A stretch of DNA of 64,000 nt. It comes from Sinomonas sp. ASV486 (GTDB lineage Bacteria; Actinomycetota; Actinomycetes; Actinomycetales; Micrococcaceae). Both the position numbers and the translations under genes were made by a program. Positions 1 through 64,000 of the stretch are shown in pieces (the first letter of the stretch is position 1; each line of letters opens with the position of its first letter). The notes under the pieces were generated by a model, which was not told the DNA's origin, made no database searches, and worked only from the letters and a program-made list of their open reading frames with translations. Location of the stretch: the NCBI RefSeq assembly GCF_030908215.1, contig NZ_JAVFJK010000002.1, positions 186,001-250,000 of the forward strand. The letters run 5' to 3'.

Positions 1-488
1 GGCACCGCGGAGGCCCCACCGAGGAGGAGCCGCAGGCTCTGGGCACCCCCGCGCACAGGGGCCTCCCCCGGGACGCGCCAGAGTCCCGGAGGGACCAGTC
101 CCCAGACGAGCCCGCGCATGATCAGCTGATGGCCGCCCGCGGCGCCGGCGATCTGCGCCTCGGCGGCGCGGTAGCCGGACGCGGCGGCGGCGACGCCCCG
201 TGCGGTGGCCCGAGTGTCGAGGGCCGCCCGCGCCGCCTGCCCGATGAGGGCCGCGGCCTCGTCGTCGAACACCGCTGCCGAGGCGCTTCCGGCGCACGCA
301 CCCCGCCATACGGCCGCTCGGGCCGCCTCGAGGCACACGGGCAGGCCCGCGATCACCGAGGCGGCCGACGCGAGCGCGCCGATGGCCGTGTCGAGGGCCT
401 CCAGATTGACGCGGAACGACGCCCCACCGGTGACGACGAACGTCGAGGGGTCCCGGAGCTCCTCACCACTCACCGCGAATCCGGTCAT
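1..488 (-). CDS. hypothetical protein, partial (C-terminus beyond window start)
   Basis: An open frame runs leftward from an ATG at 488 to the window edge without a stop (162 codons visible). The product begins MTGFAVSGEELRDPS and continues as an alanine-rich, probably helical stretch to about residue 120. The start overlaps the stop of the upstream small gene in an ATGA tetranucleotide (485-488), so the two are almost certainly translationally coupled. The upstream partner looks like a WXG100-type protein, and coupling of a short WXG-like gene to a longer alanine-rich gene is typical of type VII secretion substrate loci; that role is inference. No domain is recognised by name. The rest of the gene, where any effector domain would sit, lies outside the window. 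Confidence 0.6.
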   Translation of the reverse strand, partial: MTGFAVSGEELRDPSTFVVTGGASFRVNLEALDTAIGALASAASVIAGLPVCLEAARAAVWRGACAGSASAAVFDDEAAALIGQAARAALDTRATARGVAAAASGYRAAEAQIAGAAGGHQLIMRGLVWGLVPPGLWRVPGEAPVRGGAQSLRLLLGGASAV

Positions 489-949
489 CTGCAGGCCGCC
501 CCGTCCGCGGGGCCCGGGCCAGCGGACGGACCGGCAGAACCCCGTGTGAAGGCCGGGCCGCTCGGCGTCTCAAGACGCAGGGCGGGTGTGGGCGCGGGCA
601 GGGGCGCGATGGGGCCGACAGGTCGTCCTGCCACTAGCCAGGCGGGGCCGGACGCGGGCGCTCCGACCGGACCGCGCGCGCCCGGGAGTCCAGAGCATGC
701 CGCAGAGTCGGCCTGTAGGGCCGCCGCCACCATGGCGAGCCCGGCCAGGCCCGCCGCGAGTGCGGCCAGCCGCGCAGCAATCGCGGCGGTCGAGGTGCCG
801 AAGGCGGCAGCGGCGGGGCCGCCCCATTCGACGGCCTCGGCCCGACCCAGGGACGCCCGCGCCTCGTCGACCTCGTCCTGGGCCTTCGCGAGCTGCGTCG
901 CCGCAGCCCGGAGTTCGGCCTCGTCGTGGCCGCATGTCGTTCCGGTCAT
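485..949 (-). CDS. small WXG100-like protein (possible type VII secretion substrate)
   Basis: The product has 154 residues. The start at 949 has the sequence GGAGGGG just upstream. The first half is helical and alanine/glutamate-rich, with a Trp-Gly-Gly turn at residues 42-44 followed by PAAAAF. This is the W-x-G hairpin layout of ESAT-6/WXG100 proteins. A hydrophobic alanine/leucine stretch follows (about 55-78), then a proline/glycine-rich tail. The family is usually about 100 residues, so the tail is an extension. It overlaps the next gene by ATGA. Assignment rests on the motif and helical pattern only; it could also be an unrelated actinobacterial helical protein. Confidence 0.55.
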   Translation of the reverse strand: MTGTTCGHDEAELRAAATQLAKAQDEVDEARASLGRAEAVEWGGPAAAAFGTSTAAIAARLAALAAGLAGLAMVAAALQADSAACSGLPGARGPVGAPASGPAWLVAGRPVGPIAPLPAPTPALRLETPSGPAFTRGSAGPSAGPGPADGAACR

Positions 950-1126
950 GGTCCCCTCCCCCACTCCTCCGCGTCCGTTCGCCGCGGTATCCCCGACGCT
1001 AGGCGCCCCCGGCAGCGCGCGGTGCGGCCCGGCGTCGTATGTGGACGACATGCCGTTCCCGAGACCTGTGGAGGACAAGACAGGCGAGCCCCGCTGAGCC
1101 GCAGGGCACGGGAGTGCCATGGAAGA

Positions 1127-2587
1127 ATGGAGGTCATGGCTGATTCATCCTCGCGCATCCCGTCCGGACGTCTTTCCCTTGCCGCCGGTGAGGCTGCCGG
1201 GCCGGCAGCCGCGCAGAACATCGCCCTCGGTCCGCTCGACGGGCGCTATCGGCCGGCCGTCGCGCCGCTTGTCGACTACCTGTCCGAGGCCGCGCTCAAC
1301 CGCGACCGCGTGGCGGTGGAAGTCGAGTGGCTCATCCATCTGACCCGCAACTCGGTCCTCCCCGGCGCGGGTCCGCTCACCGCCGAGCAGGAGGAGGGCC
1401 TGCGGAAGATCGTCACGGAGTTCGACGCCGCCTCGGTCGGCGAGCTCGCGGAGATCGAGGCCGTCACAGTGCACGACGTCAAGGCCGTCGAGTACTACAT
1501 CGGACGGCGCCTCGAGGGCCTCGGCATCAAGGACCTGACCCCCATGGTGCACTTCGGCTGCACCTCCGAGGACATCAACAACCTCTCGTACGCGCTGGGT
1601 ATCAAGGGCGCCGTCGAGGACGTGTGGCTCCCCGCCGCCCGCGCGCTCGTGGACCAGATCGCCGAGATGGCCCGCACCAATCGCGACGTGCCGATGCTCT
1701 CGCGCACGCACGGCCAGCCCGCGACCCCCACGAGCCTGGGCAAAGAGCTCGCGGTCATGGCGCACCGCCTCGGCCGGCAGCTCACGCGGATCGGGCGCAC
1801 CGAGTACCTCGGGAAGATCAACGGCGCGACAGGCGACTTCGCGGCGCACGTCGCGTCCGTGCCCCGGGCGGACTGGCAGCAGGTCTCGGAGTCCTTCGTC
1901 GAGGGTCTCGGACTCACGTGGAACCCCCTGACCACGCAGATCGAGAGCCACGACTGGCAGGCCGAGCTGTACGCGGACGTGTCGCGCTTCAACCGGATCC
2001 TGCACAACGTGTGCACCGACATCTGGAGCTACATCTCCATCGGCTACTTCGCGCAGATCCCGGTGGCTGGCGCGACGGGGTCCTCGACGATGCCGCACAA
2101 GGTCAACCCGATCCGCTTCGAGAACGCCGAGGCCAACCTCGAGATCTCGTCGTCGCTCCTCGATACGCTCGGCGCAACCCTCGTGACGTCACGCTGGCAG
2201 CGCGACCTCACCGACTCGTCCTCGCAGCGCAACATCGGCGTCGCGTTCGGCCACTCCCTCCTCGCGATCTCCAACGTGGCCAAGGGGCTCGACCGGCTCG
2301 ACGTCGCCGAGGGTGTCCTCGCCGCGGACCTCGACTCGAACTGGGAAGTGCTCGCCGAGGCGATCCAGATGGTCATGCGCGCCGAGGCCATCGCGGGCGT
2401 CCCGGGCATGGACAACCCGTACGAGAGGCTCAAGGACCTCACCCGTGGCCACCGCGTCGACGCCGCGCGCATGAAGGAGTTCGTCTCGGGCCTCGGCCTC
2501 TCCGCTGACGCCGAGGCACGCCTTCTGGCCCTCACCCCGGGCACGTACAACGGCATCGCGGGCAAGCTCGTGGACCACCTCGGCTGA
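1127..2587 (+). CDS. purB: adenylosuccinate lyase
   Basis: PurB cleaves adenylosuccinate to AMP and fumarate, and SAICAR to AICAR, in cytoplasmic purine synthesis. The protein is about 486 residues, normal for actinobacterial PurB. It shows ALGPLDGRYRPAV near the N-terminus, the TSEDINNL segment, the SRTHGQPATPTS active-site histidine segment and the signature GSSTMPHKVNPI of the fumarase/aspartase superfamily. Two in-frame ATGs are possible: 1127 (GGAAG directly in front) and 1136 (GGAGG only two bases in front). Neither has ideal spacing, so the start is uncertain by three codons. It stands alone between divergent small genes and a convergent membrane protein gene. Confidence 0.95.
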   Translation: MEVMADSSSRIPSGRLSLAAGEAAGPAAAQNIALGPLDGRYRPAVAPLVDYLSEAALNRDRVAVEVEWLIHLTRNSVLPGAGPLTAEQEEGLRKIVTEFDAASVGELAEIEAVTVHDVKAVEYYIGRRLEGLGIKDLTPMVHFGCTSEDINNLSYALGIKGAVEDVWLPAARALVDQIAEMARTNRDVPMLSRTHGQPATPTSLGKELAVMAHRLGRQLTRIGRTEYLGKINGATGDFAAHVASVPRADWQQVSESFVEGLGLTWNPLTTQIESHDWQAELYADVSRFNRILHNVCTDIWSYISIGYFAQIPVAGATGSSTMPHKVNPIRFENAEANLEISSSLLDTLGATLVTSRWQRDLTDSSSQRNIGVAFGHSLLAISNVAKGLDRLDVAEGVLAADLDSNWEVLAEAIQMVMRAEAIAGVPGMDNPYERLKDLTRGHRVDAARMKEFVSGLGLSADAEARLLALTPGTYNGIAGKLVDHLG

Positions 2588-2665
2588 CGACCGCATCCCG
2601 TACCGCGCACGACGGCGCGCTGGCACCCCGACGGTGACGGCGCCGCCGTGTCCGGACCGGTCCGC
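2588..2665. terminator. convergent intergenic region with inverted GC-rich motifs
   Basis: The short gap between the purB stop and the stop of the convergent membrane protein gene holds ACGACGGCGCG at about 2610, the self-complementary GACGGCGCCGCCGT near 2636-2650 and CGGACCGGTCCG overlapping the end of the leftward gene. These can fold into compact hairpins serving both strands. No T tract follows, which is common in high-GC actinobacteria. The ACGACGGCG motif recurs elsewhere in the window. Confidence 0.35.
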
Positions 2666-3754
2666 CTACTCCTGCGGACGCCCGCGACCCTGACGAAGCT
2701 CCCGGGCGCGGCGGATGTCATCCTCGGCGACCTTCTTCCTCTTCTCTGTCAGGACCGTGTCCTTGGGCGGGAGCTGGATCGACTGCTCGGCCCCGATACC
2801 GGCCTGGAGCTCGCGTCCGCGCTCGGTCTCGGCGTCGAACTCCGCCCCAAAGAGCAGGGACATGTTCACGAGCCAGAGCCACAGGAGCAGGATGATCACG
2901 CCGCCCAGCGCACCGTACGTCTTGTTGTAGTGCCCGAAGTTGGCCACGTAGAACCCGAAGGCCGCCGTGGTTAGGGCCAGGACGAGCAGCGCGATGACCG
3001 AGCCCACTGTGACCCACCGGAACTTCGGCTGCTTGACGTTGGGGGTGAAGTAGTACAGCGAGGCGATGAGGATCATCACGAGGATGAGCAGCACCGGCCA
3101 CTTCGCGATGCTCCAGATCGCGACCGCGAACCCCCCTAGCCCGATCACGTTCCCCACGGCCTCCGCCACGGGGCCGCTGAGGACGAGCATCGCGGACACC
3201 GCCGCGATCAGGATCACCGACGCGATCGTTACGGCGAGCATCGTCCCGCGGAGTCGAAGGAATCCCCTCCCCTCGCTGACCTCATAGACGCGGTTCATGG
3301 CACGCCCGAAGGCCCGCACATAGCCTGAGGCCGACCATACAGCGCCGAGGATGCCGACTATCAGCGTGAGGCCCGCGGCTGGGCTCCGCACCAGCTCCTC
3401 GACCGGACCGCGGACGGTCTCGGCAGCCGAGCCCGGAGCGATCGAATTGACGATGTCCAGCATCCCCGACACTGTCCTCTCCGCCTGGCCGAAGACTCCC
3501 AGAACCGAGACCAGGGCCAGGAGCGCCGGGAACAGCGAGAGCACCGCGTAGTAGGTCAACGAGGCTGCCAGGTCGGGGCAGGCATCCTTGGTGAACTCGC
3601 GGAAGGTCTTCAGCGCGATGTACTTCCACGACGGTTTCGTCACCTCGCGCATGCGGTCAGGCTTGCGTGCGTCGTCTGGCGCCGGGGCCGTCGACGACTT
3701 GCGCTCAGTCTGTACCGCATTCTGGTCGGTCATGGCTGCGTTCGCGTCGGTCAT
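2666..3754 (-). CDS. YihY/virulence factor BrkB family inner-membrane protein
   Basis: The 362-residue product has a hydrophilic N-terminus (about 1-50), then several hydrophobic segments with the family hallmarks LAASLTYYAVLSLFPALLAL and, near the C-terminus, YGALGGVIILLLWLWLVN. About six membrane helices are expected, and a charged Lys/Arg/Glu-rich tail closes the protein. The BrkB/YihY family (once called RNase BN) has no settled biochemical role. The first residues contain a doubled start-like motif (MTDANAA, MTDQNAV), so translation could begin seven codons later. A TAAATA box lies about ten bases before the start and no clear Shine-Dalgarno site is seen, so a leaderless message is possible. 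It is convergent with purB. Confidence 0.85.
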   Translation of the reverse strand: MTDANAAMTDQNAVQTERKSSTAPAPDDARKPDRMREVTKPSWKYIALKTFREFTKDACPDLAASLTYYAVLSLFPALLALVSVLGVFGQAERTVSGMLDIVNSIAPGSAAETVRGPVEELVRSPAAGLTLIVGILGAVWSASGYVRAFGRAMNRVYEVSEGRGFLRLRGTMLAVTIASVILIAAVSAMLVLSGPVAEAVGNVIGLGGFAVAIWSIAKWPVLLILVMILIASLYYFTPNVKQPKFRWVTVGSVIALLVLALTTAAFGFYVANFGHYNKTYGALGGVIILLLWLWLVNMSLLFGAEFDAETERGRELQAGIGAEQSIQLPPKDTVLTEKRKKVAEDDIRRARELRQGRGRPQE

Positions 3755-3832
3755 GCGCGCTTATTTACCCAGTGCGCGCACAGAGCAATCGGGCGTACTC
3801 CCTCCGGATTTCGCGCCGCGGCACTGCTCGTG

Positions 3833-3838
3833 TAAAGT
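3833..3838 (+). promoter_or_regulatory. -10 box of the initiator tRNA gene
   Basis: TAAAGT is placed 11 bases before the tRNA 5' end, as expected for a -10 element. The -35 region (about 3810-3815) is weak. This is a call from position and sequence only. Confidence 0.4.
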
Positions 3839-3849
3839 AGATCAAGCGC

Positions 3850-3923
3850 CGCGGGGTGGAGCAGTTCGGTAGCTCGCTGGGCTCATAACCCAGAGGTCGC
3901 AGGTTCAAATCCTGTCCCCGCAA
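3850..3923 (+). tRNA. initiator tRNA-Met (CAT)
   Basis: A complete cloverleaf can be drawn. Acceptor strand GCGGGG (3851-3856) pairs with CCCCGC (3916-3921). The anticodon stem CTGGG/CCCAG surrounds the loop with anticodon CAT at 3884-3886, and the T-arm contains GGTTCAAATCC. Position 1 is C facing A at position 72 (no pair), and three G:C pairs stack at the base of the anticodon stem. Both are hallmarks of initiator rather than elongator tRNA-Met. The CCA end is not encoded (CGA follows). It is a single tRNA gene, with a strong terminator eight bases downstream. Confidence 0.97.
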
Positions 3924-3930
3924 CGAAAAG

Positions 3931-3968
3931 AAGGCCCCTGATCCGGGAAGACCGGATCAGGGGCCTTT
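3931..3968. terminator. strong bidirectional rho-independent terminator
   Basis: A perfect 16-bp stem (3931-3946 with 3952-3967) closes a five-base GAAGA loop and is followed by TTTCT; an A-rich stretch precedes it on the other side. It lies between the tRNA-Met gene and the convergent nitronate monooxygenase gene, so it can stop transcription from both directions. It is the only classical stem plus T-tract terminator I see in the window. Confidence 0.9.
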
Positions 3969-4005
3969 CTGCGTGTGGAGTCGAACGCGCGGCCCCACAC
4001 ACCGG

Positions 4006-4986
4006 CTAGACGAGCGTCGCGGCGCGGGTACCCGTCCAGATCGGCGTGGCGAGTGCGGCGTCGTACTCCGAGCGCAGGCGGGCGACGACGTCGGCCGCCG
4101 ACTCGACGGACTTGATGGCGCCGATGCCCTGGCCCGAACCCCAGATGTCACGCCAGGCCTTGGCACTGGCGGAGCCGAAGTCCATCGCGGACGGGTTGGA
4201 GACGGGGAGGTTGTCCGGGTCGTACCCCGCGGCGGCGATGCTCCCGCGCAGGTAGTTGCCGTGCACGCCCGTGAAGAGGTTCGAGTACACGATGTCATCG
4301 GCGGTGCTGTCGACGAGCATCTGCTTGTACCCGGGCACGGCGTTGGCCTCGTGCGTGGCGAGGAATGCGGTCCCCACATACGCCATGTCGGCGCCCGCCA
4401 CTTGTGCCGCGAGGATCGAACGGCCGTGGGCGAGTGCCCCCGAGAGCAGCAGCGGGCCGCCGAACCATTCGCGGATCTCGTTCAGCAGCGCGAACGGCGA
4501 GATGGTGCCTGCGTGGCCGCCGGCGCCGGCCGCGACGGCAATCAGCCCGTCTGCGCCCTTCTCCACTGCCTTGTGGGCAAACCGGTTGTTGATCACATCG
4601 TGCAGCACGATGCCGCCGTAGGAGTGGACGGCCTCATTGAGCTCCGGGCGCGCGCCCAGCGAGGTGATGACGATCGGCACCTTGAAGTCGACGCACGCCT
4701 GGAGGTCCCTCTCGAGCCTGTCGTTGGACCGGTGGACGATCTGGTTGACCGCGAATGGCGCAGCTGGCCGGTCGGGGTTGGCCTCCGTGTGCGCGGCGAG
4801 GGTCTCGGTGATCTCCGCGAGCCAGTCGCGCAATGCCGACTCCGGGCGGGCGTTGAGGGCCGGGAAGGAGCCGACGACGCCGGCCTTCGACTGGGCGATC
4901 ACGAGCGCCGGGTTCGACACGATGAACATCGGCGACGCCAGGACTGGCAGCGTCAGCGGGCCACTGAGGATCGGTGGCAGGGGCAT
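4006..4986 (-). CDS. nitronate monooxygenase / NAD(P)H-dependent flavin oxidoreductase
   Basis: The 326-residue product is a TIM-barrel flavoprotein of the 2-nitropropane dioxygenase (NMO) family, which oxidises alkyl nitronates with FMN and oxygen in the cytoplasm. Seen in the sequence: an N-terminal substrate-side segment with PVLASPMF, the FMN/phosphate-binding GAGGHAGT segment, PLLLSGALAHG and the glycine-rich GADMAYVGTAF strand. The ATG at 4986 has AAGGAG five bases upstream; a GTG one codon earlier is less likely. It diverges from an AraC-type regulator gene, which may control it. Substrate specificity in this broad family cannot be told from sequence. Confidence 0.85.
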   Translation of the reverse strand: MPLPPILSGPLTLPVLASPMFIVSNPALVIAQSKAGVVGSFPALNARPESALRDWLAEITETLAAHTEANPDRPAAPFAVNQIVHRSNDRLERDLQACVDFKVPIVITSLGARPELNEAVHSYGGIVLHDVINNRFAHKAVEKGADGLIAVAAGAGGHAGTISPFALLNEIREWFGGPLLLSGALAHGRSILAAQVAGADMAYVGTAFLATHEANAVPGYKQMLVDSTADDIVYSNLFTGVHGNYLRGSIAAAGYDPDNLPVSNPSAMDFGSASAKAWRDIWGSGQGIGAIKSVESAADVVARLRSEYDAALATPIWTGTRAATLV

Positions 4987-5081
4987 CACAACTCCTTGAG
5001 GTCAGAGGTCTGCTTCCATTCTCACCCTCACGGGAAGCAGGTTCTTAGCTTTGGACGACATCGCGTTAACCCTGGGTGACA

Positions 5082-6086
5082 ATGGATCACGTGAGCTACC
5101 TTCGGTCTGCCAGCCTGCGTGGGTTCCGGACCATCGCCACGGCGTTCGGCGGAGACGCGGATTCCCTCGCAGCACGATCGGGCCTTCCCCCGCGCTGCCT
5201 GGACCTGGACGACATGCTCATTCCCGCGACGAGGACGGCCGCGATGCTCGAACTCGCCGCCGACGAACTCGAGTGCCCCGACCTGGGGCTGCGGATGGCG
5301 AAGCTGCAGTCGGTCTCGGTGCTGGGGCCCCTTGCGATTGCCATGACCAACTCGCCGAGCATCGGTGGGGCGCTGGATTCCCTTGCGCGGTACCTCTCGG
5401 TCCACAGCCGCGTCCTGACGCTGAGCCTGCGGGAGAACCCCGACGGGACGGCCATCTTCTACGGCCCGGCCGGTGCCGGCGGCCCCGTGCAGGCGATCGA
5501 CCTCGGCCTGGGCTTCATCCACCGCACCATCACCTTCCTCAACCGGGGCCGGTACGGCCTCCTGGGCGTGGAGCTCCCGTACGTGCCCGCGGCGCCGCTC
5601 GAGACGGTGGAGGCGTTCTTCGGGGCACCCGTGCGCGTGGGCGGCGTCGAGAGCGCCGCAGTCCTGAGGCTTCCTGCCGACCTCCCCGGGCGGGCTCTGG
5701 TCGGGGTCAACGAGACGCTTCGCCAGCTCGCGGTGGCCTTCCTCGACGAGCAGAGCTCAGGGCAGGGCCACGACGTGGTGCCACGAGTCCAGACCGCCGT
5801 CCGCGAGAGCCTGGGGACCGGCAAGGTCGAGCTGGCAGGGGTCGCTCGGCTGATGTTCATGCATCCCCGGACCCTGCAGCGCCAACTTGCCGCGGCCGGC
5901 GTCACCTTCGGCGGCGTCGTCGACGACGCCCGGCGGGAGACCGCGCTCCGCCTCCTCATGAGCACGTCCGTGAGCCTCGGGCAGATCGCCGCCATGGTCG
6001 GCTTCACCGACCAGCCCTCCTTCACGAGGGCGGCTCGGCGCTGGTGGGACGCGCCGCCGAGTCAGGTCCGCGCCCGGCGGACCTGA
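5082..6086 (+). CDS. AraC family transcriptional regulator
   Basis: The product is about 334 residues. The first 190 or so match the arabinose-binding-domain type of N-terminus seen in OruR/QhpR/GliR-like AraC proteins. The C-terminal part (from about 240) holds the two helix-turn-helix motifs, including the second motif with LGQIAAMVGFTDQPSFTRAARRW. Possible starts are ATG 5082, GTG 5076 and GTG 5091; none has a clear Shine-Dalgarno site, and I chose the ATG. It diverges from the nitronate monooxygenase gene with about 95 bases between them, so that gene is the likely target. The ligand is unknown. Confidence 0.85.
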   Translation: MDHVSYLRSASLRGFRTIATAFGGDADSLAARSGLPPRCLDLDDMLIPATRTAAMLELAADELECPDLGLRMAKLQSVSVLGPLAIAMTNSPSIGGALDSLARYLSVHSRVLTLSLRENPDGTAIFYGPAGAGGPVQAIDLGLGFIHRTITFLNRGRYGLLGVELPYVPAAPLETVEAFFGAPVRVGGVESAAVLRLPADLPGRALVGVNETLRQLAVAFLDEQSSGQGHDVVPRVQTAVRESLGTGKVELAGVARLMFMHPRTLQRQLAAAGVTFGGVVDDARRETALRLLMSTSVSLGQIAAMVGFTDQPSFTRAARRWWDAPPSQVRARRT

Positions 6087-6136
6087 CTCTTCTCTTGGCG
6101 CGACACCGTTATGAAAACGTAAAAATGCCGCGTTCA

Positions 6137-6236
6137 GGGCCTGTTGGCCCCTTAGGCTTATTACTGCCGGGTACCCCCCAAGCCCGGAGAGAGCGCGTCG
6201 CCAGCCGATCCCCCCAATGACTGGCGGCGCGCTCTC
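6137..6236. terminator. two hairpins after the AraC gene
   Basis: The 264-base gap after the regulator contains a small hairpin, GGGCC-TGTT-GGCCC (6137-6150). It also contains a larger one with 16-bp arms (6189-6204 with 6221-6236, a single G-T pair) around a 16-base loop. Neither has a T tract. The AT-rich segment 6107-6125 before them could be a promoter. These may terminate the regulator transcript or form a leader for the next gene; I do not recognise a riboswitch. Confidence 0.4.
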
Positions 6237-6350
6237 GCGTTCAACCGCGGCAACACCGGCACGCGCTCTCTGACGATATGGCCCTGTACGCGCAGTCTCG
6301 CCGGATCTATCATTCAACTGCTCCACTGAAGCAGGCGCCGGGTGATCACG

Positions 6351-6941
6351 ATGTCCGACTCGACTGACCATCGGCCCGCCTCGTGGTGGACCACCCTTCC
6401 GGGGATCCTCACAGGCGTTGCCGCGCTCATCACCGCTGTGGCGGGGGTGTTCTTCGGCATCATGCAGCTCAACACGGGTTCTGCACCGGCGACGGCCCCA
6501 GCGAGGCCATCGAGCTCGGCGTCGCTGGCACCCGGACGGACGGCGGCGAGCACTCCACCGGTCGGGGAGCGGTCAGCCGGACCAGCGCCGCTGGACGTGG
6601 CCGTGTCGCACGACCCTGTGCGGGTGGGGGACGCCGAATACACGGTCCAGAATGCCCTCACTCGGGCCGACACGGATGGCATGGTGGCCATCGAGTTCAC
6701 GGTGCGGTGCTTCAATTACGGGCGCTATGACCTGAACTTCTGGGATCAGACGTTCCGCGCGCAGCTCGGATCGGAGACCTATGCGCCGACCTCGTTCCTC
6801 GACGACGTCGTCCCCGGCGATTCCAGCAAGACGGGTATGGTCCGGTTCGTCCTTCCGGATGGGGCGCGGAGCTTCGCCCTCACCATCAGGTTCCCCGAAG
6901 GCGACCGGAACGTGACGGTGGTGCTCGCCCCGCGCTCGTGA
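6351..6941 (+). CDS. membrane-anchored extracellular protein of unknown function (DUF4352-like fold)
   Basis: The product is 196 residues. A short cytoplasmic N-terminus (1-17) precedes one hydrophobic helix (about 18-40, GILTGVAALITAVAGVFFG). A Pro/Ala/Ser/Thr linker (45-75) then leads to a compact beta-rich domain (80-196). The layout, with a segment on a property being absent or present in calcium-free conditions (VRVGDAEYTVQNALTRAD), resembles DUF4352 exported proteins. ATG 6351 is preferred, but a GTG three codons earlier is possible; no strong ribosome site is visible. Function unknown. The next gene is convergent, ending only 10 bases away. Confidence 0.65.
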   Translation: MSDSTDHRPASWWTTLPGILTGVAALITAVAGVFFGIMQLNTGSAPATAPARPSSSASLAPGRTAASTPPVGERSAGPAPLDVAVSHDPVRVGDAEYTVQNALTRADTDGMVAIEFTVRCFNYGRYDLNFWDQTFRAQLGSETYAPTSFLDDVVPGDSSKTGMVRFVLPDGARSFALTIRFPEGDRNVTVVLAPRS

Positions 6942-6951
6942 CCCAACGAGC

Positions 6952-8700
6952 CTAGGCAAGTGCAGCCGCGGCGCGCCCGGCCACCCGCCCCGAGAACAGG
7001 CACCCGCCCAGGAACGTGCCCTCCAGCGCGTTGTAGCCCATCATGCCGCCGCCCCCGAACCCCGCGACCTCGCCGGCTGCGTACAATCCCGGGACCGCGA
7101 CGCCGGACGACGAGAGGCACCGGCCGGACAGGTCCGTCTCGAGGCCTCCGAGCGTCTTGCGCGTGAGGATGTTGAGTCGGACGGCAATGAGCGGGGCGTG
7201 CTTCGGGTCGAGGATTCGGTGCGGCGCCGCCACCCGGATGAGCCTGTCGCCAACATACTTCCGGTGCGAACGAAGGAACGTGACCTGGGCGTCCTTGCCG
7301 AACGCATTCTCGATCTCCGCATCACGCGCCTCGAGCACCCTGCGCACGGCGGCCTCGGACAGGAGCCCTGGCTCGCCCACCCGGTTCATCCCCGTCACGA
7401 GCTCCCCCAGCGTGGATGCCACGACGAAGTCGGCCCCGTGCCGCTTGAACGCCTCGACGCTCCCCGGCGCACCAGGCAGCACCCGCGAAGCCAGGAGTCG
7501 CACGTCCTTCCCTGTCAGGTCCGGGTTCTGCTCCGACCCAGAGAGCATGAACTCCTTCTCGATGATCGACTGCGTGAGCACGAACCACGAGTAGTCGTAC
7601 CCGGTTCCACGGAGGTGCCTGAGGGTCCCGAGCGTGTCGAACCCCGGGAACAGCGGCGCTGGCAGCCGGCGCCCGGCCGCGTCGAGCCACACCGAGGACG
7701 GCCCCGGCAGGATTCGAATCCCGTGGTTCTCCCACACTGGATCCCAGTTGCGGATCCCCTCGGTGTAGTGCCACATGCGGTCGCCGTTGATCACGCGCGC
7801 GCCGGCGGCCTCCGCGATCCCGAGCATCCGGCCGTCCACGTGGGCGGGAACGCCCGCCACCATGGTCCTCGGTGGGGTCCCGAGCCGTTCGGGCCACAGC
7901 GAGCGGACCAGATCCAGATTGCCGCCCACGCCTCCGGACGCGATCACGACGGCGCCCGCTTCTACCGCGAACTCCCCCACCGTTTCGCGACTGCTGGCCT
8001 TCCCCCGCACGACGTCCGACGGCGCGAGGCGGGCTCCGCGCACGCCTGTCACCGCGCCGTCGTGCGTCACCACCTCGTCGACCCGGTGCCGGAACAGGAA
8101 GCGGATCCGGGCGGCGTCGGCATGCGCGCGGGCGCGGCGGAGGAACGGCGCGAGGACGCCGGGCCCGGTGCCCCACGTGACGTGGAAGCGGGGCACGGAA
8201 TTGCCGTGGCCGTCGGCGCGTCCGTCGCCGCGCTCGGCCCAGCCGACCACGGGGAAGAACCGCACACCCATCCCGTGCAGCCACGCCCGCTTCTCGCCCG
8301 CCGCGAAATCGAGGTAGGCCTCTGCCCATTGGCGCGGCCAGAAGTCCTCGGGGCGGTCGAACTGGGCGGAGCCGAACCAGTCCTGCCGCGCGAGGGCGAG
8401 CGAGTCGTGCACACCGAGGCGCCGCTGCTCGGGGGTGTCGACGAGGAAGAGGCCCCCGAGGGACCAGTGTGCCTGCCCGCCGAGGGACTGCGGTGGCTCC
8501 TGGTCGAGGACCACGACGTCACGCCCGGCGTCCGCCGCCTCGACCGCGGCGACGAGCCCGGCGAGCCCCGCGCCCACCACGCAGACGTCCGCGTGCACCG
8601 TTTGATCGGGCGCGGCCTGGTCCGGCGCCGTCCGATCCAGCGCCGTTGGATCCGGCGCCGTCCGATCCGTCTGGGGCTGATCCAGCTGGGACTCATCCAT
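6952..8700 (-). CDS. FAD-binding dehydrogenase (KstD/flavocytochrome c-type FAD domain)
   Basis: The 582-residue product has a dinucleotide-binding motif VVGAGLAGLVAA from about residue 42, GGLFLVDTP, VIASGGVGGN in the FAD domain, and a C-terminal GLYAAGEVAGFGGGGMMGYNA flavin-closing segment (split here over adjoining pieces of the same motif). This pattern fits the FAD_binding_2 family (putative FAD-binding dehydrogenase near 3-ketosteroid dehydrogenases). The N-terminus carries a five-residue tandem repeat (DRTAP, DPTAL, DRTAP, DQAAP) ahead of the FAD fold, encoded by 15-bp repeats at about 8595-8680. The start at 8700 has GGAGGG seven bases upstream. It diverges from a methyltransferase gene. 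The substrate is unknown. Confidence 0.8.
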   Translation of the reverse strand: MDESQLDQPQTDRTAPDPTALDRTAPDQAAPDQTVHADVCVVGAGLAGLVAAVEAADAGRDVVVLDQEPPQSLGGQAHWSLGGLFLVDTPEQRRLGVHDSLALARQDWFGSAQFDRPEDFWPRQWAEAYLDFAAGEKRAWLHGMGVRFFPVVGWAERGDGRADGHGNSVPRFHVTWGTGPGVLAPFLRRARAHADAARIRFLFRHRVDEVVTHDGAVTGVRGARLAPSDVVRGKASSRETVGEFAVEAGAVVIASGGVGGNLDLVRSLWPERLGTPPRTMVAGVPAHVDGRMLGIAEAAGARVINGDRMWHYTEGIRNWDPVWENHGIRILPGPSSVWLDAAGRRLPAPLFPGFDTLGTLRHLRGTGYDYSWFVLTQSIIEKEFMLSGSEQNPDLTGKDVRLLASRVLPGAPGSVEAFKRHGADFVVASTLGELVTGMNRVGEPGLLSEAAVRRVLEARDAEIENAFGKDAQVTFLRSHRKYVGDRLIRVAAPHRILDPKHAPLIAVRLNILTRKTLGGLETDLSGRCLSSSGVAVPGLYAAGEVAGFGGGGMMGYNALEGTFLGGCLFSGRVAGRAAAALA

Positions 8701-8755
8701 GGGCCCACCCTCCCGGGCGATGCCGCGCGCGTCAACGGTGCCGCATACTGGCAGC

Positions 8756-9457
8756 ATGTCCGGCTGCTGCGGGCCCGCGCCCGAAAACCCCGATCGGCAC
8801 AACCCGGCTCGGGACGTCATCGATCCAGAGCGGTACCGCTCCATCTTCAACGCGAGCTTCTCCCGGAGCATCACGCGACGGTACGAGAAGAAGGGCCTGC
8901 GCCCCGTCGAGCAGAGGATCGTGGACTTCCTCGAGGGTGCCGGGCTCGAGGGGGCGAGCGTGCTCGAGATCGGCGGCGGCGCAGGCGAGATCCAGCTCGA
9001 GCTCCTCGCACGCGGAGCCGCCCGGTCTGAGAATCTCGAGCTGTCGGACTCCTACGAGGCCGACGCCGCACGCCTCATCCGGCGCGCCGGGATGGCTGGC
9101 CGTGTCTCGCGCCGTCTGGGCGTGGACCTCGCAGGGACGCCCGACGCCGTTGAGCCGGCTGACGTCGTCGTCCTCCACCGCGTGGTCTGCTGCTATCCGG
9201 ACTACGCCGCGCTGCTCGGCGCCGCGGCGGGTCATGCTCGGCGTGCGATCGTGTTCAGCTACCCGCCCCGAAACCTCGCCTCACGTGCGTTCGTGGGCGC
9301 AGGCAACCTGATGATGCGGGTGGGCGGCCGCAGTTTCCGGGGCTACATGCACGATCCGGCCGCAATGATCGATGTGGTGCGCAGCCGAGGCCTCGAGCCC
9401 GCCTACGAGTGGAACGGATGGGCGTGGCGCATCTCGGGAGCGGTGCGGGCCGCGTGA
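8756..9457 (+). CDS. class I SAM-dependent methyltransferase
   Basis: The 233-residue product opens with an unusual MSGCCGP and carries the SAM-binding glycine motif VLEIGGGAGEIQ at about residue 65, followed by the acidic LELSDSYEADA region and VVVLHRVVCCYPD, typical of Methyltransf_25-like Rossmann methyltransferases. Start: the ATG at 8756 lies six bases after CATACT, with no ribosome site, so a leaderless mRNA is likely. It diverges from the FAD dehydrogenase. The target molecule cannot be inferred. Confidence 0.8.
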   Translation: MSGCCGPAPENPDRHNPARDVIDPERYRSIFNASFSRSITRRYEKKGLRPVEQRIVDFLEGAGLEGASVLEIGGGAGEIQLELLARGAARSENLELSDSYEADAARLIRRAGMAGRVSRRLGVDLAGTPDAVEPADVVVLHRVVCCYPDYAALLGAAAGHARRAIVFSYPPRNLASRAFVGAGNLMMRVGGRSFRGYMHDPAAMIDVVRSRGLEPAYEWNGWAWRISGAVRAA

Positions 9458-9589
9458 GGCCTTAAGGCTGGCGCTGGGAGGGATATATCAATTGTGCTCT
9501 GCGTCACGCCTAGGATCCGCGCCTACGCCTGAGTAGGGTGTCCGACAAGGGCCCGGCTGGGCTCGGATCCGTCACAAGAGGAGCTATTC

Positions 9590-9922
9590 ATGGCTGTCGA
9601 TTGGGCAGAGCAGGTCAAGAAGCTGGCACCGAACGCGGACGACGAGGTCGTTGCCGGCATCATCCGCCATTGCGGCATCGCGCTGCAGAGCGCCGACGCG
9701 TCCCTCGTCTCATTCGGCGACAAGACCGAGACAGACCGGGTCCGCGACAGTTTCCTCAAGAAGAAGCTCGGCCGCACCGAGGACGACGCGACACTGGACG
9801 CCGCGATCAAGGCTGTCGGCGAGAAGTTCAAGGGCATCAACCGCCGCCAGCGCCCCACCGTGTACTACCTGCTCGCCGAGCACTTCGACCAGCTGGACCT
9901 CTTCCGCAAGAAGGCCAAGTAG
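9590..9922 (+). CDS. DUF2853 family protein
   Basis: The 110-residue soluble protein is rich in Lys and Asp. It matches the DUF2853 pattern of a small helical domain, with FLKKKLGR and KGINRRQRPTVYYLLAEHF near the end. The ribosome site GAGGAG stands a few bases before the ATG. It is a single gene followed by a small GGCCCC/GGGGCC hairpin (9941-9960). No function is established for the family that I know of. Confidence 0.8.
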   Translation: MAVDWAEQVKKLAPNADDEVVAGIIRHCGIALQSADASLVSFGDKTETDRVRDSFLKKKLGRTEDDATLDAAIKAVGEKFKGINRRQRPTVYYLLAEHFDQLDLFRKKAK

Positions 9923-9940
9923 CGCGTTCCCTTCCGCGGC

Positions 9941-10079
9941 GGCCCCGCCCGTCTGGGGCCCTTGCCGCCGTCTGGGCGCGCCGCTCCGCCCTCCGTTTAG
10001 GGGCGCCCCGCCGTCCGTCTGAGGGTCACCTCCTGTTGGTCTTTGTCAGCACATTGACCTTCAGGAGGTGACCTTCAGG
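9941..10079. repeat. convergent intergenic region with hairpins and GTCACCTCC repeat copies
   Basis: Between two convergent genes lie a 6-bp GGCCCC/GGGGCC hairpin (9941-9960), repeated CCGTCTGGG words, and a longer inverted repeat whose arms are GGTCACCTCCTG (10024-10035) and CAGGAGGTGACC (10062-10073). TGACCTTCAGG then occurs twice, 14 bases apart (10055 and 10069). The TCACCTCC core is shared with tandem repeats elsewhere in the window. Termination is the likely minimum function. Confidence 0.55.
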
Positions 10080-10136
10080 GTGTGACTCCCAGACGTAGAG
10101 GGCCGCGCCCGGTAGAGGGCTACTTCGCGTAGGCGA

Positions 10137-11546
10137 CTACTTCGTGGCCGCCGGCGCGAGGGCCCCAAGGACCTCCTCGGCTGCGCGGCGGCCCATGCGC
10201 AGCGCGCCGTCGACGTGCTGGAAGCCCTCGGCCGCGAGGTCGGAGCAGGCCCAGTGGATCGAACCAACGGGCGTGCGCTGGTCGGCACCGTAGCGGGACA
10301 GTCCGCCGAGGTCGAAGCTCGCCGCGTACGCGCCGCGGGTCCATTCCTCGGAGCCCCAGTCGGACTCGTAGTAGACCTCGGGGACGAGCGCGTCATCGCC
10401 GAGGTAGCGTGCGATGGACGTCAAGATCGCTGCCTTGCGCTCCTCGGCGGTGAGGCGGAACATCGCGTCGGCCTTCTCGTCCGAGACGAAGGCCACGAGG
10501 GTGCCGCGGGAGTCGCCGTGATTCGTGTTGTCGTAGACCTCCTGGACGAGCTCACCGGCGCCGAAGCACGTGCCCGAGAGCCCTGACTCGCGCCAGAACG
10601 GGCGCTCGTACACCGCATGGACCTTGATGACGAGGCCCATCGAGAGGTGCTGGTGCAGCTGGTGCTGGCGACGCGGGAGCGCCGGGACGTACGAGATGCG
10701 GCTGTAAAGCGTGGGCGGGACGGCGAGGATAGCCCGGCGCGCGGTGACGGTGACGCGCCCGGAGGTGCCGCCGTCGGCCGTCGCGACAACGCCGTGCTCG
10801 CCCCATTCCAGAGTGCGCACGGGCGCGCCGAGGACCACGGAGTCACCGAGCTCAGCGGCCATGGCCTCGCTCACGGACTGCATCCCGCCCACTACACGCT
10901 GGTCGAGGATGAAGTCCTCGTCCTGGAGGTTGCTGAACGAGCCGGCCGAGGCTGCCATGAGCACGGCCTGCAGTGCCGAGAACGCGTGCGCGGGCTTGGT
11001 GAGCATGCCCCCGGCGATGAAGAGGCCGATCAGGTTGCAGGCTTCCTCGTCCGCGGACTGGGCGCGGAGCCAGTGCTGGAAGCTAACAGTGTCGAGCTCG
11101 CGGGCCTTCGGGTGCGCCCATGGCTCCTCTGCGCCGATCTCGGCTGCGAGGTCGTCGAGGATCCCGGTGATCCGTTCCACCTCGGCGAGCGTCCCCGGGG
11201 AGACCGGGAAGTCGGCGCCCGAGTAGACCGTGCGAGTGCCGTCGGGGGCCACGTAGACGCTGTCGCCCTCGCGGTAGCGCTTGAAGGTGGCCTTGCCGAG
11301 CTCGGCGACGAGGCCGAGGAGCTCGGTCTGGTCCGGGCTGATCCACTGGCCGCCGATCTCGAGGAATGCGCCGTCGATCGTGTCGCTCCACGTACGGCCG
11401 CCTACGCGGTCGCGGGCCTCGAGAACCACGACGCGCTGGCCCTCCTTCGCGAGTGTGCGGGCGGCCATGAGGCCAGCGGGACCGGCTCCGACGACGACGA
11501 CATCGGCATCGCGGGTCTGCTCGGCGGGGATCTGGGGTTGGGACAT
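10137..11546 (-). CDS. puo: flavin monoamine oxidase, probable putrescine oxidase
   Basis: The 469-residue cytoplasmic flavoprotein has an N-terminal FAD motif VVVGAGPAGLMAARTL followed by EARDRVGGRTWS and GGQWISPDQTELL, hallmarks of the amine oxidase family. EEWTRGAYAASF and GSIHWACSDLA lie in the C-terminal flavin-binding end. Actinobacterial putrescine oxidases have this size and layout; they oxidise putrescine to 4-aminobutanal with H2O2. The neighbouring agmatine deiminase and N-carbamoylputrescine amidase make putrescine, which supports this substrate. The gene has AAGGAAG before the ATG. Its promoter overlaps a palindrome also found before aguB, so TetR control is likely. Another primary amine remains possible. 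Confidence 0.8.
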   Translation of the reverse strand: MSQPQIPAEQTRDADVVVVGAGPAGLMAARTLAKEGQRVVVLEARDRVGGRTWSDTIDGAFLEIGGQWISPDQTELLGLVAELGKATFKRYREGDSVYVAPDGTRTVYSGADFPVSPGTLAEVERITGILDDLAAEIGAEEPWAHPKARELDTVSFQHWLRAQSADEEACNLIGLFIAGGMLTKPAHAFSALQAVLMAASAGSFSNLQDEDFILDQRVVGGMQSVSEAMAAELGDSVVLGAPVRTLEWGEHGVVATADGGTSGRVTVTARRAILAVPPTLYSRISYVPALPRRQHQLHQHLSMGLVIKVHAVYERPFWRESGLSGTCFGAGELVQEVYDNTNHGDSRGTLVAFVSDEKADAMFRLTAEERKAAILTSIARYLGDDALVPEVYYESDWGSEEWTRGAYAASFDLGGLSRYGADQRTPVGSIHWACSDLAAEGFQHVDGALRMGRRAAEEVLGALAPAATK

Positions 11547-11584
11547 GATCTCTTCCTTCGGGAGGGATGTGGGGGAGGTCTCAA

Positions 11585-11617
11585 AATGAATCTAGTTCAT
11601 TAATAGCCTTAGGACAA
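11585..11617 (-). promoter_or_regulatory. puo promoter overlapped by candidate TetR operator
   Basis: On the minus strand, TTGTCC (11612-11617) and TAGATT (11589-11594) are separated by 17 bases, a good sigma-70-type pair. The palindrome AATGAA-N5-TTCATT (11585-11601) covers the -10 box and part of the spacer. The same palindrome with one change stands before aguB, on the other side of tetR. A repressor bound here would block the promoter. Confidence 0.6.
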
Positions 11618-11631
11618 CCCTCCCGCCTCGA

Positions 11632-11681
11632 GTTGAGGGGTCACTTCCCCGTTGAGGGGTCACTTCCCCGATGAGGGGTCA
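11632..11681. repeat. 19-bp tandem repeat ending at the tetR stop codon
   Basis: Two tandem 19-bp units, TCACTTCCCCGTTGAGGGG (11641-11659) and a one-base variant (11660-11678), are preceded by a partial unit. The third TCA (11679-11681) is the tetR stop codon read on the other strand. An inverted copy of the same unit lies upstream of tetR, at about 12438-12456. Confidence 0.75.
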
Positions 11682-12371
11682 GGCGCGGATGGCGCGCACG
11701 GACGCGAGCGTTCCCCGCAGACCGGCAACCAGGGCGTTGAGCCCCACGCCGAAGGCCGCATCGGCCGCGGCCGCGCCCCGCCCGGGGCGGGCTGCGACGG
11801 CGTCGGCAAACGTGGGAGCCAGCTCGCGTCGCTCACCGACGTCGAAGATCCCCTCTGGCGCGGAGACATCCATTGCAGACCCGAGCACGAACGACTCGAC
11901 GGCCACCACCACGTCCACCACCATGTCCAGCGGCCATCCGCCGCCCCTGAGCCCCTCGGCCACCCGCTCGTACATGGCCAGGGTGTGCGGCGCGCCGGCC
12001 ACGGGGAACACCGCGATGATGGGGATGAGGGGCAGGTGCGGCGCGAAGGCCTCGCGATAGGAGTGGGCCCATCTGGTGATCGCGAGGTCCCAGGGGTCCA
12101 CGCCGAATCCGGAGGTGTCGATCGTCTCGCACACGTCATCCTGCACCCAGTTGAGGACCTCGTCCTTCGACTCCACGTGGTTGTAGAGCGCGGACGGCGC
12201 GGTCTTGAGTTCGCGCGCGAGTGCCGCCATGGTGAAGCCCTCATAGCCAGCCCGGGCGACGACGGCGAGCGCCGCCTCGGTGATCTTGCCGCGCGAGAGC
12301 ACGGGCCGCGGGGGGCGGCCGCGGCGCCGTGGGGCAGCCGGCTGCTGCGCGTCGGGATCGGGGGCATCCAT
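11679..12371 (-). CDS. TetR/AcrR family transcriptional regulator of the agmatine/putrescine genes
   Basis: The 230-residue protein has an Arg/Pro-rich N-terminus (residues 1-25) followed by a TetR helix-turn-helix: SRGKITEAALAVVARAGYEG then FTMAALARELKTAPSALYNH. The rest is the helical ligand-binding domain. It lies between puo (same strand, downstream) and the divergent aguB-aguA operon. Matching palindromes in both promoter regions make it the probable repressor of both, with putrescine or agmatine a plausible ligand (inference). The start was placed at 12371; longer upstream reading runs through repeat sequence and is unlikely. Confidence 0.85.
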   Translation of the reverse strand: MDAPDPDAQQPAAPRRRGRPPRPVLSRGKITEAALAVVARAGYEGFTMAALARELKTAPSALYNHVESKDEVLNWVQDDVCETIDTSGFGVDPWDLAITRWAHSYREAFAPHLPLIPIIAVFPVAGAPHTLAMYERVAEGLRGGGWPLDMVVDVVVAVESFVLGSAMDVSAPEGIFDVGERRELAPTFADAVAARPGRGAAAADAAFGVGLNALVAGLRGTLASVRAIRA

Positions 12372-12382
12372 GGTTCGGAGTC

Positions 12383-12456
12383 TAGTGACCCCCCCGATAC
12401 AGGGACGCGACTTCGCGTCGTTGGGAGGTGACCCCCCACCGGGGAAGTGACCCCTC
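12383..12456. repeat. degenerate 19/21-bp tandem repeats upstream of tetR
   Basis: Read on the minus strand, the segment contains a 19-bp unit beginning TCACTTCCCC (revcomp of about 12438-12456). A 21-bp unit beginning TCACCTCCCAACGA (12411-12431) and a decayed unit beginning TCGCGTCCCTG (12390-12410) follow, then GTCAC. The first matches the array at the tetR 3' end and the second matches the array at 35332, which links the two repeat types. Confidence 0.65.
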
Positions 12457-12502
12457 ATCGCGGGGTGGGGGTTGACCGTGGCGCAGATCACGTGCTCTCA
12501 TA

Positions 12503-12519
12503 AACGAACGTCGTTCATT
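12503..12519. promoter_or_regulatory. candidate TetR operator before aguB
   Basis: The palindrome AACGAA-N5-TTCATT has arms that extend outward to TAAAYGAA/TTCRTTTA. It lies in the 219-base gap between tetR and aguB, 72 bases before the aguB start. It matches the palindrome over the puo promoter at 11585-11601 in spacing and in 11 of 12 arm bases. Confidence 0.6.
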
Positions 12520-12590
12520 TACAGGCACCCCCAGCCCGTCACCAGACAGCCCTAGCCCGTCCCCCACCACTTCCCGCGAAGGACTTCCCC

Positions 12591-13712
12591 ATGCACGAGA
12601 TCCTTGCCCTGCAGCCCCCGGTGTCGTGGGCACGCACAGACGCAGGCTCCACGGACCCCGCGAACCCCCGCCGAGACCCGCTGCGGGTCGCGCTCGTCCA
12701 GCACCGCTGGCACGAGGAACCGAAGGCCACCGAGGCCGGGCTCGAGGACGGCATCCGCCGTGCGGCCGCCCACGGCGCACGCGTCGTCTTCCTCCCGGAG
12801 CTCACCCTCTCCCGCTACCCCGCGGACACCCTTCCCGAGGACACCCCGAGCGCGATCGCCGAGGACCTCGAGTCGGGCCCCACGCTCGCCTTCGCCCGCC
12901 GCGCCGCGGCCGCCCACGGCGTCTGCGTCCACGCAAGCCTCTACCGCCGCGGGACCCCGGGAGACCCGCTCGGCTACAACACCGCGATCCTCGTGGCCCC
13001 GACGGGCGAGCTCCTCGCGGCGACGGACAAGCTCCACATCCCCGTGACCGAGGGCTACTACGAGGACAAGTTCTTCCGCCCCGGACCCGAAACCGGGAAC
13101 CCCTACCCCGTCCACGCGCCCGCAGAACTCGGGGGTGCCCGCCTCGGCCTGCCGACGTGCTGGGACGAATGGTTCCCGGAGCTCGCCCGCGTGTACTCCC
13201 TTGCCGGCGCCGAAATCCTCGCCTACCCCACGGCCATCGGCTCCGAACCGGGCCACCCCGACTTCGACACCGAACCGCTGTGGCGCCAGGTGATCGTCGG
13301 AAACGGGATCGCCAACGGCACGTTCATGGTCGTCCCGAACCGCTGGGGCTCCGAGGGCCTCGTGACGTTCTACGGATCGTCCTTCATCTCCGACCCGTAC
13401 GGCCGCATCCTCGCCCGCGCACCCCGCGAGGGCTCGGCCGTCCTCGTCGCCGACCTCGACCTTGAGCAGCGCCGCGACTGGCTCACGCTCTTCCCGTTCC
13501 TCGCCACGCGCCGCCCGGACACCTACGCCGCGCTCAACGCCCGTGTTGACCCGGCCCATCCGTTGGGCTCGCCCGAGCCCGCCTCGCCCTCGGACTGGAC
13601 TCGCGGTGAGACGCACGACGCCGGCAACGCACCGTCGTCGCACGTCCCGCCCATCGTCGGGGTGGCACGGGCGGCACACGCCGCGCAGGAGTTGGAAGGG
13701 GCGAGCGCATGA
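12591..13712 (+). CDS. aguB: N-carbamoylputrescine amidase (carbon-nitrogen hydrolase)
   Basis: AguB hydrolyses N-carbamoylputrescine to putrescine, CO2 and ammonia. The nitrilase-superfamily triad is visible: Glu70 in FLPELTLSRYPADT, Lys147 in DKLHIPVTEGYYEDKFF and Cys190 in LPTCWDEWFPE. The YYEDKFFRPG segment and NRWGSEGLVTFYGSSF are close to known AguB proteins. At 373 residues it is longer than the usual 290-300: about 28 extra residues lie at the N-terminus and a Pro/Ala-rich tail of about 50 at the end. Its stop overlaps the aguA start by ATGA, so the pair is translationally coupled. Confidence 0.9.
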   Translation: MHEILALQPPVSWARTDAGSTDPANPRRDPLRVALVQHRWHEEPKATEAGLEDGIRRAAAHGARVVFLPELTLSRYPADTLPEDTPSAIAEDLESGPTLAFARRAAAAHGVCVHASLYRRGTPGDPLGYNTAILVAPTGELLAATDKLHIPVTEGYYEDKFFRPGPETGNPYPVHAPAELGGARLGLPTCWDEWFPELARVYSLAGAEILAYPTAIGSEPGHPDFDTEPLWRQVIVGNGIANGTFMVVPNRWGSEGLVTFYGSSFISDPYGRILARAPREGSAVLVADLDLEQRRDWLTLFPFLATRRPDTYAALNARVDPAHPLGSPEPASPSDWTRGETHDAGNAPSSHVPPIVGVARAAHAAQELEGASA

Positions 13713-14764
13713 GCTGGCGCATGCCCGCGGAGACGGATCCGCACGAGCGGCTGTGGATGGCGTGGCCGTCCGGCGGCTACACGCTCGGCGGGACGGATCA
13801 GGACGCACATGAGGCCCGCGCCGCATGGGCCGCTGTGGCCCGCGCGGCGCGCAGGTTCGAGCCGGTCACGATGGTGGTCCGCCCGGAGGACCGCGGCATC
13901 GCGCAGGCGTACCTCGATCCGCGCGTCGACCTGCTCGAGGCGCCCCTCGACGACGCATGGATGCGCGACATAGGCCCGAGCTTCGTCCTCGACGAGTCAG
14001 CGGGCGCGGGGGCCGACGGAACCGCCCGGCTCGGCGCCGTCGACTGGATCTTCAACGGCTGGGGCGCCCAGGAATGGGCCAGCTGGGAGCACGATGCCCA
14101 GATCGCCGGCACCGTCACGAACGAGGCCGGCGCCGCCCACGTGCCCAGCAGCCTCGTCAACGAGGGCGGCGGCTTCCAGGTCGATGGCCTCGGCACCGTA
14201 CTGCTGACCGAGACGGTCCAGCTGGACCCGGGCCGCAACCCCGGGACCACCAAGGCCGAGGTCGAGGCCGAGCTCGAGCGCACCATCGGCGCGCGCCACG
14301 CCGTCTGGCTCCCCCGCGGCCTCACGCGGGACTCGGAGCGGTTCGGGACACGCGGCCATGTGGACCTCGTCGCGGCCATCCCGAGCCCCGGGACGCTGCT
14401 CGTCCACGTCCAGTACAACCCCGAGCACCCGGATCACGAGGTCTCGGGCCAGATCCTCGAGACCCTACGCGCCTCCCGGACGGCGGACGGCACGCCGTGG
14501 GACATCATCGAGGTCCCCGCACCGGCCCAGCTGCACGACGGCGAGGACTGGGTCGACTGGAGCTACCTCAACCACGTCGCGCTCAACGGCGGCCTCGTGG
14601 CCTGCTCGTTCAACGACCCGCACGACGAGAAGGCGCTGCGCATCCTCGCCGACGCCTACCGCGGGAGGCACGTGACCGCCGTCGACGCCCGCGTCCTCTT
14701 CTCCCGCGGGGGCGGGATCCACTGCGTCACCCAGCAGCAGCCCACCGCCCGACCGCGGGCCTGA
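13709..14764 (+). CDS. aguA: agmatine deiminase
   Basis: AguA converts agmatine to N-carbamoylputrescine and ammonia. The 351-residue protein is a peptidyl-arginine-deiminase-fold enzyme with RMPAETDPHERLWMAWPSG at the N-terminus, DDAWMRDIGPSFV (substrate-binding Asp/Arg), VNEGGGFQVDG, and the catalytic cysteine Cys339 in GGGIHCVTQQQP at the C-terminus. Its product is the substrate of the overlapping aguB. The operon continues with an APC permease after about 120 bases. Confidence 0.93.
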   Translation: MSWRMPAETDPHERLWMAWPSGGYTLGGTDQDAHEARAAWAAVARAARRFEPVTMVVRPEDRGIAQAYLDPRVDLLEAPLDDAWMRDIGPSFVLDESAGAGADGTARLGAVDWIFNGWGAQEWASWEHDAQIAGTVTNEAGAAHVPSSLVNEGGGFQVDGLGTVLLTETVQLDPGRNPGTTKAEVEAELERTIGARHAVWLPRGLTRDSERFGTRGHVDLVAAIPSPGTLLVHVQYNPEHPDHEVSGQILETLRASRTADGTPWDIIEVPAPAQLHDGEDWVDWSYLNHVALNGGLVACSFNDPHDEKALRILADAYRGRHVTAVDARVLFSRGGGIHCVTQQQPTARPRA

Positions 14765-14881
14765 CCCATCCCTCACCCACTCGCACCCGAGGGGACCCTC
14801 CCCAGGGATCCGGAATGCCGGACCCATCGCCCATCCGCCCCGTTGCCCGCGGCGGATTGCACAAAGGAAAATGGCCTCAAG

Positions 14882-16261
14882 ATGTCTCAGAACACCACCG
14901 CACTGAAGCGGTCGCTCGGCCTCTGGGCGATCGTTGCGCTCGGCATGGGGTACATGACCCCGACCACGGTCTTCGACACGTTCGGCATCGTCTCCGGCGA
15001 GACCAACGGAGCGGTCCCGCTCGCCTACCTCGTAGCCCTCGTGGCCATGGTCTTCACCGCCGTCAGCTACGGCCGCATGACGAGGGTCTTCCCCTCGGCC
15101 GGCTCCGCCTACACGTACACGTCCGAGACGATCCACCCGAACGTGGGCTTCCTCGTCGGCTGGGCGTCGCTGCTCGACTACCTCCTGCTGCCGCTCGTCA
15201 ACGCCGTGATCGTCCGGATCTACATGGAGTCGTTCTTCCCGGACGTGCCGTCATGGATCTGGGTGGTGGGCTACGTCGTCGTCATCACGATCATGAACCT
15301 GTGGAGCATGAACTCGACGTCGAAGATCAACGGAATCCTCGTCGTGTTCGAGGTGGTCCTGATCGGCGTGTTCATCGCCCTCGCGTGGAACGCCCTGGCC
15401 AACGGCCAAGGCACGGGCACCCCGTTCAGCTCGGTGCCGCTCTTCCACGACGGCGTGGATGCGGGCGCGGTCATCTCCGGCGCCACCGTGGTCTGCTTCT
15501 CCTTCATCGGCTTCGACGCCATCACGATGTACACCGAGGAGGCCAAGGACGCGAACACGGTGCCGAAGGCGATCGTGCTCGCGCTCCTCATCGGCGGAGC
15601 GATCTTCTTCGTCGCGGCATGGTTCGGCCAGTCCGTCTTCCCGACCCTGGACGGCTTCGACAACACCGACGACACCCTTCCCGAGATGGCGCTCAAGGTG
15701 GGCGGTGACCTGTTCAAGATCCTGTTCACGTCCGCGGCGTTTGCCGCCACGGTCGCGTCGAGCCTCGCGTCCCACGCGTCGGTGTCCCGCATGCTCTACG
15801 TCATGGGCCGCAACGGCCGTGGGCCGGTCTCGCGCTTCTTTTCGTTCGTGCACCCGAAGTACCGCACGCCGGCCTACGCCGTGCTGTTCGTCGGCGCCGT
15901 CTCGCTCCTCGCGATCCCGTTCACGCTCGAGTTCGTCTCGTCGATGATCAACTTCGGGGCCCTCATCGCGTTCACGTTCGTGAACCTCACGGTGATCATC
16001 CTGTTCGCGCTGCGCCGGAAGCAGATCCGGACGCCGCGCGAGGTCTTCCTGAACATCGTGCTCCCGCTCATCGGGACCGTGCTCACCGGTGTGCTCTGGG
16101 CCAACCTCCAGATGGATGCGCTCATGTACGGAGTCGTCTGGCTCGCGGTGGGCATCGCGTCCCTCGTGGTGATCACCCGCGGATTCCGCCGCAGGGTGTC
16201 GGTGGAGATAACCGAGGAGGACGTGGCCGGGATCGAGGAAGCAGTGGGCCCCCGCGTCTGA
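14882..16261 (+). CDS. APC family amino acid/polyamine permease
   Basis: The 459-residue integral membrane protein has about 12 hydrophobic helices. The APC signature GMGYMTPTTVFDTFGIVSGETNG forms the first unwound helix (quoted here in two adjoining parts: GMGYMTPTTVFDTF and GIVSGETNG), and SFIGFDAITMYTEEAKD the middle one. This type includes the putrescine importer PuuP. The position directly after aguA suggests it imports agmatine or putrescine (inference). The ATG at 14882 has AAAGGA about 12 bases upstream, a rather long spacing. A long hairpin follows at 16299-16344. Confidence 0.88.
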   Translation: MSQNTTALKRSLGLWAIVALGMGYMTPTTVFDTFGIVSGETNGAVPLAYLVALVAMVFTAVSYGRMTRVFPSAGSAYTYTSETIHPNVGFLVGWASLLDYLLLPLVNAVIVRIYMESFFPDVPSWIWVVGYVVVITIMNLWSMNSTSKINGILVVFEVVLIGVFIALAWNALANGQGTGTPFSSVPLFHDGVDAGAVISGATVVCFSFIGFDAITMYTEEAKDANTVPKAIVLALLIGGAIFFVAAWFGQSVFPTLDGFDNTDDTLPEMALKVGGDLFKILFTSAAFAATVASSLASHASVSRMLYVMGRNGRGPVSRFFSFVHPKYRTPAYAVLFVGAVSLLAIPFTLEFVSSMINFGALIAFTFVNLTVIILFALRRKQIRTPREVFLNIVLPLIGTVLTGVLWANLQMDALMYGVVWLAVGIASLVVITRGFRRRVSVEITEEDVAGIEEAVGPRV

Positions 16262-16298
16262 TTCACGCCTGCTGGGCGACGTCGAAACGAAGTGATGC

Positions 16299-16344
16299 AC
16301 GACGGCGGCGGGCCGGGTCGGGTGACCCGGCCCGGCGCCGTCGT
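16299..16344. terminator. long hairpin after the permease gene
   Basis: 21-base arms (16299-16319 and 16324-16344) with one mismatch close a GGGT loop. The arms begin ACGACGGCG and end CGCCGTCGT, a motif shared by several other hairpins in the window. No T tract follows. It lies between the permease and aminotransferase genes and probably marks the end of the agu operon transcript. Confidence 0.7.
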
Positions 16345-16374
16345 CCGTCACCGGTGCTCGGTAGGGTGGGCCCC

Positions 16375-17475
16375 ATGACTGAAACGCTGCCGTTCCGCTA
16401 CCTCTTCGGGCCCGGGCCGGGCAATGCGTACCCCGAGGTGATGTCCGCTCTCTCGTACCCCGTGATCGGGCACCTCGACCGCGCGTTCATCGACCGGTTG
16501 GACCGCGTCTCGGCGGGCCTCCGGCACGTGTGGGGGACGGCGAACGCGCGCACATGGCCCCTCTCGGCGACAGGGTCAGGCGGCATGGAGGCCGCCTTCG
16601 TGAACTTCGTGGAGCCCGGCGATCCGGTCGTCGTCGCGGTCAACGGGCTGTTCGGCGAGCGGATGGCGGAGGTCGCGCGCAGGTGCGGGGCCAACGTGGT
16701 GCGCGTGGACCACGAGTACGGGCAGCCGGTCGACGTCGAGCGAGTCCTCGCAGCCCACCCGAGTCCCAAGGTCATCGCGGCCGTGCACGCCGAGACGTCA
16801 ACCGGGGTTCGCTCCGACATCGCGGCGCTCGGTGCGGGCAAGGGCGACGCGCTGCTGCTCGTCGACGCCGTGACCTCGATCGGCGGGCTCGAGCTGCGTG
16901 CCGACGACTGGGGCATCGACATCGGCTACGCGGGCACACAGAAGTGCCTCGGCGTACCGCCCGGGCTCTCGCCCTTCACCGTCTCGGAGCGGGCGTTCGA
17001 GCGGCGTGTTCAGGACCCGCGGTCCTGGTACTTCGATATCGGGCTGCTCGGCGGGTACGTCGGCGCCGCCGAGGGGCACACCCGCACGTACCACCACACC
17101 GCGCCCGTGACGATGGTCGCCGGCCTCGAAGCCGGGCTCGACCGGATCCTCGCCGAGGGGCTCGAGAAGGTATGGGCGCGGCACGAAGCCGCCGGGGCTG
17201 CGCTGCGGGCCGGGCTCGAGGCGATGGGCCTCGAGCTCTTCGCCGCCGAGGGCCACCGCCTGCCGTCCCTCACCACGGTTCGCGTGCCCGAGGGCGTCTC
17301 CTCCGCCCGCGTCCGCGCCCATCTGCTCGATCGGTACACGCTGGAGATCGGCGCGGGCGTCGGGAAGTACGCGGAGACCGTATGGCGGATCGGGCTCATG
17401 GGCCCCAACGCATCGCCGGCGTCGGTGACGCTTGTGCTCGGGGCGCTGGGCGAGGCGCTCGCAGCGACGCGGTAG
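16375..17475 (+). CDS. class V aminotransferase (alanine-glyoxylate / serine-pyruvate type)
   Basis: The 366-residue PLP enzyme has a fold-type I class V pattern: FGPGPGNAYPEVMSAL at the N-terminus, the TGSGGMEAAFVNF cofactor loop, LLLVDAVTSIGGLEL with the Asp that holds the PLP ring nitrogen, and AGTQKCLGVPPG with the Schiff-base lysine. It moves amino groups between small acids such as alanine, serine and glyoxylate. It follows the polyamine genes, so it could act on an amino acid made from putrescine breakdown, but this is only context. The ATG at 16375 is 31 bases after the hairpin. Confidence 0.8.
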   Translation: MTETLPFRYLFGPGPGNAYPEVMSALSYPVIGHLDRAFIDRLDRVSAGLRHVWGTANARTWPLSATGSGGMEAAFVNFVEPGDPVVVAVNGLFGERMAEVARRCGANVVRVDHEYGQPVDVERVLAAHPSPKVIAAVHAETSTGVRSDIAALGAGKGDALLLVDAVTSIGGLELRADDWGIDIGYAGTQKCLGVPPGLSPFTVSERAFERRVQDPRSWYFDIGLLGGYVGAAEGHTRTYHHTAPVTMVAGLEAGLDRILAEGLEKVWARHEAAGAALRAGLEAMGLELFAAEGHRLPSLTTVRVPEGVSSARVRAHLLDRYTLEIGAGVGKYAETVWRIGLMGPNASPASVTLVLGALGEALAATR

Positions 17476-17515
17476 CCCGGTGCCGGGCACTCGCCTCACG
17501 AGCACGAGGGACGCC

Positions 17516-18010
17516 GTGGGCTGGCTCGTTCGGCCGGCCGCACCCCGGGACCTCGCGGCGATCAACGCCGTCTCGCGCGCGGCCGGGCGGCCCGAGTGGG
17601 ATCCCACGGCCGTCGCGCCGGCGTCGGACCGCTGCGCCGTCGTCGCCCTCGCTGCCGGCGTCCTGGTAGGCGCCGCCAAGACCCACCGCTATCCGCTCGC
17701 CGACGGCGACGCGCCCGCCGGGCACTACCTCGGCGGCGTCGTGGTGCATCCGGACGCCCGACGCCGCGGCGCGGGGCGGGCCCTCACGGCCGCGCGCCTT
17801 GCGTGGATCTGGGAGCTCGCGGACGTGGCCTACTACATCGCCAACGCGCGCAATGCGGCGTCGATCGCACTGCACGCGGGGTTCGGGTTCTTCCCGATCG
17901 CCGCGGGGCCACAGTTCCATGGCGTGACGTTCGACGGCGGTCGCGGGCTCGTGCTCGCCGCCCGCCGACCGGATTCGGCGCGGCAGAGGGGCCGCGCACT
18001 CGAGACGTGA
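17516..18010 (+). CDS. GNAT family N-acetyltransferase
   Basis: The product is about 164 residues from a GTG at 17516 with GAGGG five bases upstream; a GTG at 17480 is an alternative. The GNAT acetyl-CoA site appears as YLGGVVVHPDARRRGAGRALTAARL. The C-terminal NARNAASIALHAGFGF is the usual last beta-strand/helix region. The acceptor is unknown. The stop codon TGA lies inside the first unit of a tandem repeat (18003-18066). It follows the aminotransferase by 40 bases and is probably cotranscribed. Confidence 0.8.
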   Translation: MGWLVRPAAPRDLAAINAVSRAAGRPEWDPTAVAPASDRCAVVALAAGVLVGAAKTHRYPLADGDAPAGHYLGGVVVHPDARRRGAGRALTAARLAWIWELADVAYYIANARNAASIALHAGFGFFPIAAGPQFHGVTFDGGRGLVLAARRPDSARQRGRALET

Positions 18011-18066
18011 CCCCGCAACCCGTCAGACGTGACTCCGCAACCCTGAGACGTGACCACGCAACCCTG
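18003..18066. repeat. three tandem 21/22-bp repeats, first overlapping a stop codon
   Basis: Three units start at 18003 (22 bp), 18025 and 18046 (21 bp each), consensus AGACGTGACYCCGCAACCCTG. Read on the minus strand and rotated they become TCACGTCTCAGGGTTGCGGG, which aligns with the unit at 35332. The TGA of the first unit is the stop of the acetyltransferase gene. The array lies between convergent genes. Confidence 0.75.
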
Positions 18067-18095
18067 CTGGGGGCGGGAGGCTGTGGCGGCCGCCC

Positions 18096-18743
18096 TCAGG
18101 CCGAGGCCTGGTCCAGGTCCAGGGTGTGGAGGGTGTGATCGCGCTTGGTCGCGAGGTAGAAGGCGTTCGCCGCCGAGAGGTGCACGCCCGTGGGGACGCG
18201 CTCGGCAACCTCGATCCCGAGCGACTCGAGCTGGGCGGCCTTGTCCGGGTTGTTGCTCAGGAGCCGGATCCGCGTGGCGCCCACGACCCGGAGCATCTGT
18301 GCGGCGGCACGGTAGTCCCGCTCGTCCTCGCCGCGACCTAGAGCGCGGTTCGCGGCGTAGGTGTCGAGACCCTGGTCCTGGAGCGCATAGGCGTCGAGTT
18401 TGGCGTACAGCCCGATCCCCCGGCCCTCCTGGCGCAGGTAGAGCAAGAACCCGCCCGCCCCGGAGATGCGCTCGGCGGCCTCGCGCAGCTGGGGCCCGCA
18501 GTCGCAGCGCTGGGAACCCAGCACGTCCCCCGTGAGGCACTCGCTATGCGGACGCACAAGGGGCGGCTCACCGCCGTCGGCCGCCCGGGCCAGCGCGCCC
18601 TCCCAGTCGCCGAGCCCGAGCAGGAGGTGCTCCCGGTGGTCGGCGAGGTGTCGGAACGTGAAGACGTCCGCCGTGGTGGCGAACCCGTCGCCGAAGCGAA
18701 GGGGAACCCGCACGCGCGTGCGCACCTCTGGTCTTGCTGGCAT
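18096..18743 (-). CDS. ribA: GTP cyclohydrolase II
   Basis: This is the first enzyme of riboflavin synthesis, turning GTP into the diaminopyrimidinone with release of formate. The 215-residue stand-alone RibA shows the zinc ligands Cys69, Cys80 and Cys82 (SECLTGDVLGSQRCDCG) and the catalytic RQEGRGIGL at 104-112. It is not fused to a DHBP synthase domain as in many actinobacterial RibBA proteins, so it may be an accessory copy. It diverges from a flavoprotein gene across a 79-base, relatively AT-rich gap. Confidence 0.92.
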   Translation of the reverse strand: MPARPEVRTRVRVPLRFGDGFATTADVFTFRHLADHREHLLLGLGDWEGALARAADGGEPPLVRPHSECLTGDVLGSQRCDCGPQLREAAERISGAGGFLLYLRQEGRGIGLYAKLDAYALQDQGLDTYAANRALGRGEDERDYRAAAQMLRVVGATRIRLLSNNPDKAAQLESLGIEVAERVPTGVHLSAANAFYLATKRDHTLHTLDLDQASA

Positions 18744-18822
18744 GGCGCCCTTCTCTCCGACGATCCGACGTTCTAAAATAGACTAATTCGATTTTACACA
18801 GAACGGCCATCAGGAGGCAGTC
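18744..18822. promoter_or_regulatory. AT-rich divergent promoter region, ribA / Rieske flavoprotein
   Basis: The gap is much richer in A and T than its surroundings. It contains TAAAAT (18774-18779), usable as a -10 box on the plus strand, and the complementary TATTTT on the minus strand. AAAAT and ATTTT flank an 11-base centre (about 18775-18795), a possible operator. AGGAGG (18812-18817) is the ribosome site of the rightward gene. Confidence 0.45.
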
Positions 18823-20343
18823 GTGACCGAATCTGCGCAATCCAAGGCCATGTCCCTGTGGGTTGCAACCGCGGAGGGCACCCAGTATTCCCGCCTCGAG
18901 GAAGACCTCGAGGTCGATGTCGCAGTGATCGGCGGCGGCATCGCCGGGCTCACGGCAGCCTACGAGCTCAAGCGCCGCGGCCTCACCGTCGCGGTTCTCG
19001 AGGGGTCCCGGATCGGCACCGGCGTCACAGGGAGCACCACGGGCAAGGTCACCTCGCTCCACCGCCTCGCCTACACCCAGCTGGCCGCGGATCACGGCAT
19101 GGAGGCCGCGCGCGCCTATGGACAGGCCAACGAGGCCGCCCTCGCCTACATCGCGGCGACCGTCGAGGCCGAAGGCCTCGAGTGCGGCTTCCGGCGAGTC
19201 TCGAACTACACCTACGCCGAGGCCGGCGGCGAGCATCTTGCGGCCGTCCGCGCAGAGGCCGAGCTCGCCGCGCGGCTCGGCCTCCCGGCTTCGTTCACCA
19301 CGGACGTCCCGCTCCCCTTCGCCACCCAGGGCGCCGTCCGCTTCGAGGACCAGGCCCAGTTCCATGCGATGAAGTACCTCCAGGGGCTCGCCCGGGCAGT
19401 CGACGGCGGCGACAGCGTCGTCGTCGAACGCACGCCTGTGCGCGCGGTCCACGACGGCACCCCGGCCGTGGCCGTGACCGACCACGGCACCGTCCGGGCG
19501 CGGGAGATCGTCGTTGCGACGAACGTCCCGATGGGCGACGGCGGCCGGTACAGCGGCCGCCTCACGATCCACCGCTCGTACATCGTCGCGAGCCCTGCCG
19601 ACGGACTGCCGGCCGACGCGACGTTCATCAGCGCCGACGAGCCCATGCGCTCGATCCTCACCACCCGCGAGGACGGGACGGACTATGTCCTCGTGGGCGG
19701 CGAGGGCCACCCCGCGGCGGAAGGAGACACCGGCGGAGGCTCTGCTGCGCGCCTCGAGCGGCTCGCCGAGTTCTCCCGCGAGCGCCTCGGCGGCGGCGAG
19801 CCAGCCTACCGCTGGTCCACCCAGGACACCCTCCCGGTGGACGGCCTCCCGTTCGCGGGCCCGCTGACTCCCGACTCGCGCCACCTGTACGTCATCACAG
19901 GCCTGCGCAAATGGGGTCTCACCAACGGCACAGCGTCCGCCCTCGTCGTCGCCGACGCGGTCACCGGCGCCGCGAGCGCCTGGGCCGGCCTCTTCGACAG
20001 CACGCGGAAACTCGGCCCGGCGTCCGCGCAGGGACGCGAACGAGCGGAGGCCGAGGCTCCCCTCCCGCCGTGGCGGGGCCTCCCGCGGCTCGCCCCCGGG
20101 GAGGGCGCCGTGTTCGACGTCGGAGGAAAGGCAACAGCGGTCTACGCGGACGCCGCCGGGGTCGTGCATGCCCTCTCGGCCCGCTGCACCCACCTGCGCT
20201 GCGTCGTCGAGTTCGCCCATGGCGCCGACGGCGCCGAGCCGACGTGGGACTGCCCGTGCCACGGCTCGCGGTTCGCCCTCGACGGTACGGTCATCCAGGG
20301 GCCGGCCGAGAAGGACCTGGCCCATCGCGACATGCCGGACTGA
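18823..20343 (+). CDS. FAD-dependent oxidoreductase fused to a C-terminal Rieske [2Fe-2S] domain
   Basis: The product has 506 residues. The first 400 form a DAO-type flavoprotein: VAVIGGGIAGLTAAYELKRR at about 33-52, GTGVTGSTTGKVTSLH with the FAD loop, and LYVITGLRKWGLTNGTASAL at the C-terminal flavin end. Residues 410-506 form a Rieske domain with ligands Cys455/His457 (CTHL) and Cys477/His480 (CPCHGSRF). This matches the YhfW type of oxidoreductase, function not settled. The start is GTG 18823 with AGGAGG six bases upstream. The neighbour, ribA, makes flavin precursor. Confidence 0.88.
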   Translation: MTESAQSKAMSLWVATAEGTQYSRLEEDLEVDVAVIGGGIAGLTAAYELKRRGLTVAVLEGSRIGTGVTGSTTGKVTSLHRLAYTQLAADHGMEAARAYGQANEAALAYIAATVEAEGLECGFRRVSNYTYAEAGGEHLAAVRAEAELAARLGLPASFTTDVPLPFATQGAVRFEDQAQFHAMKYLQGLARAVDGGDSVVVERTPVRAVHDGTPAVAVTDHGTVRAREIVVATNVPMGDGGRYSGRLTIHRSYIVASPADGLPADATFISADEPMRSILTTREDGTDYVLVGGEGHPAAEGDTGGGSAARLERLAEFSRERLGGGEPAYRWSTQDTLPVDGLPFAGPLTPDSRHLYVITGLRKWGLTNGTASALVVADAVTGAASAWAGLFDSTRKLGPASAQGRERAEAEAPLPPWRGLPRLAPGEGAVFDVGGKATAVYADAAGVVHALSARCTHLRCVVEFAHGADGAEPTWDCPCHGSRFALDGTVIQGPAEKDLAHRDMPD

Positions 20344-20381
20344 CCCGGGTCCCTGATCGGGCCGGGGACGCGGCCCGCCGC

Positions 20382-20489
20382 GGGCCGGGCGGGGCGCGCC
20401 CCCCCCCCCGCGGGCCCCGGGGGGGCGGGGGCCCGGGGGGGGGGGGGGGGGCCCCCCCCCCCCCCCCCCCCCCGGGGCCCCCGGGGCCG
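20382..20489. other. extreme G/C homopolymer tract (possible assembly artefact)
   Basis: The gap between two convergent genes consists almost only of G and C, including 17 G (20435-20451) followed directly by 22 C (20452-20473), plus several shorter runs. It would form a long perfect hairpin. A GC-rich terminator is expected here, but such runs are hard to sequence and the exact sequence should be doubted. Confidence 0.7.
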
Positions 20490-20491
20490 GC

Positions 20492-21508
20492 TCAGACCCG
20501 CTTGAGGAACGACTCGACCTTGGAGGGGTCCCGCTCGACGACGTCGCCCGACTCGGGGTGGACCAGTGCCTCGTCGACCCGCGCGAGGAGCGCCGGGTCG
20601 AGGACCACGCCGGAGGCCGTCGCGTTGTCGCGCAGCTGGTCCGGCTTCGACGCGCCCACGATCGCGGCCGAGACGTTCCTGTTCTGCAGGACCCACGCGA
20701 CCGCGAACGCCGCCATGGACAGGCCCGCCTCCTGCGCGAGCGGGCGCAGCGCCTGGACCCGCTCGAGCACTGCCGGCTGCAGGTAGCGATGGTCAGCCTT
20801 GACCGTTCCCTCGGCAGTCGAGAACCGGGACTCGGCCGGCGCCGCCTCGGCCCCCGGCAGGTACTTGCCCGTCAGGACTCCCTGCGCGATGGGCGACCAC
20901 ACGATCTGGCCGAGCCCCAGCTCCTCGGACAGCGGGACGATCTCGGGCTCGATGACCCGCCAGAGCATGTTGTACTGCGGCTGGTTCGACACGAGCTGGA
21001 TCCCGAGCTCCTTGGCAAGGGCGGCGGCCGCGCGGATCTCGTCGGCGGTCCACTCTGACACGCCAATGTAGTGGGCCTTGCCGGCGTGCACGATGTCCGC
21101 GAACGCGCCCATGGTCTCCTCGAGCGGCGTCTCGTAGTCGTAGCGGTGGGCCTGGTAGAGGTCCACGTACTCCGTGCGGAGGCGGCGGAGAGAGCCGTTG
21201 ATGGACTCCATGATGTGCTTGCGGGACAGTCCGCGGTCGTTCCTGCCCTCGCCCGTGGGGAAGTAGACCTTCGTGAAGATCTCGAGCCCCTCGCGGCGGA
21301 CGCCGGTCAGGGCCTCGCCGAGGGCGGTCTCGGCGCGGGTGCCGGCGTAGGCGTCGGCGGTGTCGAACGTCGTGATGCCCAGATCCAGGGCCGTGCGGAC
21401 GCACTCGGTGGCCGTCTCCTGGTCGATCTGGTCACCGTGCGTGACCCAGTTGCCGTAGGCGATCTCGGACACGTACATGCCGCTGGTGCCGAGGCGACGG
21501 TATTCCAT
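20492..21508 (-). CDS. aldo/keto reductase
   Basis: The 338-residue (alpha/beta)8 NADPH-dependent oxidoreductase begins MEYRRLGTSGMYVSEIAYG. It has the tetrad residues in TTFDTADAYAGTRAETALG (Asp, Tyr), the Lys in EIFTKVYFP and the His in DLYQAHRYDYETPLEETM, with NADPH-binding VWSPIAQGVLTGKY and AIVGASKPDQLRDN at the end. The layout is of the Kv-beta-subunit/YghZ-like group. GGAAGGA precedes the ATG. The natural substrate is unknown. It is convergent with the Rieske flavoprotein across the homopolymer region. Confidence 0.88.
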   Translation of the reverse strand: MEYRRLGTSGMYVSEIAYGNWVTHGDQIDQETATECVRTALDLGITTFDTADAYAGTRAETALGEALTGVRREGLEIFTKVYFPTGEGRNDRGLSRKHIMESINGSLRRLRTEYVDLYQAHRYDYETPLEETMGAFADIVHAGKAHYIGVSEWTADEIRAAAALAKELGIQLVSNQPQYNMLWRVIEPEIVPLSEELGLGQIVWSPIAQGVLTGKYLPGAEAAPAESRFSTAEGTVKADHRYLQPAVLERVQALRPLAQEAGLSMAAFAVAWVLQNRNVSAAIVGASKPDQLRDNATASGVVLDPALLARVDEALVHPESGDVVERDPSKVESFLKRV

Positions 21509-21637
21509 GGTGTTCCTTCCGCAGATGGGCTCGCGCAGTGAGCGTAGCCAGATGTCGCGCAGAAATCACGTGCCGGTCACGGAAAGGAAACACGCGCTCA
21601 CTACCGTTTTTCCATAACCTCAGAGCAAGGAGGCGGC

Positions 21638-22141
21638 ATGCAGACACATCCCAAGCTGATGATCCGTCGGGCCCCGTGGTCCAACCCCGTGGGGCGCGAC
21701 CTCCGCGCAGCCCAGCAGGCCGAGCTGGACGCCCGCTACGGCGACACCACCCACGAGCCCGGCAGTGCGCCGTCGGCCGCGGACCTCGCAATCTTCCTCA
21801 TCGCGTACGAGCGATCCACCGGCCAGCCCCTGGGCTGCGGCGGCCTGCGCTGGGTGGCGCCCACGACGGCGGAGGTCAAGCGTGTCTACGTTCTCCCCTA
21901 CGCACGGGGAGCGGGGATCGCGAGCTCCATCCTCACGGCCCTCGAGGCGGAGGCCCACACCTCCGGGATCACCCTCGTCCTGGCCGAGGCCGGCTCCGCG
22001 CAGCCCGACGGGAAGATGTTCTACGAGTCCGCCGGCTACCGGCGCATCCCCAACTTCGGGCCCTACCAGGAACTCGACGAGTCCCTCTGCTACGGAAAGC
22101 CGGTCATGAACCCCGTCCGCGTGCACGCGGTCGCCGGCTGA
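21638..22141 (+). CDS. GNAT family N-acetyltransferase
   Basis: The product is 167 residues. The acetyl-CoA motif reads VKRVYVLPYARGAGIASSILTAL. CGGLRWVAP forms the preceding strand, and KMFYESAGYRRIPNFGPY the final region. AAGGAGG stands six bases before the ATG. Its 3' end overlaps the predicted 3' end of the convergent FUSC gene by 38 bases; a homopolymer in that overlap may mean the FUSC end is misread. The substrate is unknown. Confidence 0.85.
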   Translation: MQTHPKLMIRRAPWSNPVGRDLRAAQQAELDARYGDTTHEPGSAPSAADLAIFLIAYERSTGQPLGCGGLRWVAPTTAEVKRVYVLPYARGAGIASSILTALEAEAHTSGITLVLAEAGSAQPDGKMFYESAGYRRIPNFGPYQELDESLCYGKPVMNPVRVHAVAG

Positions 22142-23378
22142 GGCCACGCAACGGCGGCCGCCCGTCGGCGGGGCGGCCCCCCCCGGGGGGCGCCCGCCGC
22201 CGCGCCCGGCCCCACTCGAGCTGCTCCTCCCGCGAGCGCCAGCGGATCCAGCGCCGCCACGCGTCCGGGGCGAGGACCACGCCGACGCCCACGACGGCTC
22301 CGATCGCGGTGTCGATGAACCGGTCGTGCAGGAGGTCCAAGGGGTTGACGTGTGCCACGAGGAGCGTGGACATGAGCGCGAGAGGCGTCACGCAGACCTG
22401 CGCGAGGAAGTACTGCCGCGCGATGAGCATCTCGGCCCCGAACTGGCACGCGGCGATGAATACGACCATGAGCCACGCCTCAGGCCGGATCGCCACGATA
22501 GCGGCGAGGACCACGAGGCCGACGACGGTGCCCAGCACACGCTGCAGGCCGCGGTTCACACGGTGGCGGGTCGTGTGGCCCACGAGCGGCACGACCGCCG
22601 CGACCATAGCCCAGTAGTTGTGCCCGAAGCCGAGGGCCTGTCCCACGATGGTCGCAATCGTCCCGGCGAGCGCGGCGGCGACGAGGTAACCGAGCGACTC
22701 GAGCCACAGGGCCCGCCTCTCCGCGGCGCCGAGGCGCACCAGCCATGCAGCCCGGAGACCAGCCCACGTCAGCGTGCTACGGTACCTCGGCACGATGCGG
22801 GACGCGATCCCGATGAGCAGGCTCAGGGCCACCGTCCCGGTGGCAGCGAGCATGGCCTCCCCGAGCGGCGGCTGGTGCGGGATCGAGGCGATGGCGGCGA
22901 ACGCGAAGATGTGGAACAGCGAGCCGGCCGGCCGCAGCCGCCAGTACCCCACGATGATCGTGCAGCCCCACGCGACGAGCGTGGTCCCGATGACGATCCC
23001 CCACGGGTTCATCGCCCCACCGGGACTCAGTCGCGCCGAGATAGTGGCAGCGAGGATGACGGCGAGCATGAGCACGCCCGCACGGGACTGCGCGACGAGA
23101 CGGACACGGTGTGGCTCGTTGCGGGCGTAGATGCCCGTGAACGCGCCGAAGCTCGCGAAGATCGCAAGGTCCAGCCGCCCGAGCACCACGAGCGTGATGA
23201 GCGGGATGAACACGCCCGCGGCGGCCCGGATCCCCACGTGGTGGTCGTTCTTCATCGGGCCGATGCTGAAGAGGAGGGTGTGCAGGAATCCCCGGCCGCG
23301 GGACACGGCAGCGGCGACTGGCCCGCTCGCGTGCGCGGCGCCGTCGTGCGTCGGGCTGCTCGGGGTGGGAGCGGTCAT
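22104..23378 (-). CDS. FUSC family membrane protein (possible 3'-end frameshift)
   Basis: The 424-residue integral membrane protein has a cytoplasmic N-terminus (1-40). Two clusters of hydrophobic helices follow, with VGIRAAAGVFIPLITLVVLG, FASFGAFTGIYARNEPHR and GHNYWAMVAAVVPLVGHTTR, as in the fusaric-acid-resistance/aromatic-acid exporter (FUSC) family. The last 30 residues are Arg/Gly/Pro-rich and run through C8G6 (22177-22190) into the opposite acetyltransferase gene, so the true end may be earlier or in another frame. The start at 23378 has GAGGG upstream and lies seven bases after the rlmN stop; the two are probably one operon. The exported compound is unknown. Confidence 0.8.
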   Translation of the reverse strand: MTAPTPSSPTHDGAAHASGPVAAAVSRGRGFLHTLLFSIGPMKNDHHVGIRAAAGVFIPLITLVVLGRLDLAIFASFGAFTGIYARNEPHRVRLVAQSRAGVLMLAVILAATISARLSPGGAMNPWGIVIGTTLVAWGCTIIVGYWRLRPAGSLFHIFAFAAIASIPHQPPLGEAMLAATGTVALSLLIGIASRIVPRYRSTLTWAGLRAAWLVRLGAAERRALWLESLGYLVAAALAGTIATIVGQALGFGHNYWAMVAAVVPLVGHTTRHRVNRGLQRVLGTVVGLVVLAAIVAIRPEAWLMVVFIAACQFGAEMLIARQYFLAQVCVTPLALMSTLLVAHVNPLDLLHDRFIDTAIGAVVGVGVVLAPDAWRRWIRWRSREEQLEWGRARRRAPPGGGRPADGRPPLRGLSRRPRARGRGS

Positions 23379-23385
23379 TCGGCCC

Positions 23386-24585
23386 TCACTCTGCCGCGGC
23401 GAGCTGGCCGCAGGCGCCGTCGATCTCCTTGCCACGCGTGTCGCGCAGGGTCGTGGGGATGCCGTGCGCGCGGAGGGTCTCGATGAACTCCTCCTGCACG
23501 GGCCGCTCGGACGAGGTCCAGATGGAGCCCGGGGTCGGGTTGAGCGGGATCGGGTTCACGTGGACCCACCCGCGTCCGCGCTGGTTGAGCTTCTTCGCGA
23601 GGAGGGCGGCGCGCCAGGCATGGTCGTTCATGTCCTTGATGAGCGCGTACTCGATGCTCACGCGGCGGCCGGTCTTCCGGTAGTACTCGTAGGCGGCGTC
23701 GAGGGCTTCGTCGACCTTCCAGCGGTTGTTGACGGGGATGAGCTCGTCGCGGAGCTCATCGTCCGGCGCGTGGAGGGACAGCGCGAACGTGACCGGGATG
23801 TCCTCGTCCGCGAGCTTGCGGATCGCAGGCACGAGGCCCACGGTCGAGACCGTGATGTTGCGCGCGCTCATACCCAGGCCCATCGGGACGGGGTCCACGA
23901 AGCGGTGGACAGCGTTCATGACGCGCTTGTAGTTCGCGAGCGGCTCGCCCATGCCCATGAAGACGATGTTGGTGACGCGCTCCTGCTCGTGTTCGGCAGT
24001 GCCCAGCTCCCCGGCAGCGATGAGCCGGTTCGCGGCGACGACCTGGTCCACGATCTCCGCGGTGGACATGTTGCGGGTCAGTCCGGCCTGGCCCGTGGCG
24101 CAGAACGGGCAGTTCATGCCGCAGCCGGCCTGGCTGGACACGCACAGCGTAATGCGGCCCGGATAGCGCATGAGCACGGACTCGACGAGCGCGCCGTCGA
24201 AAAGGCGCCAGAGGAACTTGATCGTGTTGCCGTCGTCCGTCTTGAGACGACGGACCTCGGTCAGCAAGGGCGGGAACAGCTCGCCGACGAGTTCCTCGCG
24301 GCCGGCCTTGGGCAGATCGCTCATGGCCTCGGGATCCGCGGTCCAGTGCTGGAAGTAGTGGGTGCTCAACTGCTTGGCGCGGAACGCCGGCAGGCCGAGC
24401 TCCTTGAGCTTCGCCTGACGCTCGGGCAGGCTCAGATCCGCGAGGTGCTGAGGCGGCTGCTTGACCCGGGGGGACGCGAACTGGAGCAGCGGGCGCCCCT
24501 CGGGGGTGCGCTGCTGCTCCCAGCCCTCGGCCGTGGGGAGGACCTGAGGACGGGGGGCATCGGGGGAGGCAGGGCTAGAAGTCAT
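23386..24585 (-). CDS. rlmN: 23S rRNA (adenine2503-C2)-methyltransferase, radical SAM
   Basis: RlmN methylates A2503 of 23S rRNA and A37 of some tRNAs. About 399 residues are seen, with the radical-SAM motif Cys155-x3-Cys159-x2-Cys162 (CGMNCPFC), [34 protein letters not shown], and the acceptor-type cysteine in DIDGACGQL-like sequence at the end (EIDGACGQL). An N-terminal extension of about 30 residues is normal in this group. The start is chosen at 24585, but the ATGs at 24594 and 24597 are possible because GGAAAGG directly abuts 24585. FUSC follows by seven bases. Confidence 0.93.
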
Positions 24586-24773
24586 CCTTTCCATCATCCC
24601 ATGCCCGTTTGGTCCAGAGCCAATCGGGGCACTATGATTCCGCTCTCTCACCGAACCCGCGCGCCTTGGCGGGGAAGGCCAAGACCCGCCGACTCAGGGA
24701 CGCAACCCACGTCAACCCGACAATCGCGGGGACCTCAGGCCGCTCAAGGCGCGCTGGCTCAGGGCGCGCGGGC

Positions 24774-26690
24774 TCAGGCGGGGCGGCTCAGGCGCGCCGG
24801 GGACGGCGCCGCCGCCTGCTCCGCGTAGAGCCGCGCGTACGCGCCACCCACGGCGAGCAGCTCGGAGTGCGTGCCATGCTCGACGATCCGCCCGTGGTCC
24901 ACCACATAGATGACGTCGGCGCCGACCACGGTTGAGAGCCGGTGCGCGATCGCAATGGTGGTGCGCCCGTGCGAGGCGGCGTCGAGGGCCTGCTGGACCA
25001 CGCGCTCGGAGATGGTGTCGAGCGCGCTCGTAGCCTCGTCGAGCACGAGCACCTCGGGGTCCTTGAGCAGCACGCGCGCAATCGCGATGCGCTGCTTCTC
25101 GCCGCCCGAGAGCCGGTACCCGCGCTCCCCCACCACGGTCTCGTAGCCGTCAGGGAAGGACGTGATCGTCTCGTGGATGTTGGCCGCCCGCGCTGCGGTC
25201 TCGAGCTCAGACTGCGTGGCGTCCACCTTCGCGTAGCGGAGGTTCTCGGCGATGGTGGCGTGGAACAGGTATGTCTCCTGGCTCACCACGCCGATGTGGC
25301 TTACGAGGGACTCGCGGTCTATGTCCCGCACATCGCGGCCGGCGAACCGGACCGAGCCAGACGTGGCCTCGTAGAAGCGCGGGATGAGGTAGGAGACGGT
25401 TGTCTTCCCGGCCCCGCTGGGCCCCACGAACGCGGCGTACTGGCCCGGCTCGATCGCGAACGAGACGTCGTTGAGGGTGGCCCGCTCCCCGCCGCGCGCG
25501 TCCGGGTAACGGAACGTCACGCCGTCGAACGCCACCTCGCCGAGGCGAGGCGCCCCCGCGGGGAGGGGAGCGGCGTCGGGAGCGTCCACGATGGCGGGCC
25601 GCAGGTCGAGGTACTCGAAGATCCGCGCGAACAGGGCGCCGGAGGTCTGGAGGTCCAGGGCCACGCGCATGAGCGCAATGAGCGGGAACAGGAGGCGCGC
25701 CTGCACGTTCGTGAAGGCCACGATGGTGCCGGCGGTGATCGCGCCGGTCCCGAGCGGCCCTGCACCGGTCAGCAGCCACCCGGCCACGAGGTAGACGATC
25801 GCGGGGATCGAGGACATGAAGATCGTCACGAGCGCGAAGAAGTACTGCCCGCTCATGGCCTGCCGGATCTGCAGCTTCACGAGGTTCTTGTTCTCGGCGG
25901 AATAGCGGCCGATCTCGTCCGGCTGGCGGTTGAAGCTCTTGGACAGCAGGATCCCCGAGACACTCAGCGACTCCTGGGTGATCGCCGTCATGTCCGAGAG
26001 GGATTCCTGGGTCTTCGTGGCGATCCGGGCCCGCGCCTGCCCCACGCGGCGCTGGGCCACAACGAGGAACGGCATGAGCACCACGGCGATGAGTGTGAGC
26101 TGCCAGTTGAGCGCGATCATCGCCACGAACGCCGCGATGACCGTGACAATGTTGCCGACCACCCCCGAGACGGTGTTGGACAGCACGCTCGCGACGCCGC
26201 CCACATCGTTCTGCAGGCGCGACTGGATCACGCCGGTCTTGGTGCGCGTGAAGAAGCTCAGCTCCATGGACTGCAGGTGGCTGAAGAGCTTGACCCGCAG
26301 GGTGCCCATGACCGAGTTGCCCACGGTCGAGGTGAGGTATGTCTGCCACACGCCAAGAAGGGCGGAAACGACGTACGCCGCGACCATGAAGCCCACGAGC
26401 TCCACGAGCCGCTGCAGGTCGGGTCCACCGGCCTTCGGGAAGAGCCCCTCGTCGAAGATGCGCTGGGTCAGGAGCGGCGGGGCCACGGACAGCGCAGCCC
26501 CGGCCAGCACGAGCACCACCGTGAGCGCGAGCGCGAGGCGGTGGGGCACGAACAGCTCCGCGATCCGGCCGAACAAGTGCGGGATGCGCGGCGCCTCCGC
26601 GTTGAGCTTCTTCTGCAGGGCCACATCGCCGCTTGAGATGCGGCCTCCGCGCACCACGGCGCCGGGTCGCCCGCCTGGGTTGTGGGTCAT
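24774..26690 (-). CDS. ABC transporter, fused permease and ATPase (multidrug/lipid exporter type)
   Basis: The 638-residue half-transporter has an N-terminal transmembrane domain of about six helices (about 45-340). An ATPase domain follows (about 385-630) with Walker A GPSGAGKTT, Q-loop VVSQETYLF, signature LSGGEKQR, Walker B VLVLDEATSALD and H-loop IAIAHRLS. It would act as a homodimer exporting lipids or drugs. AAGGAGG stands four bases before the ATG. The PadR regulator 140 bases upstream on the same strand is probably its regulator and operon partner. The substrate is unknown. Confidence 0.92.
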   Translation of the reverse strand: MTHNPGGRPGAVVRGGRISSGDVALQKKLNAEAPRIPHLFGRIAELFVPHRLALALTVVLVLAGAALSVAPPLLTQRIFDEGLFPKAGGPDLQRLVELVGFMVAAYVVSALLGVWQTYLTSTVGNSVMGTLRVKLFSHLQSMELSFFTRTKTGVIQSRLQNDVGGVASVLSNTVSGVVGNIVTVIAAFVAMIALNWQLTLIAVVLMPFLVVAQRRVGQARARIATKTQESLSDMTAITQESLSVSGILLSKSFNRQPDEIGRYSAENKNLVKLQIRQAMSGQYFFALVTIFMSSIPAIVYLVAGWLLTGAGPLGTGAITAGTIVAFTNVQARLLFPLIALMRVALDLQTSGALFARIFEYLDLRPAIVDAPDAAPLPAGAPRLGEVAFDGVTFRYPDARGGERATLNDVSFAIEPGQYAAFVGPSGAGKTTVSYLIPRFYEATSGSVRFAGRDVRDIDRESLVSHIGVVSQETYLFHATIAENLRYAKVDATQSELETAARAANIHETITSFPDGYETVVGERGYRLSGGEKQRIAIARVLLKDPEVLVLDEATSALDTISERVVQQALDAASHGRTTIAIAHRLSTVVGADVIYVVDHGRIVEHGTHSELLAVGGAYARLYAEQAAAPSPARLSRPA

Positions 26691-26781
26691 GGGCCTCCTT
26701 CTCCTCCTAGTGTGCGGCCACGGGCCGGGCGTGGCCGCACACGGCCCCTGCCGTCGCCGTCTTCACCGACGCCTTCCGCGT

Positions 26782-26813
26782 ACGACGGCGCGGCCGCGGC
26801 CTCGCGCCGTCGT
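26782..26813. repeat. REP-like hairpin between PadR and ABC genes
   Basis: Arms ACGACGGCGCG (26782-26792) and CGCGCCGTCGT (26803-26813) enclose a 10-base centre, in the 139-base gap between two same-strand genes. It may be a partial terminator or mRNA processing site within a padR-ABC transcript. It shares ACGACGGCG arms with hairpins at 16299, 37812 and 39266. Confidence 0.55.
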
Positions 26814-26829
26814 CCTCGCGGCGGCGGGA

Positions 26830-27489
26830 CTACTCGGCAAGGATCAGGTAGAGGGCCTTGCGGACCTCGTCGATCTTCGCGGCGGCTTGGGCGCGCTGCT
26901 CGTCGGTGGCTGCGGCGCGGAACTGGTGGACCACGCCCATGAATTTGCCGACGCTTTCCATGAACGCATCGGTGGCCTCGCTTCTTCCGGGCGCGGCGTC
27001 CCAGGCCTTGGTCAGCTCGTCGGCGTGGTCCGCGACGTACGTGCGGCCCGCGTCCGTGAGCGTGAACTCGGTCCGCTTGCCCTCGCCCGACTGCTCGACG
27101 AGTTCCTCATCCACAAGCTGGGACAACGTCGGGTAGACCGAGCCGGGGCTCGGGCGCCAGACGCCGTTGGTCTTCGCGTTCGCGGCCTGGATGATGCCGT
27201 AGCCGGTGAGCGGCTCCTCGGACAGGAGCGAGAGGATCATGGCCCTCACGTCTCCGCGGCTCGCCCTCCGGCCGCCGCGCGGGCCGAAGCCGGGCGGGAA
27301 GCCGTGGCCGCCGTGACCCGGCCCGAAGCCGTGGCCGCCGAATCCGGGGCCGAAGCCCGGGAATCCGCCTGGGCCGCCTGGGGTGAAGCCGCCGGGGCCG
27401 CCCGGGCCGAAGCCTCGGCGGCCGGGGCCCTGGGGACCGTCGTGATGGTGCATTGCCTCGTGATGACAGTGCTCTGGATGTCCGCGCAT
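26830..27489 (-). CDS. PadR family transcriptional regulator with Gly/Pro/His-rich N-terminus
   Basis: The 219-residue protein has a His-rich start (HPEHCHHEAMHHHDG), then a Gly/Pro/Phe-rich low-complexity segment to about residue 75. The PadR winged helix follows (about 78-155), with LLSEEPLTGYGIIQ, PSPGSVYPTLSQLVDEELV and the wing GKRTEFTLTDAGR, and then a C-terminal helical dimerisation part. The start was taken at the ATG 27489, which has AAGGAG upstream. The promoter overlaps a perfect 14-bp palindrome. It probably represses itself and the downstream ABC exporter. The His cluster could bind metal (inference). Confidence 0.88.
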   Translation of the reverse strand: MRGHPEHCHHEAMHHHDGPQGPGRRGFGPGGPGGFTPGGPGGFPGFGPGFGGHGFGPGHGGHGFPPGFGPRGGRRASRGDVRAMILSLLSEEPLTGYGIIQAANAKTNGVWRPSPGSVYPTLSQLVDEELVEQSGEGKRTEFTLTDAGRTYVADHADELTKAWDAAPGRSEATDAFMESVGKFMGVVHQFRAAATDEQRAQAAAKIDEVRKALYLILAE

Positions 27490-27545
27490 GATGTTCTCCT
27501 TGAATCGATGGATGCGTGGGACGGCTCCGATCGGAGCCGATGCTT

Positions 27546-27575
27546 AACGATATATCGTTGAATGTCGGAGAACAA
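27546..27575 (-). promoter_or_regulatory. padR promoter with palindromic operator
   Basis: On the minus strand, TTGTTC (27570-27575) and TATCGT (27547-27552) are 17 bases apart. The perfect palindrome AACGATATATCGTT (27546-27559) covers the -10 box. It is the only AT-rich perfect palindrome near the gene and has the ATAT-centred form often bound by PadR proteins, so autoregulation is likely. Confidence 0.65.
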
Positions 27576-27588
27576 GCCCTTTGTCGCC

Positions 27589-27798
27589 GAGGTCACCCCG
27601 TGTGTACCCGAGGTCACCCCGTGTGTACCCGACGTCACCCCGTGCAGGGCCGAGGTCACCCCTTGCAGGGCCGAGGTCACCCCGTGTGTACCCGAGGTCA
27701 CCCCGTGTGTACCCGACGTCACCCCGTGCAGGGCCGAGGTCACCCCTTGCAGGGCCGAGGTCACCCCGTGTGTACCCGAGGTCACCCCTTGCAGCGCC
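27589..27798 (+). repeat. ten-unit 21-bp tandem array with 84-bp higher-order period
   Basis: Ten units of 21 bp, each beginning GAGGTCACCCC or GACGTCACCCC, lie end to end. Unit types run A A B C A A B C A D, where A ends GTGTGTACCC, B and C end TGCAGGGCC and D ends TGCAGCGCC. The order therefore repeats every four units (84 bp). A decayed eleventh unit follows. It lies in the 563-base gap between padR and the downstream end of an AhpD-like gene. It faces an inverted array at 27951. Confidence 0.9.
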
Positions 27799-27950
27799 GA
27801 CATCGCCCGGTGAACCCCGGACCGCCTTCACGACTCCAGACACAACTACTGCCCCGACCCGCGTCTCCTGGGCGACTACCAAGGAAATGCGGCTCGGGGC
27901 AGCACATGAATACTCGGACGGGCGTGCCACCGGTCTTGACACGCCAACGG

Positions 27951-28045
27951 GTGACCTCAGCGCCACACGGGGTGACCTCGGCCCCACACGGCGTGACCTC
28001 GGCCCCACACGGGGTGATCTCGGGCGCACACGGGGTGACCTCGGC
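27951..28045 (-). repeat. inverted 21-bp tandem array facing the 27589 array
   Basis: Five copies of GTGACCTC (the fourth GTGATCTC) start at 27951, 27972, 27993, 28014 and 28035, exactly 21 bp apart. Read on the minus strand the unit is GAGGTCACCCCGTGTGGGGCC, the same unit as the first array in opposite orientation. The 152 bases between the arrays hold no gene I can support. The array ends eight bases before the stop of the AhpD-like gene. Confidence 0.85.
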
Positions 28046-28052
28046 GAAGGGG

Positions 28053-28532
28053 TTAGGGCTTGATCTTGTGGCGGCTCACGATCGAGAGGCGGTTGAACGT
28101 GTTCATCGAGATGGCCGCCCAACAGAGGGCAGAGAACCGCTCGTCCCCCAGTTCAGCGCGGGCACCGGCGAGGACCGCAACACGCTCGTCGTCGTCCGGG
28201 AGCAGGGTGACGGCCTCGGCGATGTCGAGGGCAGCACGTTCGAGCACCGTGAAGATGCCGGCTTCGCGCCAGGCGGGCAGGACGTTGAGCTTGCGGACCG
28301 GCACGCCCGCCTCGGCGGCCTGGCGCCCGTGGAGATCCAGGCAATAGGTGCAGCGGTTGATCTGCGAGATGCGCAGGCTCAGGAGTTCGACGACGTCGCG
28401 AGGCAGCCCCGCGGCGTCGGTCGCCTCGTGGACCGTGGTCCGGAAGGCGACGAGCGCCTTCCAGACCGTCGGGTTGGCCTTGTCGAGATAGAACGCGGGC
28501 TCGTCGTCGAGATCGAGGGCGGAGTTCGTCAT
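28053..28532 (-). CDS. carboxymuconolactone decarboxylase / AhpD-like peroxidase family protein
   Basis: The 159-residue, all-helical protein has the family motif Cys-x-x-Cys-x3-His in RISQINRCTYCLDLHGRQA, the redox pair of AhpD-type alkylhydroperoxidase proteins. The rest (AWREAGIFTVLERAALDIAE, CWAAISMNTFNRLSI) fits the family. It may reduce peroxides or act as a thiol redox protein; it is not a gamma-carboxymuconolactone decarboxylase of the 3,4-pathway by context, because the pathway here is 4,5-cleavage. It is flanked by repeat arrays on both sides. Confidence 0.85.
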   Translation of the reverse strand: MTNSALDLDDEPAFYLDKANPTVWKALVAFRTTVHEATDAAGLPRDVVELLSLRISQINRCTYCLDLHGRQAAEAGVPVRKLNVLPAWREAGIFTVLERAALDIAEAVTLLPDDDERVAVLAGARAELGDERFSALCWAAISMNTFNRLSIVSRHKIKP

Positions 28533-28605
28533 GGACCCATCATGGCGCGCAACCCGGACCGGAACTGCAACTCACGACACAGATGCCTCACGGGCCTCCC
28601 TCGCT

Positions 28606-28686
28606 GTTGCGGGGTCTCTGGCACGCGCTTGAGGGGTCTCCGGTCAGACCGGAGACCCCTCAATGGGGCGCCAGAGACCCCTCAAC
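28606..28686. repeat. 81-bp nested palindrome built from four copies of one 17-bp motif
   Basis: Four 17-bp copies of GTTGAGGGGTCTCYGGY-type sequence are arranged two forward and two reverse: outer arms 28606-28622 and 28670-28686 (one mismatch), and inner arms 28629-28645 and 28647-28663 (perfect, one base between). The two spacers are both six bases. It lies between pobA and the AhpD-like gene, both on the minus strand, so it would fold in RNA as a very long hairpin after pobA. Confidence 0.85.
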
Positions 28687-28726
28687 AACGAAGGTGGCGG
28701 GGCGCCACGGGCGTCGCGGGCGCAGG

Positions 28727-29917
28727 CTACTTGGTCGGCCACCCCGTGTAGCACTCGGCGATGTAGGCGCGGCCGCGCTCGGACTCGAGCAGCGAGCGGA
28801 GCTCACCGAGCTGGCGGGCACGGAAGAACTCGTGGTTCGTCTCGGTCGGGACGGTGTGCAGGAGCGTCGTCATCCAGTAGGAGAAGTACTGCGCCTTCCA
28901 CACGCGGTCCAGCGCGCGGTCCGAGTAGGTGTCGATCAGCGCCGTCGAGCCGGACTTGAAGTACGAGTCGAGGCTCTCGAACAGCAGGCGCATGTCATGC
29001 AGGGCCAGATTGAGGCCCTTGGCACCGGTCGGCGGGACGGTGTGGGCGGCGTCGCCCGCGAGGAACAGGTTGCCGTGGCGCATCGGCGCCTGGACGAACG
29101 AGCGGAACGGCAGCACGACCTTGTCCGTGACGGGCCCCTCCTTGAGCTCGAAGCCGTTGCCGTTGACGCGCAGGCGCAGCTGCTCCCAGATCTGCTCGTC
29201 GGTCCAGTCCGCGGGGTTGGCGGACGGGTCGCACTGGAAGTACATGCGCTGCACCGTGTCGGTACGCTGGCTGATGAGCGCGAAGCCGTGCTCGGAGTTC
29301 GCGTAGATGAGCTCGGGCGAGCTGCGCGGGGCCTCGGTGAGGATGCCGAACCAGGCGAACGGGTACTCGTTGAAGTACGTCTTGCGGCTGGCTTCGGGGA
29401 CCTGGCGGCGGCAGTACGAGCGCGAGCCGTCAGCGCCGACAAGGATCTCTGCGCGCAGCTCGAAGTCCGTACCCTCGGAGTCCGTGAAGAACACCGAGGG
29501 CCTGCCGAGCAGGTCGTAGACATCGGTGTTCGAGCACGAGTAGCGCACGTCGCCGCCGTCGGCCTCACGGCGCGCTGCGAGGTCGTCGAACACGTCATTC
29601 TGCGGGTAGAGCCACACCGAGCTGCCCGTGAGCCCCTTGAAGTCGATGCGGTGACCCTCGCCGTTGACGCGGAACTCGGTGCCCTCGTGCTCGTGGCCGT
29701 TCCGGAGCACGTTGTCCACCCCGGACTGCACGAGCAGGTCCACGCTCCCCGCCTCGAGGATGCCGGCGCGGATCGTCGCCGAGATCTCCGCGCGGGAGCG
29801 GATCTCCACGACCGTGTTGTCGATGCCCGCCTGGTGCAGGAGGTGCGAGAGCATGAGGCCCGCGGGCCCGGCGCCCATGATGGCGACTTGGGTGGTGATG
29901 ACGGTGCGATCGCCCAT
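28727..29917 (-). CDS. pobA: 4-hydroxybenzoate 3-monooxygenase
   Basis: PobA hydroxylates 4-hydroxybenzoate to protocatechuate with FAD, NAD(P)H and oxygen. The 396-residue protein is the normal length. Motifs: IMGAGPAGLMLSHLLHQAG (FAD), VEIRSRAEI, RIRAGILE-like segment (TIRAGILEAGSVDLL), VGADGSRSYCR (the DG motif, both FAD and NADPH contact) and LAGDAAHTVPPTGAKGLNLA (the GD motif). AAAGGA precedes the ATG. An IclR regulator lies just upstream on the same strand with a palindrome between them. Its product is the substrate of the ligAB operon about 12 kb away. Confidence 0.95.
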   Translation of the reverse strand: MGDRTVITTQVAIMGAGPAGLMLSHLLHQAGIDNTVVEIRSRAEISATIRAGILEAGSVDLLVQSGVDNVLRNGHEHEGTEFRVNGEGHRIDFKGLTGSSVWLYPQNDVFDDLAARREADGGDVRYSCSNTDVYDLLGRPSVFFTDSEGTDFELRAEILVGADGSRSYCRRQVPEASRKTYFNEYPFAWFGILTEAPRSSPELIYANSEHGFALISQRTDTVQRMYFQCDPSANPADWTDEQIWEQLRLRVNGNGFELKEGPVTDKVVLPFRSFVQAPMRHGNLFLAGDAAHTVPPTGAKGLNLALHDMRLLFESLDSYFKSGSTALIDTYSDRALDRVWKAQYFSYWMTTLLHTVPTETNHEFFRARQLGELRSLLESERGRAYIAECYTGWPTK

Positions 29918-30025
29918 GATCGGTCCTTTCAGGAAAATTCGGGAAAAACGGAGCCAGCCGGCGGGATCCGCTGCGGCGTGCGTCTCATTCGAGTGTGACG
30001 CCGCTCGCTCCCCCGCGCGAAGCCA

Positions 30026-30042
30026 ATTCCGTTGATCGGAAT
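30026..30042. promoter_or_regulatory. palindrome upstream of pobA, candidate IclR operator
   Basis: ATTCCG-TTGAT-CGGAAT is a 17-bp inverted repeat in the 166-base gap between the IclR-family gene and pobA, about 110 bases before the pobA start. IclR-type regulators often bind 14-17-bp palindromes of this kind. The link is from position. Confidence 0.5.
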
Positions 30043-30083
30043 AGCAAGTTCAAACCGAGAGCCGCGCTCCGCCGTCGTGCGCC

Positions 30084-30833
30084 CTACGTGCCCGGCGCGC
30101 CGAGCTGACGCCCGATACCCCGCGCGGCCGTCCTCAACGCCGGCACCAGCTGCTGCATCCGCGCCTCGGCGAGAGGCACGACGACGCCGATCGCCGCCAC
30201 CGCTTGCCGCTGGCGGTCGTGGATGGGAACCGCAATTCCCCAGGTGTCGGGGTCCACCACTCCGGCGAGTTCGGCGTACCCGTGGCTCGAGGCGGCGGCG
30301 AGGACCTGACGCACGTGGTCGGTGGTCGTCTTGCCGGCCGGATCGCGGAACCGGGCGAGGTAGGCAGCCTGGACGTGGGGCGGTTGGGCGGACATGAGGG
30401 CCACGCCCGCCGAGGAGATGTGCACCGGCATGCGGCCGGCCACCTTGGCCCTGTTCGCCACGGATCCGCGGCGCGAGAGGCGTTCGACGAACAGCACGTC
30501 GTCGCCCTGGAGCACCGCGAGATTTACGTTCTGGTTGAGCACCTGATGGATGTCGTCCATGAACGGCAAGGCCGCCTGCCGCAGCACGAGCGTGGGCGAG
30601 TTGCGGTTCACGAGCTCCCACAGGCGCAGGCCCAGCTGCACCTTCCCGCCGGGCGCCTGCTCGAGGAGGCGGTGCTCGGCGAGCTGCCGCACGAGCCGGT
30701 GGGCGCTCGTGAGCGGCAGCCCCGCGCGGGCCGCGAGCTCCCCGAGCGGGAGCGAGCTGACCCCCTCGGGGAACGCCTCGAGGACGCGCACCACGCGGTC
30801 CACGACCGAGTCGCCCGACTCCGAGTTGGCCAT
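30084..30833 (-). CDS. IclR family transcriptional regulator (probable pobA/transport regulator)
   Basis: The 249-residue protein has an N-terminal winged HTH with LPLGELAARAGLPLTSAHRLV (about 28-48; quoted LGELAARAGLPLTSAHRLV). The IclR effector domain follows (about 75-245): VNLAVLQGDDVLFVERLS, MPVHISSAGVALMSA and the closing GWGI-type strand in WGIAVPIHDRQRQ. It lies between pobA and a divergent aromatic-acid MFS transporter, so it is most likely the 4-hydroxybenzoate or protocatechuate-responsive regulator. Two palindromes are seen in the flanking gaps. Confidence 0.85.
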   Translation of the reverse strand: MANSESGDSVVDRVVRVLEAFPEGVSSLPLGELAARAGLPLTSAHRLVRQLAEHRLLEQAPGGKVQLGLRLWELVNRNSPTLVLRQAALPFMDDIHQVLNQNVNLAVLQGDDVLFVERLSRRGSVANRAKVAGRMPVHISSAGVALMSAQPPHVQAAYLARFRDPAGKTTTDHVRQVLAAASSHGYAELAGVVDPDTWGIAVPIHDRQRQAVAAIGVVVPLAEARMQQLVPALRTAARGIGRQLGAPGT

Positions 30834-30917
30834 GCCGCTCCCCTTCCTCCGCCTCGGCTTTCAGCCCGGCGCGGACCCTCCAGATTCCATTCAATGGTCT
30901 CACGTGCCTGAGATCAT

Positions 30918-30927
30918 ACCGATCGGT
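30918..30927. promoter_or_regulatory. palindrome in the IclR / MFS divergent gap
   Basis: ACCGATCGGT is a perfect 10-bp palindrome in the 149-base divergent gap. CCATT-C-AATGG at about 30887-30897 is a second one. Either could be an operator for the adjacent IclR protein. Neither matches the palindrome before pobA closely. Confidence 0.35.
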
Positions 30928-30982
30928 GATAGAACTCTCACGTCCAGGCACCGCCGTGCCCTCCTTGACCCCCGAGGTAGCA

Positions 30983-32317
30983 ATGTCCACATCCCTCGCC
31001 CGCACCACGGCGATCACGCGTTCCCAGTGGCCTGTCTGGCTCTGCTGGTCCGCGATGGTCCTCGACGGCTTCGACCTCGTGGTTCTCGGAGCAGTGATCC
31101 CCACCCTCCTCAAGTCCCATGAGCTCGGCTTCGACCCCGTCGGCGCAACGCTCGCCGCAACGATCTCCCTCGTCGGCGTGGGCCTGGGCGCGCTGTTCAT
31201 CGCACCGCTCTCGGACCGATTCGGCCGGCGCCGCCTGCTGATCGCGTGCGTCGCCTGGTTCTCCGTCTTCACCCTCGCCGTGGTCATCGCGCCCAATGTG
31301 GCGCTGTTCAGCGGATTCCGCCTGCTCGCCGGGCTCGGCCTCGGCGCGTGCCTGCCCGCGGCCCTCGCCTACATGGCCGACTACGCCAAGGCCGGCTCCG
31401 GCGCGTCCAACACCACGCGCACCATGACCGGTTACCATGTCGGGGCCGTCGCGACCGCGTTCCTCGCGCTCCTCGTCATCCCGAACTGGCGCGTCATGTT
31501 CATCGTCGGCGGCGTGGCAGGCCTCGTCCTCGTCCCGTTCCTGTGGGCCAAACTCCCCGAGTCCCTGCCCTCCGCTGCCAGCCCGGCCGCCGAGCCGGCG
31601 CCCGCGACGGGTTCCGCGCTCGACGCCGGCGACACGGCGGCGGCGCCGGTCTCACCGGCGGCCGCGGCGAACGCGCAGGCGGCCGCGGCGAACGCGCAGG
31701 CAGCCAAGGCCGAGAAGCTCGGCTACCGTAGCCTCCTGCAGAAGCCGTACCCGCTCGTGGCGCTGGGGATCGCCGTGGCCTCGTTCATGGGGCTGCTGCT
31801 CGTGTACGGGCTCAACACCTGGCTGCCGACCCTCATGGCCGAGGCCGGGTACTCGCTGAGCTCGTCGCTCACGCTGCTGCTCGTGCTCAACCTGGGCGCG
31901 GTGGCGGGGCTCGTCCTCGCCGGGTGGCTCGCCGACAGGCACGGCGCGAAGCGCGTGGTGCTGCTGTGGTTCGGCGTCTCGGCGGTGCTCCTCGCGGTGC
32001 TGAGCGTGAAGATGCAGAACGAGATCCTGCTCAACGCGGCCGTGTTCGTCACGGGCGTGTTCGTGTTCAGCGCGCAGGTGCTCGTGTACGCGTGGGTGTC
32101 GCAGATCTTCCCCGCGCACCTGCGGGGCACTGCGCTCGGATTCTCGGCCGGCGTCGGGCGGCTCGGCGCGATCCTCGGCCCGGCCGTCACCGGCACGCTC
32201 GTGGCACTCGGCATCGCCTACCCGTGGGGCTTCTACGTCTTCGCGGCCGCGGCGGTGCTGGCTGTGCTCGCGCTCGTTGCCGTGCCGCACGTGGTGCAGG
32301 GGCGCAAGGACGCGTAG
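30983..32317 (+). CDS. MFS aromatic acid:H+ symporter (PcaK/BenK type)
   Basis: The product is 444 residues with about 12 membrane helices. The N-terminal helix carries LDGFDLVVLGAVIP, the DGFD motif of the aromatic acid:H+ symporter family. SDRFGRRRLLI is the loop 2-3 motif, and ADRHGAKRVVL repeats it in the second half. The central cytoplasmic loop is long and contains a perfect 21-bp tandem duplication encoding AAAANAQ twice (31665-31706). The start at ATG 30983 has GAGGTAG upstream. With pobA and the IclR gene it forms a 4-hydroxybenzoate uptake and hydroxylation module. Confidence 0.9.
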   Translation: MSTSLARTTAITRSQWPVWLCWSAMVLDGFDLVVLGAVIPTLLKSHELGFDPVGATLAATISLVGVGLGALFIAPLSDRFGRRRLLIACVAWFSVFTLAVVIAPNVALFSGFRLLAGLGLGACLPAALAYMADYAKAGSGASNTTRTMTGYHVGAVATAFLALLVIPNWRVMFIVGGVAGLVLVPFLWAKLPESLPSAASPAAEPAPATGSALDAGDTAAAPVSPAAAANAQAAAANAQAAKAEKLGYRSLLQKPYPLVALGIAVASFMGLLLVYGLNTWLPTLMAEAGYSLSSSLTLLLVLNLGAVAGLVLAGWLADRHGAKRVVLLWFGVSAVLLAVLSVKMQNEILLNAAVFVTGVFVFSAQVLVYAWVSQIFPAHLRGTALGFSAGVGRLGAILGPAVTGTLVALGIAYPWGFYVFAAAAVLAVLALVAVPHVVQGRKDA

Positions 32318-32320
32318 GCG

Positions 32321-32398
32321 CGTTCCGTCAGGCACAACTCACGCCGCTGGTGGGCCGTTTCCTGGCCCCAGCGCGCGTGGGTTGTGCCTGACGGAACG
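32321..32398. terminator. long hairpin between convergent transporter genes
   Basis: 18-base perfect arms, starting CGTTCCGTCAGGC (32321-32338) and ending GCCTGACGGAACG (32381-32398), continue with further pairing inward. The hairpin fills the whole gap between the MFS stop and the TDT stop. It probably terminates both transcripts. No T tract is present. Confidence 0.75.
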
Positions 32399-33481
32399 TC
32401 AATCCCTCACGCGAGGCCGAACGAGCGTGGCCCACAGGTGCCAGAGCATCCCGCCGAACGTGGCCAGGAACGCCGCCACGGCCACCCAGAGCTCCGCCCG
32501 GCCGATGAACGCGACAATGGGCAGGCTGTCCGCCCGTCCCAGGTAGATGCCCGCTACGGCATACATGCCGAGGGGGAAGATGACGCTCCACAGCCCGGGC
32601 TCGTAGGCGAGAGGCACGCGGTGGATGATGTGCCGCCACCAGCCGGCCGCCAGCAGCACGGGGAACAGCCAGGAGGCGAAGGACCAGAACACCACCGAGG
32701 AACCTGCCACGAGGCCCCGGGTCGCGTCGACCATGGGCGCGCCGGCCATCTCCACGATCCGCGCCCCCGCAAGGACGCTGATGGCCATCGCGCCCATGGC
32801 CACGAAGTACTGCGGGCGAAGGTCTTCCGGCCGTATGGGATAGGTCATGAGGCGCAGCGAGACGAAGATGCCCACGGCGGCGTACAGGATGAGTCCGACC
32901 GACCACGCCACTACGGCCACCAGGGCGAGGGCCGCGCGCCACTCCGAACCGGCGAGGGGCTCGAGGGAGGCTGAGGCGACGGCCACCGACTGGCTCGCAA
33001 CGACCCAGATGAACCACGTCCCGTTGGCATCCTTGACCACGGGCCGCTCGTCGCGGCCCAGCACGGCCGTCCAGGGCACCACGTAACCGAGCACCACCCA
33101 CGCGAGCACGGCAACGGCGAGCAGCACCGCTGTCGCACTCGGCCAGCCAGCCATCCCCAGCCGCACGCCGAGAACGTCGGTACCCGCGATGAACGTGAAG
33201 AAACCGAACGCGCGGCCGGGGTCCATGAAGTCGTGGCGCATCGCCTCGCGGAAGCGCACCAGGCGAACGAGGCTCAGTACGAGGATCACCGCGTAGGAGA
33301 CCGCGCAGACCACGAGCAGCGCCGCAGAGAGCCAGTGGATCCCCTCGAGCTCGAGGCCCACCGAGATGATCCCGCTCGCCATCGTGAGGGCGAAATACCC
33401 GGGTGTGAGGGTCTGCACCGCCTCGGCGACGCGGGAGGCGAAGGAGACCGGGGAACCCGGGGCATGGACGGCGGCGGTCAT
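32399..33481 (-). CDS. TDT family transporter (tellurite-resistance/dicarboxylate, SLAC1-like)
   Basis: The 360-residue integral membrane protein has about ten hydrophobic segments, with TPGYFALTMASGIISVG at the start of the family domain, FFTFIAGTDVLG and LWSVIFPLGMYAVA, all typical of the TehA/Mae1/SLAC1 (voltage-dependent anion channel) family. Substrates in the family include dicarboxylates, sulfite and chloride; none can be assigned here. The start was set at 33481, since longer reading runs into the next intergenic region. Confidence 0.88.
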   Translation of the reverse strand: MTAAVHAPGSPVSFASRVAEAVQTLTPGYFALTMASGIISVGLELEGIHWLSAALLVVCAVSYAVILVLSLVRLVRFREAMRHDFMDPGRAFGFFTFIAGTDVLGVRLGMAGWPSATAVLLAVAVLAWVVLGYVVPWTAVLGRDERPVVKDANGTWFIWVVASQSVAVASASLEPLAGSEWRAALALVAVVAWSVGLILYAAVGIFVSLRLMTYPIRPEDLRPQYFVAMGAMAISVLAGARIVEMAGAPMVDATRGLVAGSSVVFWSFASWLFPVLLAAGWWRHIIHRVPLAYEPGLWSVIFPLGMYAVAGIYLGRADSLPIVAFIGRAELWVAVAAFLATFGGMLWHLWATLVRPRVRD

Positions 33482-33557
33482 GGCTCCCAGCCTAAGTGGC
33501 ATCCGCCATGCGTGTTGGGGCCGCAGGTCCTGTGGTGCCCGGCCTCCCCGGACAAGA

Positions 33558-34574
33558 TCAGGGAACCAGGACCACTTTGCCGGTGTTGCGCCGGGCCTCG
33601 AGGTAGGCGTGGGCCTCGCCAGCGGAGGCGAGGGGGAACGTGCGGTCCACGTGCGGGCGCACCCAGCCGTCCTCGACGCCCTGCAGGAGCGCGTCCATCC
33701 ATCCACGAACCTTGTCGGTCTCGCTGAACAGGTGGCCCACGTTCACGCCGAACACACCGAGGTTCCGGTTCATGAGCGGGATCGGGTTGAACAGCGGCTG
33801 CCGCGCCACGAGCGCGAGGAGGCCGAGCTTCCCGGGCAGCCTCGAGGAGACCGCGCCGGAGACACTGAACATCCCGAGCCGCCCGGTGGAGCGCAGCACG
33901 CCGTAGCTCTGCTTCCAGTGCCGCCCTCCGAACGGGTCAACAACGAGCTCGACGCCCCGGCCCCCGGTCAGGGCCTTGGTCTCCGCGACCCAGTCCTGCG
34001 TGGTGTAGTCGATAGTCTCGTGGACGCCCCGGCCCTGGAGGAACTCATGCTTGCGCGCGCTGGCGGTGCCAATCATCCGCGCCCCGACGTGCCGGCCGAT
34101 GTCCACGGCCGCGAGCCCGACTCCCCCGCCCGCGTTGTGGATCAGCACGGTCTCGTCCGCGGAGAGCGAGCCCATGACCACCAGGAGCTGCCACGCCGCG
34201 AGGTAGTTCACCGGGACGGAGGCCGCCTGTTCGTGGGAGAGTCCGGCCGGCTTGTCGAACACCTGCTGCTGCGGGACGCACACCGTGTCTGAGTACCCGC
34301 CGAAGTGCGTGAGGGCAACCACGTCTCGCCCATCCCAGCGCGGATCCGCGTCCGGCCCGACGGCGTCCACGACTCCGGCGACCTCGTATCCGACGACCGC
34401 CGGGAAGCGGGACACATCCGGGTAGAACCCCTTGCGGGCGAGAACGTCCGCAAAGTTGACTCCGCAGGCAAGCGTGCGGATCCGGACCTCGCTGCCGCGC
34501 GGCATCGGGTCGGGTGCCTCGCGGAGGGTCAGCCGCTCGGGCCCACCAACACCGATGATCACTGCCTGCTTCAT
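33558..34574 (-). CDS. zinc-free medium-chain dehydrogenase, quinone oxidoreductase type
   Basis: The 338-residue protein has a GroES-like N-terminal domain (CGVNFADVLARKGFYPD, FPAVVGYEVAGVVDAVG) and a Rossmann NADPH domain with HNAGGGVGLAAVDIGR. The zinc-binding residues of alcohol dehydrogenases are absent, as in QOR/VAT-1 proteins. It likely reduces quinones or enones with NADPH. The ATG is preceded by GGAGGGTGGC, giving a good ribosome site. It is a single gene, divergent from hutD-like. Confidence 0.87.
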   Translation of the reverse strand: MKQAVIIGVGGPERLTLREAPDPMPRGSEVRIRTLACGVNFADVLARKGFYPDVSRFPAVVGYEVAGVVDAVGPDADPRWDGRDVVALTHFGGYSDTVCVPQQQVFDKPAGLSHEQAASVPVNYLAAWQLLVVMGSLSADETVLIHNAGGGVGLAAVDIGRHVGARMIGTASARKHEFLQGRGVHETIDYTTQDWVAETKALTGGRGVELVVDPFGGRHWKQSYGVLRSTGRLGMFSVSGAVSSRLPGKLGLLALVARQPLFNPIPLMNRNLGVFGVNVGHLFSETDKVRGWMDALLQGVEDGWVRPHVDRTFPLASAGEAHAYLEARRNTGKVVLVP

Positions 34575-34706
34575 GCCACCCTCCGTGCTCCGGTCCCGGG
34601 CGCGAGCCGTCAGGCCCCACCGCCGAGTGGATCATAGCCGGGCGAGGGAAACATCCGGCGGCGCGTGCCGCGTAGCCTTGGAGTGACCCGTCGAGGAAGG
34701 CGCCCC

Positions 34707-35327
34707 ATGTCCGAGCCCCGCATCATCCGCTTCGCCGACCTGCGCCCCGTCCGCTGGAAGAACGGCGGAGGGACAACGGTCGAGCTCGCCCGCGGGCCGG
34801 AAGTCGCCGGCGAAGATGGGGAGAGCACCTCCGGGGACTGGGGGTGGCGCCTGAGCATCGCCGACGTGGATCGGGCCGGCGACTTCTCTTCATTCGACGG
34901 CATGGAACGCATCCTGACCGTGATCGAGGGCGAGCTCATGGTCCTGACCGTGGACGGGCACGAGCACGGGCTCGAACGCCACCGGCCCTTCCGGTTCGAC
35001 GGCGGCGCGCCCGCGAGCGCGGTCCTGCCCACCGGATCGATCCGCGACCTCAACCTCATCACGCGACGCGGCTCGTTCACGGGGCACGTGACGATCCTCG
35101 AGCTCTCGAAGAAGCGCCCGCTGCCCCTCTCGGCGGGCCAGCTCGGGGTTCTGCTCCAGGGCGAGGCCGTCGCCTCGGGCGTCGGGAATGCAGCGGACGA
35201 CGGCGCCACTCCCCTCGCGCGGTACGACGCCGTGGTCGGTGGGGAACCTGCACCGGCTGTGAGCGGGCGAGGGTTCCTGGCCGTAGTGTCCGTGGATGCC
35301 GCTGACACCGACGCCGGCGAGGCTTGA
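34707..35327 (+). CDS. HutD/Ves family protein
   Basis: The 206-residue double-cupin protein has the family motif RWKNGGGTTVELA near the start, WRLSIADVDRAGDFSSFDG and ERILTVIEGELMVLTVDG. HutD proteins accompany histidine-use genes in some bacteria but have no proven enzymatic role; no hut genes are seen here. The start at 34707 has GAGGAAGG upstream. A tandem repeat array begins five bases after the stop. Confidence 0.85.
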   Translation: MSEPRIIRFADLRPVRWKNGGGTTVELARGPEVAGEDGESTSGDWGWRLSIADVDRAGDFSSFDGMERILTVIEGELMVLTVDGHEHGLERHRPFRFDGGAPASAVLPTGSIRDLNLITRRGSFTGHVTILELSKKRPLPLSAGQLGVLLQGEAVASGVGNAADDGATPLARYDAVVGGEPAPAVSGRGFLAVVSVDAADTDAGEA

Positions 35328-35331
35328 GGGC

Positions 35332-35400
35332 TCACCTCCCAACGATGCGGAGTCACCTCCCAACGATGCGGGGTCACCTCCTTGCGGGCGAAGGTACCTC
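35332..35400 (+). repeat. three-unit 21-bp tandem array after the hutD-like gene
   Basis: TCACCTCCCAACGATGCGGAG (35332-35352) is followed by a copy with one change (35353-35373) and a diverged third (35374-35394) that begins TCACCTCCTTGCGGG; TACCTC starts a fourth partial unit. The unit matches, on the other strand, the one upstream of tetR at 12411-12431 in 18 or so of 21 positions. This is the cleanest example of the TCACCTCC family. Confidence 0.85.
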
Positions 35401-35409
35401 TGCCGCGGA

Positions 35410-35440
35410 GTAACGCCATGGGCCGGGGGCATGGCGTTAC
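35410..35440. terminator. hairpin GTAACGCCATG / CATGGCGTTAC
   Basis: Perfect 11-base arms (35410-35420 and 35430-35440) flank a GC-rich 9-base loop directly after the tandem array. A terminator role for the hutD-like gene is plausible. No T tract. Confidence 0.55.
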
Positions 35441-35554
35441 CTCACCGGAGAGAGATACCCCGCGGAGGCCCTAGTCCGGACGCAGTCGGCGCGGGCTTCC
35501 GTCCAGTGGAAGTCGCGTGTGGCGCGGGCGGCGGGGGTGCGGTCCACTAGGCCC

Positions 35555-36370
35555 ATGAGCCTCAAGCGCACGCCGACCTCCAACCAGGTCGGCAGGGACG
35601 TCACGTCGTCCATCCCTGCCTCCGCGGAGGGCGTCTTCGGCCTCGCCGGCGGGTTCTCCGGTGCATCGAGATCCTCTGGCATCGATCGGCCCTCGCGCAC
35701 AGCCGATGACGGCGAGCTCGACGGCGACAACGAGCCGGGCGGTGACCCCGAGCTTGGCGGTGACCCCGAACTCGACGGCGAGCTCGCGCGGATCTGGCCA
35801 CGCGCCGTCGTGCATCTGGACGTGCGCAGCAACGATGCGCACACCCTGTATGCCGTGGCGATCGCGCAGTCGCTGCTCGCGGCGCATCCGGAGGCCGACG
35901 CGGGGGTGGTCCTGCCCGCGATCATGCTGCATGACATCGGCTGGTCGAAGGTTCCGCCGGACGAGGTGCTCGAGGCGATCGCGCCCGGCGGCGGACGGGA
36001 AGACCTCGTGCTCCTGCACGAGAAGGAGGGCGCGAGGCTCGCCCGGGCGATCCTCGCAGAGGCCGGGGTGCCGGAGGAACGGACGGCCCGGATCGTCGAG
36101 ATCATCGATGGCCACGATTCGCGCCGCGAGGCCCTCTCGATCGAGGACGCAATCGTCAAGGACGCCGACAAGACGTGGCGGCTCACACCGCACGGCCTCG
36201 ACACCGTCATGGACTGGTTCGGGCTCGACCGCGGCCAGGCGCTGCTGCTGTGCAGCTCGCGGGTCCACGCGCACCTGTTCACCGACGCCGCCAAGGCCCT
36301 CGCGCGCGGCCTCGCGGCCATCGAGTCGGCGAATCTGTGGCCCGAGAGGGTGGCGCTAGAGTTGCCCTAG
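35555..36370 (+). CDS. HD domain protein (predicted metal-dependent phosphohydrolase)
   Basis: The product is about 271 residues. Residues 1-80 are low-complexity and acidic, with the near-repeat GGDPELGGDPEL encoded by tandem 18-bp units (about 35745-35785). The HD domain follows (about 85-260): AHTLYAVAIAQSLLAAH, VLPAIMLHDIGW (the His-Asp pair), LVLLHEKEGARLARAIL and IVEIIDGHD, then AIVKDADKTWR. The metal-binding pattern H...HD...D appears complete, so phosphohydrolase activity is likely; the substrate is unknown. The ATG at 35555 has only a weak ribosome site and a GTG at 35519 is possible. Confidence 0.78.
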   Translation: MSLKRTPTSNQVGRDVTSSIPASAEGVFGLAGGFSGASRSSGIDRPSRTADDGELDGDNEPGGDPELGGDPELDGELARIWPRAVVHLDVRSNDAHTLYAVAIAQSLLAAHPEADAGVVLPAIMLHDIGWSKVPPDEVLEAIAPGGGREDLVLLHEKEGARLARAILAEAGVPEERTARIVEIIDGHDSRREALSIEDAIVKDADKTWRLTPHGLDTVMDWFGLDRGQALLLCSSRVHAHLFTDAAKALARGLAAIESANLWPERVALELP

Positions 36371-36434
36371 CCGCGGCCTCGCAGAATATGGGCCGCAGAA
36401 TCACGCGGAACCAGGCATGGCCGAGGAGGCGACG

Positions 36435-37226
36435 ATGGCGGGCGGCAGCAACGAGCCGGGCCGCAGCGTCACGTCCAAGGTCCTCGCGCTCCTGTTCGCG
36501 TTCGAATCCGGCCGTCGGTCGCTGAGCCTCTCCGAACTCGCCGAGACGGCCGGCCTTCCGCTGAGCACCACGCACCGTCTCGTCGGCGAACTCGTCGAAT
36601 CCGGCGCCCTCGCCCGGGACTCGCAGGGCCGCATCCAGCTCGGCATCCGCCTGTGGGAGCTCGGCCAGAACGCCGGCCGCGCACTGCGGGACACTGCACA
36701 CCCGTACGTCCAGGACCTCTTCTCCCTCACCGGCGAGACCGCGCACCTCGCGATCCGGGAGGGCCACGAAGTCCTGTACATCGACCGCGTCTACGGCACG
36801 AAGCGGGTCCCGCGGGCCTCGCGCGTGGGCGGGCGGCTGCCGATGCATGCCACGGCCGTGGGCAAGGTGATCCTCGCGTTCGAGGAGGACTGGGTCCGCG
36901 ACGCCTACTTCAACCGGCACCTCGAGCAGCCAACCGCATACACGCACGTCAACCCCGCCCGGCTCGCGGAGGAACTCGCGCAGATCCGCGAGCAGGGGTA
37001 TGCGACCACGGCCGAGGAGGTCCGGCTGGGTTCGGCGTCGATCGCCGTGCCGGTCTTCCACACGGGCCGGATCGGTGCTGGACTGGGCCTCGTGGTCCTC
37101 TCCTCGAACGCGGGCACGATGCGCCGCCATCTCCCCACGCTCCGCGGGATCTCGGCTCAGATCGAACGGGCCACAGCGCATATCCCGCTCGAGACGCTCC
37201 GCGCGAGCGCGGGGATCGGGAGCTAG
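36435..37226 (+). CDS. IclR family transcriptional regulator
   Basis: The product is 263 residues from ATG 36435 (GGAGG six bases upstream; ATG 36417 is less likely). The winged HTH is SLSELAETAGLPLSTTHRLV (about 32-51). The effector domain has TAHLAIREGHEVLYIDRVYG, LPMHATAVGKVILAF and ASIAVPVFHTGRIGAGLGLV. The following MFS gene starts two bases after its stop, so the two are cotranscribed and the regulator may control that transporter. The ligand is unknown. Confidence 0.87.
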   Translation: MAGGSNEPGRSVTSKVLALLFAFESGRRSLSLSELAETAGLPLSTTHRLVGELVESGALARDSQGRIQLGIRLWELGQNAGRALRDTAHPYVQDLFSLTGETAHLAIREGHEVLYIDRVYGTKRVPRASRVGGRLPMHATAVGKVILAFEEDWVRDAYFNRHLEQPTAYTHVNPARLAEELAQIREQGYATTAEEVRLGSASIAVPVFHTGRIGAGLGLVVLSSNAGTMRRHLPTLRGISAQIERATAHIPLETLRASAGIGS

Positions 37227-37228
37227 GC

Positions 37229-38467
37229 GTGGCGCGCCGCCCCCGCTGGCTCACGCGCAACGTCGGGACCCTCTCCGGGGTGAGCTTCTTCCAGGACGCC
37301 GCGAGCGAGCTGCTCTACCCGATCATGCCGATCTTCCTCACGGTGGTGCTGGGTGCGCCCCCGGCTGTGGTCGGCGCCGTCGAGGGCGTGGCCGAAGGCA
37401 TCGCCTCGCTGACCAAGCTCGCGGCGGGGCGGCTCTCCGACCGGTACCGCAAGCGTCCCCTCATCGGCCTCGGCTACGGGCTGGCCGCGGTGGGCAAGCT
37501 CATGATCGCTTTAGCCTCCTCGTGGCCGCTCGTGCTCGCGGCGCGGGGCGTGGACCGCCTGGGGAAGGGCATCCGCGGCGCCCCGCGGGACGTCCTCCTG
37601 ATGGAGGACGCAGACCCCGCGTACCGCGGGCGGATCTTCGGATTCCACCGGATGGCGGACACGCTCGGCGCCGTGGTGGGTCCCGCGGTCGGCCTTGTGC
37701 TGTATGAGGCCTTCAGCCGCCAGATTCCGCCGCTCCTGTGGGTGGCGGTGATCCCGGCGGTGCTCTCGGTGCTGCTCGTCGCGGCGGTGCGGGAGAAGCG
37801 CAAGGTGCCCGCCGCCGTCGTCCGCACGGTACCGGAACGGACGACGGCGGGTGGGCTCGCGGCGTCGTCCGCCTCCCCCGGGCGGGACGCACCGCCGGGG
37901 CTCCCGCCCAGGCTGCGGCTGCTGATCGCGGGGCTCACGGTGTTCTCGCTCGTGAACTTCCCGGATGCGCTCCTGCTGCTGCGTGCGCATGATCTCGGGC
38001 TCTCGACCGAGGGCGTGATCGGGGCGTACATCCTCTACAACGTCGCGTACGCGGCGCTCTCCTACCCGGCCGGCGCCCTGTCCGACCGGATCCCGCGGTA
38101 CCGCGTGTACGCGTTGGGGCTCGTGTGCTTCGCTGTGGGGTACCTCGGGCTCGGGCTCATCGGCGACCCGGTGTGGGTGTTCCCCGTCCTGATCGTGTAC
38201 GGCGGGTTCGCGGCAGCCACCGACGGCGTGGGCAAGGCCTGGGTGTCGAGCCTCGCTCCCGCCGGGCTCCAGGGCCGGGCGCAGGGCCTGTTCCAGGGCC
38301 TCACGGGCGGGGGCATCCTCGTCGCCGGCATCTGGGCCGGGCTCGCGTGGGGCGATGCCGGCCAGGTGCCGCTGCTGGTGAGCGGGGTCGCGGGGCTGCT
38401 GCTCGCCGTCGGCCTCGTGGTGGCAGGCAGCGGGTTCAGTCGCCGCGGCGAGCGGCCTGGCTACTGA
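37229..38467 (+). CDS. MFS transporter
   Basis: The 412-residue protein starts at GTG 37229 with GGGAG upstream, directly after the IclR gene. It has about 12 helices. GRLSDRYRKRPLIGLGYG is the loop 2-3 motif, DRLGKGIRGAPRDVLLM an amphipathic conserved stretch typical of a bacterial MFS subgroup close to MFS_1 efflux proteins, and GALSDRIPRYRVYALG the second-half motif. A REP-like hairpin (37812-37850) lies within the central loop coding region (AAVVRTVPERTTAGG). The substrate is unknown. Confidence 0.85.
   Translation: MARRPRWLTRNVGTLSGVSFFQDAASELLYPIMPIFLTVVLGAPPAVVGAVEGVAEGIASLTKLAAGRLSDRYRKRPLIGLGYGLAAVGKLMIALASSWPLVLAARGVDRLGKGIRGAPRDVLLMEDADPAYRGRIFGFHRMADTLGAVVGPAVGLVLYEAFSRQIPPLLWVAVIPAVLSVLLVAAVREKRKVPAAVVRTVPERTTAGGLAASSASPGRDAPPGLPPRLRLLIAGLTVFSLVNFPDALLLLRAHDLGLSTEGVIGAYILYNVAYAALSYPAGALSDRIPRYRVYALGLVCFAVGYLGLGLIGDPVWVFPVLIVYGGFAAATDGVGKAWVSSLAPAGLQGRAQGLFQGLTGGGILVAGIWAGLAWGDAGQVPLLVSGVAGLLLAVGLVVAGSGFSRRGERPGY
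37812..37850. repeat. REP-like hairpin inside the MFS coding sequence
   Basis: Arms CCGCCGTCGTCCG (37812-37824) and CGGACGACGGCGG (37838-37850) surround a 13-base centre containing GGTACC. The hairpin encodes part of the cytoplasmic central loop of the transporter, a place that tolerates inserts. It matches intergenic hairpins at 26782, 39266 and 55231 in its GACGACGGCG core. Confidence 0.6.
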
Positions 38468-38517
38468 GCGAGGAGCCTCCGCAGGAAGGCCGCGATGGCC
38501 TCGATCGCGAGGACGTG

Positions 38518-38769
38518 TGCTCCGACGAGGTCGCCGCCGGGCGGCCTGCACCGTACATGATCCATAGGGCGATGGAGCGCACGGGCGTCCAGGACGTGAG
38601 GGAGGTCCTCGCCGCGGGCGACACCGTGAACGACCTCCTCGCGGCGACCCGCGTCGGTGTCACCGCCGTAGGCGTCCTCACGGGCAAGCTGGGCCGCGCC
38701 GACCTCGAGGTGCACCCGCACACCTACATCGTGGACGGCGTCCGCGACCTCCCGGCACTCCTGGCCTAG
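38518..38769 (+). pseudogene. C-terminal fragment of a HAD phosphonatase-like hydrolase
   Basis: The frame encodes the last 80 or so residues of a HAD hydrolase of the phosphonatase-like group: SDEVAAGRPAPYMIHRAMER, then VLAAGDTVNDLLAATRVG with the acidic Mg-binding motif, and HPHTYIVDGVRDLPALLA at the end. The catalytic N-terminal half (DxD) and cap domain are missing. The join falls at about 38520-38535, where the minus strand instead reads the plausible C-terminal end of another protein (GDLVGAHVLAIEAIAAFLR to a TAG at 38461). A deletion or insertion junction is the simplest reading. Confidence 0.65.
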
Positions 38770-38857
38770 ATGGTCGGCGGACGGCCGCGCGCAGGTCCGG
38801 CGGGGCGGACCGACGCGAGATGTCCCCGGCGCGCCGCAGCCCGCGGGCACACCATCC

Positions 38858-39235
38858 TCAGGTTTCGAGCCGCCTGCGCAGGAGGCAGAACTCATTGCCC
38901 TCGGGATCCGCAAGCACCTGCCACTGCGCCTCCGCGCCCTGCCCGATGTCGAGTTGGCTGGCGCCGAGGGCGAGCAGCCGCTCCAGTTCGGCGTCCTGGT
39001 CGCGGTCCACAGGGTTGACGTCGATGTGCAGCTGGAGCCTCGTGGCACGTGGGTCGGTGCTGGGCATGAGGAGGATGGTCGGCTGGAGCCCGCCGAAGCC
39101 GGCTCCGGGCGGGCCGATCTCGATCAGGCCGCCGTCCCGGTCGATCTCCACGTACCCGAGCACCTCGCTCCAGAAGCGCGCGAGGAGCTCGGGGTCGGCG
39201 CATTTGAGGACGAGTTCGCTGATGCGGGATACCAT
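38858..39235 (-). CDS. VOC family protein (glyoxalase/bleomycin resistance-like)
   Basis: The 125-residue protein has the VOC two-module pattern: ISELVLKCADPELLARFWSE at the start, LQLHIDVNPVDRDQDAELER in the centre and WQVLADPEGNEFCLL at the end. The terminal D-P-E-G-N-E-F is the usual metal-proximal strand. The actinobacterial subgroup with ATRLQLHIDV is widespread and its activity is unknown. It sits between the HAD fragment and the end of the lig operon. Confidence 0.85.
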   Translation of the reverse strand: MVSRISELVLKCADPELLARFWSEVLGYVEIDRDGGLIEIGPPGAGFGGLQPTILLMPSTDPRATRLQLHIDVNPVDRDQDAELERLLALGASQLDIGQGAEAQWQVLADPEGNEFCLLRRRLET

Positions 39236-39265
39236 GACGGCCAGTGTACGGAGCCGGGCGGCGGG

Positions 39266-39301
39266 GCGGACGACGGCGAGTGCGCACCCGTCGTCGTCCG
39301 C
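39266..39301. terminator. REP-like hairpin at the end of the lig operon
   Basis: Two 18-base arms (39266-39283 and 39284-39301) meet with no fixed loop; two mismatches. The core GGACGACGGCG matches other hairpins in the window. It lies 55 bases after the stop of the last minus-strand lig-cluster gene, so it is well placed to terminate that operon. Confidence 0.6.
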
Positions 39302-39355
39302 TCACGCGAGCTGCGAGCAGCAGCTCAGACTGCGTCAGGCTGCTGTTCGTCTGCG

Positions 39356-40060
39356 CTACGAGCCGGCCGGCGCGAAGCTGTGCGCGGCCACGATCGGAGC
39401 CGCGGCCTCCGACGCGAAGAACCGCAGCACCTCGAACGCCCCAGCAGGATCGCCCGACGTCGCCGCAACCGCGCCGCCGAAGACGGTGTCGATCGCGCAG
39501 TCAGGCGGCAGTACCCCGAGGATGCGAACGCCGGGCTGCCCCACGAGCTCGCTGAGCTGCTGGAACCCGAGGTCCACCTCGCCCTCGGCGAGCGAGCGGG
39601 CGACCGGAATGCCCGGACGCGCCCGAACCATCCGCTCCCCGAGCTCTTCGCCAAGGCCCCAGCCGTCGATCATCTTTACGAGCGCGACGCCGCTGGGACC
39701 GGTCGAGTAGCCAATGCGGGCGGCCTGCTGCAGAGCCTCGCGCAGCCCCGCGGCGTCCGGGAACGCGTAGGCGCCATCATGGGTTGCGGGCTCATCGGAC
39801 TCGGACCGAACGGCCACCGCGACCTGCGACAGCATGAGCGGAGTCACCGAACCGACCACGACATGCCCGTCATCGGCGAGCCGCTGCAGCGCGTCGACGG
39901 CGAGGAACACCAGGTCCAGCCGCTCACCCTCCGCCACGCGCTTGGCCGCATCCACGCCGCCGACCGACTCGACCTCCACCGCGGGCAAGCCGGCCGCTAC
40001 GGCCGCCGCCTTCAGATCCGCGAGCACGTGGCGGGTGGCCATCGACGAGATCGCCCTCAT
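39356..40060 (-). CDS. molybdate-binding-protein-like substrate-binding domain protein, no signal peptide
   Basis: The 234-residue protein has the periplasmic-binding type II fold of ModA-like proteins: MRAISSMATRHVLADLKAAA at the N-terminus, LDLVFLAVDALQRLADDGHV, GYSTGPSGVALVKMIDGWG and PGVRILGVLPPDCAIDTVFG. There is no signal sequence and no lipobox, and no ABC partners nearby, so it is likely cytoplasmic. It is the last gene of the lig operon, overlapping the aldo/keto reductase by ATGA. Such proteins occur in gallate/protocatechuate clusters of other bacteria; a ligand sensor or enzyme role is inference. Confidence 0.75.
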   Translation of the reverse strand: MRAISSMATRHVLADLKAAAVAAGLPAVEVESVGGVDAAKRVAEGERLDLVFLAVDALQRLADDGHVVVGSVTPLMLSQVAVAVRSESDEPATHDGAYAFPDAAGLREALQQAARIGYSTGPSGVALVKMIDGWGLGEELGERMVRARPGIPVARSLAEGEVDLGFQQLSELVGQPGVRILGVLPPDCAIDTVFGGAVAATSGDPAGAFEVLRFFASEAAAPIVAAHSFAPAGS

Positions 40061-41031
40061 GCGGCGTCCTCGAAGGCCTCGGCGTCGACCTCGCGGGATG
40101 CAGCGGCCCCATAGCGCGGACCCGACACGGTGGACGTTCCGATGAGGTGACCTGCGCGGTCGAGCAGGTCAGCATCGATCGAGAGGTCGGCGGCCGCCTG
40201 GTTCTCGCGGAGGTGATCCGCGCGCGTCGTGCCAGGGATCGCCACCACGTGCTCACCCCGCGAGAGCACCCACGCGAGTGCGAGCTGCCCCGGAGTGCAG
40301 CCGGCCTCGGCGGCCAGAGCCCGCCATTGAGGCAGCAGGGAGGCGTTGGCGGGCCAGTGCTCCGGCTGGAATCGCGGCATCCCGCGCCGGATGTCCTTCG
40401 GCGCGAACTCCGCCGGGTCGTCGAAGCCATCGCTGAGGAAGCCCCTCGCGAGGGGCGAGAACGCCACCAGGGCGACCCCGCCCTCGCGAGTCGCCTCGAG
40501 CATGCCGAGCTCGGGGTTGCGGCTCCACAGCGAGTACTCGTTCTGCACCGCGGCGATGGGAGCGACGGCCTGCGCCTCGCGCAAACGCTGCACGGACACC
40601 TCGGAGAGCCCGATGGCACCGATCTTTCCGGCGGTCACCATCTGAGCAAGCGCACCAACGCTCTCCCCGATCGGCACCTGCTTGTCCCAGCGGTGCAGGT
40701 AGTACAGGTCGATGTGGTCGACGCCGAGGCGCCCGAGCGACGCGTCGACCTGTGCGCGCAGCGTCTCCGGTCGCCCGTCGATCACCTTGACGCCGTCGAC
40801 CATCGCCATGCCGCCCTTGCTGGCCAGCAGCAGCTCGTCGCGGCGCCCGGCGATCGCCTGCCCGACCAGCTCCTCGTTGCGGCCACCGCCGTAGAGCGTC
40901 GCGGTGTCGAGCATGCGCACGCCCTCGTCGAGCGCCGAGCGCAGGAACGCCAGACCGTCCTCGACCGACGGAGGAACCCCGTAGGCGTGGCTCAGCGACA
41001 TGCAGCCGAGGCCGATCTTCGGCAGGATCAC
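40057..41031 (-). CDS. aldo/keto reductase in the protocatechuate 4,5-cleavage operon
   Basis: The 324-residue AKR has LPKIGLGCMSLSHAYG at the start, the tetrad residues in RMLDTATLYGGGRNEELVG (Asp, Tyr), ELLLASKGGMAM (Lys) and DLYYLHRWDK (His), with AIPGTTRADHLRENQAA for NADPH. It overlaps both neighbours by ATGA, so it is translationally coupled to ligC upstream and the binding-protein-like gene downstream. A substrate such as an aromatic aldehyde feeding into protocatechuate, or a ring-cleavage intermediate, is plausible by context only. Confidence 0.85.
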   Translation of the reverse strand: MILPKIGLGCMSLSHAYGVPPSVEDGLAFLRSALDEGVRMLDTATLYGGGRNEELVGQAIAGRRDELLLASKGGMAMVDGVKVIDGRPETLRAQVDASLGRLGVDHIDLYYLHRWDKQVPIGESVGALAQMVTAGKIGAIGLSEVSVQRLREAQAVAPIAAVQNEYSLWSRNPELGMLEATREGGVALVAFSPLARGFLSDGFDDPAEFAPKDIRRGMPRFQPEHWPANASLLPQWRALAAEAGCTPGQLALAWVLSRGEHVVAIPGTTRADHLRENQAAADLSIDADLLDRAGHLIGTSTVSGPRYGAAASREVDAEAFEDAA

Positions 41032-41981
41032 GCGAGCTGCTCCTCGAGCGCACCGAGCACGCGGTAGCAGTCGATGACCTGGCGGATCGAGGAGTTCGGC
41101 TCGCGCCCCTCGCGGATCGCGCTGACGAACTCGCGGTCCTGCAGCTCGATGCCGTTCATGCTGACCGCAACGTTCGACACGTCGATCTGCTCCTCCTTGC
41201 CATTGAACAGGTCGTCGTAGCGCGCAACGTAGGTGGCGGTATCACCGATGTAGCGGAAGAAGGTGCCGAACGGCCCATCGTTGTTGAACGACAGCGACAG
41301 CGTGCAGATCGCCCCGGTCTCGCTCTTGAGCTGGATCGACATGTCCATGGCGATGCCGAGCTCGGGATGGATCGGGCCCTGGATGGCGTTCGCCTGGACG
41401 ATCTTGCCTGCCTGGTACGCGAACAGGTCCACCGTGTGAGCGGCGTGGTGCCACAGCAGGTGGTCGGTCCATGAGCGCGCCTCGCCCTTGGCGTTCGTGT
41501 TCGTGCGACGGAAGAAGTACGTCTGCACGTCCATCTGCTGCACGTTGAACTCGCCCGCCGCGATCCGGTTGTGCACCAGCTGGTGCGAGGGGTTGAAGCG
41601 CCGCGTGTGGCCGACCATCGCGACGCGGCCCGACGCCTCTGCGACGGCGAGGGTCGCCTCGGCGTCGGCGAGGGAGTCGGCGAGCGGGATCTCGACCTGC
41701 ACGTGCTTGCCGGCCTTGAGCACCTCCTGCGTCTGCGAGGCGTGCAGGCCGGTCGGGGTGGCGAGGATGACGGCGTCGACGTCGTCGCGCTCGAGCACGG
41801 CGTCGAGCCCGACGACGGCGTTGGCCACGCCGTACTTGGCGGCGACGCCGTCCGCCTTCTCCTGCGAGGTGGCGGAGACGACGGTCACCTCGGCGTCCTC
41901 GATGTTCTTCAGGCCGTCGAGGTGCTTCATGCCGAAGGCACCATTGGCGCCGACGACTGCGACGCGGATCTTGTCGGTCAT
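41028..41981 (-). CDS. ligC: 4-carboxy-2-hydroxymuconate-6-semialdehyde dehydrogenase
   Basis: LigC oxidises the ring-cleavage product of protocatechuate 4,5-dioxygenase to 2-pyrone-4,6-dicarboxylate with NADP. The 317-residue Gfo/Idh/MocA protein has the Rossmann motif VAVVGANGAFGMKHLDG, VILATPTGLHASQ, KHVQVEIPLADS (the family E-x-P motif with Lys changed to Gln-Val-Glu-Ile-Pro) and WHHAAHTVDLFAYQ. These are features shared with LigC/PmdC rather than sugar dehydrogenases. It lies between ligAB (35 bases upstream) and the AKR gene (ATGA overlap). Confidence 0.88.
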   Translation of the reverse strand: MTDKIRVAVVGANGAFGMKHLDGLKNIEDAEVTVVSATSQEKADGVAAKYGVANAVVGLDAVLERDDVDAVILATPTGLHASQTQEVLKAGKHVQVEIPLADSLADAEATLAVAEASGRVAMVGHTRRFNPSHQLVHNRIAAGEFNVQQMDVQTYFFRRTNTNAKGEARSWTDHLLWHHAAHTVDLFAYQAGKIVQANAIQGPIHPELGIAMDMSIQLKSETGAICTLSLSFNNDGPFGTFFRYIGDTATYVARYDDLFNGKEEQIDVSNVAVSMNGIELQDREFVSAIREGREPNSSIRQVIDCYRVLGALEEQLA

Positions 41982-42016
41982 TCGTTTCTCCTCAGAAGCG
42001 GGGGCGGATGAGAGTG

Positions 42017-43414
42017 TCAGGCGTTCGGAACGGCCGCGGTCTCCGCGGGCTCGGGGGCCGGCACCTGATCCGCGGGCTCAGCTATGACCGCGTCGTCGGC
42101 GAAGTCGGCGCGCGGTGCGGCCGGGTTCGAGATCACCAGGTGCCCGACCGCGGTGTTGGAGGCGGGGACGTGGTAGAACCGGTGGTCGACGGAGGGAGCC
42201 TCGCCGTGGAACTGGTCGTCCATGGCGCCGCGGGCGATCAGCCAGTCCACGAGCTCGATGCCCTCGGAGCCCGCCTCGTCGACGTACTCCATGTGATCCC
42301 ACTCGGTCAGGCCCAGCGGGTCGGCGATGAGGTGGTCGAGGAACGCGTTGTCCCACTCCTCGTTGATGAGACCGGCGCGCGGGCCCTGGAGCTGGTGGCT
42401 CATGCCGCCGGTGCCCCAGATCTGCACGTTGAGCTCCGGGCCGTCCCACTTGTCCAGGGCGCGGCGCAGGGCCTTGCCGAGCTCGTAGCAGCGGCGTCCG
42501 GAGGGCACCGGGTACTGCACCACGTTGACGGCCAGCGGGATGACCTTGCACGGCCACTCCTTGACGTCGCCGAAGACGAGGGAGAGCGGCACGGTGAGCC
42601 CGTGGTCCACGACCATCTCGTTGACGAGGGTGAGGTCGAAGTCGTCCTGGATGACCGACTGCGCGATGTGTGCGGCGAACTCCGGGTAGCCCTTCACGTC
42701 CGGGACCGGGCGGGGGCCGTAGCCCTCGTCGGCCACGGGGTACTCTTCCCCGGTGCCGAGCACGAAGGTGGGGATGATGGAGGAGTCGAACGCCGTGGCG
42801 TGGTCGTTGTAGACGAGGATGACGACGTCGGGCGTGTTCTGCTTGGCCCACTTGCGGGTCCACTCGTAGCCGTCGAAGACCTTCTTCCAGTACGGCTCCT
42901 CGGTCTTGCCGAGGTCCATCGCGGCACCGATCGCCGGGACGTGCGAGGTGAACAGCGCGGAGGTGTACTTCGCCGGGGCGTTCTCGCGCATGGTCTCGGA
43001 CTTCTCGCGCGGCAGCGGCGGCGTCCAGCCGTCGAGGTCCTTGAGGCGGTTGCCCTCGGGGCGGCGCCCGCCGCCGATCATCATGTCGCGGTAGGCGGCC
43101 TCGGACATGCCCGTCATGGAGCCGGCCATCTGCTGGAAGCTCAGGCCATGGGTGGCGCCGATCTTGCTCAGGAAGTAGATGTTGCCGCCCTCGGCCATCA
43201 TGGCGTTGAGGTCCATGTCCAGGACGGCCTGGTGCTGCTTCGGCGAAAGCGGCCACTCGTTGAGGTACGCCTCGCGGTCCGCCAGGTAGCGCTCGCGGTT
43301 CTCGGGCTTCATCAGCGACATCGAGAACTGGTTCAGGTGATATCCCTTGCGGGCCATCTCCGCGTCGAAGATGATCGTGCCGGGAACGTCCTTGTACGGC
43401 TTGTCGAGTGACAT
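42017..43414 (-). CDS. ligAB: protocatechuate 4,5-dioxygenase, fused alpha and beta subunits
   Basis: This type II extradiol dioxygenase cleaves protocatechuate between C4 and C5 using Fe(II). The 465-residue protein carries the alpha (LigA-like) part at about 1-125 (NQFSMSLMKPENRERYLAD) and the beta (LigB-like) part from about 150. The likely Fe ligands are His158 (FTSHVPAIGAAMD), His205 (YNDHATAFDSS) and a Glu at 352-353 (NEEWDNAFLDHL), with the catalytic His340 in GTGGMSHQLQG. In proteobacteria these are two genes. The C-terminal 35 residues are a Pro/Ala/Glu tail. AAGGAG stands seven bases before the ATG. Confidence 0.92.
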   Translation of the reverse strand: MSLDKPYKDVPGTIIFDAEMARKGYHLNQFSMSLMKPENRERYLADREAYLNEWPLSPKQHQAVLDMDLNAMMAEGGNIYFLSKIGATHGLSFQQMAGSMTGMSEAAYRDMMIGGGRRPEGNRLKDLDGWTPPLPREKSETMRENAPAKYTSALFTSHVPAIGAAMDLGKTEEPYWKKVFDGYEWTRKWAKQNTPDVVILVYNDHATAFDSSIIPTFVLGTGEEYPVADEGYGPRPVPDVKGYPEFAAHIAQSVIQDDFDLTLVNEMVVDHGLTVPLSLVFGDVKEWPCKVIPLAVNVVQYPVPSGRRCYELGKALRRALDKWDGPELNVQIWGTGGMSHQLQGPRAGLINEEWDNAFLDHLIADPLGLTEWDHMEYVDEAGSEGIELVDWLIARGAMDDQFHGEAPSVDHRFYHVPASNTAVGHLVISNPAAPRADFADDAVIAEPADQVPAPEPAETAAVPNA

Positions 43415-43415
43415 G

Positions 43416-44351
43416 TCATGCTCCTTCGGGCCAGTAGAGGCGGTGGGGGTTGTCGACGAGCAGTCGCTGCTGGAGCTCCGGCGTCGTGGCGATCTGGGGG
43501 ATGTAGTCGACGAGCAGCCCGTCGTCGGGCATGTGGTCCTTGAGGTTGGGGTGGGGCCAGTCGGTTCCCCACAGCACGCGGTCGGGGAACTCCTCGACCA
43601 CGCGGCGGGCGAACGGCACCACGTCGGTGTAGGCGTGCTGCTCACCGTCCAGGGCGCGGGGCCCGGTGACGCTCAGACGCTCCGGGCACGAGACCTTGGT
43701 CCACACGTTCGGATTCTCCCGCATGAAGCGGAGGAACAGCTCGAACTCGGGGCCGTTCGGGTCCTTGGTCACGTCGGGCCGGCCCATGTGGTCGACCACG
43801 AGGTCGGTCGGGATGCTCGAGAAGAAGTCGAACAGCTCGGGCAGGTCCTCGGCCTCGAAGTAGATCACCACGTGCCAGCCGAGCGGCGCGATCTTCGCAA
43901 CGATCTCCTCGAGCGAGTCCGTGGGGACCCTGTCGACGAGGCGCTTGACGAAGTTGAAGCGCACGCCGCGGACACCGGCCTCGTGCAGCTCGGCGAGCTG
44001 CTCGTCCGTCACATCGCGGCGGACGGTGGCGACGCCGCGCGCCCGCCCTCCGCTGCGGCGCAGTGCATCGACCAGCGCGCGGTTGTCGGCGCCGTGGCAG
44101 GTCGCCTGCACGATGACGTTACGGTCGAAGCCGAGGTGGTCGCGCAGGGCGAACAGCTGCTCCGCCGAGGCGTCGCAGGGCGTGTACTTGCGTTCCGGAG
44201 CGTAGGGGAACTCCGCGCCGGGTCCGAACACGTGGCAGTGTGCGTCGACCGCGCCGTCGGGCAGGCGGAAGGCGGGCGTCGCAGGGCCGTCGTACCAGTC
44301 AAGCCAGCCGGCGGACTTCTCGAAGCCGCCCGTGGTGTCTCCGTGCGCCAT
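43416..44351 (-). CDS. ligI: 2-pyrone-4,6-dicarboxylate lactonase
   Basis: LigI hydrolyses 2-pyrone-4,6-dicarboxylate to 4-oxalomesaconate. The 311-residue amidohydrolase-superfamily protein shows VDAHCHVFGPGAEFPY at about 35-50 (the HxH-like start), FRFNFVKRLVD-type strand (VRGVRFNFVKRLVDR), DLVVDHMGRPDV and VLWGTDWPHPN with the active-site Asp; these are features of LigI, a metal-independent member. It ends one base before the ligAB start region and begins two bases after the ligK stop, so it is coupled in the operon. Confidence 0.9.
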   Translation of the reverse strand: MAHGDTTGGFEKSAGWLDWYDGPATPAFRLPDGAVDAHCHVFGPGAEFPYAPERKYTPCDASAEQLFALRDHLGFDRNVIVQATCHGADNRALVDALRRSGGRARGVATVRRDVTDEQLAELHEAGVRGVRFNFVKRLVDRVPTDSLEEIVAKIAPLGWHVVIYFEAEDLPELFDFFSSIPTDLVVDHMGRPDVTKDPNGPEFELFLRFMRENPNVWTKVSCPERLSVTGPRALDGEQHAYTDVVPFARRVVEEFPDRVLWGTDWPHPNLKDHMPDDGLLVDYIPQIATTPELQQRLLVDNPHRLYWPEGA

Positions 44352-44353
44352 GG

Positions 44354-45046
44354 TCAGTTCTCCACGTACTCGAGGCCGGCGGCGGCAAGCGGCTCGCGCA
44401 TGCCGTAGATGTCGAGGCCGAGCACGCCCTCGCGGAACTTCACTCGCTTCGCCTCTTCGTTGTCCTCGCGCTTCTGGCTGGCATCGGCGACCGCGCCGAC
44501 GAGTTCGCGGGGAACCACGACGACGCCGTCGACGTCCGCGACGACAACATCACCGGGATTGACGAGCGCGTTCGCCACGACGACCGGGATGTTCACCGAG
44601 CCGAGCGTGGCCTTGACCGTGCCCTTGGCGTTGATGGCCCGCGAAAAGACCGGGAAGCCCATCTTCTCGAGGTCCGCCACGTCCCGGACTCCTCCGTCGA
44701 TGACCAGGCCCTTGCAGCCGCGGGCGGTCAGCGAGGTGGCGAGCAGGTCGCCGAAGAAGCCGTCCTCACTCTCCGTGGTGCAGCCGGCGATGATCACGTC
44801 GCCCTCCTGCACCTGCTCGGCCGCGACGTGGAACATCCAGTTGTCGCCGGGCTGCAGCAGCACGGTGACGGCCGGGCCGCAGAGCTTGGCGCCGGTGTAG
44901 GCGGGGCGGATGTAGGGGCGCAGGAGGCCTACACGGCCCATCGCCTCGTGGATCGTCGCCACGCCGAACTGGGAGAGGCGGGCGACGTCCTTCGGATCGG
45001 GACGCTCGATGTTCGTGTGGACGATTCCGAGGTTGTTCAGTCGCAT
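44354..45046 (-). CDS. ligK: 4-carboxy-4-hydroxy-2-oxoadipate aldolase
   Basis: LigK splits 4-carboxy-4-hydroxy-2-oxoadipate to pyruvate and oxaloacetate, and can decarboxylate oxaloacetate. The 230-residue protein belongs to the RraA/HMG aldolase fold, with QFGVATIHEAMGRVGLL, GLVIDGGVRDVADLEKMGF (the metal/substrate DGGVRD motif) and PGDVVVADVDGVVVVPRE. It is the final step of the pathway encoded by this operon. It lies 15 bases after ligJ. Confidence 0.92.
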   Translation of the reverse strand: MRLNNLGIVHTNIERPDPKDVARLSQFGVATIHEAMGRVGLLRPYIRPAYTGAKLCGPAVTVLLQPGDNWMFHVAAEQVQEGDVIIAGCTTESEDGFFGDLLATSLTARGCKGLVIDGGVRDVADLEKMGFPVFSRAINAKGTVKATLGSVNIPVVVANALVNPGDVVVADVDGVVVVPRELVGAVADASQKREDNEEAKRVKFREGVLGLDIYGMREPLAAAGLEYVEN

Positions 45047-45061
45047 GGGGGTTCCTTCTCT

Positions 45062-46090
45062 TTACAGACCGCGCGCCGTCAGGGCACGGTCGAGGCGCGG
45101 GTACACGCGGCGGGCATTGCCTTCGAAGACCTGCGCGCGCTGCGCGTCGGTCAGGTTCTCGGTTCCATCGACGTAGCGCTTCGTGTCGTCGAAGTAGTGG
45201 CCGGTGCGGGGGTCGATGTCGCGGACGGCGCCGATCATCTCACTGGCGAACAGGATGTTATCGGTGGGAATGACCTTCGTGAGCAGGTCGATGCCGGGCT
45301 GGTGGTAGACGCAGGTGTCGAAGAAGACGTTGTTGAGCAGGTGCTCTTCGAGCTCCGGCTTGCCGAGCGCCATGGCGAGGCCGCGGAATCGGCCCCAGTG
45401 ATAGGGCACAGCGCCTCCGCCGTGCGGGATGACGAGCTTGAGGTCCGGGAAGTCGCGGAACAGATCGCCCTTGAGCAGCTGCATGAAGGCGGTCGTGTCG
45501 GCGTTCAGGTAGTGGTCCCCGGTGGTGTGGAACACCGGCTTGCAGGAGGTGCTCACGTGCACCATCGCAGGGATGCCGTACTCCACGAGCTTCTCGTAGA
45601 CCGGGTACCAGGATCGGTCGGTCAGCGCCGGGGCCGTCCACTTGCCGCCGGAGGGATCCGGGTTGAGGTTGACCGTGACCGCGCCGAGCTCTTCGACGGC
45701 GCGGGTCAGCTCGGCGACCGTGGTGGCAGGATCCTCGCCCGGGGACTGCGGCAGCATGGCCCCCATGAGGAAGCGGTCGGGGAAGAGCTCGCTCACCCGG
45801 GCGCACAGGTCGTTGCAGATCCGCGCCCAGGTCTGGCTGACCTCGAGGTCGCCGATGTGGTGGGCCATGAAGGAGGCGCGAGGGCTGAAGACCGTGATGT
45901 CGCTGCCGCGCTCGTTCATGAGCTTGAGCTGGTTGGCCTCGATGGTCTCACGGATGTCATCGTCGGAGATCGTCAGGGCCGCCGGGTCGGGAGCCTCACC
46001 CCGCCCTTCCGTGAAGGCGATCTGCAGGTCGCGCCAAGCGCCCAGCTGGGCCGGCGCCGTCGTGTAATGGCCGTGGATATCGATGATCAC
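45062..46090 (-). CDS. ligJ: 4-oxalomesaconate hydratase
   Basis: LigJ hydrates 4-oxalomesaconate to 4-carboxy-4-hydroxy-2-oxoadipate. The 342-residue amidohydrolase-family protein starts MIIDIHGHYTTAPAQLGAWR (metal-binding HxH) and contains VFSPRASFMAHHIGDLE, PAMVHVSTSCKPVFHTTGDH, KLVIPHGGGAVPYHWGRF and ILFASEMIGAVRDIDPRTG, all close to known LigJ/GalB-of-amidohydrolase-type proteins. It is the first gene of the operon, divergent from a LysR regulator, with a hairpin-like inverted repeat (46111-46130) in its upstream region. Confidence 0.9.
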   Translation of the reverse strand: MIIDIHGHYTTAPAQLGAWRDLQIAFTEGRGEAPDPAALTISDDDIRETIEANQLKLMNERGSDITVFSPRASFMAHHIGDLEVSQTWARICNDLCARVSELFPDRFLMGAMLPQSPGEDPATTVAELTRAVEELGAVTVNLNPDPSGGKWTAPALTDRSWYPVYEKLVEYGIPAMVHVSTSCKPVFHTTGDHYLNADTTAFMQLLKGDLFRDFPDLKLVIPHGGGAVPYHWGRFRGLAMALGKPELEEHLLNNVFFDTCVYHQPGIDLLTKVIPTDNILFASEMIGAVRDIDPRTGHYFDDTKRYVDGTENLTDAQRAQVFEGNARRVYPRLDRALTARGL

Positions 46091-46110
46091 CGAGTGTCGT
46101 CCTTGTCACG

Positions 46111-46130
46111 TTGAGGCGGGTATGCCTCAA
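46111..46130. promoter_or_regulatory. inverted repeat in the ligJ / LysR divergent region
   Basis: TTGAGGC-GGGTAT-GCCTCAA has 7-base perfect arms, 21 bases upstream of ligJ. Nearby, TCGAAT-AGA-TATCGA (about 46156-46170) is an imperfect palindrome closer to the LysR start and has the spaced T...A form LysR proteins favour. One or both may be the operator of the divergent LysR regulator. Confidence 0.5.
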
Positions 46131-46198
46131 TGCTAGGCAGATCACATCCATGGCGTCGAATAGATATCGAGTGCATCCCGCATAGATACAATCAATAG

Positions 46199-47089
46199 AT
46201 GGTGTTCACCGACCTCAACCAGCTGCGCACCTTCGTGGTGCTCTACGAACTGCGCAGCGTCACCGCGGTCGCCGAGCGGCTGCACGTGACGCAGCCGACC
46301 GTCAGCTACACGCTGCGGCGGCTTCGAGGGCGATTCGGCGACGAGCTGTTCCGGCGCGAGGGGCATGACATGGTGCCGACCGCGAAGGCGACCCAGTTGT
46401 TCGGCCCCATCCACGAGGCGCTCGCGCAGATCGACGCGACGGTGGACGAGCCGGACACCTTCGAGCCCGCGGGATTCACCGGCGAACTGATGCTCGGACT
46501 CACCTCGATCGGCGAGCAGACCTTCCTTCCGCCCATCATGACGGCGCTCGCACGCGAGGCCGCCCGGCCGCACCTGCAGGTGGAGAGACTCGATTCGGAT
46601 CAGGTCGAGGATGGGCTCACCCGGGGAACCATCGACCTGGCGATGACCGTGTCGATGATCGGCAGCCCGGGGCTGTGGCGCTCGCACGTGCGCGCCGTCG
46701 AGTACGTTGCGCTCGTCTCGGGGGCGCACCCCCTGCCGCCGACCGGCCCCGACATGTTCGCGGGTCGACACTTCCTGCGGGTCTCGGCGCGCGGCGGGCA
46801 CGTCTTTCCGCTGCAGGTGCTCACGGACAACGGGCTCATGCAGCAGGTCGTGCTGACAGTGGAGGAGTATGCGACGGTACCTGCGGTGCTCGAGGCAACG
46901 GACCTTGCTGTCCTTCTGCCGCGGCACGTTGCCGAGGTCTTCTGCGGGTGGTTCCCCGGCCTGCTGATCGCCGACCTTCCCTGGCCGCCGCAGAGCACCC
47001 CGGTGTCGCTGTACACGCGGCGCGAGGCGAGCCTGACGCCGGCCCAGCGGTGGTTCCGCTCGCTCGTGCTGAATGCCGTCCGGGAATGA
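46199..47089 (+). CDS. LysR family transcriptional regulator of the lig operon
   Basis: The 296-residue protein has the LysR HTH in residues 1-60: LNQLRTFVVLYELRSVTAVA and RLHVTQPTVSYTLRRLRG. A periplasmic-binding-like effector domain follows (about 90-290). It diverges from ligJ by 108 bases. LigR-type LysR proteins activate the protocatechuate 4,5-cleavage genes with protocatechuate or gallate as inducer, so this is the likely activator here. The ATG has no ribosome site beyond ATAGATGG, so the mRNA may be leaderless or short-leadered. Confidence 0.87.
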   Translation: MVFTDLNQLRTFVVLYELRSVTAVAERLHVTQPTVSYTLRRLRGRFGDELFRREGHDMVPTAKATQLFGPIHEALAQIDATVDEPDTFEPAGFTGELMLGLTSIGEQTFLPPIMTALAREAARPHLQVERLDSDQVEDGLTRGTIDLAMTVSMIGSPGLWRSHVRAVEYVALVSGAHPLPPTGPDMFAGRHFLRVSARGGHVFPLQVLTDNGLMQQVVLTVEEYATVPAVLEATDLAVLLPRHVAEVFCGWFPGLLIADLPWPPQSTPVSLYTRREASLTPAQRWFRSLVLNAVRE

Positions 47090-47129
47090 CGGGGGTGAAA
47101 CTGCCGCGCCAGCGGCGAGGCTAGCCGGG

Positions 47130-47783
47130 TCAGCTGCGCTTGCGGTTCCAGCTGGCCTTCGCCGGCGCGAAGGGGCTGCGCACGTGGATCGACCACGACG
47201 AGTGCGGGTGGATCGAGAGGATGCAGCGCTCGTACCAGGCGCGCGCCTCGTCGGAGAGCCGCAGCAGCACGGCGTCCTTGTCGACGTCGTCTTCCGGGCG
47301 CGGCCGCAGTGCCTTCCAGACCAGCTGCACCTCAGGCGCACCGGTGGGGATGCCGTCGATGTCGAGCACCGCGCGGTCCCAGGGCAGCTGCAGCCGCGGG
47401 TCGCGCTTGTACACCCAGGCGCGCGGCGCGCCGTCCTCCACGTTGACCTTCAACACCCATGCATCCTGCTCGATATCGCGGACGAGCACGGGCTGCACCT
47501 CATCGCCCTCCTGGATCTCCGCGAACGGCACGAGATCGTCGTCGTCGCGCACCGCCCACGCGTCGTATCCCGCGGGCAGGCTCGCCACGAGCTGCGGCAG
47601 GTCTCCGAACACCACGCTCACATCCGTGTTGGAGCGCTCGCGAATCGGCGCGCCCAGCCAGCGGTCGAGGGCTGCGCCGCCCGAGAGCCACCAGCGGACG
47701 GGCGACGACGCGAGCAGATCCGCGACGGCCTGCGCTGCGAGGGGCTCCCACCTCGTCTCGGGAGTCGGTGCGGAAGAAGCCAT
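47130..47783 (-). CDS. nucleotidyltransferase-fold protein (aminoglycoside adenylyltransferase-like)
   Basis: The 217-residue protein contains RWWLSGGAALDRWLGAPIRE followed by SNTDVSVVFGDL, the G-G-x-A-L-D-x-W pattern and acidic residue of small nucleotidyltransferases like LinB/aadA2-type adenylyltransferase domains. DRDP-type and EVQLVWKALRPRPEDDVD parts also match. Such proteins are common in actinobacteria without known resistance; activity should not be assumed. It is convergent with the LysR gene. Confidence 0.7.
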   Translation of the reverse strand: MASSAPTPETRWEPLAAQAVADLLASSPVRWWLSGGAALDRWLGAPIRERSNTDVSVVFGDLPQLVASLPAGYDAWAVRDDDDLVPFAEIQEGDEVQPVLVRDIEQDAWVLKVNVEDGAPRAWVYKRDPRLQLPWDRAVLDIDGIPTGAPEVQLVWKALRPRPEDDVDKDAVLLRLSDEARAWYERCILSIHPHSSWSIHVRSPFAPAKASWNRKRS

Positions 47784-47890
47784 GCCTCAAGGTTACCCAC
47801 GCGATGAGTGGGGAATGTCGAACCAGCTGGACCGTCAACACCGAGCATCTTTCCGAAACGGTTCCGATTCCTGAGCTCGGGGCCGCCCGT

Positions 47891-47940
47891 ACTATTCAGA
47901 ACAGTGGCGCTATTCAGTGGCGCTATTCAGAACAGCGGCG
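47891..47940. repeat. three direct copies of a TATTCAG-centred repeat before a hydrolase gene
   Basis: TATTCAG starts at 47893, 47911 and 47924. The first and third are embedded in a longer unit, TATTCAGAACAGYGGCG, and the middle is a shortened unit without AACAG. The copies lie 25-75 bases before the hydrolase start, so they are well placed as binding sites of a regulator, or are a local duplication. Confidence 0.5.
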
Positions 47941-47964
47941 GACGAAAGTAAGGTGACGGCAACG

Positions 47965-48705
47965 GTGAAACAGGAGCAGCACTTGGATCAGGAGACGTAT
48001 GTGCTCGTCCACGGGGCGTGGCACGGGGCCTGGTGCTGGAGACCGCTGGAACGCCTCTTGGTAGCAGCAGGCGCTCGGGTCTTCACGCCGACGCTGACGG
48101 GCCTCGGCGACCGTGCACATCTGCTGACTCCCGCCGTCGGACTCGACACCCACATCGCCGATGTGCGGGCCGTGATCGAGACGGAGGACCTGGACGACGT
48201 CATCCTGGTCGGCCACAGCTACGCGGGGATGGTCGTGACGGGGGTCGCTGCCGAGATCCCCGACCGGATCAAGCGGCTCGTCATCGTCGACGGCTTCCTG
48301 CCCGAGCGCGGTGAAGCCGCCATCGCGCTCCTCCCCGAGCACGCGGCCGCCCACTACCTCGAATCCGCGCGGGAGAACGATGGACTCGTGATCGACCCGC
48401 GGCCCGTCGCGAACCTCGGCGTCACCGACCAGCGGGTCATCGACGAACTCACTCCGCGGCTCACGCCCCAGCCTGCGAAGACGTACATGGACTCGATCGG
48501 ACACGGGCTGGCGGACCTCCCGTTCACCGGCGACTACCTGCTGTGTTCTGGCTGGCGCACGCCATTCACCCCATTCGCGGGCCGCGCCGCCGCGGCCGGC
48601 TGGAACGTCAGTGAGCTCGACGCCGACCACGAGGTCCTCGTCACCGACCCCGAGCTGCTCGCGCGGCACCTCCTCCGGTCCGTTGCCTTGGCATCGGCAG
48701 ACTAG
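47965..48705 (+). CDS. alpha/beta fold hydrolase
   Basis: The product is about 246 residues from GTG 47965 (AAGGTGA upstream); GTG 47953 and TTG 47983 are alternatives. It has YVLVHGAWHGAWCWRPLER with the oxyanion HGxxHG region, LVGHSYAGMVVTGVAAEIPD with the nucleophile Ser, and a C-terminal DADHEVLVTDP with the catalytic His. This is the EstC/methylesterase-like type. It leads an operon with a muconolactone-isomerase-like gene and a ketopantoate-reductase-like gene; an aromatic lactone or ester substrate is plausible. Confidence 0.83.
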   Translation: MKQEQHLDQETYVLVHGAWHGAWCWRPLERLLVAAGARVFTPTLTGLGDRAHLLTPAVGLDTHIADVRAVIETEDLDDVILVGHSYAGMVVTGVAAEIPDRIKRLVIVDGFLPERGEAAIALLPEHAAAHYLESARENDGLVIDPRPVANLGVTDQRVIDELTPRLTPQPAKTYMDSIGHGLADLPFTGDYLLCSGWRTPFTPFAGRAAAAGWNVSELDADHEVLVTDPELLARHLLRSVALASAD

Positions 48706-48719
48706 ACAGCGAGACGACC

Positions 48720-49007
48720 ATGGAATTCCTGGTGAGACAGGAGAACCGCATGCCTCCTCTGCCGGCAGAAGAGGCATCCCGGATCAAGGCCGCCGAAAGG
48801 GAGTATGCCCAGCAGCTGCGGGACCGCGGGATCCTGCGCCGCCTGTGGCGCGTGCCGGGCACCCGCACGGCGATCGGCTGGTACGAGGCCGACGATGCGA
48901 CGGTGCTCCACGAGGTGCTCTCGGGGCTGCCGACGTTCCAGTGGCAGACGATCACCGTCGAGGCCCTGGCGACGCACCCGCAGGAGCAGATGCTGCGGCC
49001 CGAGTGA
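48720..49007 (+). CDS. muconolactone delta-isomerase family protein
   Basis: The 95-residue protein has the ferredoxin-like fold and length of muconolactone isomerase (CatC): MEFLVRQENRMPPLPAEEA at the start, LWRVPGTRTAIGWYEADDA and LSGLPTFQWQTITVEALATHP at the end. CatC converts muconolactone to 3-oxoadipate enol-lactone, but no catA/catB are present in the window, so the substrate may differ. It follows the hydrolase gene by 14 bases and has GGAG-like sequence weakly placed. Confidence 0.8.
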   Translation: MEFLVRQENRMPPLPAEEASRIKAAEREYAQQLRDRGILRRLWRVPGTRTAIGWYEADDATVLHEVLSGLPTFQWQTITVEALATHPQEQMLRPE

Positions 49008-49049
49008 GACGCCCCGGCGCACGGGTACCCTGACGGAGGAGGCGAGGCA

Positions 49050-50021
49050 ATGAGGATACTGATCGCGGGTGCTGGGGCGACAGGCGGCTATTTCGGGGCG
49101 AGGCTCGCCCAGGCCGGTCGGGACGTCACCTTCCTGGTTCGTTCAGGGCGCGCTGAACAGCTGAGCGGGGGTCTGCGGCTGATCGGCACGGATAGCGATG
49201 AGACCGTGCAGGTGCGCGCTCTGACCGCCGAGCAGCTCGACGACGGGCCGTACGATCTCGTGATGCTGGCCGTCAAGGCGAGCGCCCTCGAGACCGTGCT
49301 CGGCCAGCTCGGACCTGCGATCGGCCCGGAGACGCTGGTCCTTCCGATCCTCAACGGCATGCGGCACCTTCGGCTCCTCAACGACCGGTTCGGCACGGAT
49401 CGTGTGCTCGGCGGATCCGTGCGCGTCGTCACCCATGTGACGCCGGACGGCGCGATCCGCCAGGTGCTCCCGTTGGCTGAGATCGTCCTCGGCGCCCAGC
49501 CCGGGGGTCCCGCCGCCCGCGCCGACGACGTCGGGCGCGAGCTCTCCGTGCCGGGCTACAAGCTGCGGGTCACGCAGCAGATTCTGACGACGATGTGGCA
49601 CAAGTGGGCGTTCATCGTGGCTTCAGGAGTCGGATCGATCCTCATGCGCGCCAGCTTCGGCGAGATCGCGGCGATGCCGGAGGGGCGGGACTTCATCCGT
49701 GAAGTGCTCGCCGAAACCGAAGGGGTCCTGAACGCTGCGGGATACCCGGCATCCGATTCCTCGCATCGATCATCGCTCGAGATGCTGACCCAGCCGGGCT
49801 CGCCCTTCGTCCCCTCCCTGTACCGCGACTTCACAGAGGGCCGAGAACACGAGGGCGAGCACCTTGTCGGGGACTTCGCCGCCACCGCACGCGAACTCGG
49901 GGTCGAGACGCCTCTGACAGACCTAGCCCTGCTGCAGCTCCGTGTTCACGACCGGGCCAAGGCAGCGGACCGTGCCTCAGGCTCCACGGCTACCGAGGCC
50001 CTTCCTCCAGACTTGGCGTGA
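49050..50021 (+). CDS. ketopantoate reductase (PanE/ApbA) family protein
   Basis: The 323-residue protein has the Rossmann motif ILIAGAGATGGYFGARLAQAG. DLVMLAVKASALETVLGQLG and LPILNGMRHLRLLNDRFG are typical of the N-terminal NADPH domain, and MWHKWAFIVASGVGSILMRA with the conserved Lys of the C-terminal domain follows. GGAGGAGG is 7-13 bases before the ATG. By operon context it may act on a different keto acid than ketopantoate. Downstream, 50022-50114 is a short gap in which I see nothing secure. Confidence 0.85.
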   Translation: MRILIAGAGATGGYFGARLAQAGRDVTFLVRSGRAEQLSGGLRLIGTDSDETVQVRALTAEQLDDGPYDLVMLAVKASALETVLGQLGPAIGPETLVLPILNGMRHLRLLNDRFGTDRVLGGSVRVVTHVTPDGAIRQVLPLAEIVLGAQPGGPAARADDVGRELSVPGYKLRVTQQILTTMWHKWAFIVASGVGSILMRASFGEIAAMPEGRDFIREVLAETEGVLNAAGYPASDSSHRSSLEMLTQPGSPFVPSLYRDFTEGREHEGEHLVGDFAATARELGVETPLTDLALLQLRVHDRAKAADRASGSTATEALPPDLA

Positions 50022-50114
50022 GCAGATCCTGGGGTACATGTCATTCACGCGGTCGGCGACCTCCGCCTGGATGAAGCCGACGACGGTCCGCCTCGCACCG
50101 ATTGCGGGCTAGGA

Positions 50115-50771
50115 CTAGCGGTCGAGCGGGGCGAGCTGTACTTGCTGCGCAAGCCCGTAGGCGGCAGGAAGATCGCTTTCGCTGGCGACGAAGACGCGAC
50201 CCACCACGAGAACCGAACGGCTTGGCGAGGCGATCCGCTTCATGCCGCCGGGCACCGTCCCCTGCCAGCCCGGCCCGCTGATGACAAAGTCACCGGCACG
50301 GGTACCCGTGGTGCGTTTGCCGACGTAGGCAAAATTGGCGCTATTCGACGGGTCGGTGAACTGCACGCTGTAATAGCGCTCGCCCATGTCGGGCACATGC
50401 AGTACGTGCGGCCCCTTCGTCAGGTCGAGCCAGCCGCCGATGTAGAGCACATCGTCGGTCCCGGTTGCCAGGAGGCTCCCAGGCGCCGCCGACGCGGATG
50501 AGGTGCTGGGCGCGGCGTACAGGGTGTTGACGGGGACCGGGCCGCCGCCGAGCCCGTGCTTGAGGAAGGCCCGTTTGAAGCCGTTGACCGTGAGCCGCGG
50601 CCACAGGTAGATGAACGCCGCCGTGCCGAGCACCCACACGATCCCGGCGGCCACTGCGAGTGGAATGATCTCGCTCCAGCCGCGCGAGATCCGCTGGTAG
50701 ACGACCCACGCGAAGACCACGAGGATGACGACGGTCAAGGGGTACGAATACTTCAGAATGAGACGGTTCAT
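50115..50771 (-). CDS. DUF1254 domain protein
   Basis: The 218-residue protein has one or two N-terminal hydrophobic helices (about 6-55). A DUF1254-type region follows: NTLYAAPSTSSASAAPGSLL, DVLYIGGWLDLTKGPHVLHV, GERYYSVQFTDPSNSANFAY and the glycine-rich FVISGPGWQG. This domain is normally fused N-terminal to DUF1214 in one protein; here the partner DUF1214 gene lies directly upstream with a one-base gap, so the two domains are split into two membrane-anchored proteins. Function is unknown. Confidence 0.83.
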   Translation of the reverse strand: MNRLILKYSYPLTVVILVVFAWVVYQRISRGWSEIIPLAVAAGIVWVLGTAAFIYLWPRLTVNGFKRAFLKHGLGGGPVPVNTLYAAPSTSSASAAPGSLLATGTDDVLYIGGWLDLTKGPHVLHVPDMGERYYSVQFTDPSNSANFAYVGKRTTGTRAGDFVISGPGWQGTVPGGMKRIASPSRSVLVVGRVFVASESDLPAAYGLAQQVQLAPLDR

Positions 50772-50772
50772 G

Positions 50773-51375
50773 TCACCGCGCCCTCGCGACAGGCGGAATT
50801 CGGTACGTGCCGTTGAGAATCTCCGCACCCGGCAGATACACGCGGAGCATCAGTTTGAATTTGCCCGAAGGAATGGGCAACCAGTTCTGCTCACGCCCTG
50901 CCGGGGCATCGTGCTGCAGGTAGATATCAACGGAACCGTCGGCGTTCTTCGCGAGGTCTGAACGATCGTCGAAGCTCGAGCGCTCCATCGGACTGCTCAC
51001 CATGTACCCGACCACGTCGGTCACGGTGAGGGACCAGAAGGCGTCATGCGGCGGCAGTTCGCCTGCCGGGAAACGCAGGTTGTATGCATGTGCGCCGCTG
51101 AGGATCTGCCCTGAGCCGTCTGTGGTTGCAGTGAAGTATGCGGCCTCTTCAAATACATTGACCGCGGGCAGGGCCTTCGCGCAGGCTGCCCGCACCAGGA
51201 CGCCGTTCTCGGGACGGCCGCACGCGCGGATGACGCTCCAGCCATTGGCGGTCGTCGTGACGGCCCGGATCACAGCATTCATGATGAGGATTGCCGACAG
51301 GAACGCCAGTGTGGCGCCGATGATGACCCCTTGCACCACCCCGGACTGCGCGACCCACGCGAGGATGCCTGCCAT
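50773..51375 (-). CDS. DUF1214 domain protein
   Basis: The 200-residue protein has two hydrophobic segments at the N-terminus (about 5-45). The DUF1214 region follows: VFEEAAYFTATTDGSGQILS, FPAGELPPHDAFWSLTVTDV and WLPIPSGKFKLMLRVYLPG. It is immediately followed by the DUF1254 gene. The order (DUF1214 before DUF1254) is reversed relative to the usual fusion protein. Both parts probably assemble at the membrane. Function is unknown. Confidence 0.85.
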   Translation of the reverse strand: MAGILAWVAQSGVVQGVIIGATLAFLSAILIMNAVIRAVTTTANGWSVIRACGRPENGVLVRAACAKALPAVNVFEEAAYFTATTDGSGQILSGAHAYNLRFPAGELPPHDAFWSLTVTDVVGYMVSSPMERSSFDDRSDLAKNADGSVDIYLQHDAPAGREQNWLPIPSGKFKLMLRVYLPGAEILNGTYRIPPVARAR

Positions 51376-51523
51376 GTCCGCACACTAGCCGCGCAGACCC
51401 GAGCAGCACAACGACGCGTCGGAATTCGGGCGCGTGCCACCGCCTTCGGGAGTGAGCGTCCATCGCGAGGCGATGCTCGACGTCGTGCTCATCCCCGCCG
51501 GAACCCGGCCAGCCGGCCCGCGG

Positions 51524-52846
51524 TCACGCGCGCGCAGCCTCCGCGATCCGGTGCGTGAACTCGTCGAGCCACGCGCCGACGGTGGTGCGGGCAACAGGGT
51601 TGTCCGGGTAGCGGCAGCGCAGGTGCAGCCCGTCCCCCGCGACGATGAACCAGACCATGATGTTGTCCGTGGGCAGCATCGCCGAGACGAACTGCGGTTC
51701 GAGTGCGGAGTCGATGCCCAGCGGCATGCGGCGCATGTCGAGCCACGAGATCGCGAACATCCCTGGGGGCTCCTCCGCGCTGCCAATGCGCTCGAAGATC
51801 GGAGCCAAGGGGTAGGCGCCAAGGCGCACAGCCTCATCGACGGCCGCGGCGCAGGAAGCTGGGTCCGGTTCGGCGATGTCGAGCACGGCGTTCGTGATGA
51901 ACCACCCGACTGACTCTCGCCACCGCTGCTCGTTGCGCGAGTGCACCGGGAACACCGCTCGCAGCGGCGCGCCAGCCAGGTCCTGGAACAGCCGCGCGAG
52001 CTCGGACAGCACGGCCGGAAGGAGTCGCACCCCCCGCGCACGCCCGCGTTCTTCCAGACGGGAGAGCTCGTCCTCTCTGAGCACGTCGCGTACCTCCACG
52101 ACGGCGGGGGAGGGCTGCGAAACATCGCCCAGCGGCAGCGGGAACACGGGCATCCCGCCGCCGCCCGCCCGCAGGATCTCCCGCCAGTGCGCGATCACCC
52201 CAGCCGGCGCCTCCGGCATCGCCGCGAGGGCGCGTGTGTGGTCGGCGAACACCGCGGGCGGCGCCGCAAGATCCGGAGCCGCTGAATCACGAGCCGCGGG
52301 ATCCGTCCCCGCCAGCACCTCGTGGGCCAGGATCAGCAGCGACCACATGTCGACGTGGGCGTGGTCGCTGGCGACGACGACGACGGGGCGCGCGTCAGGC
52401 TCGCCGGGGGCCGGTGTGACCAGGGCGAGGAGGTATGACGGCGCCGCGTACGGGCGGCACTCGGCGTCGAGCAGCGCCCGGAGCGCGTCGCGCGTTGTCC
52501 CGTGGGCGCCCATCTCGTGCGATCGCCACGCGCCGTCGTCCACCGTTGCCTCGTGCAGCCGCACCCGCGGGCCGTCGGGCGAGAAGACGGTGCGCAGGGT
52601 CCCGTGGCGCGCGATCACCGCCTGCCACGCCTCGCTGAGCGCGGCACGGGTCGCGGCACCCGCCGCAGCACGCGGGAGGCGGAAGGACACCGCCATCCAG
52701 GACCCCTCGCGGTCGCCGCGGCCCACGTGGCGGCCCTGGTCGTAGGACACGGGCAGTTCGCGCGCCGGGTCGGGCTCGGCGCGCACGGCGAAGCTGTCGA
52801 GCGAGCCCTCGGGCAGGGCCATGTGGGCAACCGTGGTGAGCCGCAT
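51524..52846 (-). CDS. free-standing condensation-domain protein
   Basis: The 440-residue protein resembles the condensation domains of non-ribosomal peptide synthetases and Pap-type acyltransferases. The active-site-like segment is DHAHVDMWSLLILAHEVL at residues 161-178: His162 and Asp166 match the second His and the Asp of HHxxxDG, while the first His is Asp and the Gly is Met. AVFPVHSRNEQRWRESVGWF and FAISWLDMRRMPLG fit the C-terminal half. No NRPS genes are nearby. It may transfer an acyl group to a small molecule or lipid. Transcription is probably leaderless: TAGACT is eight bases before the ATG. Confidence 0.78.
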   Translation of the reverse strand: MRLTTVAHMALPEGSLDSFAVRAEPDPARELPVSYDQGRHVGRGDREGSWMAVSFRLPRAAAGAATRAALSEAWQAVIARHGTLRTVFSPDGPRVRLHEATVDDGAWRSHEMGAHGTTRDALRALLDAECRPYAAPSYLLALVTPAPGEPDARPVVVVASDHAHVDMWSLLILAHEVLAGTDPAARDSAAPDLAAPPAVFADHTRALAAMPEAPAGVIAHWREILRAGGGGMPVFPLPLGDVSQPSPAVVEVRDVLREDELSRLEERGRARGVRLLPAVLSELARLFQDLAGAPLRAVFPVHSRNEQRWRESVGWFITNAVLDIAEPDPASCAAAVDEAVRLGAYPLAPIFERIGSAEEPPGMFAISWLDMRRMPLGIDSALEPQFVSAMLPTDNIMVWFIVAGDGLHLRCRYPDNPVARTTVGAWLDEFTHRIAEAARA

Positions 52847-52854
52847 GGTGCCGT

Positions 52855-52860
52855 AGTCTA
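52855..52860 (-). promoter_or_regulatory. -10 box of a probable leaderless transcript
   Basis: TAGACT on the minus strand ends eight bases before the ATG at 52846. Transcription would begin at or next to the start codon, and there is no ribosome site. Leaderless genes are common in actinobacteria. Confidence 0.5.
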
Positions 52861-52897
52861 GGGCCCAGATGTTTCGAGAAGGCACACGGGAGGGCTC

Positions 52898-53695
52898 GTG
52901 GCCTCATTCCAGACGCGCGGAGCGAGTCTTGACTACGACGTCGCCGGTTCCACCGGTCCCCTCGTCGTGCAGCTGCACGGGCTGACGTCCAGCCGCGAAC
53001 GCGACGGACAGCTCGGCCTCAACCTCGCGCGGGCACTGCGCGACCACCGCATCCTGCGCTACGACGCCCGCGCGCATGGGCGCTCCACCGGGACGCTCGC
53101 CGAGGCCGACTACAGCTGGCCCAGCCTCGCCGACGACCTCCTTGCCCTCCTCGACCACGTCGCGCCGGGCGAGGAGGTGCATGGGGTGGGGCCGTCCATG
53201 GGGACCGGGACCCTCCTGCACGCGGCGCTGAAGGATCCCGCGAGGTTCGCGTCGCTGACCCTCGTCACGCCTCCGACGGCGTGGAAGCGCCGGGCCTCCC
53301 AGAGCGAGACCTATCTGGCCAACGCCGCCATGGTCGAGCAGGAGGGCATTGCCGCGTTCGTGCAGCGAGGCTCGACGGCGCCCACGCCGCCTGCGCTCGC
53401 CCATGCGCCCGAGACGAGTGTGGCCGTGCCCGAACGCCTCCTGCCGGCCGTGATGCGGGGCGCGGCGGCCACCGACCTGCCGAAGGGGAAGGACGTCGCA
53501 GCCATCGGGGTGCCTGCGCTGATTCTCGCCTGGAGCGGGGACCGCTCGCACCCGTTGTCGACGGCGCAGCAGCTGCACGCCCGGATGCCGCACAGCCGCA
53601 TCGTCGTGGCGCGGACGCCGTACGGGATCATGGCGTGGCCGGGGCTCTTCGCGGAGTTCGTCACGACCGTTGGCAGCGGCGACGTTCCCTTCTGA
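52898..53695 (+). CDS. alpha/beta fold hydrolase
   Basis: The 265-residue protein starts at GTG 52898 with GGGAGGG upstream. LVVQLHGLTSSRERD is the oxyanion region, HGVGPSMGTGTLLHAALKDP contains the nucleophile Ser within G-P-S-M-G (a Gly-Pro-Ser variant of GxSxG), and a late Asp-like residue sits in LAWSGDRSHPLST with the Asp. The final catalytic His expected near the C-terminus is not clear: the segment reads TPYGIMAWPGLF. Activity is therefore uncertain. It diverges from the condensation-domain gene. Confidence 0.8.
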   Translation: MASFQTRGASLDYDVAGSTGPLVVQLHGLTSSRERDGQLGLNLARALRDHRILRYDARAHGRSTGTLAEADYSWPSLADDLLALLDHVAPGEEVHGVGPSMGTGTLLHAALKDPARFASLTLVTPPTAWKRRASQSETYLANAAMVEQEGIAAFVQRGSTAPTPPALAHAPETSVAVPERLLPAVMRGAAATDLPKGKDVAAIGVPALILAWSGDRSHPLSTAQQLHARMPHSRIVVARTPYGIMAWPGLFAEFVTTVGSGDVPF

Positions 53696-53821
53696 GCGCG
53701 GCGCGCGCTGGAGAGGACGCAGGCAACCGACTAGCGTGTGAATCCCAGCACCGTAGAAGAAACCGACATGGCCCCGCCTGACGGCGCGCGGGCCCGTGGC
53801 CGAGGACGCATAGGAGTCACT

Positions 53822-54601
53822 ATGAGCAAGCTCGCACTCGTTACAGGCGCCACGTCCGGGATCGGCCGAGCCTACGCCGAACGGCTCGCCGCAGAGGGCT
53901 ACGATCTGGTGATCGCGGGCCGACGACAGGACCGTCTGGAGGAGTTCGCCGGCTCCCACCCCGAGGTCAAGGTCCGGACCGTGGCGGCGGACCTGTCCAC
54001 CACCGCCGGGATCGACACCGTCGCTGAAATCTGCGCGAGTGAGCCGCTGGCCATGCTGGTCAACAATGCCGGTGTCGCCCACTACATGCCCCTCGCTGAG
54101 CTTCCGGCCGAGAAAGCAGCCGAACTCGTCAACGTCAAGGTCCTCGCGCCTACGATGCTCACCCGCGCCGCCGTCGCGGGTATGCAGGAGCGCGGCCAGG
54201 GAACCATCATCAACGTGGCCGGCATGATCGCCTTCAGCGGGCCAGCCCCGCATTCCCTGATGCCACGCCGCGCTGTCTACGGCGGGAGCCTCGCGTACCT
54301 CGTCGCGATGTCCCAGACCCTCAGCGCGGAGCTCGAGGGCACCGGGGTGACCGTGCAGGTCGTATGCCCGGGCGTGGTTGCCACCGAGTTCCACGAGCGG
54401 CAGGGCTTCGACCTGAGTGCGGTGCCGCGCATGAGCGCCGACGACGTTGTCACCGCGAGCCTGCGGGGCCTCGAGCTGGGCGAGACCGTGTGCGCCCCGG
54501 GCGTCGAGGACGCGAGCCTGCTCGACGCGGTCTTCACGGCGGACCTCGCCGCCTTCGGGGCCCAGAGCGTCGAGCTCGCCAGCCGCTACCGGAGTTCCTG
54601 A
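53822..54601 (+). CDS. SDR family protein lacking the catalytic Lys
   Basis: The 259-residue short-chain dehydrogenase has TGATSGIGRAYAERLAAEGY (NAD(P)-binding) and VNNAGVAHYMPL. At the active site it reads AVYGGSLAYLVAM: Tyr153 is present but the residue four further on is Leu157 instead of Lys, and the usual Ser in N-V-x-S is Gly134. It may have a changed mechanism, be a sensor, or belong to a subfamily that uses other residues. AGGAGT precedes the ATG at 53822. A damaged second copy of its 3' end lies at 55319. Confidence 0.82.
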   Translation: MSKLALVTGATSGIGRAYAERLAAEGYDLVIAGRRQDRLEEFAGSHPEVKVRTVAADLSTTAGIDTVAEICASEPLAMLVNNAGVAHYMPLAELPAEKAAELVNVKVLAPTMLTRAAVAGMQERGQGTIINVAGMIAFSGPAPHSLMPRRAVYGGSLAYLVAMSQTLSAELEGTGVTVQVVCPGVVATEFHERQGFDLSAVPRMSADDVVTASLRGLELGETVCAPGVEDASLLDAVFTADLAAFGAQSVELASRYRSS

Positions 54602-54649
54602 ACCGACGCTGGTCTTACGCCGGCGGCCGTCCGGTGGAAGGCTAGCGCC

Positions 54650-55219
54650 ATGCGGAAACTGATCTACGGCATGAACGTGACCCTGGACGGCTACACCGCC
54701 GCGGCCGGCGACGACATCGGCTGGAGCGGGCCGCCCAGCGACGAGCTGTTCCAGTGGTGGCTCGACCAGGAGCTCGCGAGCGGCCTGACCCTGTACGGGC
54801 GCAAGCTGTGGGAGACCATGAGCCCCTACTGGTCCACCGCCGACCAGCAGCCAGGCGCCACCCCGGCGGAGATTGCTTTCGCACGGAACTGGCGGGACAC
54901 GCCGAAGGTGGTGTTCTCCTCGACCCTCCAAGGGCCCCTCGACTGGAACACCCGCCTGGTCACCGGCGACGCGGTCGCCGAGATCAGCCGGCTCAAGGTC
55001 GAGGACGGCGCCCCGATGACCATCGGCGGCCCAACCCTCGCCGCGGCGGCCATGCGGGCCGGGCTCATCGACGAGTACATGCTGGCCACCTACCCGGTCC
55101 TGGTCGGCGGCGGCACACCGTTCTTCACCGGGTTGGATGCCTGGGTGAACCTGGATCTCGTGGAAACGCGAACGTTCCCCGGCGGCGTCGTCCTGACCCG
55201 GTACGCGACGCGGCGCTGA
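54650..55219 (+). CDS. dihydrofolate reductase family protein (RibD C-terminal domain-like)
   Basis: The 189-residue protein has MRKLIYGMNVTLDGYTAAAG, LYGRKLWETMSPYW and PMTIGGPTLAAAAMRAGLID followed by YMLATYPVLVGGGTPFF, the pattern of the RibD_C/YyaP-like dihydrofolate-reductase superfamily members common in actinobacteria. NADPH reductase activity is likely, on an unknown substrate. It lies 49 bases after the SDR gene. A perfect palindrome follows at 55231-55256. Confidence 0.87.
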   Translation: MRKLIYGMNVTLDGYTAAAGDDIGWSGPPSDELFQWWLDQELASGLTLYGRKLWETMSPYWSTADQQPGATPAEIAFARNWRDTPKVVFSSTLQGPLDWNTRLVTGDAVAEISRLKVEDGAPMTIGGPTLAAAAMRAGLIDEYMLATYPVLVGGGTPFFTGLDAWVNLDLVETRTFPGGVVLTRYATRR

Positions 55220-55230
55220 CGTAGAGCGAG

Positions 55231-55256
55231 CGACGGCGGGTGCGCACCCGCCGTCG
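55231..55256. terminator. 26-bp perfect palindrome
   Basis: Arms CGACGGCGGGTGC and GCACCCGCCGTCG meet directly, giving a 26-bp palindrome 12 bases after a stop codon. It has the same core (CGACGGCG...GTGCGCACCC) as the hairpin at 39266. It probably ends the SDR/reductase transcript. Confidence 0.6.
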
Positions 55257-55318
55257 TGGGCGGCACCTCACCGTTCCATCTGCCTCGCGACGAGGCTGTC
55301 ATTCCCTGGGGCGGCCAT

Positions 55319-55466
55319 GAGGATTTCGCCTCAAGCCTACTCGGCCTGGAACCGAGCGAAATCGTCTGCGCCGCTTGCGTCGAGGACGCCTGCCTCCTCG
55401 ACGCGGTTCTCAATGCGACTCGCCGCCTTCGGAGCGCAGAGCATCGAACTCGCCATTGCCAAGCGC
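55319..55466 (+). pseudogene. decayed 3' fragment of a second SDR copy
   Basis: The frame reads SSLLGLEPSEIVCAACVEDA then CLLDAVLNA, which matches the SDR gene's C-terminal ASLRGLELGETVCAPGVEDA then SLLDAVFTA. After that the match moves to another frame (LAAFGAQSIELAIAK against LAAFGAQSVELASRY), so a small deletion has caused a frameshift. The 5' part is absent. The fragment stands 718 bases after the intact copy. The rest of the gap to the lacI-like gene (55467-55620) holds nothing I recognise. Confidence 0.75.
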
Positions 55467-55620
55467 GCGGTGACCCGATCCGCACCCAGGACCCAGTGGC
55501 GCAGACAGTGCCATCAAAGACGCGGCGCCTGAAGACTATGAAGTGGCCGGGTCCAGAACCCGCATGTCGCCGCACCGACCTGTCAACTGGACGTCCGCCC
55601 CACCCGTTCGACCTCAGCTC

Positions 55621-55667
55621 TTGACGAGCAGAACAAAACCGGTTTAGCTTGGGTACCGAACCGGTTT
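55621..55667 (+). promoter_or_regulatory. lacI-like gene promoter with two operators
   Basis: TTGACG (55621-55626) and TTAGCT (55644-55649) are 17 bases apart. Two palindromes, AAACCGGTTT (55636-55645) and AACCGGTT (55659-55666), with centres 22 bases apart, lie in the spacer and just after the -10 box. AACCGGTT with a central CG is a typical LacI-family operator. The regulator gene starts 30 bases further, so autorepression is likely and the whole mannoside operon may be controlled here. Confidence 0.75.
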
Positions 55668-55696
55668 AGTGAGCTGGATCACGAAGGAGGTGGAAC

Positions 55697-56713
55697 ATGG
55701 CGGTGACAATTAGCGACGTCGCTGCGGCCGCTGGGGTCAGCAAGGGCACCGTCTCGCTGGCTCTGAACGGGCACAAGGGCGTGGGGGAGGACACCCGGCG
55801 ACGGATCCTATCCGTCGCCGAGAGCTTGGGCTGGTCACCCAGCCTCATGGCGAGGGGGCTGGCCTCGTCGAGGACGTTCGCAATTGGCCTCGTGCTCGAG
55901 CGGGACCCGAAGTTGCTGGGAACCGACCCATTCTTCGCCGGATTCATCGCCGGCATCGAATCCGTCTTGGCGACCCATGAGTTCACCCTGGTCCTGGCTG
56001 TGGCGCACGGCGACGCGGCTGAGGCGGCCTACCGCAAGCTCGCCGCCGGCCGGGTTGACGGCTTCATCCTTACCGATCTGCGTATGGACGATTCAAGGAT
56101 CGATCTCCTGAGCGGGTTCGGACTTCCGGCAGTGACGCTCAATCGGCCCGCGATCGACTCCCCCTTTCCGGCGGTGTCCCTCGAGGGGAGCGAAAGCGTC
56201 AAGGATGCCGTGCGGCATCTCGTGGCGCTCGGACACCGACGCATCGCCCATGTCGGCGGCCCCCAAGGGTACGTCCACGGCAGGGCGCGCAGGCTTGCGT
56301 GGGCGGAGGCCATGGTGGAGGCGGGCCTCGAACCAGAATTGTTCGTGGAAGCCGACTTCACCGCTGAGCAGGGGGCGTCGGCGACATCGGCGCTCCTGCA
56401 ACGGAACTGGCCGCCGACGGCGATCGTCTACGCGAACGACATCATGGCCACCGCAGGACAATCCAAAGCACAGACCCTTGGCTACTCGGTCCCCAAGGAC
56501 CTGTCCGTGGTCGGATACGACAACGCCGAGTTCGCCCAATACCTCAACCCGCCTCTGACGACCATCGAGGCTGACCCGATCTCGTGGGGCCGGGAGGCGG
56601 CAGGGCTCCTCCTGTCCCTCGTTGGCGGTGCTCAGAGCGCACCCGACATCGTGCTACCGGCCCCACGGCTTATCGTCCGCGGCTCCAGTGGCCCAGCTCC
56701 CGCCGTCGACTGA
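55697..56713 (+). CDS. LacI family transcriptional regulator of the mannoside operon
   Basis: The 338-residue protein has the LacI DNA-binding headpiece at residues 1-60 (VTISDVAAAAGVSKGTVSLA, then ALNGHKGVGEDTRRRILSVA). The sugar-binding core (about 60-335) has ALGHRRIAHVGGPQGYVHGR and IVYANDIMATAGQSKAQTLG. GGAGGTGGAAC stands before the ATG. It heads a gene set for import and cleavage of a mannoside; its inducer is probably a mannose-containing sugar (inference from enzymes). Confidence 0.92.
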   Translation: MAVTISDVAAAAGVSKGTVSLALNGHKGVGEDTRRRILSVAESLGWSPSLMARGLASSRTFAIGLVLERDPKLLGTDPFFAGFIAGIESVLATHEFTLVLAVAHGDAAEAAYRKLAAGRVDGFILTDLRMDDSRIDLLSGFGLPAVTLNRPAIDSPFPAVSLEGSESVKDAVRHLVALGHRRIAHVGGPQGYVHGRARRLAWAEAMVEAGLEPELFVEADFTAEQGASATSALLQRNWPPTAIVYANDIMATAGQSKAQTLGYSVPKDLSVVGYDNAEFAQYLNPPLTTIEADPISWGREAAGLLLSLVGGAQSAPDIVLPAPRLIVRGSSGPAPAVD

Positions 56714-56792
56714 CCCCCTGAACACCTTCGTCCTCTGACCTCAAGCGTCCGGAGGACACGTGCAAATGAACTATCCGATTGAAGGAGACGCA

Positions 56793-58094
56793 ATGAAGCG
56801 CGCAATCACCCCTGCCCGCATCCTCACGGCCGCCGCCGTCACGCTGCTGGGAGCCAGCCTCGCCGCATGCGGCGGAGGGTCCAGTTCTTCCGCCCAGACA
56901 AGCGCTGCGGCTGCGAAGGGACCCATCAAGATCTGGTACTCCAACAACGCCGCCGAGGTGAAGTGGGGCAAGGAGATGGTGTCCGCTTGGAACGCGGCGC
57001 ACCCGGATCAGCAGGTCGAAGGCCAGGAGATCCCCGCGGGAAAGAGCTCGGAGGAGGTCATCGGAGCGGCCATCTCTGCTGGCAACGCCCCATGCCTCGT
57101 GTTCAACACAGCCCCGGCGGCCGTTCCTCAATTCCAGAAGCAGGGCGGCCTCGTGCCCCTCGACTCGTTCCCCGACGCGGCCCAGTACATCAAGGACAGG
57201 ACGGGAGCCCTCGCGGACCAGTACAAGTCCTCGGACGGCAAGTTCTACCAGATGCCGTGGAAGTCCAACCCCGTGGTCCTCTTCTACAACAAGGACCTCT
57301 TCAAGAAGGCGGGACTCGACCCCGACCACCCCCAGCTGGGCACCCAGCAGCAGTTCCTGGACACGGCACGCACCCTCGTGAAGTCCGGGGCCGTCAAGAC
57401 CGCGGTGTGGCCGTCCCCGTCGAGCGACTTCTACCAGCCGTGGTTCGACTTCTACCCGTTCTACGCCGCAGCGACCGGCGGCCAGCAGCTGGTCAAGGAC
57501 GGCAAGGCCACGTTCGACAATGACCAGGGCAAGCAGGTTGCCACCCTCTTCCGGACCCTCTACCAGGAGAACCTAGCCTCGAAGGAGACCTACCAGGGCG
57601 ACTCCTTCGGCGAGGGCAAGTCCGCGATGGCGCTGGCTGGCCCGTGGGCCATCGACGCCTACAAGGGCAAGGTGAACTGGGGCGCTGTGCCGATCCCGGC
57701 ACCGCAGCAGCAGGACAAGGTCTCGACGTTCTCCGACGCCAAGAACGTTGCCATGTACTCCGCGTGCAAGAACCAGGGCACGGCCTGGGACGTCATGAAG
57801 TTCGCCACCAGCCAGGACGAAGACGGGAAGCTGCTGCAGGGCACCGGCCAGATGCCGATGCGGCAGGGGCTCACGAGCACCTACAGCGACTACTTCGCCA
57901 AGAACCCCGCCTACCAGCAGTTCGCCGACCAGGCCTCCCGCACGGTCGAGGTCCCGAACGTCTCCAACTCGGTCCAGGTGTGGCAGACCTTCCGTGACGC
58001 ATGGTCGAAGTCCGTGATCTTCGGCAGCCAGGGTGTCGACGACGCCCTCAAGGGCGCTGCGGACAAGATCAACCAGCTCGTGGGGCAGAAGTAG
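56793..58094 (+). CDS. ABC sugar importer, solute-binding lipoprotein
   Basis: The 433-residue protein starts MKRAITPARIL and has a lipobox LAAC at about 24-27 (GASLAACGGGSS). A mature CUT1-type extracellular solute-binding fold follows, with IKIWYSNNAAEVKWGKEM, YQMPWKSNPVVLFYNKDLF, GPWAIDAYKGKVNWGAVPIP and QMPMRQGLTSTYSDYF. GAAGGAG is six bases before the ATG. It captures the sugar outside the membrane for the two permeases that follow. Confidence 0.92.
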   Translation: MKRAITPARILTAAAVTLLGASLAACGGGSSSSAQTSAAAAKGPIKIWYSNNAAEVKWGKEMVSAWNAAHPDQQVEGQEIPAGKSSEEVIGAAISAGNAPCLVFNTAPAAVPQFQKQGGLVPLDSFPDAAQYIKDRTGALADQYKSSDGKFYQMPWKSNPVVLFYNKDLFKKAGLDPDHPQLGTQQQFLDTARTLVKSGAVKTAVWPSPSSDFYQPWFDFYPFYAAATGGQQLVKDGKATFDNDQGKQVATLFRTLYQENLASKETYQGDSFGEGKSAMALAGPWAIDAYKGKVNWGAVPIPAPQQQDKVSTFSDAKNVAMYSACKNQGTAWDVMKFATSQDEDGKLLQGTGQMPMRQGLTSTYSDYFAKNPAYQQFADQASRTVEVPNVSNSVQVWQTFRDAWSKSVIFGSQGVDDALKGAADKINQLVGQK

Positions 58095-58098
58095 CGCC

Positions 58099-59064
58099 AT
58101 GAACCACCAGCCAACAGCAGCGCCCGCGCCGGCCCTGAAGCCCACAGCGGGCGAGGTCCGGCGCGGGCGGGGCCGGACACGGGGTCCGGGTCTGCTCGGG
58201 GCCCACCCGCTGGGGATCCTGTTCAGCCTGCCCTACGTCGTCTACGTGCTGGGCGTGCTGGCGGTCCCGTTCGGGTTCGCGGTCTACATCTCCCTGCACC
58301 AGTACTACTTCACGGCTCCGGGGGTCACGGTCGACCGCCCCTTCGTCGGCCTGGACAACTACGTCGCGGTGCTCTCGGACCCCGCGGTGCAGCAGTCCTT
58401 CGGCAACATCCTTGTCTTCCTCGTGATCAACGTCCCGCTCACCGTGGGACTGTCCCTGGTGCTGGCAACCGCCCTGAACAGCGTGCGACGGTTCAGAACG
58501 TTCTTCCGGGTCGCCTTCTACGTACCGTACGTGACGGCGAGCGTCGCCGTCGTGGGTGTCTGGCTCTTCCTGTTTCAGCAGGAGGGCCTCGTCAACAGCA
58601 TCCTCGGTCCGGTCGCGCCCCAGCCGTCCTGGCTGGTGAACTCCTGGCTGGCGATGCCGACGGTCGCGCTCTACGTGACGTGGAAGCAACTTGGGTTCTT
58701 CATCCTGCTGTACCTCGCAGCGCTGCAGAACATCCCATCCGAGCTCTACGAGTCGGCGTCGGTCGACGGCGCCGGCCGCTGGGCCCAGTTCTGGAACGTG
58801 ACCGTGCCGGGCGTGCGCTCGGCGAGCGTCCTCGTCGTCGTGCTCGCCACGATCACTGGCGCGAACCTCTTCACCGAGCCCTATCTCCTCACGGGCGGCG
58901 GCGGACCCGACGGGGCCTCCTCGTCGCCGGTGTTCCTCATGTACCAGAAGGGCATCCTGCAGGGGAACCCAGACGTGGCGGCTGCCCTCGGCGTCATCCT
59001 CGTCGCGGGGATCCTCGTCGTCACCCTCATCCAGAAGCGCCTTGTCGGCGGAAAGGAGAGCTGA
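58099..59064 (+). CDS. ABC sugar importer permease (MalF-like)
   Basis: The 321-residue protein has an N-terminal Arg-rich cytoplasmic part (1-35) and six hydrophobic helices. The EAA loop is SELYESASVDGAGRWAQFWN followed by VTVPGV, the contact site with the ATPase. It begins four bases after the stop of the lipoprotein gene. No ATPase gene is in the cluster, so a shared MsmK-type ATPase elsewhere is expected. Confidence 0.92.
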   Translation: MNHQPTAAPAPALKPTAGEVRRGRGRTRGPGLLGAHPLGILFSLPYVVYVLGVLAVPFGFAVYISLHQYYFTAPGVTVDRPFVGLDNYVAVLSDPAVQQSFGNILVFLVINVPLTVGLSLVLATALNSVRRFRTFFRVAFYVPYVTASVAVVGVWLFLFQQEGLVNSILGPVAPQPSWLVNSWLAMPTVALYVTWKQLGFFILLYLAALQNIPSELYESASVDGAGRWAQFWNVTVPGVRSASVLVVVLATITGANLFTEPYLLTGGGGPDGASSSPVFLMYQKGILQGNPDVAAALGVILVAGILVVTLIQKRLVGGKES

Positions 59065-59065
59065 G

Positions 59066-59935
59066 ATGGCCAGCACCCATCGAACCGCCCGCCGCAGCAG
59101 CACCGATCGGAACCTCAGGCCGGGAAGCCTCGTGCTGCTGTGCTTGGGGGCCGTCGCCTTCCTGTTCCCCTTCTACTACATGATCATGGGATCGCTGCAG
59201 ACGAGCCCCGACACGAGCGTCGCGGGGGCCTTCCCCCAGCCGGGCAACCTCACCGGCCAGAACTACACGAACATCAACGACTCCATCAGCCTGGCCCGCG
59301 GCCTCGTGAACTCGGGGATCTTCACGGGCGGCGTCATCCTCGGCACCGTGGTGTTCGGGGTCCTCGCCGGATACGCCATGGCGCAGATGCGCTTCCGGGG
59401 GCGAGGGTTCGTGTTCGCTCTCATGCTCTTGGTGCAGATGATCCCGTTCCAGCTGCTGCTCATCCCGCTGTACATCATGATCGTGCGGGACTACGGCCTC
59501 GCCGACAACTACCTCGGGATGATTCTGCCGTTCGTGATCAACTCGACCGCGGTCTTCGTCTTCCGGCAGTACTTCCTCCAGCTGCCGTCCTCCCTATTCG
59601 AGGCCGCGCGGATCGACGGCGCGGGCGAGCTGCGGATCCTCTGGGGGATCGCCCTGCCGTTGGTGCGCCCGGCGCTCGTCACCGCCGTGCTCCTGACGTT
59701 CATCGGACCCTGGAACGAGTTCCTCTGGCCGTTCCTAGTCACCAAGGATGCCGCCATGCAGCCCCTGGCCGTCTCCCTGGCCAACTACATCTCCAACATC
59801 GCCTCGTCCACAGCCAACCCCTTCGGCGCGATCCTCGCTGGCGCGTGCGTGCTCGCTGCCCCGGCGGTGGCGCTGTTCATCGCCTTCCAGCGGCAGTTCA
59901 CCTCCACCGACCTCGGATCCAGCGTCAAGGGCTGA
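59066..59935 (+). CDS. ABC sugar importer permease (MalG-like)
   Basis: The 289-residue protein has six hydrophobic helices. The EAA loop is SSLFEAARIDGAGELRILWG followed by IALPLV. It ends with the TSTDLGSSVKG typical of MalG-like proteins. Start: the ATG at 59066 lies one base after the previous stop (TGAGATG), with AAAGGAGAGC upstream. It forms the pore together with the preceding permease. Confidence 0.92.
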   Translation: MASTHRTARRSSTDRNLRPGSLVLLCLGAVAFLFPFYYMIMGSLQTSPDTSVAGAFPQPGNLTGQNYTNINDSISLARGLVNSGIFTGGVILGTVVFGVLAGYAMAQMRFRGRGFVFALMLLVQMIPFQLLLIPLYIMIVRDYGLADNYLGMILPFVINSTAVFVFRQYFLQLPSSLFEAARIDGAGELRILWGIALPLVRPALVTAVLLTFIGPWNEFLWPFLVTKDAAMQPLAVSLANYISNIASSTANPFGAILAGACVLAAPAVALFIAFQRQFTSTDLGSSVKG

Positions 59936-59948
59936 CCCCAAGGAACCC

Positions 59949-60995
59949 ATGCAGAACCTCACAGCAGACCTCCTGCGCGACGGCCTCGACCGCGCTCTCC
60001 AGCACTCCAACGCCACGACAGACGCGCTTTCCACCGACAAGTTCTCCGCGGACTGGGACGAGAGGCCCGAGTGGGCCGTCGGCCCCTTCCGCCGCGATGA
60101 CTCGCTCACCTTCCGGTTGGAGGGCCAGTGGCCCGATCCAACCGGGATCGGCTGGACCTCGGCGTCGATCTTCAACCCGAGCCTCATCGAACGGGACGGC
60201 CGGCTCCACCTGTTCTACCGGGCCTCCCCCCGGAAGGAGAGCCTCGATAGCCGGATCGGCACCGCCGTCTACACTCCCGGGCACGGCTGGACGGACGGTG
60301 AGAACCCGGTGGTCTACCCCACCTTTGACAACGAGCTCCTCGGAGTCGAAGACCCCAAGGTCTACCGCGTCAACGGCCGCTACTACCTCTTCTACAACGG
60401 CATCTGGCCTCTGGAGGGCACTGACGAGCAGCGTGCCTACCCCTCCCCCGGATGGCCGCTCGAAGAGGTCGGATGCGACATCAACCTGGCCGTCTCGGAC
60501 GACCTCGTCCACTGGGAGAAGCGCGGCCGGGCGGTCCCCCACGAAATCACCCACCTGTGGGCCAAGGGAGCAGTCGTCCCCACCGACGGAACGGGCGCGG
60601 CGGTCAGGATCGGGGGCGAATACCTGATGTTCCTCTCCGAGGGCTGCAACGGACGGCCCATCGTGGGCCGCTCCACCGACTTCGAGGACTGGACCTTCAA
60701 CGAGCAGCCCTATCTGGACGTCTCCTCCCTCGGGCACCTGCACGAGGTCGCCTGCGCCGTCGTCACCAGGGACCATCTCGTCCTGGACTTCTTCTACGGC
60801 GACCATGACGGTCAGTTCGCCGCCGCCCAAGCCCTCTACGACCTCAAGGACCCGTTCACCCAGCTGGCCCTCCACCGCGGCGGCTCCCTCGCATGGGGCG
60901 GTCTGATCAGCTACGAGGGGCGGTGGACCTTCGCCCAGGGCTGGGACGCGCCCTCCGACCGGCGCGAGCTCTACCTCTACCGGTCCGAGAACTGA
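59949..60995 (+). CDS. GH130 family glycoside phosphorylase/hydrolase
   Basis: The 348-residue five-bladed beta-propeller protein has IFNPSLIERDGRLHLFYRAS, the family motif GVEDPKVYRVNGRYYLFYNG, LAVSDDLVHWEKRG and HLWAKGAVVPTDG. GH130 enzymes split beta-mannosidic bonds, either by phosphate (mannosylglucose and mannobiose phosphorylases) or by water (beta-1,2-mannosidases). Which type cannot be told safely by eye. The gene follows the permeases by 13 bases. A second GH130 gene is next to it. Confidence 0.83.
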   Translation: MQNLTADLLRDGLDRALQHSNATTDALSTDKFSADWDERPEWAVGPFRRDDSLTFRLEGQWPDPTGIGWTSASIFNPSLIERDGRLHLFYRASPRKESLDSRIGTAVYTPGHGWTDGENPVVYPTFDNELLGVEDPKVYRVNGRYYLFYNGIWPLEGTDEQRAYPSPGWPLEEVGCDINLAVSDDLVHWEKRGRAVPHEITHLWAKGAVVPTDGTGAAVRIGGEYLMFLSEGCNGRPIVGRSTDFEDWTFNEQPYLDVSSLGHLHEVACAVVTRDHLVLDFFYGDHDGQFAAAQALYDLKDPFTQLALHRGGSLAWGGLISYEGRWTFAQGWDAPSDRRELYLYRSEN

Positions 60996-61040
60996 CCTTC
61001 CGCCTGCTCACTGACACGACTTACACCTGAGGACGAGCCC

Positions 61041-62102
61041 ATGACCAGCACCGAATTTCCCTATGCCCTGACCCGCGTCGGCGTCCTGATGTGCCCTGAG
61101 CCGGACAACGACCTCGAAGCCGAAGGGGTGCTCAACCCCGCGACGGTCCGCTCGGCGGACGGGCGCCTCTACCTCCTGCCGCGCCTCGTCGCCGCGGGCA
61201 ACGTCTCCCGCATCGGCCTCGCCGAGATCAAGGTCGCCGACGGCGTCCCCGTCGACGTCGCCCGCGAAGGCGTTGTCCTCTCCCCCGAACGGGTCTGGGA
61301 GCAGGGCGCCCAGAACGCTGGCGTCGAAGACCCGCGCGTCACGTTCATCCCCGACCTCGGCCTGAACGTCATGACGTACGTCGCGTACGGGCCCCTCGGC
61401 CCCCGCACGGCCGTTGCGGTCTCCTCCGACGAGCGGTCGTGGCGCCGTCTCGGGCCCGTGACGTTCGAGTACGACGACGAGGCCGGCGTCGACCTCGGCC
61501 TCTACCCCAACAAGGACGCGGTCTTCTTCCCCGAGCCTGTCCGCGACCCCGACGGGGTCCTGAGCTTCGCGATCCTGCACCGGCCGTCGTGGGACCTCCA
61601 AGACATCCGGCCCGGCGAGACCGCCCGGCCCCCATTAGGCCTGCCCGACCCCCGTCCAAGCATCTGGATCAGCTTCGTACCCGTGGACGCCGTGCAGAAG
61701 GACCTCGCTGCGCTCGCACGCTGGCGCGGGCACCGGGTGGTGGCGTGGCCCGAGACGCCCTTCGAGCAGACCAAGATCGGCTCCGGCCCCGCGCCGATCC
61801 GCGTCGACGAAGGCTGGCTCCTGCTCTACCACGGCGTGGTCGGCGAGCTCGTGCCCGGTGTGGCCCAGCAGCAGAACGTCAGCTACAGCGCCGGGGCGAT
61901 GATCCTCGACGCCGAGGAACCGTGGAAAGTCGTTTCGCGCGCGACGGCGCCGCTCCTCACCGCGGACACCGACGACGAGCGCGATGGCATCGTCCCGAAC
62001 GTCGTCTTCCCCACGGCCCTCGAGCGGATCGGCGACGACCGCTTCGTGTTCTATGGCATGGCCGACTCCAAGATCGGCGTCGCACGGCTCGACGTCCGCT
62101 GA
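61041..62102 (+). CDS. second GH130 family glycosidase
   Basis: The 353-residue protein has LNPATVRSADGRLYLLPRLV, then GVEDPRVTFIPDLGLNVMTY with the family VEDPR motif, LYPNKDAVFFPEPV and WLLLYHGVVGELV with a C-terminal GMADSKIGVARLDV. The lack of strong similarity to the first GH130 suggests that each acts on a different linkage or end of the sugar. It likely works with the GH2 enzyme to break down a mannan-type oligosaccharide. Confidence 0.83.
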   Translation: MTSTEFPYALTRVGVLMCPEPDNDLEAEGVLNPATVRSADGRLYLLPRLVAAGNVSRIGLAEIKVADGVPVDVAREGVVLSPERVWEQGAQNAGVEDPRVTFIPDLGLNVMTYVAYGPLGPRTAVAVSSDERSWRRLGPVTFEYDDEAGVDLGLYPNKDAVFFPEPVRDPDGVLSFAILHRPSWDLQDIRPGETARPPLGLPDPRPSIWISFVPVDAVQKDLAALARWRGHRVVAWPETPFEQTKIGSGPAPIRVDEGWLLLYHGVVGELVPGVAQQQNVSYSAGAMILDAEEPWKVVSRATAPLLTADTDDERDGIVPNVVFPTALERIGDDRFVFYGMADSKIGVARLDVR

Positions 62103-62192
62103 CCGCAGCGGAGGGACGGCCCACAGGAGCCTCGTCGCCGTCCCCCGCCCGCCCTTGACCGCCCTCACGCCGTCCCGCGCCCTGGAGCCCCC

Positions 62193-64000
62193 TTGAAGCG
62201 AATCCCGATGGTCCACGACTGGACCATGTCCCACACGGCAGGCCCCCGTCCGGCCGGCCTCGACCTGGACGGCGTGCCCGCCTCGGTTCCCGGAAGCGTT
62301 CACACCGACCTGCTCGCCGCGGGCCTCATCACGGACCCGTATCTGGACTCGAACGAGGCGCAGCAGGCGTGGATCGGACAGTCCGACTGGCGCTACGCCA
62401 CTGCGTTCGAGTGGCGACGGACCAGCGAGCGCTCCGAGCTCGTCTTCGAGGGCCTCGACACCGTGGCGACCGTCAGCCTCAACGGCCGCGTGGTCCTCGC
62501 CGCGGAGAACATGCACCGCACGTACCGGGCCGACGTCACGGACCTCCTTGAGGAGGGCAGCAACAGCCTCACCGTCGGCTTCTCCTCGGCCGTGCGCGAG
62601 GCCGATCGGCGCTCCCTCGAGCTCGGTGCCCGCCCGCACGCCAACCACCACCCCTACAACGCGCTGCGGAAGATGGCCTGTGGCTTCGGCTGGGACTGGG
62701 GGCCGGACACCGCCACGGCGGGGATCTGGCGCCCGGCCCTGCTGGAGGAATGGTCGACTGCGCGCCTGGTCTCCGTGCGGCCCGTCGCCACCGTGGAGGG
62801 CGCGGACGGCCTCGTCACCGTCCACGTCGACGTCGACCGCACGGGCAACGAGCCCCTTGTCGTCGTCGCGCGGGTGGGGGCTCCCGGTGGCGGTGCCGTC
62901 ACCAGCGCCAGCGTGGCCCTCGGAGCCGGGGGCACGTCGTCGGCCGTCGTCCTCTCGGTCCCCGAGCCGGAGCTCTGGTGGCCGCGCGGCTATGGCGAGC
63001 CGGCGCTGCACGATCTGACGATCGAACTCAGCACGGCCGGCGACGAGGGCCGGGTTCCGCTGGATTCCTGGAGCGGCCGTATCGGGTTCCGCACGGTGAC
63101 CCTGACCATGCCGGCCGACGCCGCCGGGGTCGGCTTCGGCTTCGAGGTCAACGGGCGTCCCGTGTTCGTCAAGGGGGCGAACTGGATCCCCGACGATGCC
63201 TTCCCCCACCGCGTCGACCGGGCGCGGTACGTACAGCGCATCCGGCAGGCCACGGACGCCGGGTTCAACCTGCTGCGCGTCTGGGGCGGCGGGATCTACG
63301 AGAGCGAGGACTTCTACTCGCTGTGCGACGAGGCCGGCCTCCTGACGTGGCAGGACTTCCTCCTGGCCTGCGCGGCGTACTCCGAGGACGAGCCTCTCCG
63401 GTCCGAGATCGAGGCGGAGGCCCGCGAAGCCGTGGCGCGCCTCGCCGCGCACCCTTCCCTCGTGCTCCTCAACGGCAACAACGAGAACCTCTGGGGATTC
63501 CGCGACTGGAACTGGGAGCACCTCCTCGACGGGCGCACTTGGGGCGCCGACTACTACTACCAGCTCTTCCCCGGCCTCGTGGCCGAACTCGCCGCGCACG
63601 TCCCCTATACTCCGGGCTCGCCCTTCACGCCCGTCCCCGACGGCGAGGCCCCTCCCGGGCCTCAGCCCAACGATCCGTCCCGGGGCACCATGCACATCTG
63701 GGACCTGTGGAATGACAAGGACTACGTCCACTACCGCGACTACCAGCCCCGCTTCGTCGCCGAGTTCGGGTGGCAGGGCCCTCCTGCCTGGTCCACGCTC
63801 ACCGCGGCCGTGAGCGACAGCCCGCTCACGCCCGAATCGCCGGGGATGATCGCCCACCAGAAGGCCAGTGACGGGTACACGAAGCTCACCCGCGGGCTCG
63901 TCCCGCACCTGCCCGTTCCCCAGGAGATGCACGACTGGCACTGGGCCATGCAGCTCAACCAGGCCAACGCCGTGCGGACCGCGATCGAGTGGTTCAGGTC
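62193..64000 (+). CDS. GH2 beta-mannosidase, partial (3' end beyond window)
   Basis: An open frame continues to the window end (about 602 codons seen). It opens with SHTAGPRPAGLDLDGVPASV then PGSVHTDLLAAG, as in beta-mannosidases that use the N-terminal sugar-binding domain. KMACGFGWDWGPDT is a family hallmark. GLDTVATVSLNG, FNLLRVWGGGIYESEDFYSL, the acid/base Glu in LNGNNENLWGFRDWNW and the nucleophile Glu in RFVAEFGWQGPP all match GH2. Translation likely starts at TTG 62193 (GGAG five bases before) or ATG 62208. Beta-mannosidase removes terminal beta-mannose. Confidence 0.88.
   Translation, partial: MKRIPMVHDWTMSHTAGPRPAGLDLDGVPASVPGSVHTDLLAAGLITDPYLDSNEAQQAWIGQSDWRYATAFEWRRTSERSELVFEGLDTVATVSLNGRVVLAAENMHRTYRADVTDLLEEGSNSLTVGFSSAVREADRRSLELGARPHANHHPYNALRKMACGFGWDWGPDTATAGIWRPALLEEWSTARLVSVRPVATVEGADGLVTVHVDVDRTGNEPLVVVARVGAPGGGAVTSASVALGAGGTSSAVVLSVPEPELWWPRGYGEPALHDLTIELSTAGDEGRVPLDSWSGRIGFRTVTLTMPADAAGVGFGFEVNGRPVFVKGANWIPDDAFPHRVDRARYVQRIRQATDAGFNLLRVWGGGIYESEDFYSLCDEAGLLTWQDFLLACAAYSEDEPLRSEIEAEAREAVARLAAHPSLVLLNGNNENLWGFRDWNWEHLLDGRTWGADYYYQLFPGLVAELAAHVPYTPGSPFTPVPDGEAPPGPQPNDPSRGTMHIWDLWNDKDYVHYRDYQPRFVAEFGWQGPPAWSTLTAAVSDSPLTPESPGMIAHQKASDGYTKLTRGLVPHLPVPQEMHDWHWAMQLNQANAVRTAIEWFR

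What the first reader, a model, noticed from the sequence alone, without database searches (positions are those of the whole stretch)
10024..35400. Family of short intergenic tandem repeats with a TCACCTCC-like core at eight loci
Seen: arrays at 10024-10079, 11632-11681, 12383-12456, 18003-18066, 27589-27798, 27951-28045, 28606-28686 and 35332-35400. Most have a unit of exactly 21 bp (some 19, 22 or 23) and contain TCAC followed by CTCC, TTCC, CCCG or GTCT. The cleanest unit (35332) aligns with a degenerate unit at 12411 on the other strand and with 18003 after rotation, so the arrays look like diverged members of one family. All are between genes. I do not recall a described family of this form. 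21 bp is two helical turns, so each copy would present the same face to a protein.
Basis: partly seen in the sequence, partly recalled or inferred. Interest (0 to 1): 0.8.

Follow-up and report, generated by a model that had tools for sequence, protein, structure and literature searches.

The report
Sinomonas gene-end tandem repeat arrays
A soil bacterium and its closest relatives carry many short repeated DNA arrays, mostly sitting right where genes end and sometimes inside proteins, with a conserved core whose spelling changes from species to species; they look like a new style of gene-end repeat, whose maker and reader are unknown.

Summary
A degenerate tandem core (GGGGTSWC twice, 18-23 bp apart) occurs 155 times in this genome, against 0 for the reversed pattern. 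It occurs at most 5 times in 142 other-genus Micrococcaceae, and a stricter form at most 3 times in 247 other genomes of the order. Ten of 15 congeners (Sinomonas) have 21-181 matches, five have 0 or 1. Four related unit types have periods of 19, 21, 21 and 22 bp. Of 45 intergenic arrays, 31 lie within 30 bp of a gene 3' end (6.0 expected) and 23 between convergent genes (4.5 expected). Half of the intergenic loci (21 of 41) are inverted pairs, which fold into strong hairpins; single arrays do not. At four gaps, congeners carry another array type or an ordinary hairpin. Only the 21-bp types lie in frame inside proteins (11 of 37 arrays, 0 of 19 others). The core after CCGAG differs between species. 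No RAYT transposase (0 of 15). Best reading: a REP/BIME-like system ending transcription where arrays are inverted; maker and any reader unknown. The 'same helical face' argument fails.

The parts
10024..10079 (.). Inverted pair of the GGGTCACCTCCTG type (12-base perfect arms, 26-base loop) plus a third degenerate unit, in the 214-bp gap between convergent gene models 9590-9922(+) and 10137-11546(-)
   Evidence: the gap folds with z -5.5; G135 holds a similar inverted set there, G104 an ordinary hairpin (z -5.9)
11632..11681 (+). Type B (19 bp, GTTGAGGGGTCACTTCCCC) x 2.6, running into the stop codon of gene model 11679-12302(-) (tetR-like by eye, not searched)
   Evidence: the same gap carries eight cores of a 22-bp type in G150 and degenerate units in G104 and G135
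12383..12456 (-). Two degenerate units (D and B types) in the divergent gap upstream of gene model 11679-12302(-); eight 22-bp units of another type at this place in G150
18003..18066 (-). D-like 21-bp array x3 (4 copies in same-species genome G153), overlapping the 3' end of the gene model ending at 18010, before convergent gene model 18096-18713(-); this gap does not fold better than shuffles (z +1.0)
   Evidence: hairpin at this place in G150 (z -2.6), 39-bp gap without array in G104
27587..27800 (-). Type A 21-bp array x ~10 (CCGAGGTCACCCCGTGTGTAC), left arm of an A pair; 7 copies in G153
27849..27902 (.). Older terminator-like inverted repeat (CTGCCCCGACCCGC...GCGGCTCGGGGCAG) between the two A arrays; its counterpart stands without arrays in G104 (gap z -6.7)
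27942..28046 (+). Type A 21-bp array x ~5, right arm of the pair; about 10 bp from the 3' end of gene model 28053-28532(-)
28606..28686 (.). Type C (22 bp, TTGnGGGGTCTCTGGC) inverted pair, two units per arm, between gene models 28053-28532(-) and 28727-29917(-)
   Evidence: gap z -6.2
35324..35388 (+). Type D (21 bp, GATGCGGAGTCACCTCCCAAC) x ~3, starting at the stop codon of gene model 34707-35327(+); gap z -0.4

Best explanation
A Sinomonas-specific superfamily of short tandem arrays (units 19, 21, 21 and 22 bp; shared core GGGGTSWC) that behaves like a REP/BIME system built from tandem units instead of palindromes. Shown: arrays sit at gene 3' ends and between convergent genes; inverted arrays form exceptionally stable predicted hairpins; copy number changes quickly while loci and cores persist between two genomes of one species; in other species some of the same gaps hold another subtype or an ordinary hairpin; 21-bp types also occur in frame in proteins. 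Inferred: locally inverted arrays serve as bidirectional transcription terminators or 3'-end protectors; units multiply by slippage, and new loci arise by ectopic copying with a host or mobile enzyme not identified here; single-orientation and in-frame copies are the tolerated by-product of that spread, kept alike by copying or by a core-recognising factor.
For: Location: 31 of 45 intergenic arrays within 30 bp of a gene 3' end (expected 6.0, s.d. 2.3) and 23 of 45 convergent (expected 4.5, s.d. 2.0), 0 of 2000 permutations reaching either; 2 of 45 divergent. Structure: RNA fold z averages -9.4 over 12 inverted type C loci, -5.6 over 5 D and -5.8 over 4 A (one of these four, L015, is a chance match), against -1.3, -0.5 and -0.5 for 19 single A, 4 single B and 7 single D loci. 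Convergent gaps with inverted arrays: 12 of 13 have z < -3, against 19 of 43 array-free gaps. Four arrays leave only 0-7 bp to the stop codon on both sides. Same gaps in congeners: ordinary hairpin in G104 (10024, z -5.9), G150 (18003, z -2.6) and G135 (28606, z -3.0). Turnover: 21 of 21 located loci kept in the same-species genome, 12 of 21 with changed length. Core sites differ less than spacers (30 of 963 against 55 of 805, p = 3e-4). No locally inverted locus in CDS (0 of 11, against 21 of 41 intergenic; p = 0.0016).
Against: About half of the intergenic loci (20 of 41) are single-orientation, and single arrays do not fold better than shuffles. Five of 8 such convergent gaps have z > -1, so no hairpin is there to terminate; the window gaps at 18003 (z +1.0) and 35332 (z -0.4) are of this kind. 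In-frame copies cannot act as terminators. No transcript-end data exist here. Mobilisation by a Y1 transposase is not supported (0 of 15), so the spreading step has no known agent. No gain or loss of a whole array was seen in the 21 compared loci. U-tracts were not tested systematically. The core-versus-spacer rate is mildly biased, because units were found by matching a consensus in G000. Gene models are from a codon-usage script, not a curated annotation.
Confidence: 0.48

Rival explanations
1. The arrays are clustered binding sites for an unidentified sequence-specific DNA-binding protein (a roadblock, insulator or chromosome-organising factor). The core is the site, the variable part is spacer, and the species-specific cores reflect a protein whose specificity has shifted.
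For: Cores conserved while spacers vary. The A and D core is a near palindrome (GRGGTSACCYC). Exact 12-base A and C cores occur 41 and 42 times in arrays and 0 times outside them in 603.5 kb, as if clustering matters. The A-type hexamer after CCGAG differs by species in the listed matches (GTCACC in G000, GTCGGG in G151, ATCGGG in G104, ATGGGG in G006). Opposite A arrays within about 1.2 kb face each other as CCGAG-> <-CTCGG: 7 of 7 pairs in the G000 sample (two chance hits, L046:4024 and L015:4864, left out), 9 of 9 among the listed places of G006, G104 and G151 and 4 of 4 among those of G121.
Against: Periods of 19, 21 and 22 bp do not keep one helical phase. Arrays are rare in divergent gaps (2 of 45). 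Several dialects coexist in one genome (G104, G006). No candidate protein was looked for genome-wide or found.
Confidence: 0.27
2. Neutral or selfish minisatellites: an expanding DNA repeat tolerated only where it does least harm (after stop codons, in protein linkers), with no function for the cell.
For: Fast copy-number change; homogenised units within a locus; in-frame copies in unrelated proteins, several at termini or linkers; rarity in divergent gaps and, for frame-breaking periods, absence from CDS.
Against: Lower substitution in cores than in spacers. Inverted pairing and the fixed orientation of A pairs are not expected of random insertion. Some gaps stay occupied by changing subtypes or hairpins.
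Confidence: 0.2
3. DNA uptake sequences for natural transformation, with species dialects as in Neisseriaceae.
For: Species dialects (PMC3630211: title, start of abstract and term counts seen in listing 73) and, as recalled, inverted copies at gene ends.
Against: Exact cores were never solitary in 603.5 kb. There are about 155 tandem matches per genome, not the hundreds to thousands of dispersed motifs described for uptake sequences (start of abstract of PMC2346458 in listing 73).
Confidence: 0.05

Closest known systems
REP / BIME elements (repetitive extragenic palindromes and their mosaics)
   Same: Dispersed short repeats in many copies, extragenic, in alternating orientation, hairpin-forming when inverted, sometimes reiterated in tandem and sometimes intragenic (passages of PMC3733652; starts of abstracts in listing 62); the gene-end preference is recalled
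   Different: Units are 19-22 bp direct tandem repeats that do not fold on their own; no GTAG or CGTC tag in the consensus; no Y1 (RAYT) transposase found in 15 genomes; species dialects of the core
Rickettsia palindromic elements (RPE)
   Same: Repeats found inside protein-coding genes (RPE-4, RPE-6 and RPE-1 named in a passage of PMC3733652)
   Different: RPE are palindromes; here the coding copies are 21-bp tandem arrays encoding 7-residue repeats, and no coding locus in the sample is locally inverted
STRR / LTRR tandem repeats of cyanobacteria and MIRU of mycobacteria
   Same: Dispersed, mostly intergenic tandem repeats with variable copy number in a lineage-specific family (recalled; searches gave only listings)
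   Different: Unit lengths differ (heptamers, ~37 bp and 40-100 bp as recalled); inverted array pairs and a shifting core are not part of what I recall of them
DNA uptake sequence dialects (Neisseriaceae)
   Same: A repeated word whose spelling differs between related species (PMC3630211 seen only in listing 73)
   Different: Here the exact word was found only inside tandem arrays

Membership tests
REP / BIME | Many dispersed copies, extragenic, at gene 3' ends and between convergent genes | tested here: met
   23 of 45 convergent, 31 of 45 within 30 bp of a 3' end; 155 matches
REP / BIME | Unit is an imperfect palindrome forming a stem-loop | tested here: not met
   single-orientation A, B and D loci fold like shuffles (mean z -1.3, -0.5, -0.5) and 2 single C loci average +1.15; stems arise only between inverted arrays
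REP / BIME | GTAG or CGTC tag at the unit end | tested here: not met
   no such tag in the consensus of 113 A, 21 B, 61 C and 36 D units
REP / BIME | RAYT (Y1 transposase, PF01797) in the genome | tested here: not met
   0 of 15 Sinomonas genomes; control rings in 5 of 14 known genomes
Intrinsic (hairpin) terminators | Stable hairpin just after the stop codon | tested here: met
   for inverted loci only: 12 of 13 convergent gaps z < -3, against 3 of 8 single-orientation gaps
Intrinsic (hairpin) terminators | Run of U after the stem, transcript ends there | not tested
   no systematic scan of U-tracts was made and there is no RNA data
RPE-like coding inserts | In-frame copies in proteins of known family | tested here: met
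   E2 acyltransferase linkers, DUF4194 (MksE model below its cut-off), LUD-domain, chorismate-binding (PabB-like), DeaD, alpha-amylase-domain, HrpB and TilS proteins
DNA uptake sequence | Solitary copies spread over the whole genome | tested here: not met
   0 exact A, B, C or D cores outside arrays in 603.5 kb
CRISPR array | Conserved repeats separated by unique spacers of similar length | tested here: not met
   neighbouring units share much of their variable part within a locus, and units are contiguous; cas genes were not searched for
Known RNA family | Match to Rfam 15 at gathering score | tested here: not met
   only a tRNA at 3850-3923 in the window

The most novel reading that the evidence does not exclude
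A trans-acting, sequence-specific system (protein or copying machine) writes and maintains these arrays at gene ends across Sinomonas. When its specificity drifts, the core is rewritten across the genome, so that each species speaks its own dialect at shared loci (E2 linkers: GTCACC, GTSGGG or ATGGGG after CCGAG) with the same 21-bp period and the same facing orientation of paired arrays. That would be a kind of directed, specificity-switching repeat homing that I do not know from bacterial chromosomes.
Probability: 0.17. Interest if true: 0.88.

Novelty: new variant of a known kind. Interest (0 to 1): 0.63.

Why it matters
It gives a clade-specific example of how short repeats colonise gene ends without a detectable RAYT transposase, change spelling between species at shared loci, and enter conserved proteins in frame. 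Fifteen related genomes, two of them of one species, make the two open questions (what copies bacterial gene-end repeats, and whether they end transcription) testable by deletion, Term-seq and pull-down in a soil bacterium. The arrays are also ready-made variable-number markers for Sinomonas.

Tried and rejected
RAYT/REP mobilisation: PF01797 not found in 15 of 15 genomes. Phage or plasmid carriage: the array region 27560-28060 has no match in 72,556 plasmid or 50,697 phage records; two tandem patterns in viral contigs gave 2 and 1 stretches, which on reading have other units than the Sinomonas consensus. DNA uptake sequence: argued against by the absence of solitary cores. Helical-face binding as the reason for 21 bp: rejected as a general rule because types B and C have 19 and 22 bp. 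A uniform RNA hairpin: rejected, since single arrays do not fold. An alternative hairpin word seen in congeners (TTYCCGACCTTGATTG, one mismatch allowed) turned out rare: 5, 2 and 3 copies in 3 of 9 genomes. Strict co-variation of the two arms of one locus: not consistent, as paired A arrays in G006 and G104 sometimes differ. The TCACCTCC string of type D equals the anti-Shine-Dalgarno end of 16S rRNA (recalled, no call); I treat it as coincidence because types A and C lack it.

Dropped rows and limits: L015:4864 (chance match) and L045:1663-1719 (degenerate) were left out of the CDS tests but are in the counts (13 in CDS). L046:4024 was left out of the orientation count because it is not an array. 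In one search only 21 of 54 merged loci were compared, because G153 stretches were fetched for part of the loci only. In one search seven gaps were looked at in G104, G135 and G150, and several flanks were missing from the fetched stretches (no usable comparison for 35332). G153 was left out of the core-agnostic comparison because its stretches were chosen around arrays (17 in 234 kb). Match listings of the genome searches are capped. The gene models were replaced by those; the script stopped with an error and was rerun.
Full report
What was checked. The window is bases 186001-250000 of contig C12 of a 4.28 Mb draft genome in 19 contigs. All eight reported loci hold repeats. Five are tandem arrays by Tandem Repeats Finder: 11632 (19 bp), 18002, 27587, 27942 and 35332 (all 21 bp). 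The loci at 10024 and 28606 are mainly inverted pairs, and 12383 is two degenerate units. The whole genome has 155 matches (79 forward, 76 reverse) to GGGGTSWCN{10,15}GGGGTSWC and none to the reversed pattern. In 603.5 kb of this genome (window plus 40 fetched stretches, 24 of them chosen because they held hits), scanning four consensus words with up to three mismatches gave 56 clusters of two or more units; the reversed sequence gave 1. That scan does not call 10024 and 18003 as clusters, so they are not in the counts below.

Four related unit types. Consensus sequences from units in arrays: A, 21 bp, CaCacGGGGTGACCTCGGc (113 units); B, 19 bp, GtTGAGGGGTCActTCCCc (21); C, 22 bp, gTTGnGGGGTCTCTGGCg (61); D, 21 bp, GATGCGGgGTCACCTCcC (36). 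Types B, C and D also resemble each other to the left of the core (TTGnGGGG or GATGCGGGG). The A and D core is a near palindrome, GRGGTSACCYC. The rest of each unit varies between loci but is largely shared by neighbouring units of a locus. Exact cores were never found alone: 41 A, 42 C, 6 B and 4 D exact matches lie in arrays and 0 outside. With up to three mismatches, 90 single hits were seen against 63 in the reversed sequence, so some decayed solitary units may exist.

Who has them. Among 149 genomes of the family, the 7 of the same genus (this one included) have 23-181 matches and the other 142 have at most 5. Among 248 genomes of the order, this genome has 106 matches to a stricter pattern and no other has more than 3; no other member of the genus was in that draw. 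A scan of 84,980 named species with the type C pattern returned 28 stretches: 19 from Sinomonas (S. albida, S. atrocyanea, S. cellulolyticus) and 9 from other organisms with one or two matches each. Contig lengths identify G084 with S. atrocyanea DS1015 and G149 with S. albida LC13, so the genus is Sinomonas. Within it, 10 of 15 genomes have 21-181 matches and five have 0 or 1. On a one-gene tree with midpoint rooting the five group together.

Dialects. The five are not free of arrays. Loosening the A core to CCGAGRTSRSS gave 39 matches in G151, 42 in G154, 31 in G104, 68 in G006 and 51 in G000, with 0 reversed-control matches in all 10 genomes searched; the other five had 1-4. A further 21-bp family, TGGGGARNMCGG, is found only in G149 (2), G151 (4), G154 (12), G155 (21) and G156 (16), with 0 in the other 10 and 0 controls. 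One gene shows the switch directly. The E2 acyltransferase has recognisable 21-bp arrays in the linkers around its E3-binding domain in 11 of 15 genomes: AEVTPSG/GVTSAP in G000, G153, G121, G135, G037 and, degenerate, G150 and G084; AEVGSG/TSA- or ISA-ending repeats in G104, G154 and G151; AEMGARA/APISA in G006. G149, G152, G155 and G156 have other linkers. A core-agnostic survey found 10 intergenic arrays of period 17-24 in 320 kb of G000, 11 in 160 kb of G006, 11 in 200 kb of G156, 2 in 200 kb of G104, 1 in 60 kb of G151, 0 in 80 kb of G154, and 4 that do not resemble these in 400 kb of four other genera. So the density is not uniform in the genus, and G104, G151 and G154 are near the outside level by this measure.

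Where they sit. With codon-trained gene models, 58 arrays of the G000 sample were placed: 45 intergenic and 13 inside CDS. Of the 45, 23 are between convergent genes (4.5 expected), 31 lie within 30 bp of a gene 3' end (6.0 expected), and 2 are in divergent gaps. Four fill the gap almost to both stop codons (2/2, 4/5, 7/3 and 0/3 bp left). In the 320 kb chosen without regard to hits, 3 of 29 convergent gaps carry arrays, so arrays are common but not the usual gene end. After dropping one chance match and one doubtful case, 11 arrays lie in CDS, all of the 21-bp types A and D (11 of 37, against 0 of 19 for B and C; p = 0.010). They are in frame in an E2 acyltransferase (two arrays), a DUF4194 protein (N- and C-terminus), a LUD-domain protein, a chorismate-binding PabB-like protein, a DeaD helicase, an alpha-amylase-domain protein, HrpB, TilS and one protein without a Pfam match. 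Different arrays are read in different frames or strands (AEVTPSG, GVTSAP, LTGGDLG), so the DNA, not the peptide, is what is repeated.

Structure. Loci with arrays in both orientations within 150 bp fold far better than dinucleotide shuffles: mean z -9.4 for 12 C loci, -5.6 for 5 D, -5.8 for 4 A (one of them the chance locus L015; L010:5478 is also weak) and -9.1 for 1 B. Single loci do not: 19 A -1.3, 4 B -0.5, 7 D -0.5, 2 C +1.15 (coding loci included). Among 64 convergent gaps, 12 of 13 with inverted arrays, 3 of 8 with single arrays and 19 of 43 without arrays have z < -3. In the window, the gaps of 10024 and 28606 have z -5.5 and -6.2, those of 18003 and 35332 have +1.0 and -0.4. No locally inverted locus is in CDS (0 of 11, against 21 of 41 intergenic; p = 0.0016). 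Type A arrays of opposite strand within about 1.2 kb face as CCGAG-> <-CTCGG: 7 of 7 in the G000 sample (chance hits left out), 9 of 9 among listed places of G006, G104 and G151 and 4 of 4 of G121. In the cases read, they flank other, older DNA: a terminator-like hairpin (window 27849-27902, present without arrays in G104), the E3-binding domain, or most of a DUF4194 gene. C and D pairs show both arrangements.

Change over time. Against the same-species genome G153 (about 97% identical over the window), 21 of 21 loci that could be located keep their array. Twelve of 21 differ in length, about eight of them by roughly one or more units; in some others the change lies beside the units. At 18003, outside that set, there are 3 against 4 units. 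Core positions differ at 30 of 963 sites, spacers at 55 of 805 (p = 3e-4) and flanks at 53 of 1240. Across species some gaps are re-used. The 11632 gap has type B in G000, eight cores of a 22-bp type in G150 and degenerate units in G104 and G135. The 28606 gap has a C hairpin in G000, a 15-bp type in G104, G150 and G084, and a plain hairpin in G135 (z -3.0). The 18003 gap has a hairpin in G150 (z -2.6) and is only 39 bp in G104; the 10024 gap has a hairpin in G104 (z -5.9) and a similar inverted set in G135. The 27589 gap has arrays in G153 and G135 but not in G104 or G150.

Interpretation. The positions, the hairpins and the exchange with ordinary hairpins make a role at transcript ends likely for inverted loci. 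The coding copies, the rarity in divergent gaps and the frame rule show that the repeats also spread, or are tolerated, without that role. This is the REP/BIME pattern (extragenic, alternating, sometimes intragenic; passages of PMC3733652, and starts of abstracts in listing 62), but three REP hallmarks fail here: palindromic unit, GTAG/CGTC tag and RAYT. I therefore call it REP-like in behaviour, not a REP family. What copies the units to new loci is unknown. A DNA-binding reader is the main rival and is favoured by the conserved core, the lack of solitary exact cores, the fixed facing of A pairs and the dialects.

Literature. Searches for Arthrobacter or Micrococcaceae repeats, Sinomonas with tandem repeat and Sinomonas with repeat and intergenic listed no paper that by title or start of abstract is about such arrays. 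A term search in PMC12306157 showed only a table row for an Arthrobacter; of PMC3733652 I saw passages. This covers open-licence PMC papers only.

None of them called for a change of odds.

Noticed in passing
window and L009-L028: The 12-mer CGCCGTCGTGCG and neighbours are strongly over-represented (54 against about 2 expected in 464 kb); possibly a second genome-wide word unrelated to the arrays.
   Followed up: no
G153, G135, G104 chromosomes: Listed type A array loci are denser in the second half of the chromosome as deposited: 18 of 23 (p 0.011), 18 of 25 (p 0.043) and 11 of 15 (p 0.12); the lists were capped, the test is after the fact and the origin was not located.
   Followed up: partly
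L067 about 1530-3020 (G104:C1, about 4044.7-4046.2 kb): An insertion of about 1.4 kb (transposase-like by eye, not searched) beside the array has its own tandem 25-bp repeats near its ends, a possible model for how such arrays could mark element ends.
   Followed up: no
L185:1-140 (IMG/VR contig 3300037117_000039): A viral contig carries a 21-bp repeat GATGCCCGTGAGGTCACCCCT; if read in the frame that ends at a TAA it would encode DAREVTP repeats, close to the coding copies in Sinomonas.
   Followed up: partly
L184:3540-3660 (IMG/VR contig 2634166199_000001): Tandem GTGGAGGGGTGACCTCCAC-like units: similar core, but a different, more palindromic unit.
   Followed up: no
window 20412-20490: Long G and C homopolymer runs (G-rich, then a 22-base C run) in the gap between convergent gene models 18823-20343(+) and 20492-21508(-).
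   Followed up: no
L155, L156, L157 (G156): The GGGGTSWC-poor genome has 19-, 21- and 22-bp arrays of its own (CGTCCCTCAGCCACATGAG, GTGGGGAAGCCGGTTCGAGAG, CGACGAGTGGCCAGATCTCGCT), possibly dialects of types B, A/D and C; only the 21-bp one was tested genome-wide.
   Followed up: partly
G121 C17 and C5: In the G121 assembly the two flanks of the gap that holds the A arrays in G000 lie on different contigs, one hit starting 170 bases from its contig start, as if the arrays defeat short-read assembly.
   Followed up: no
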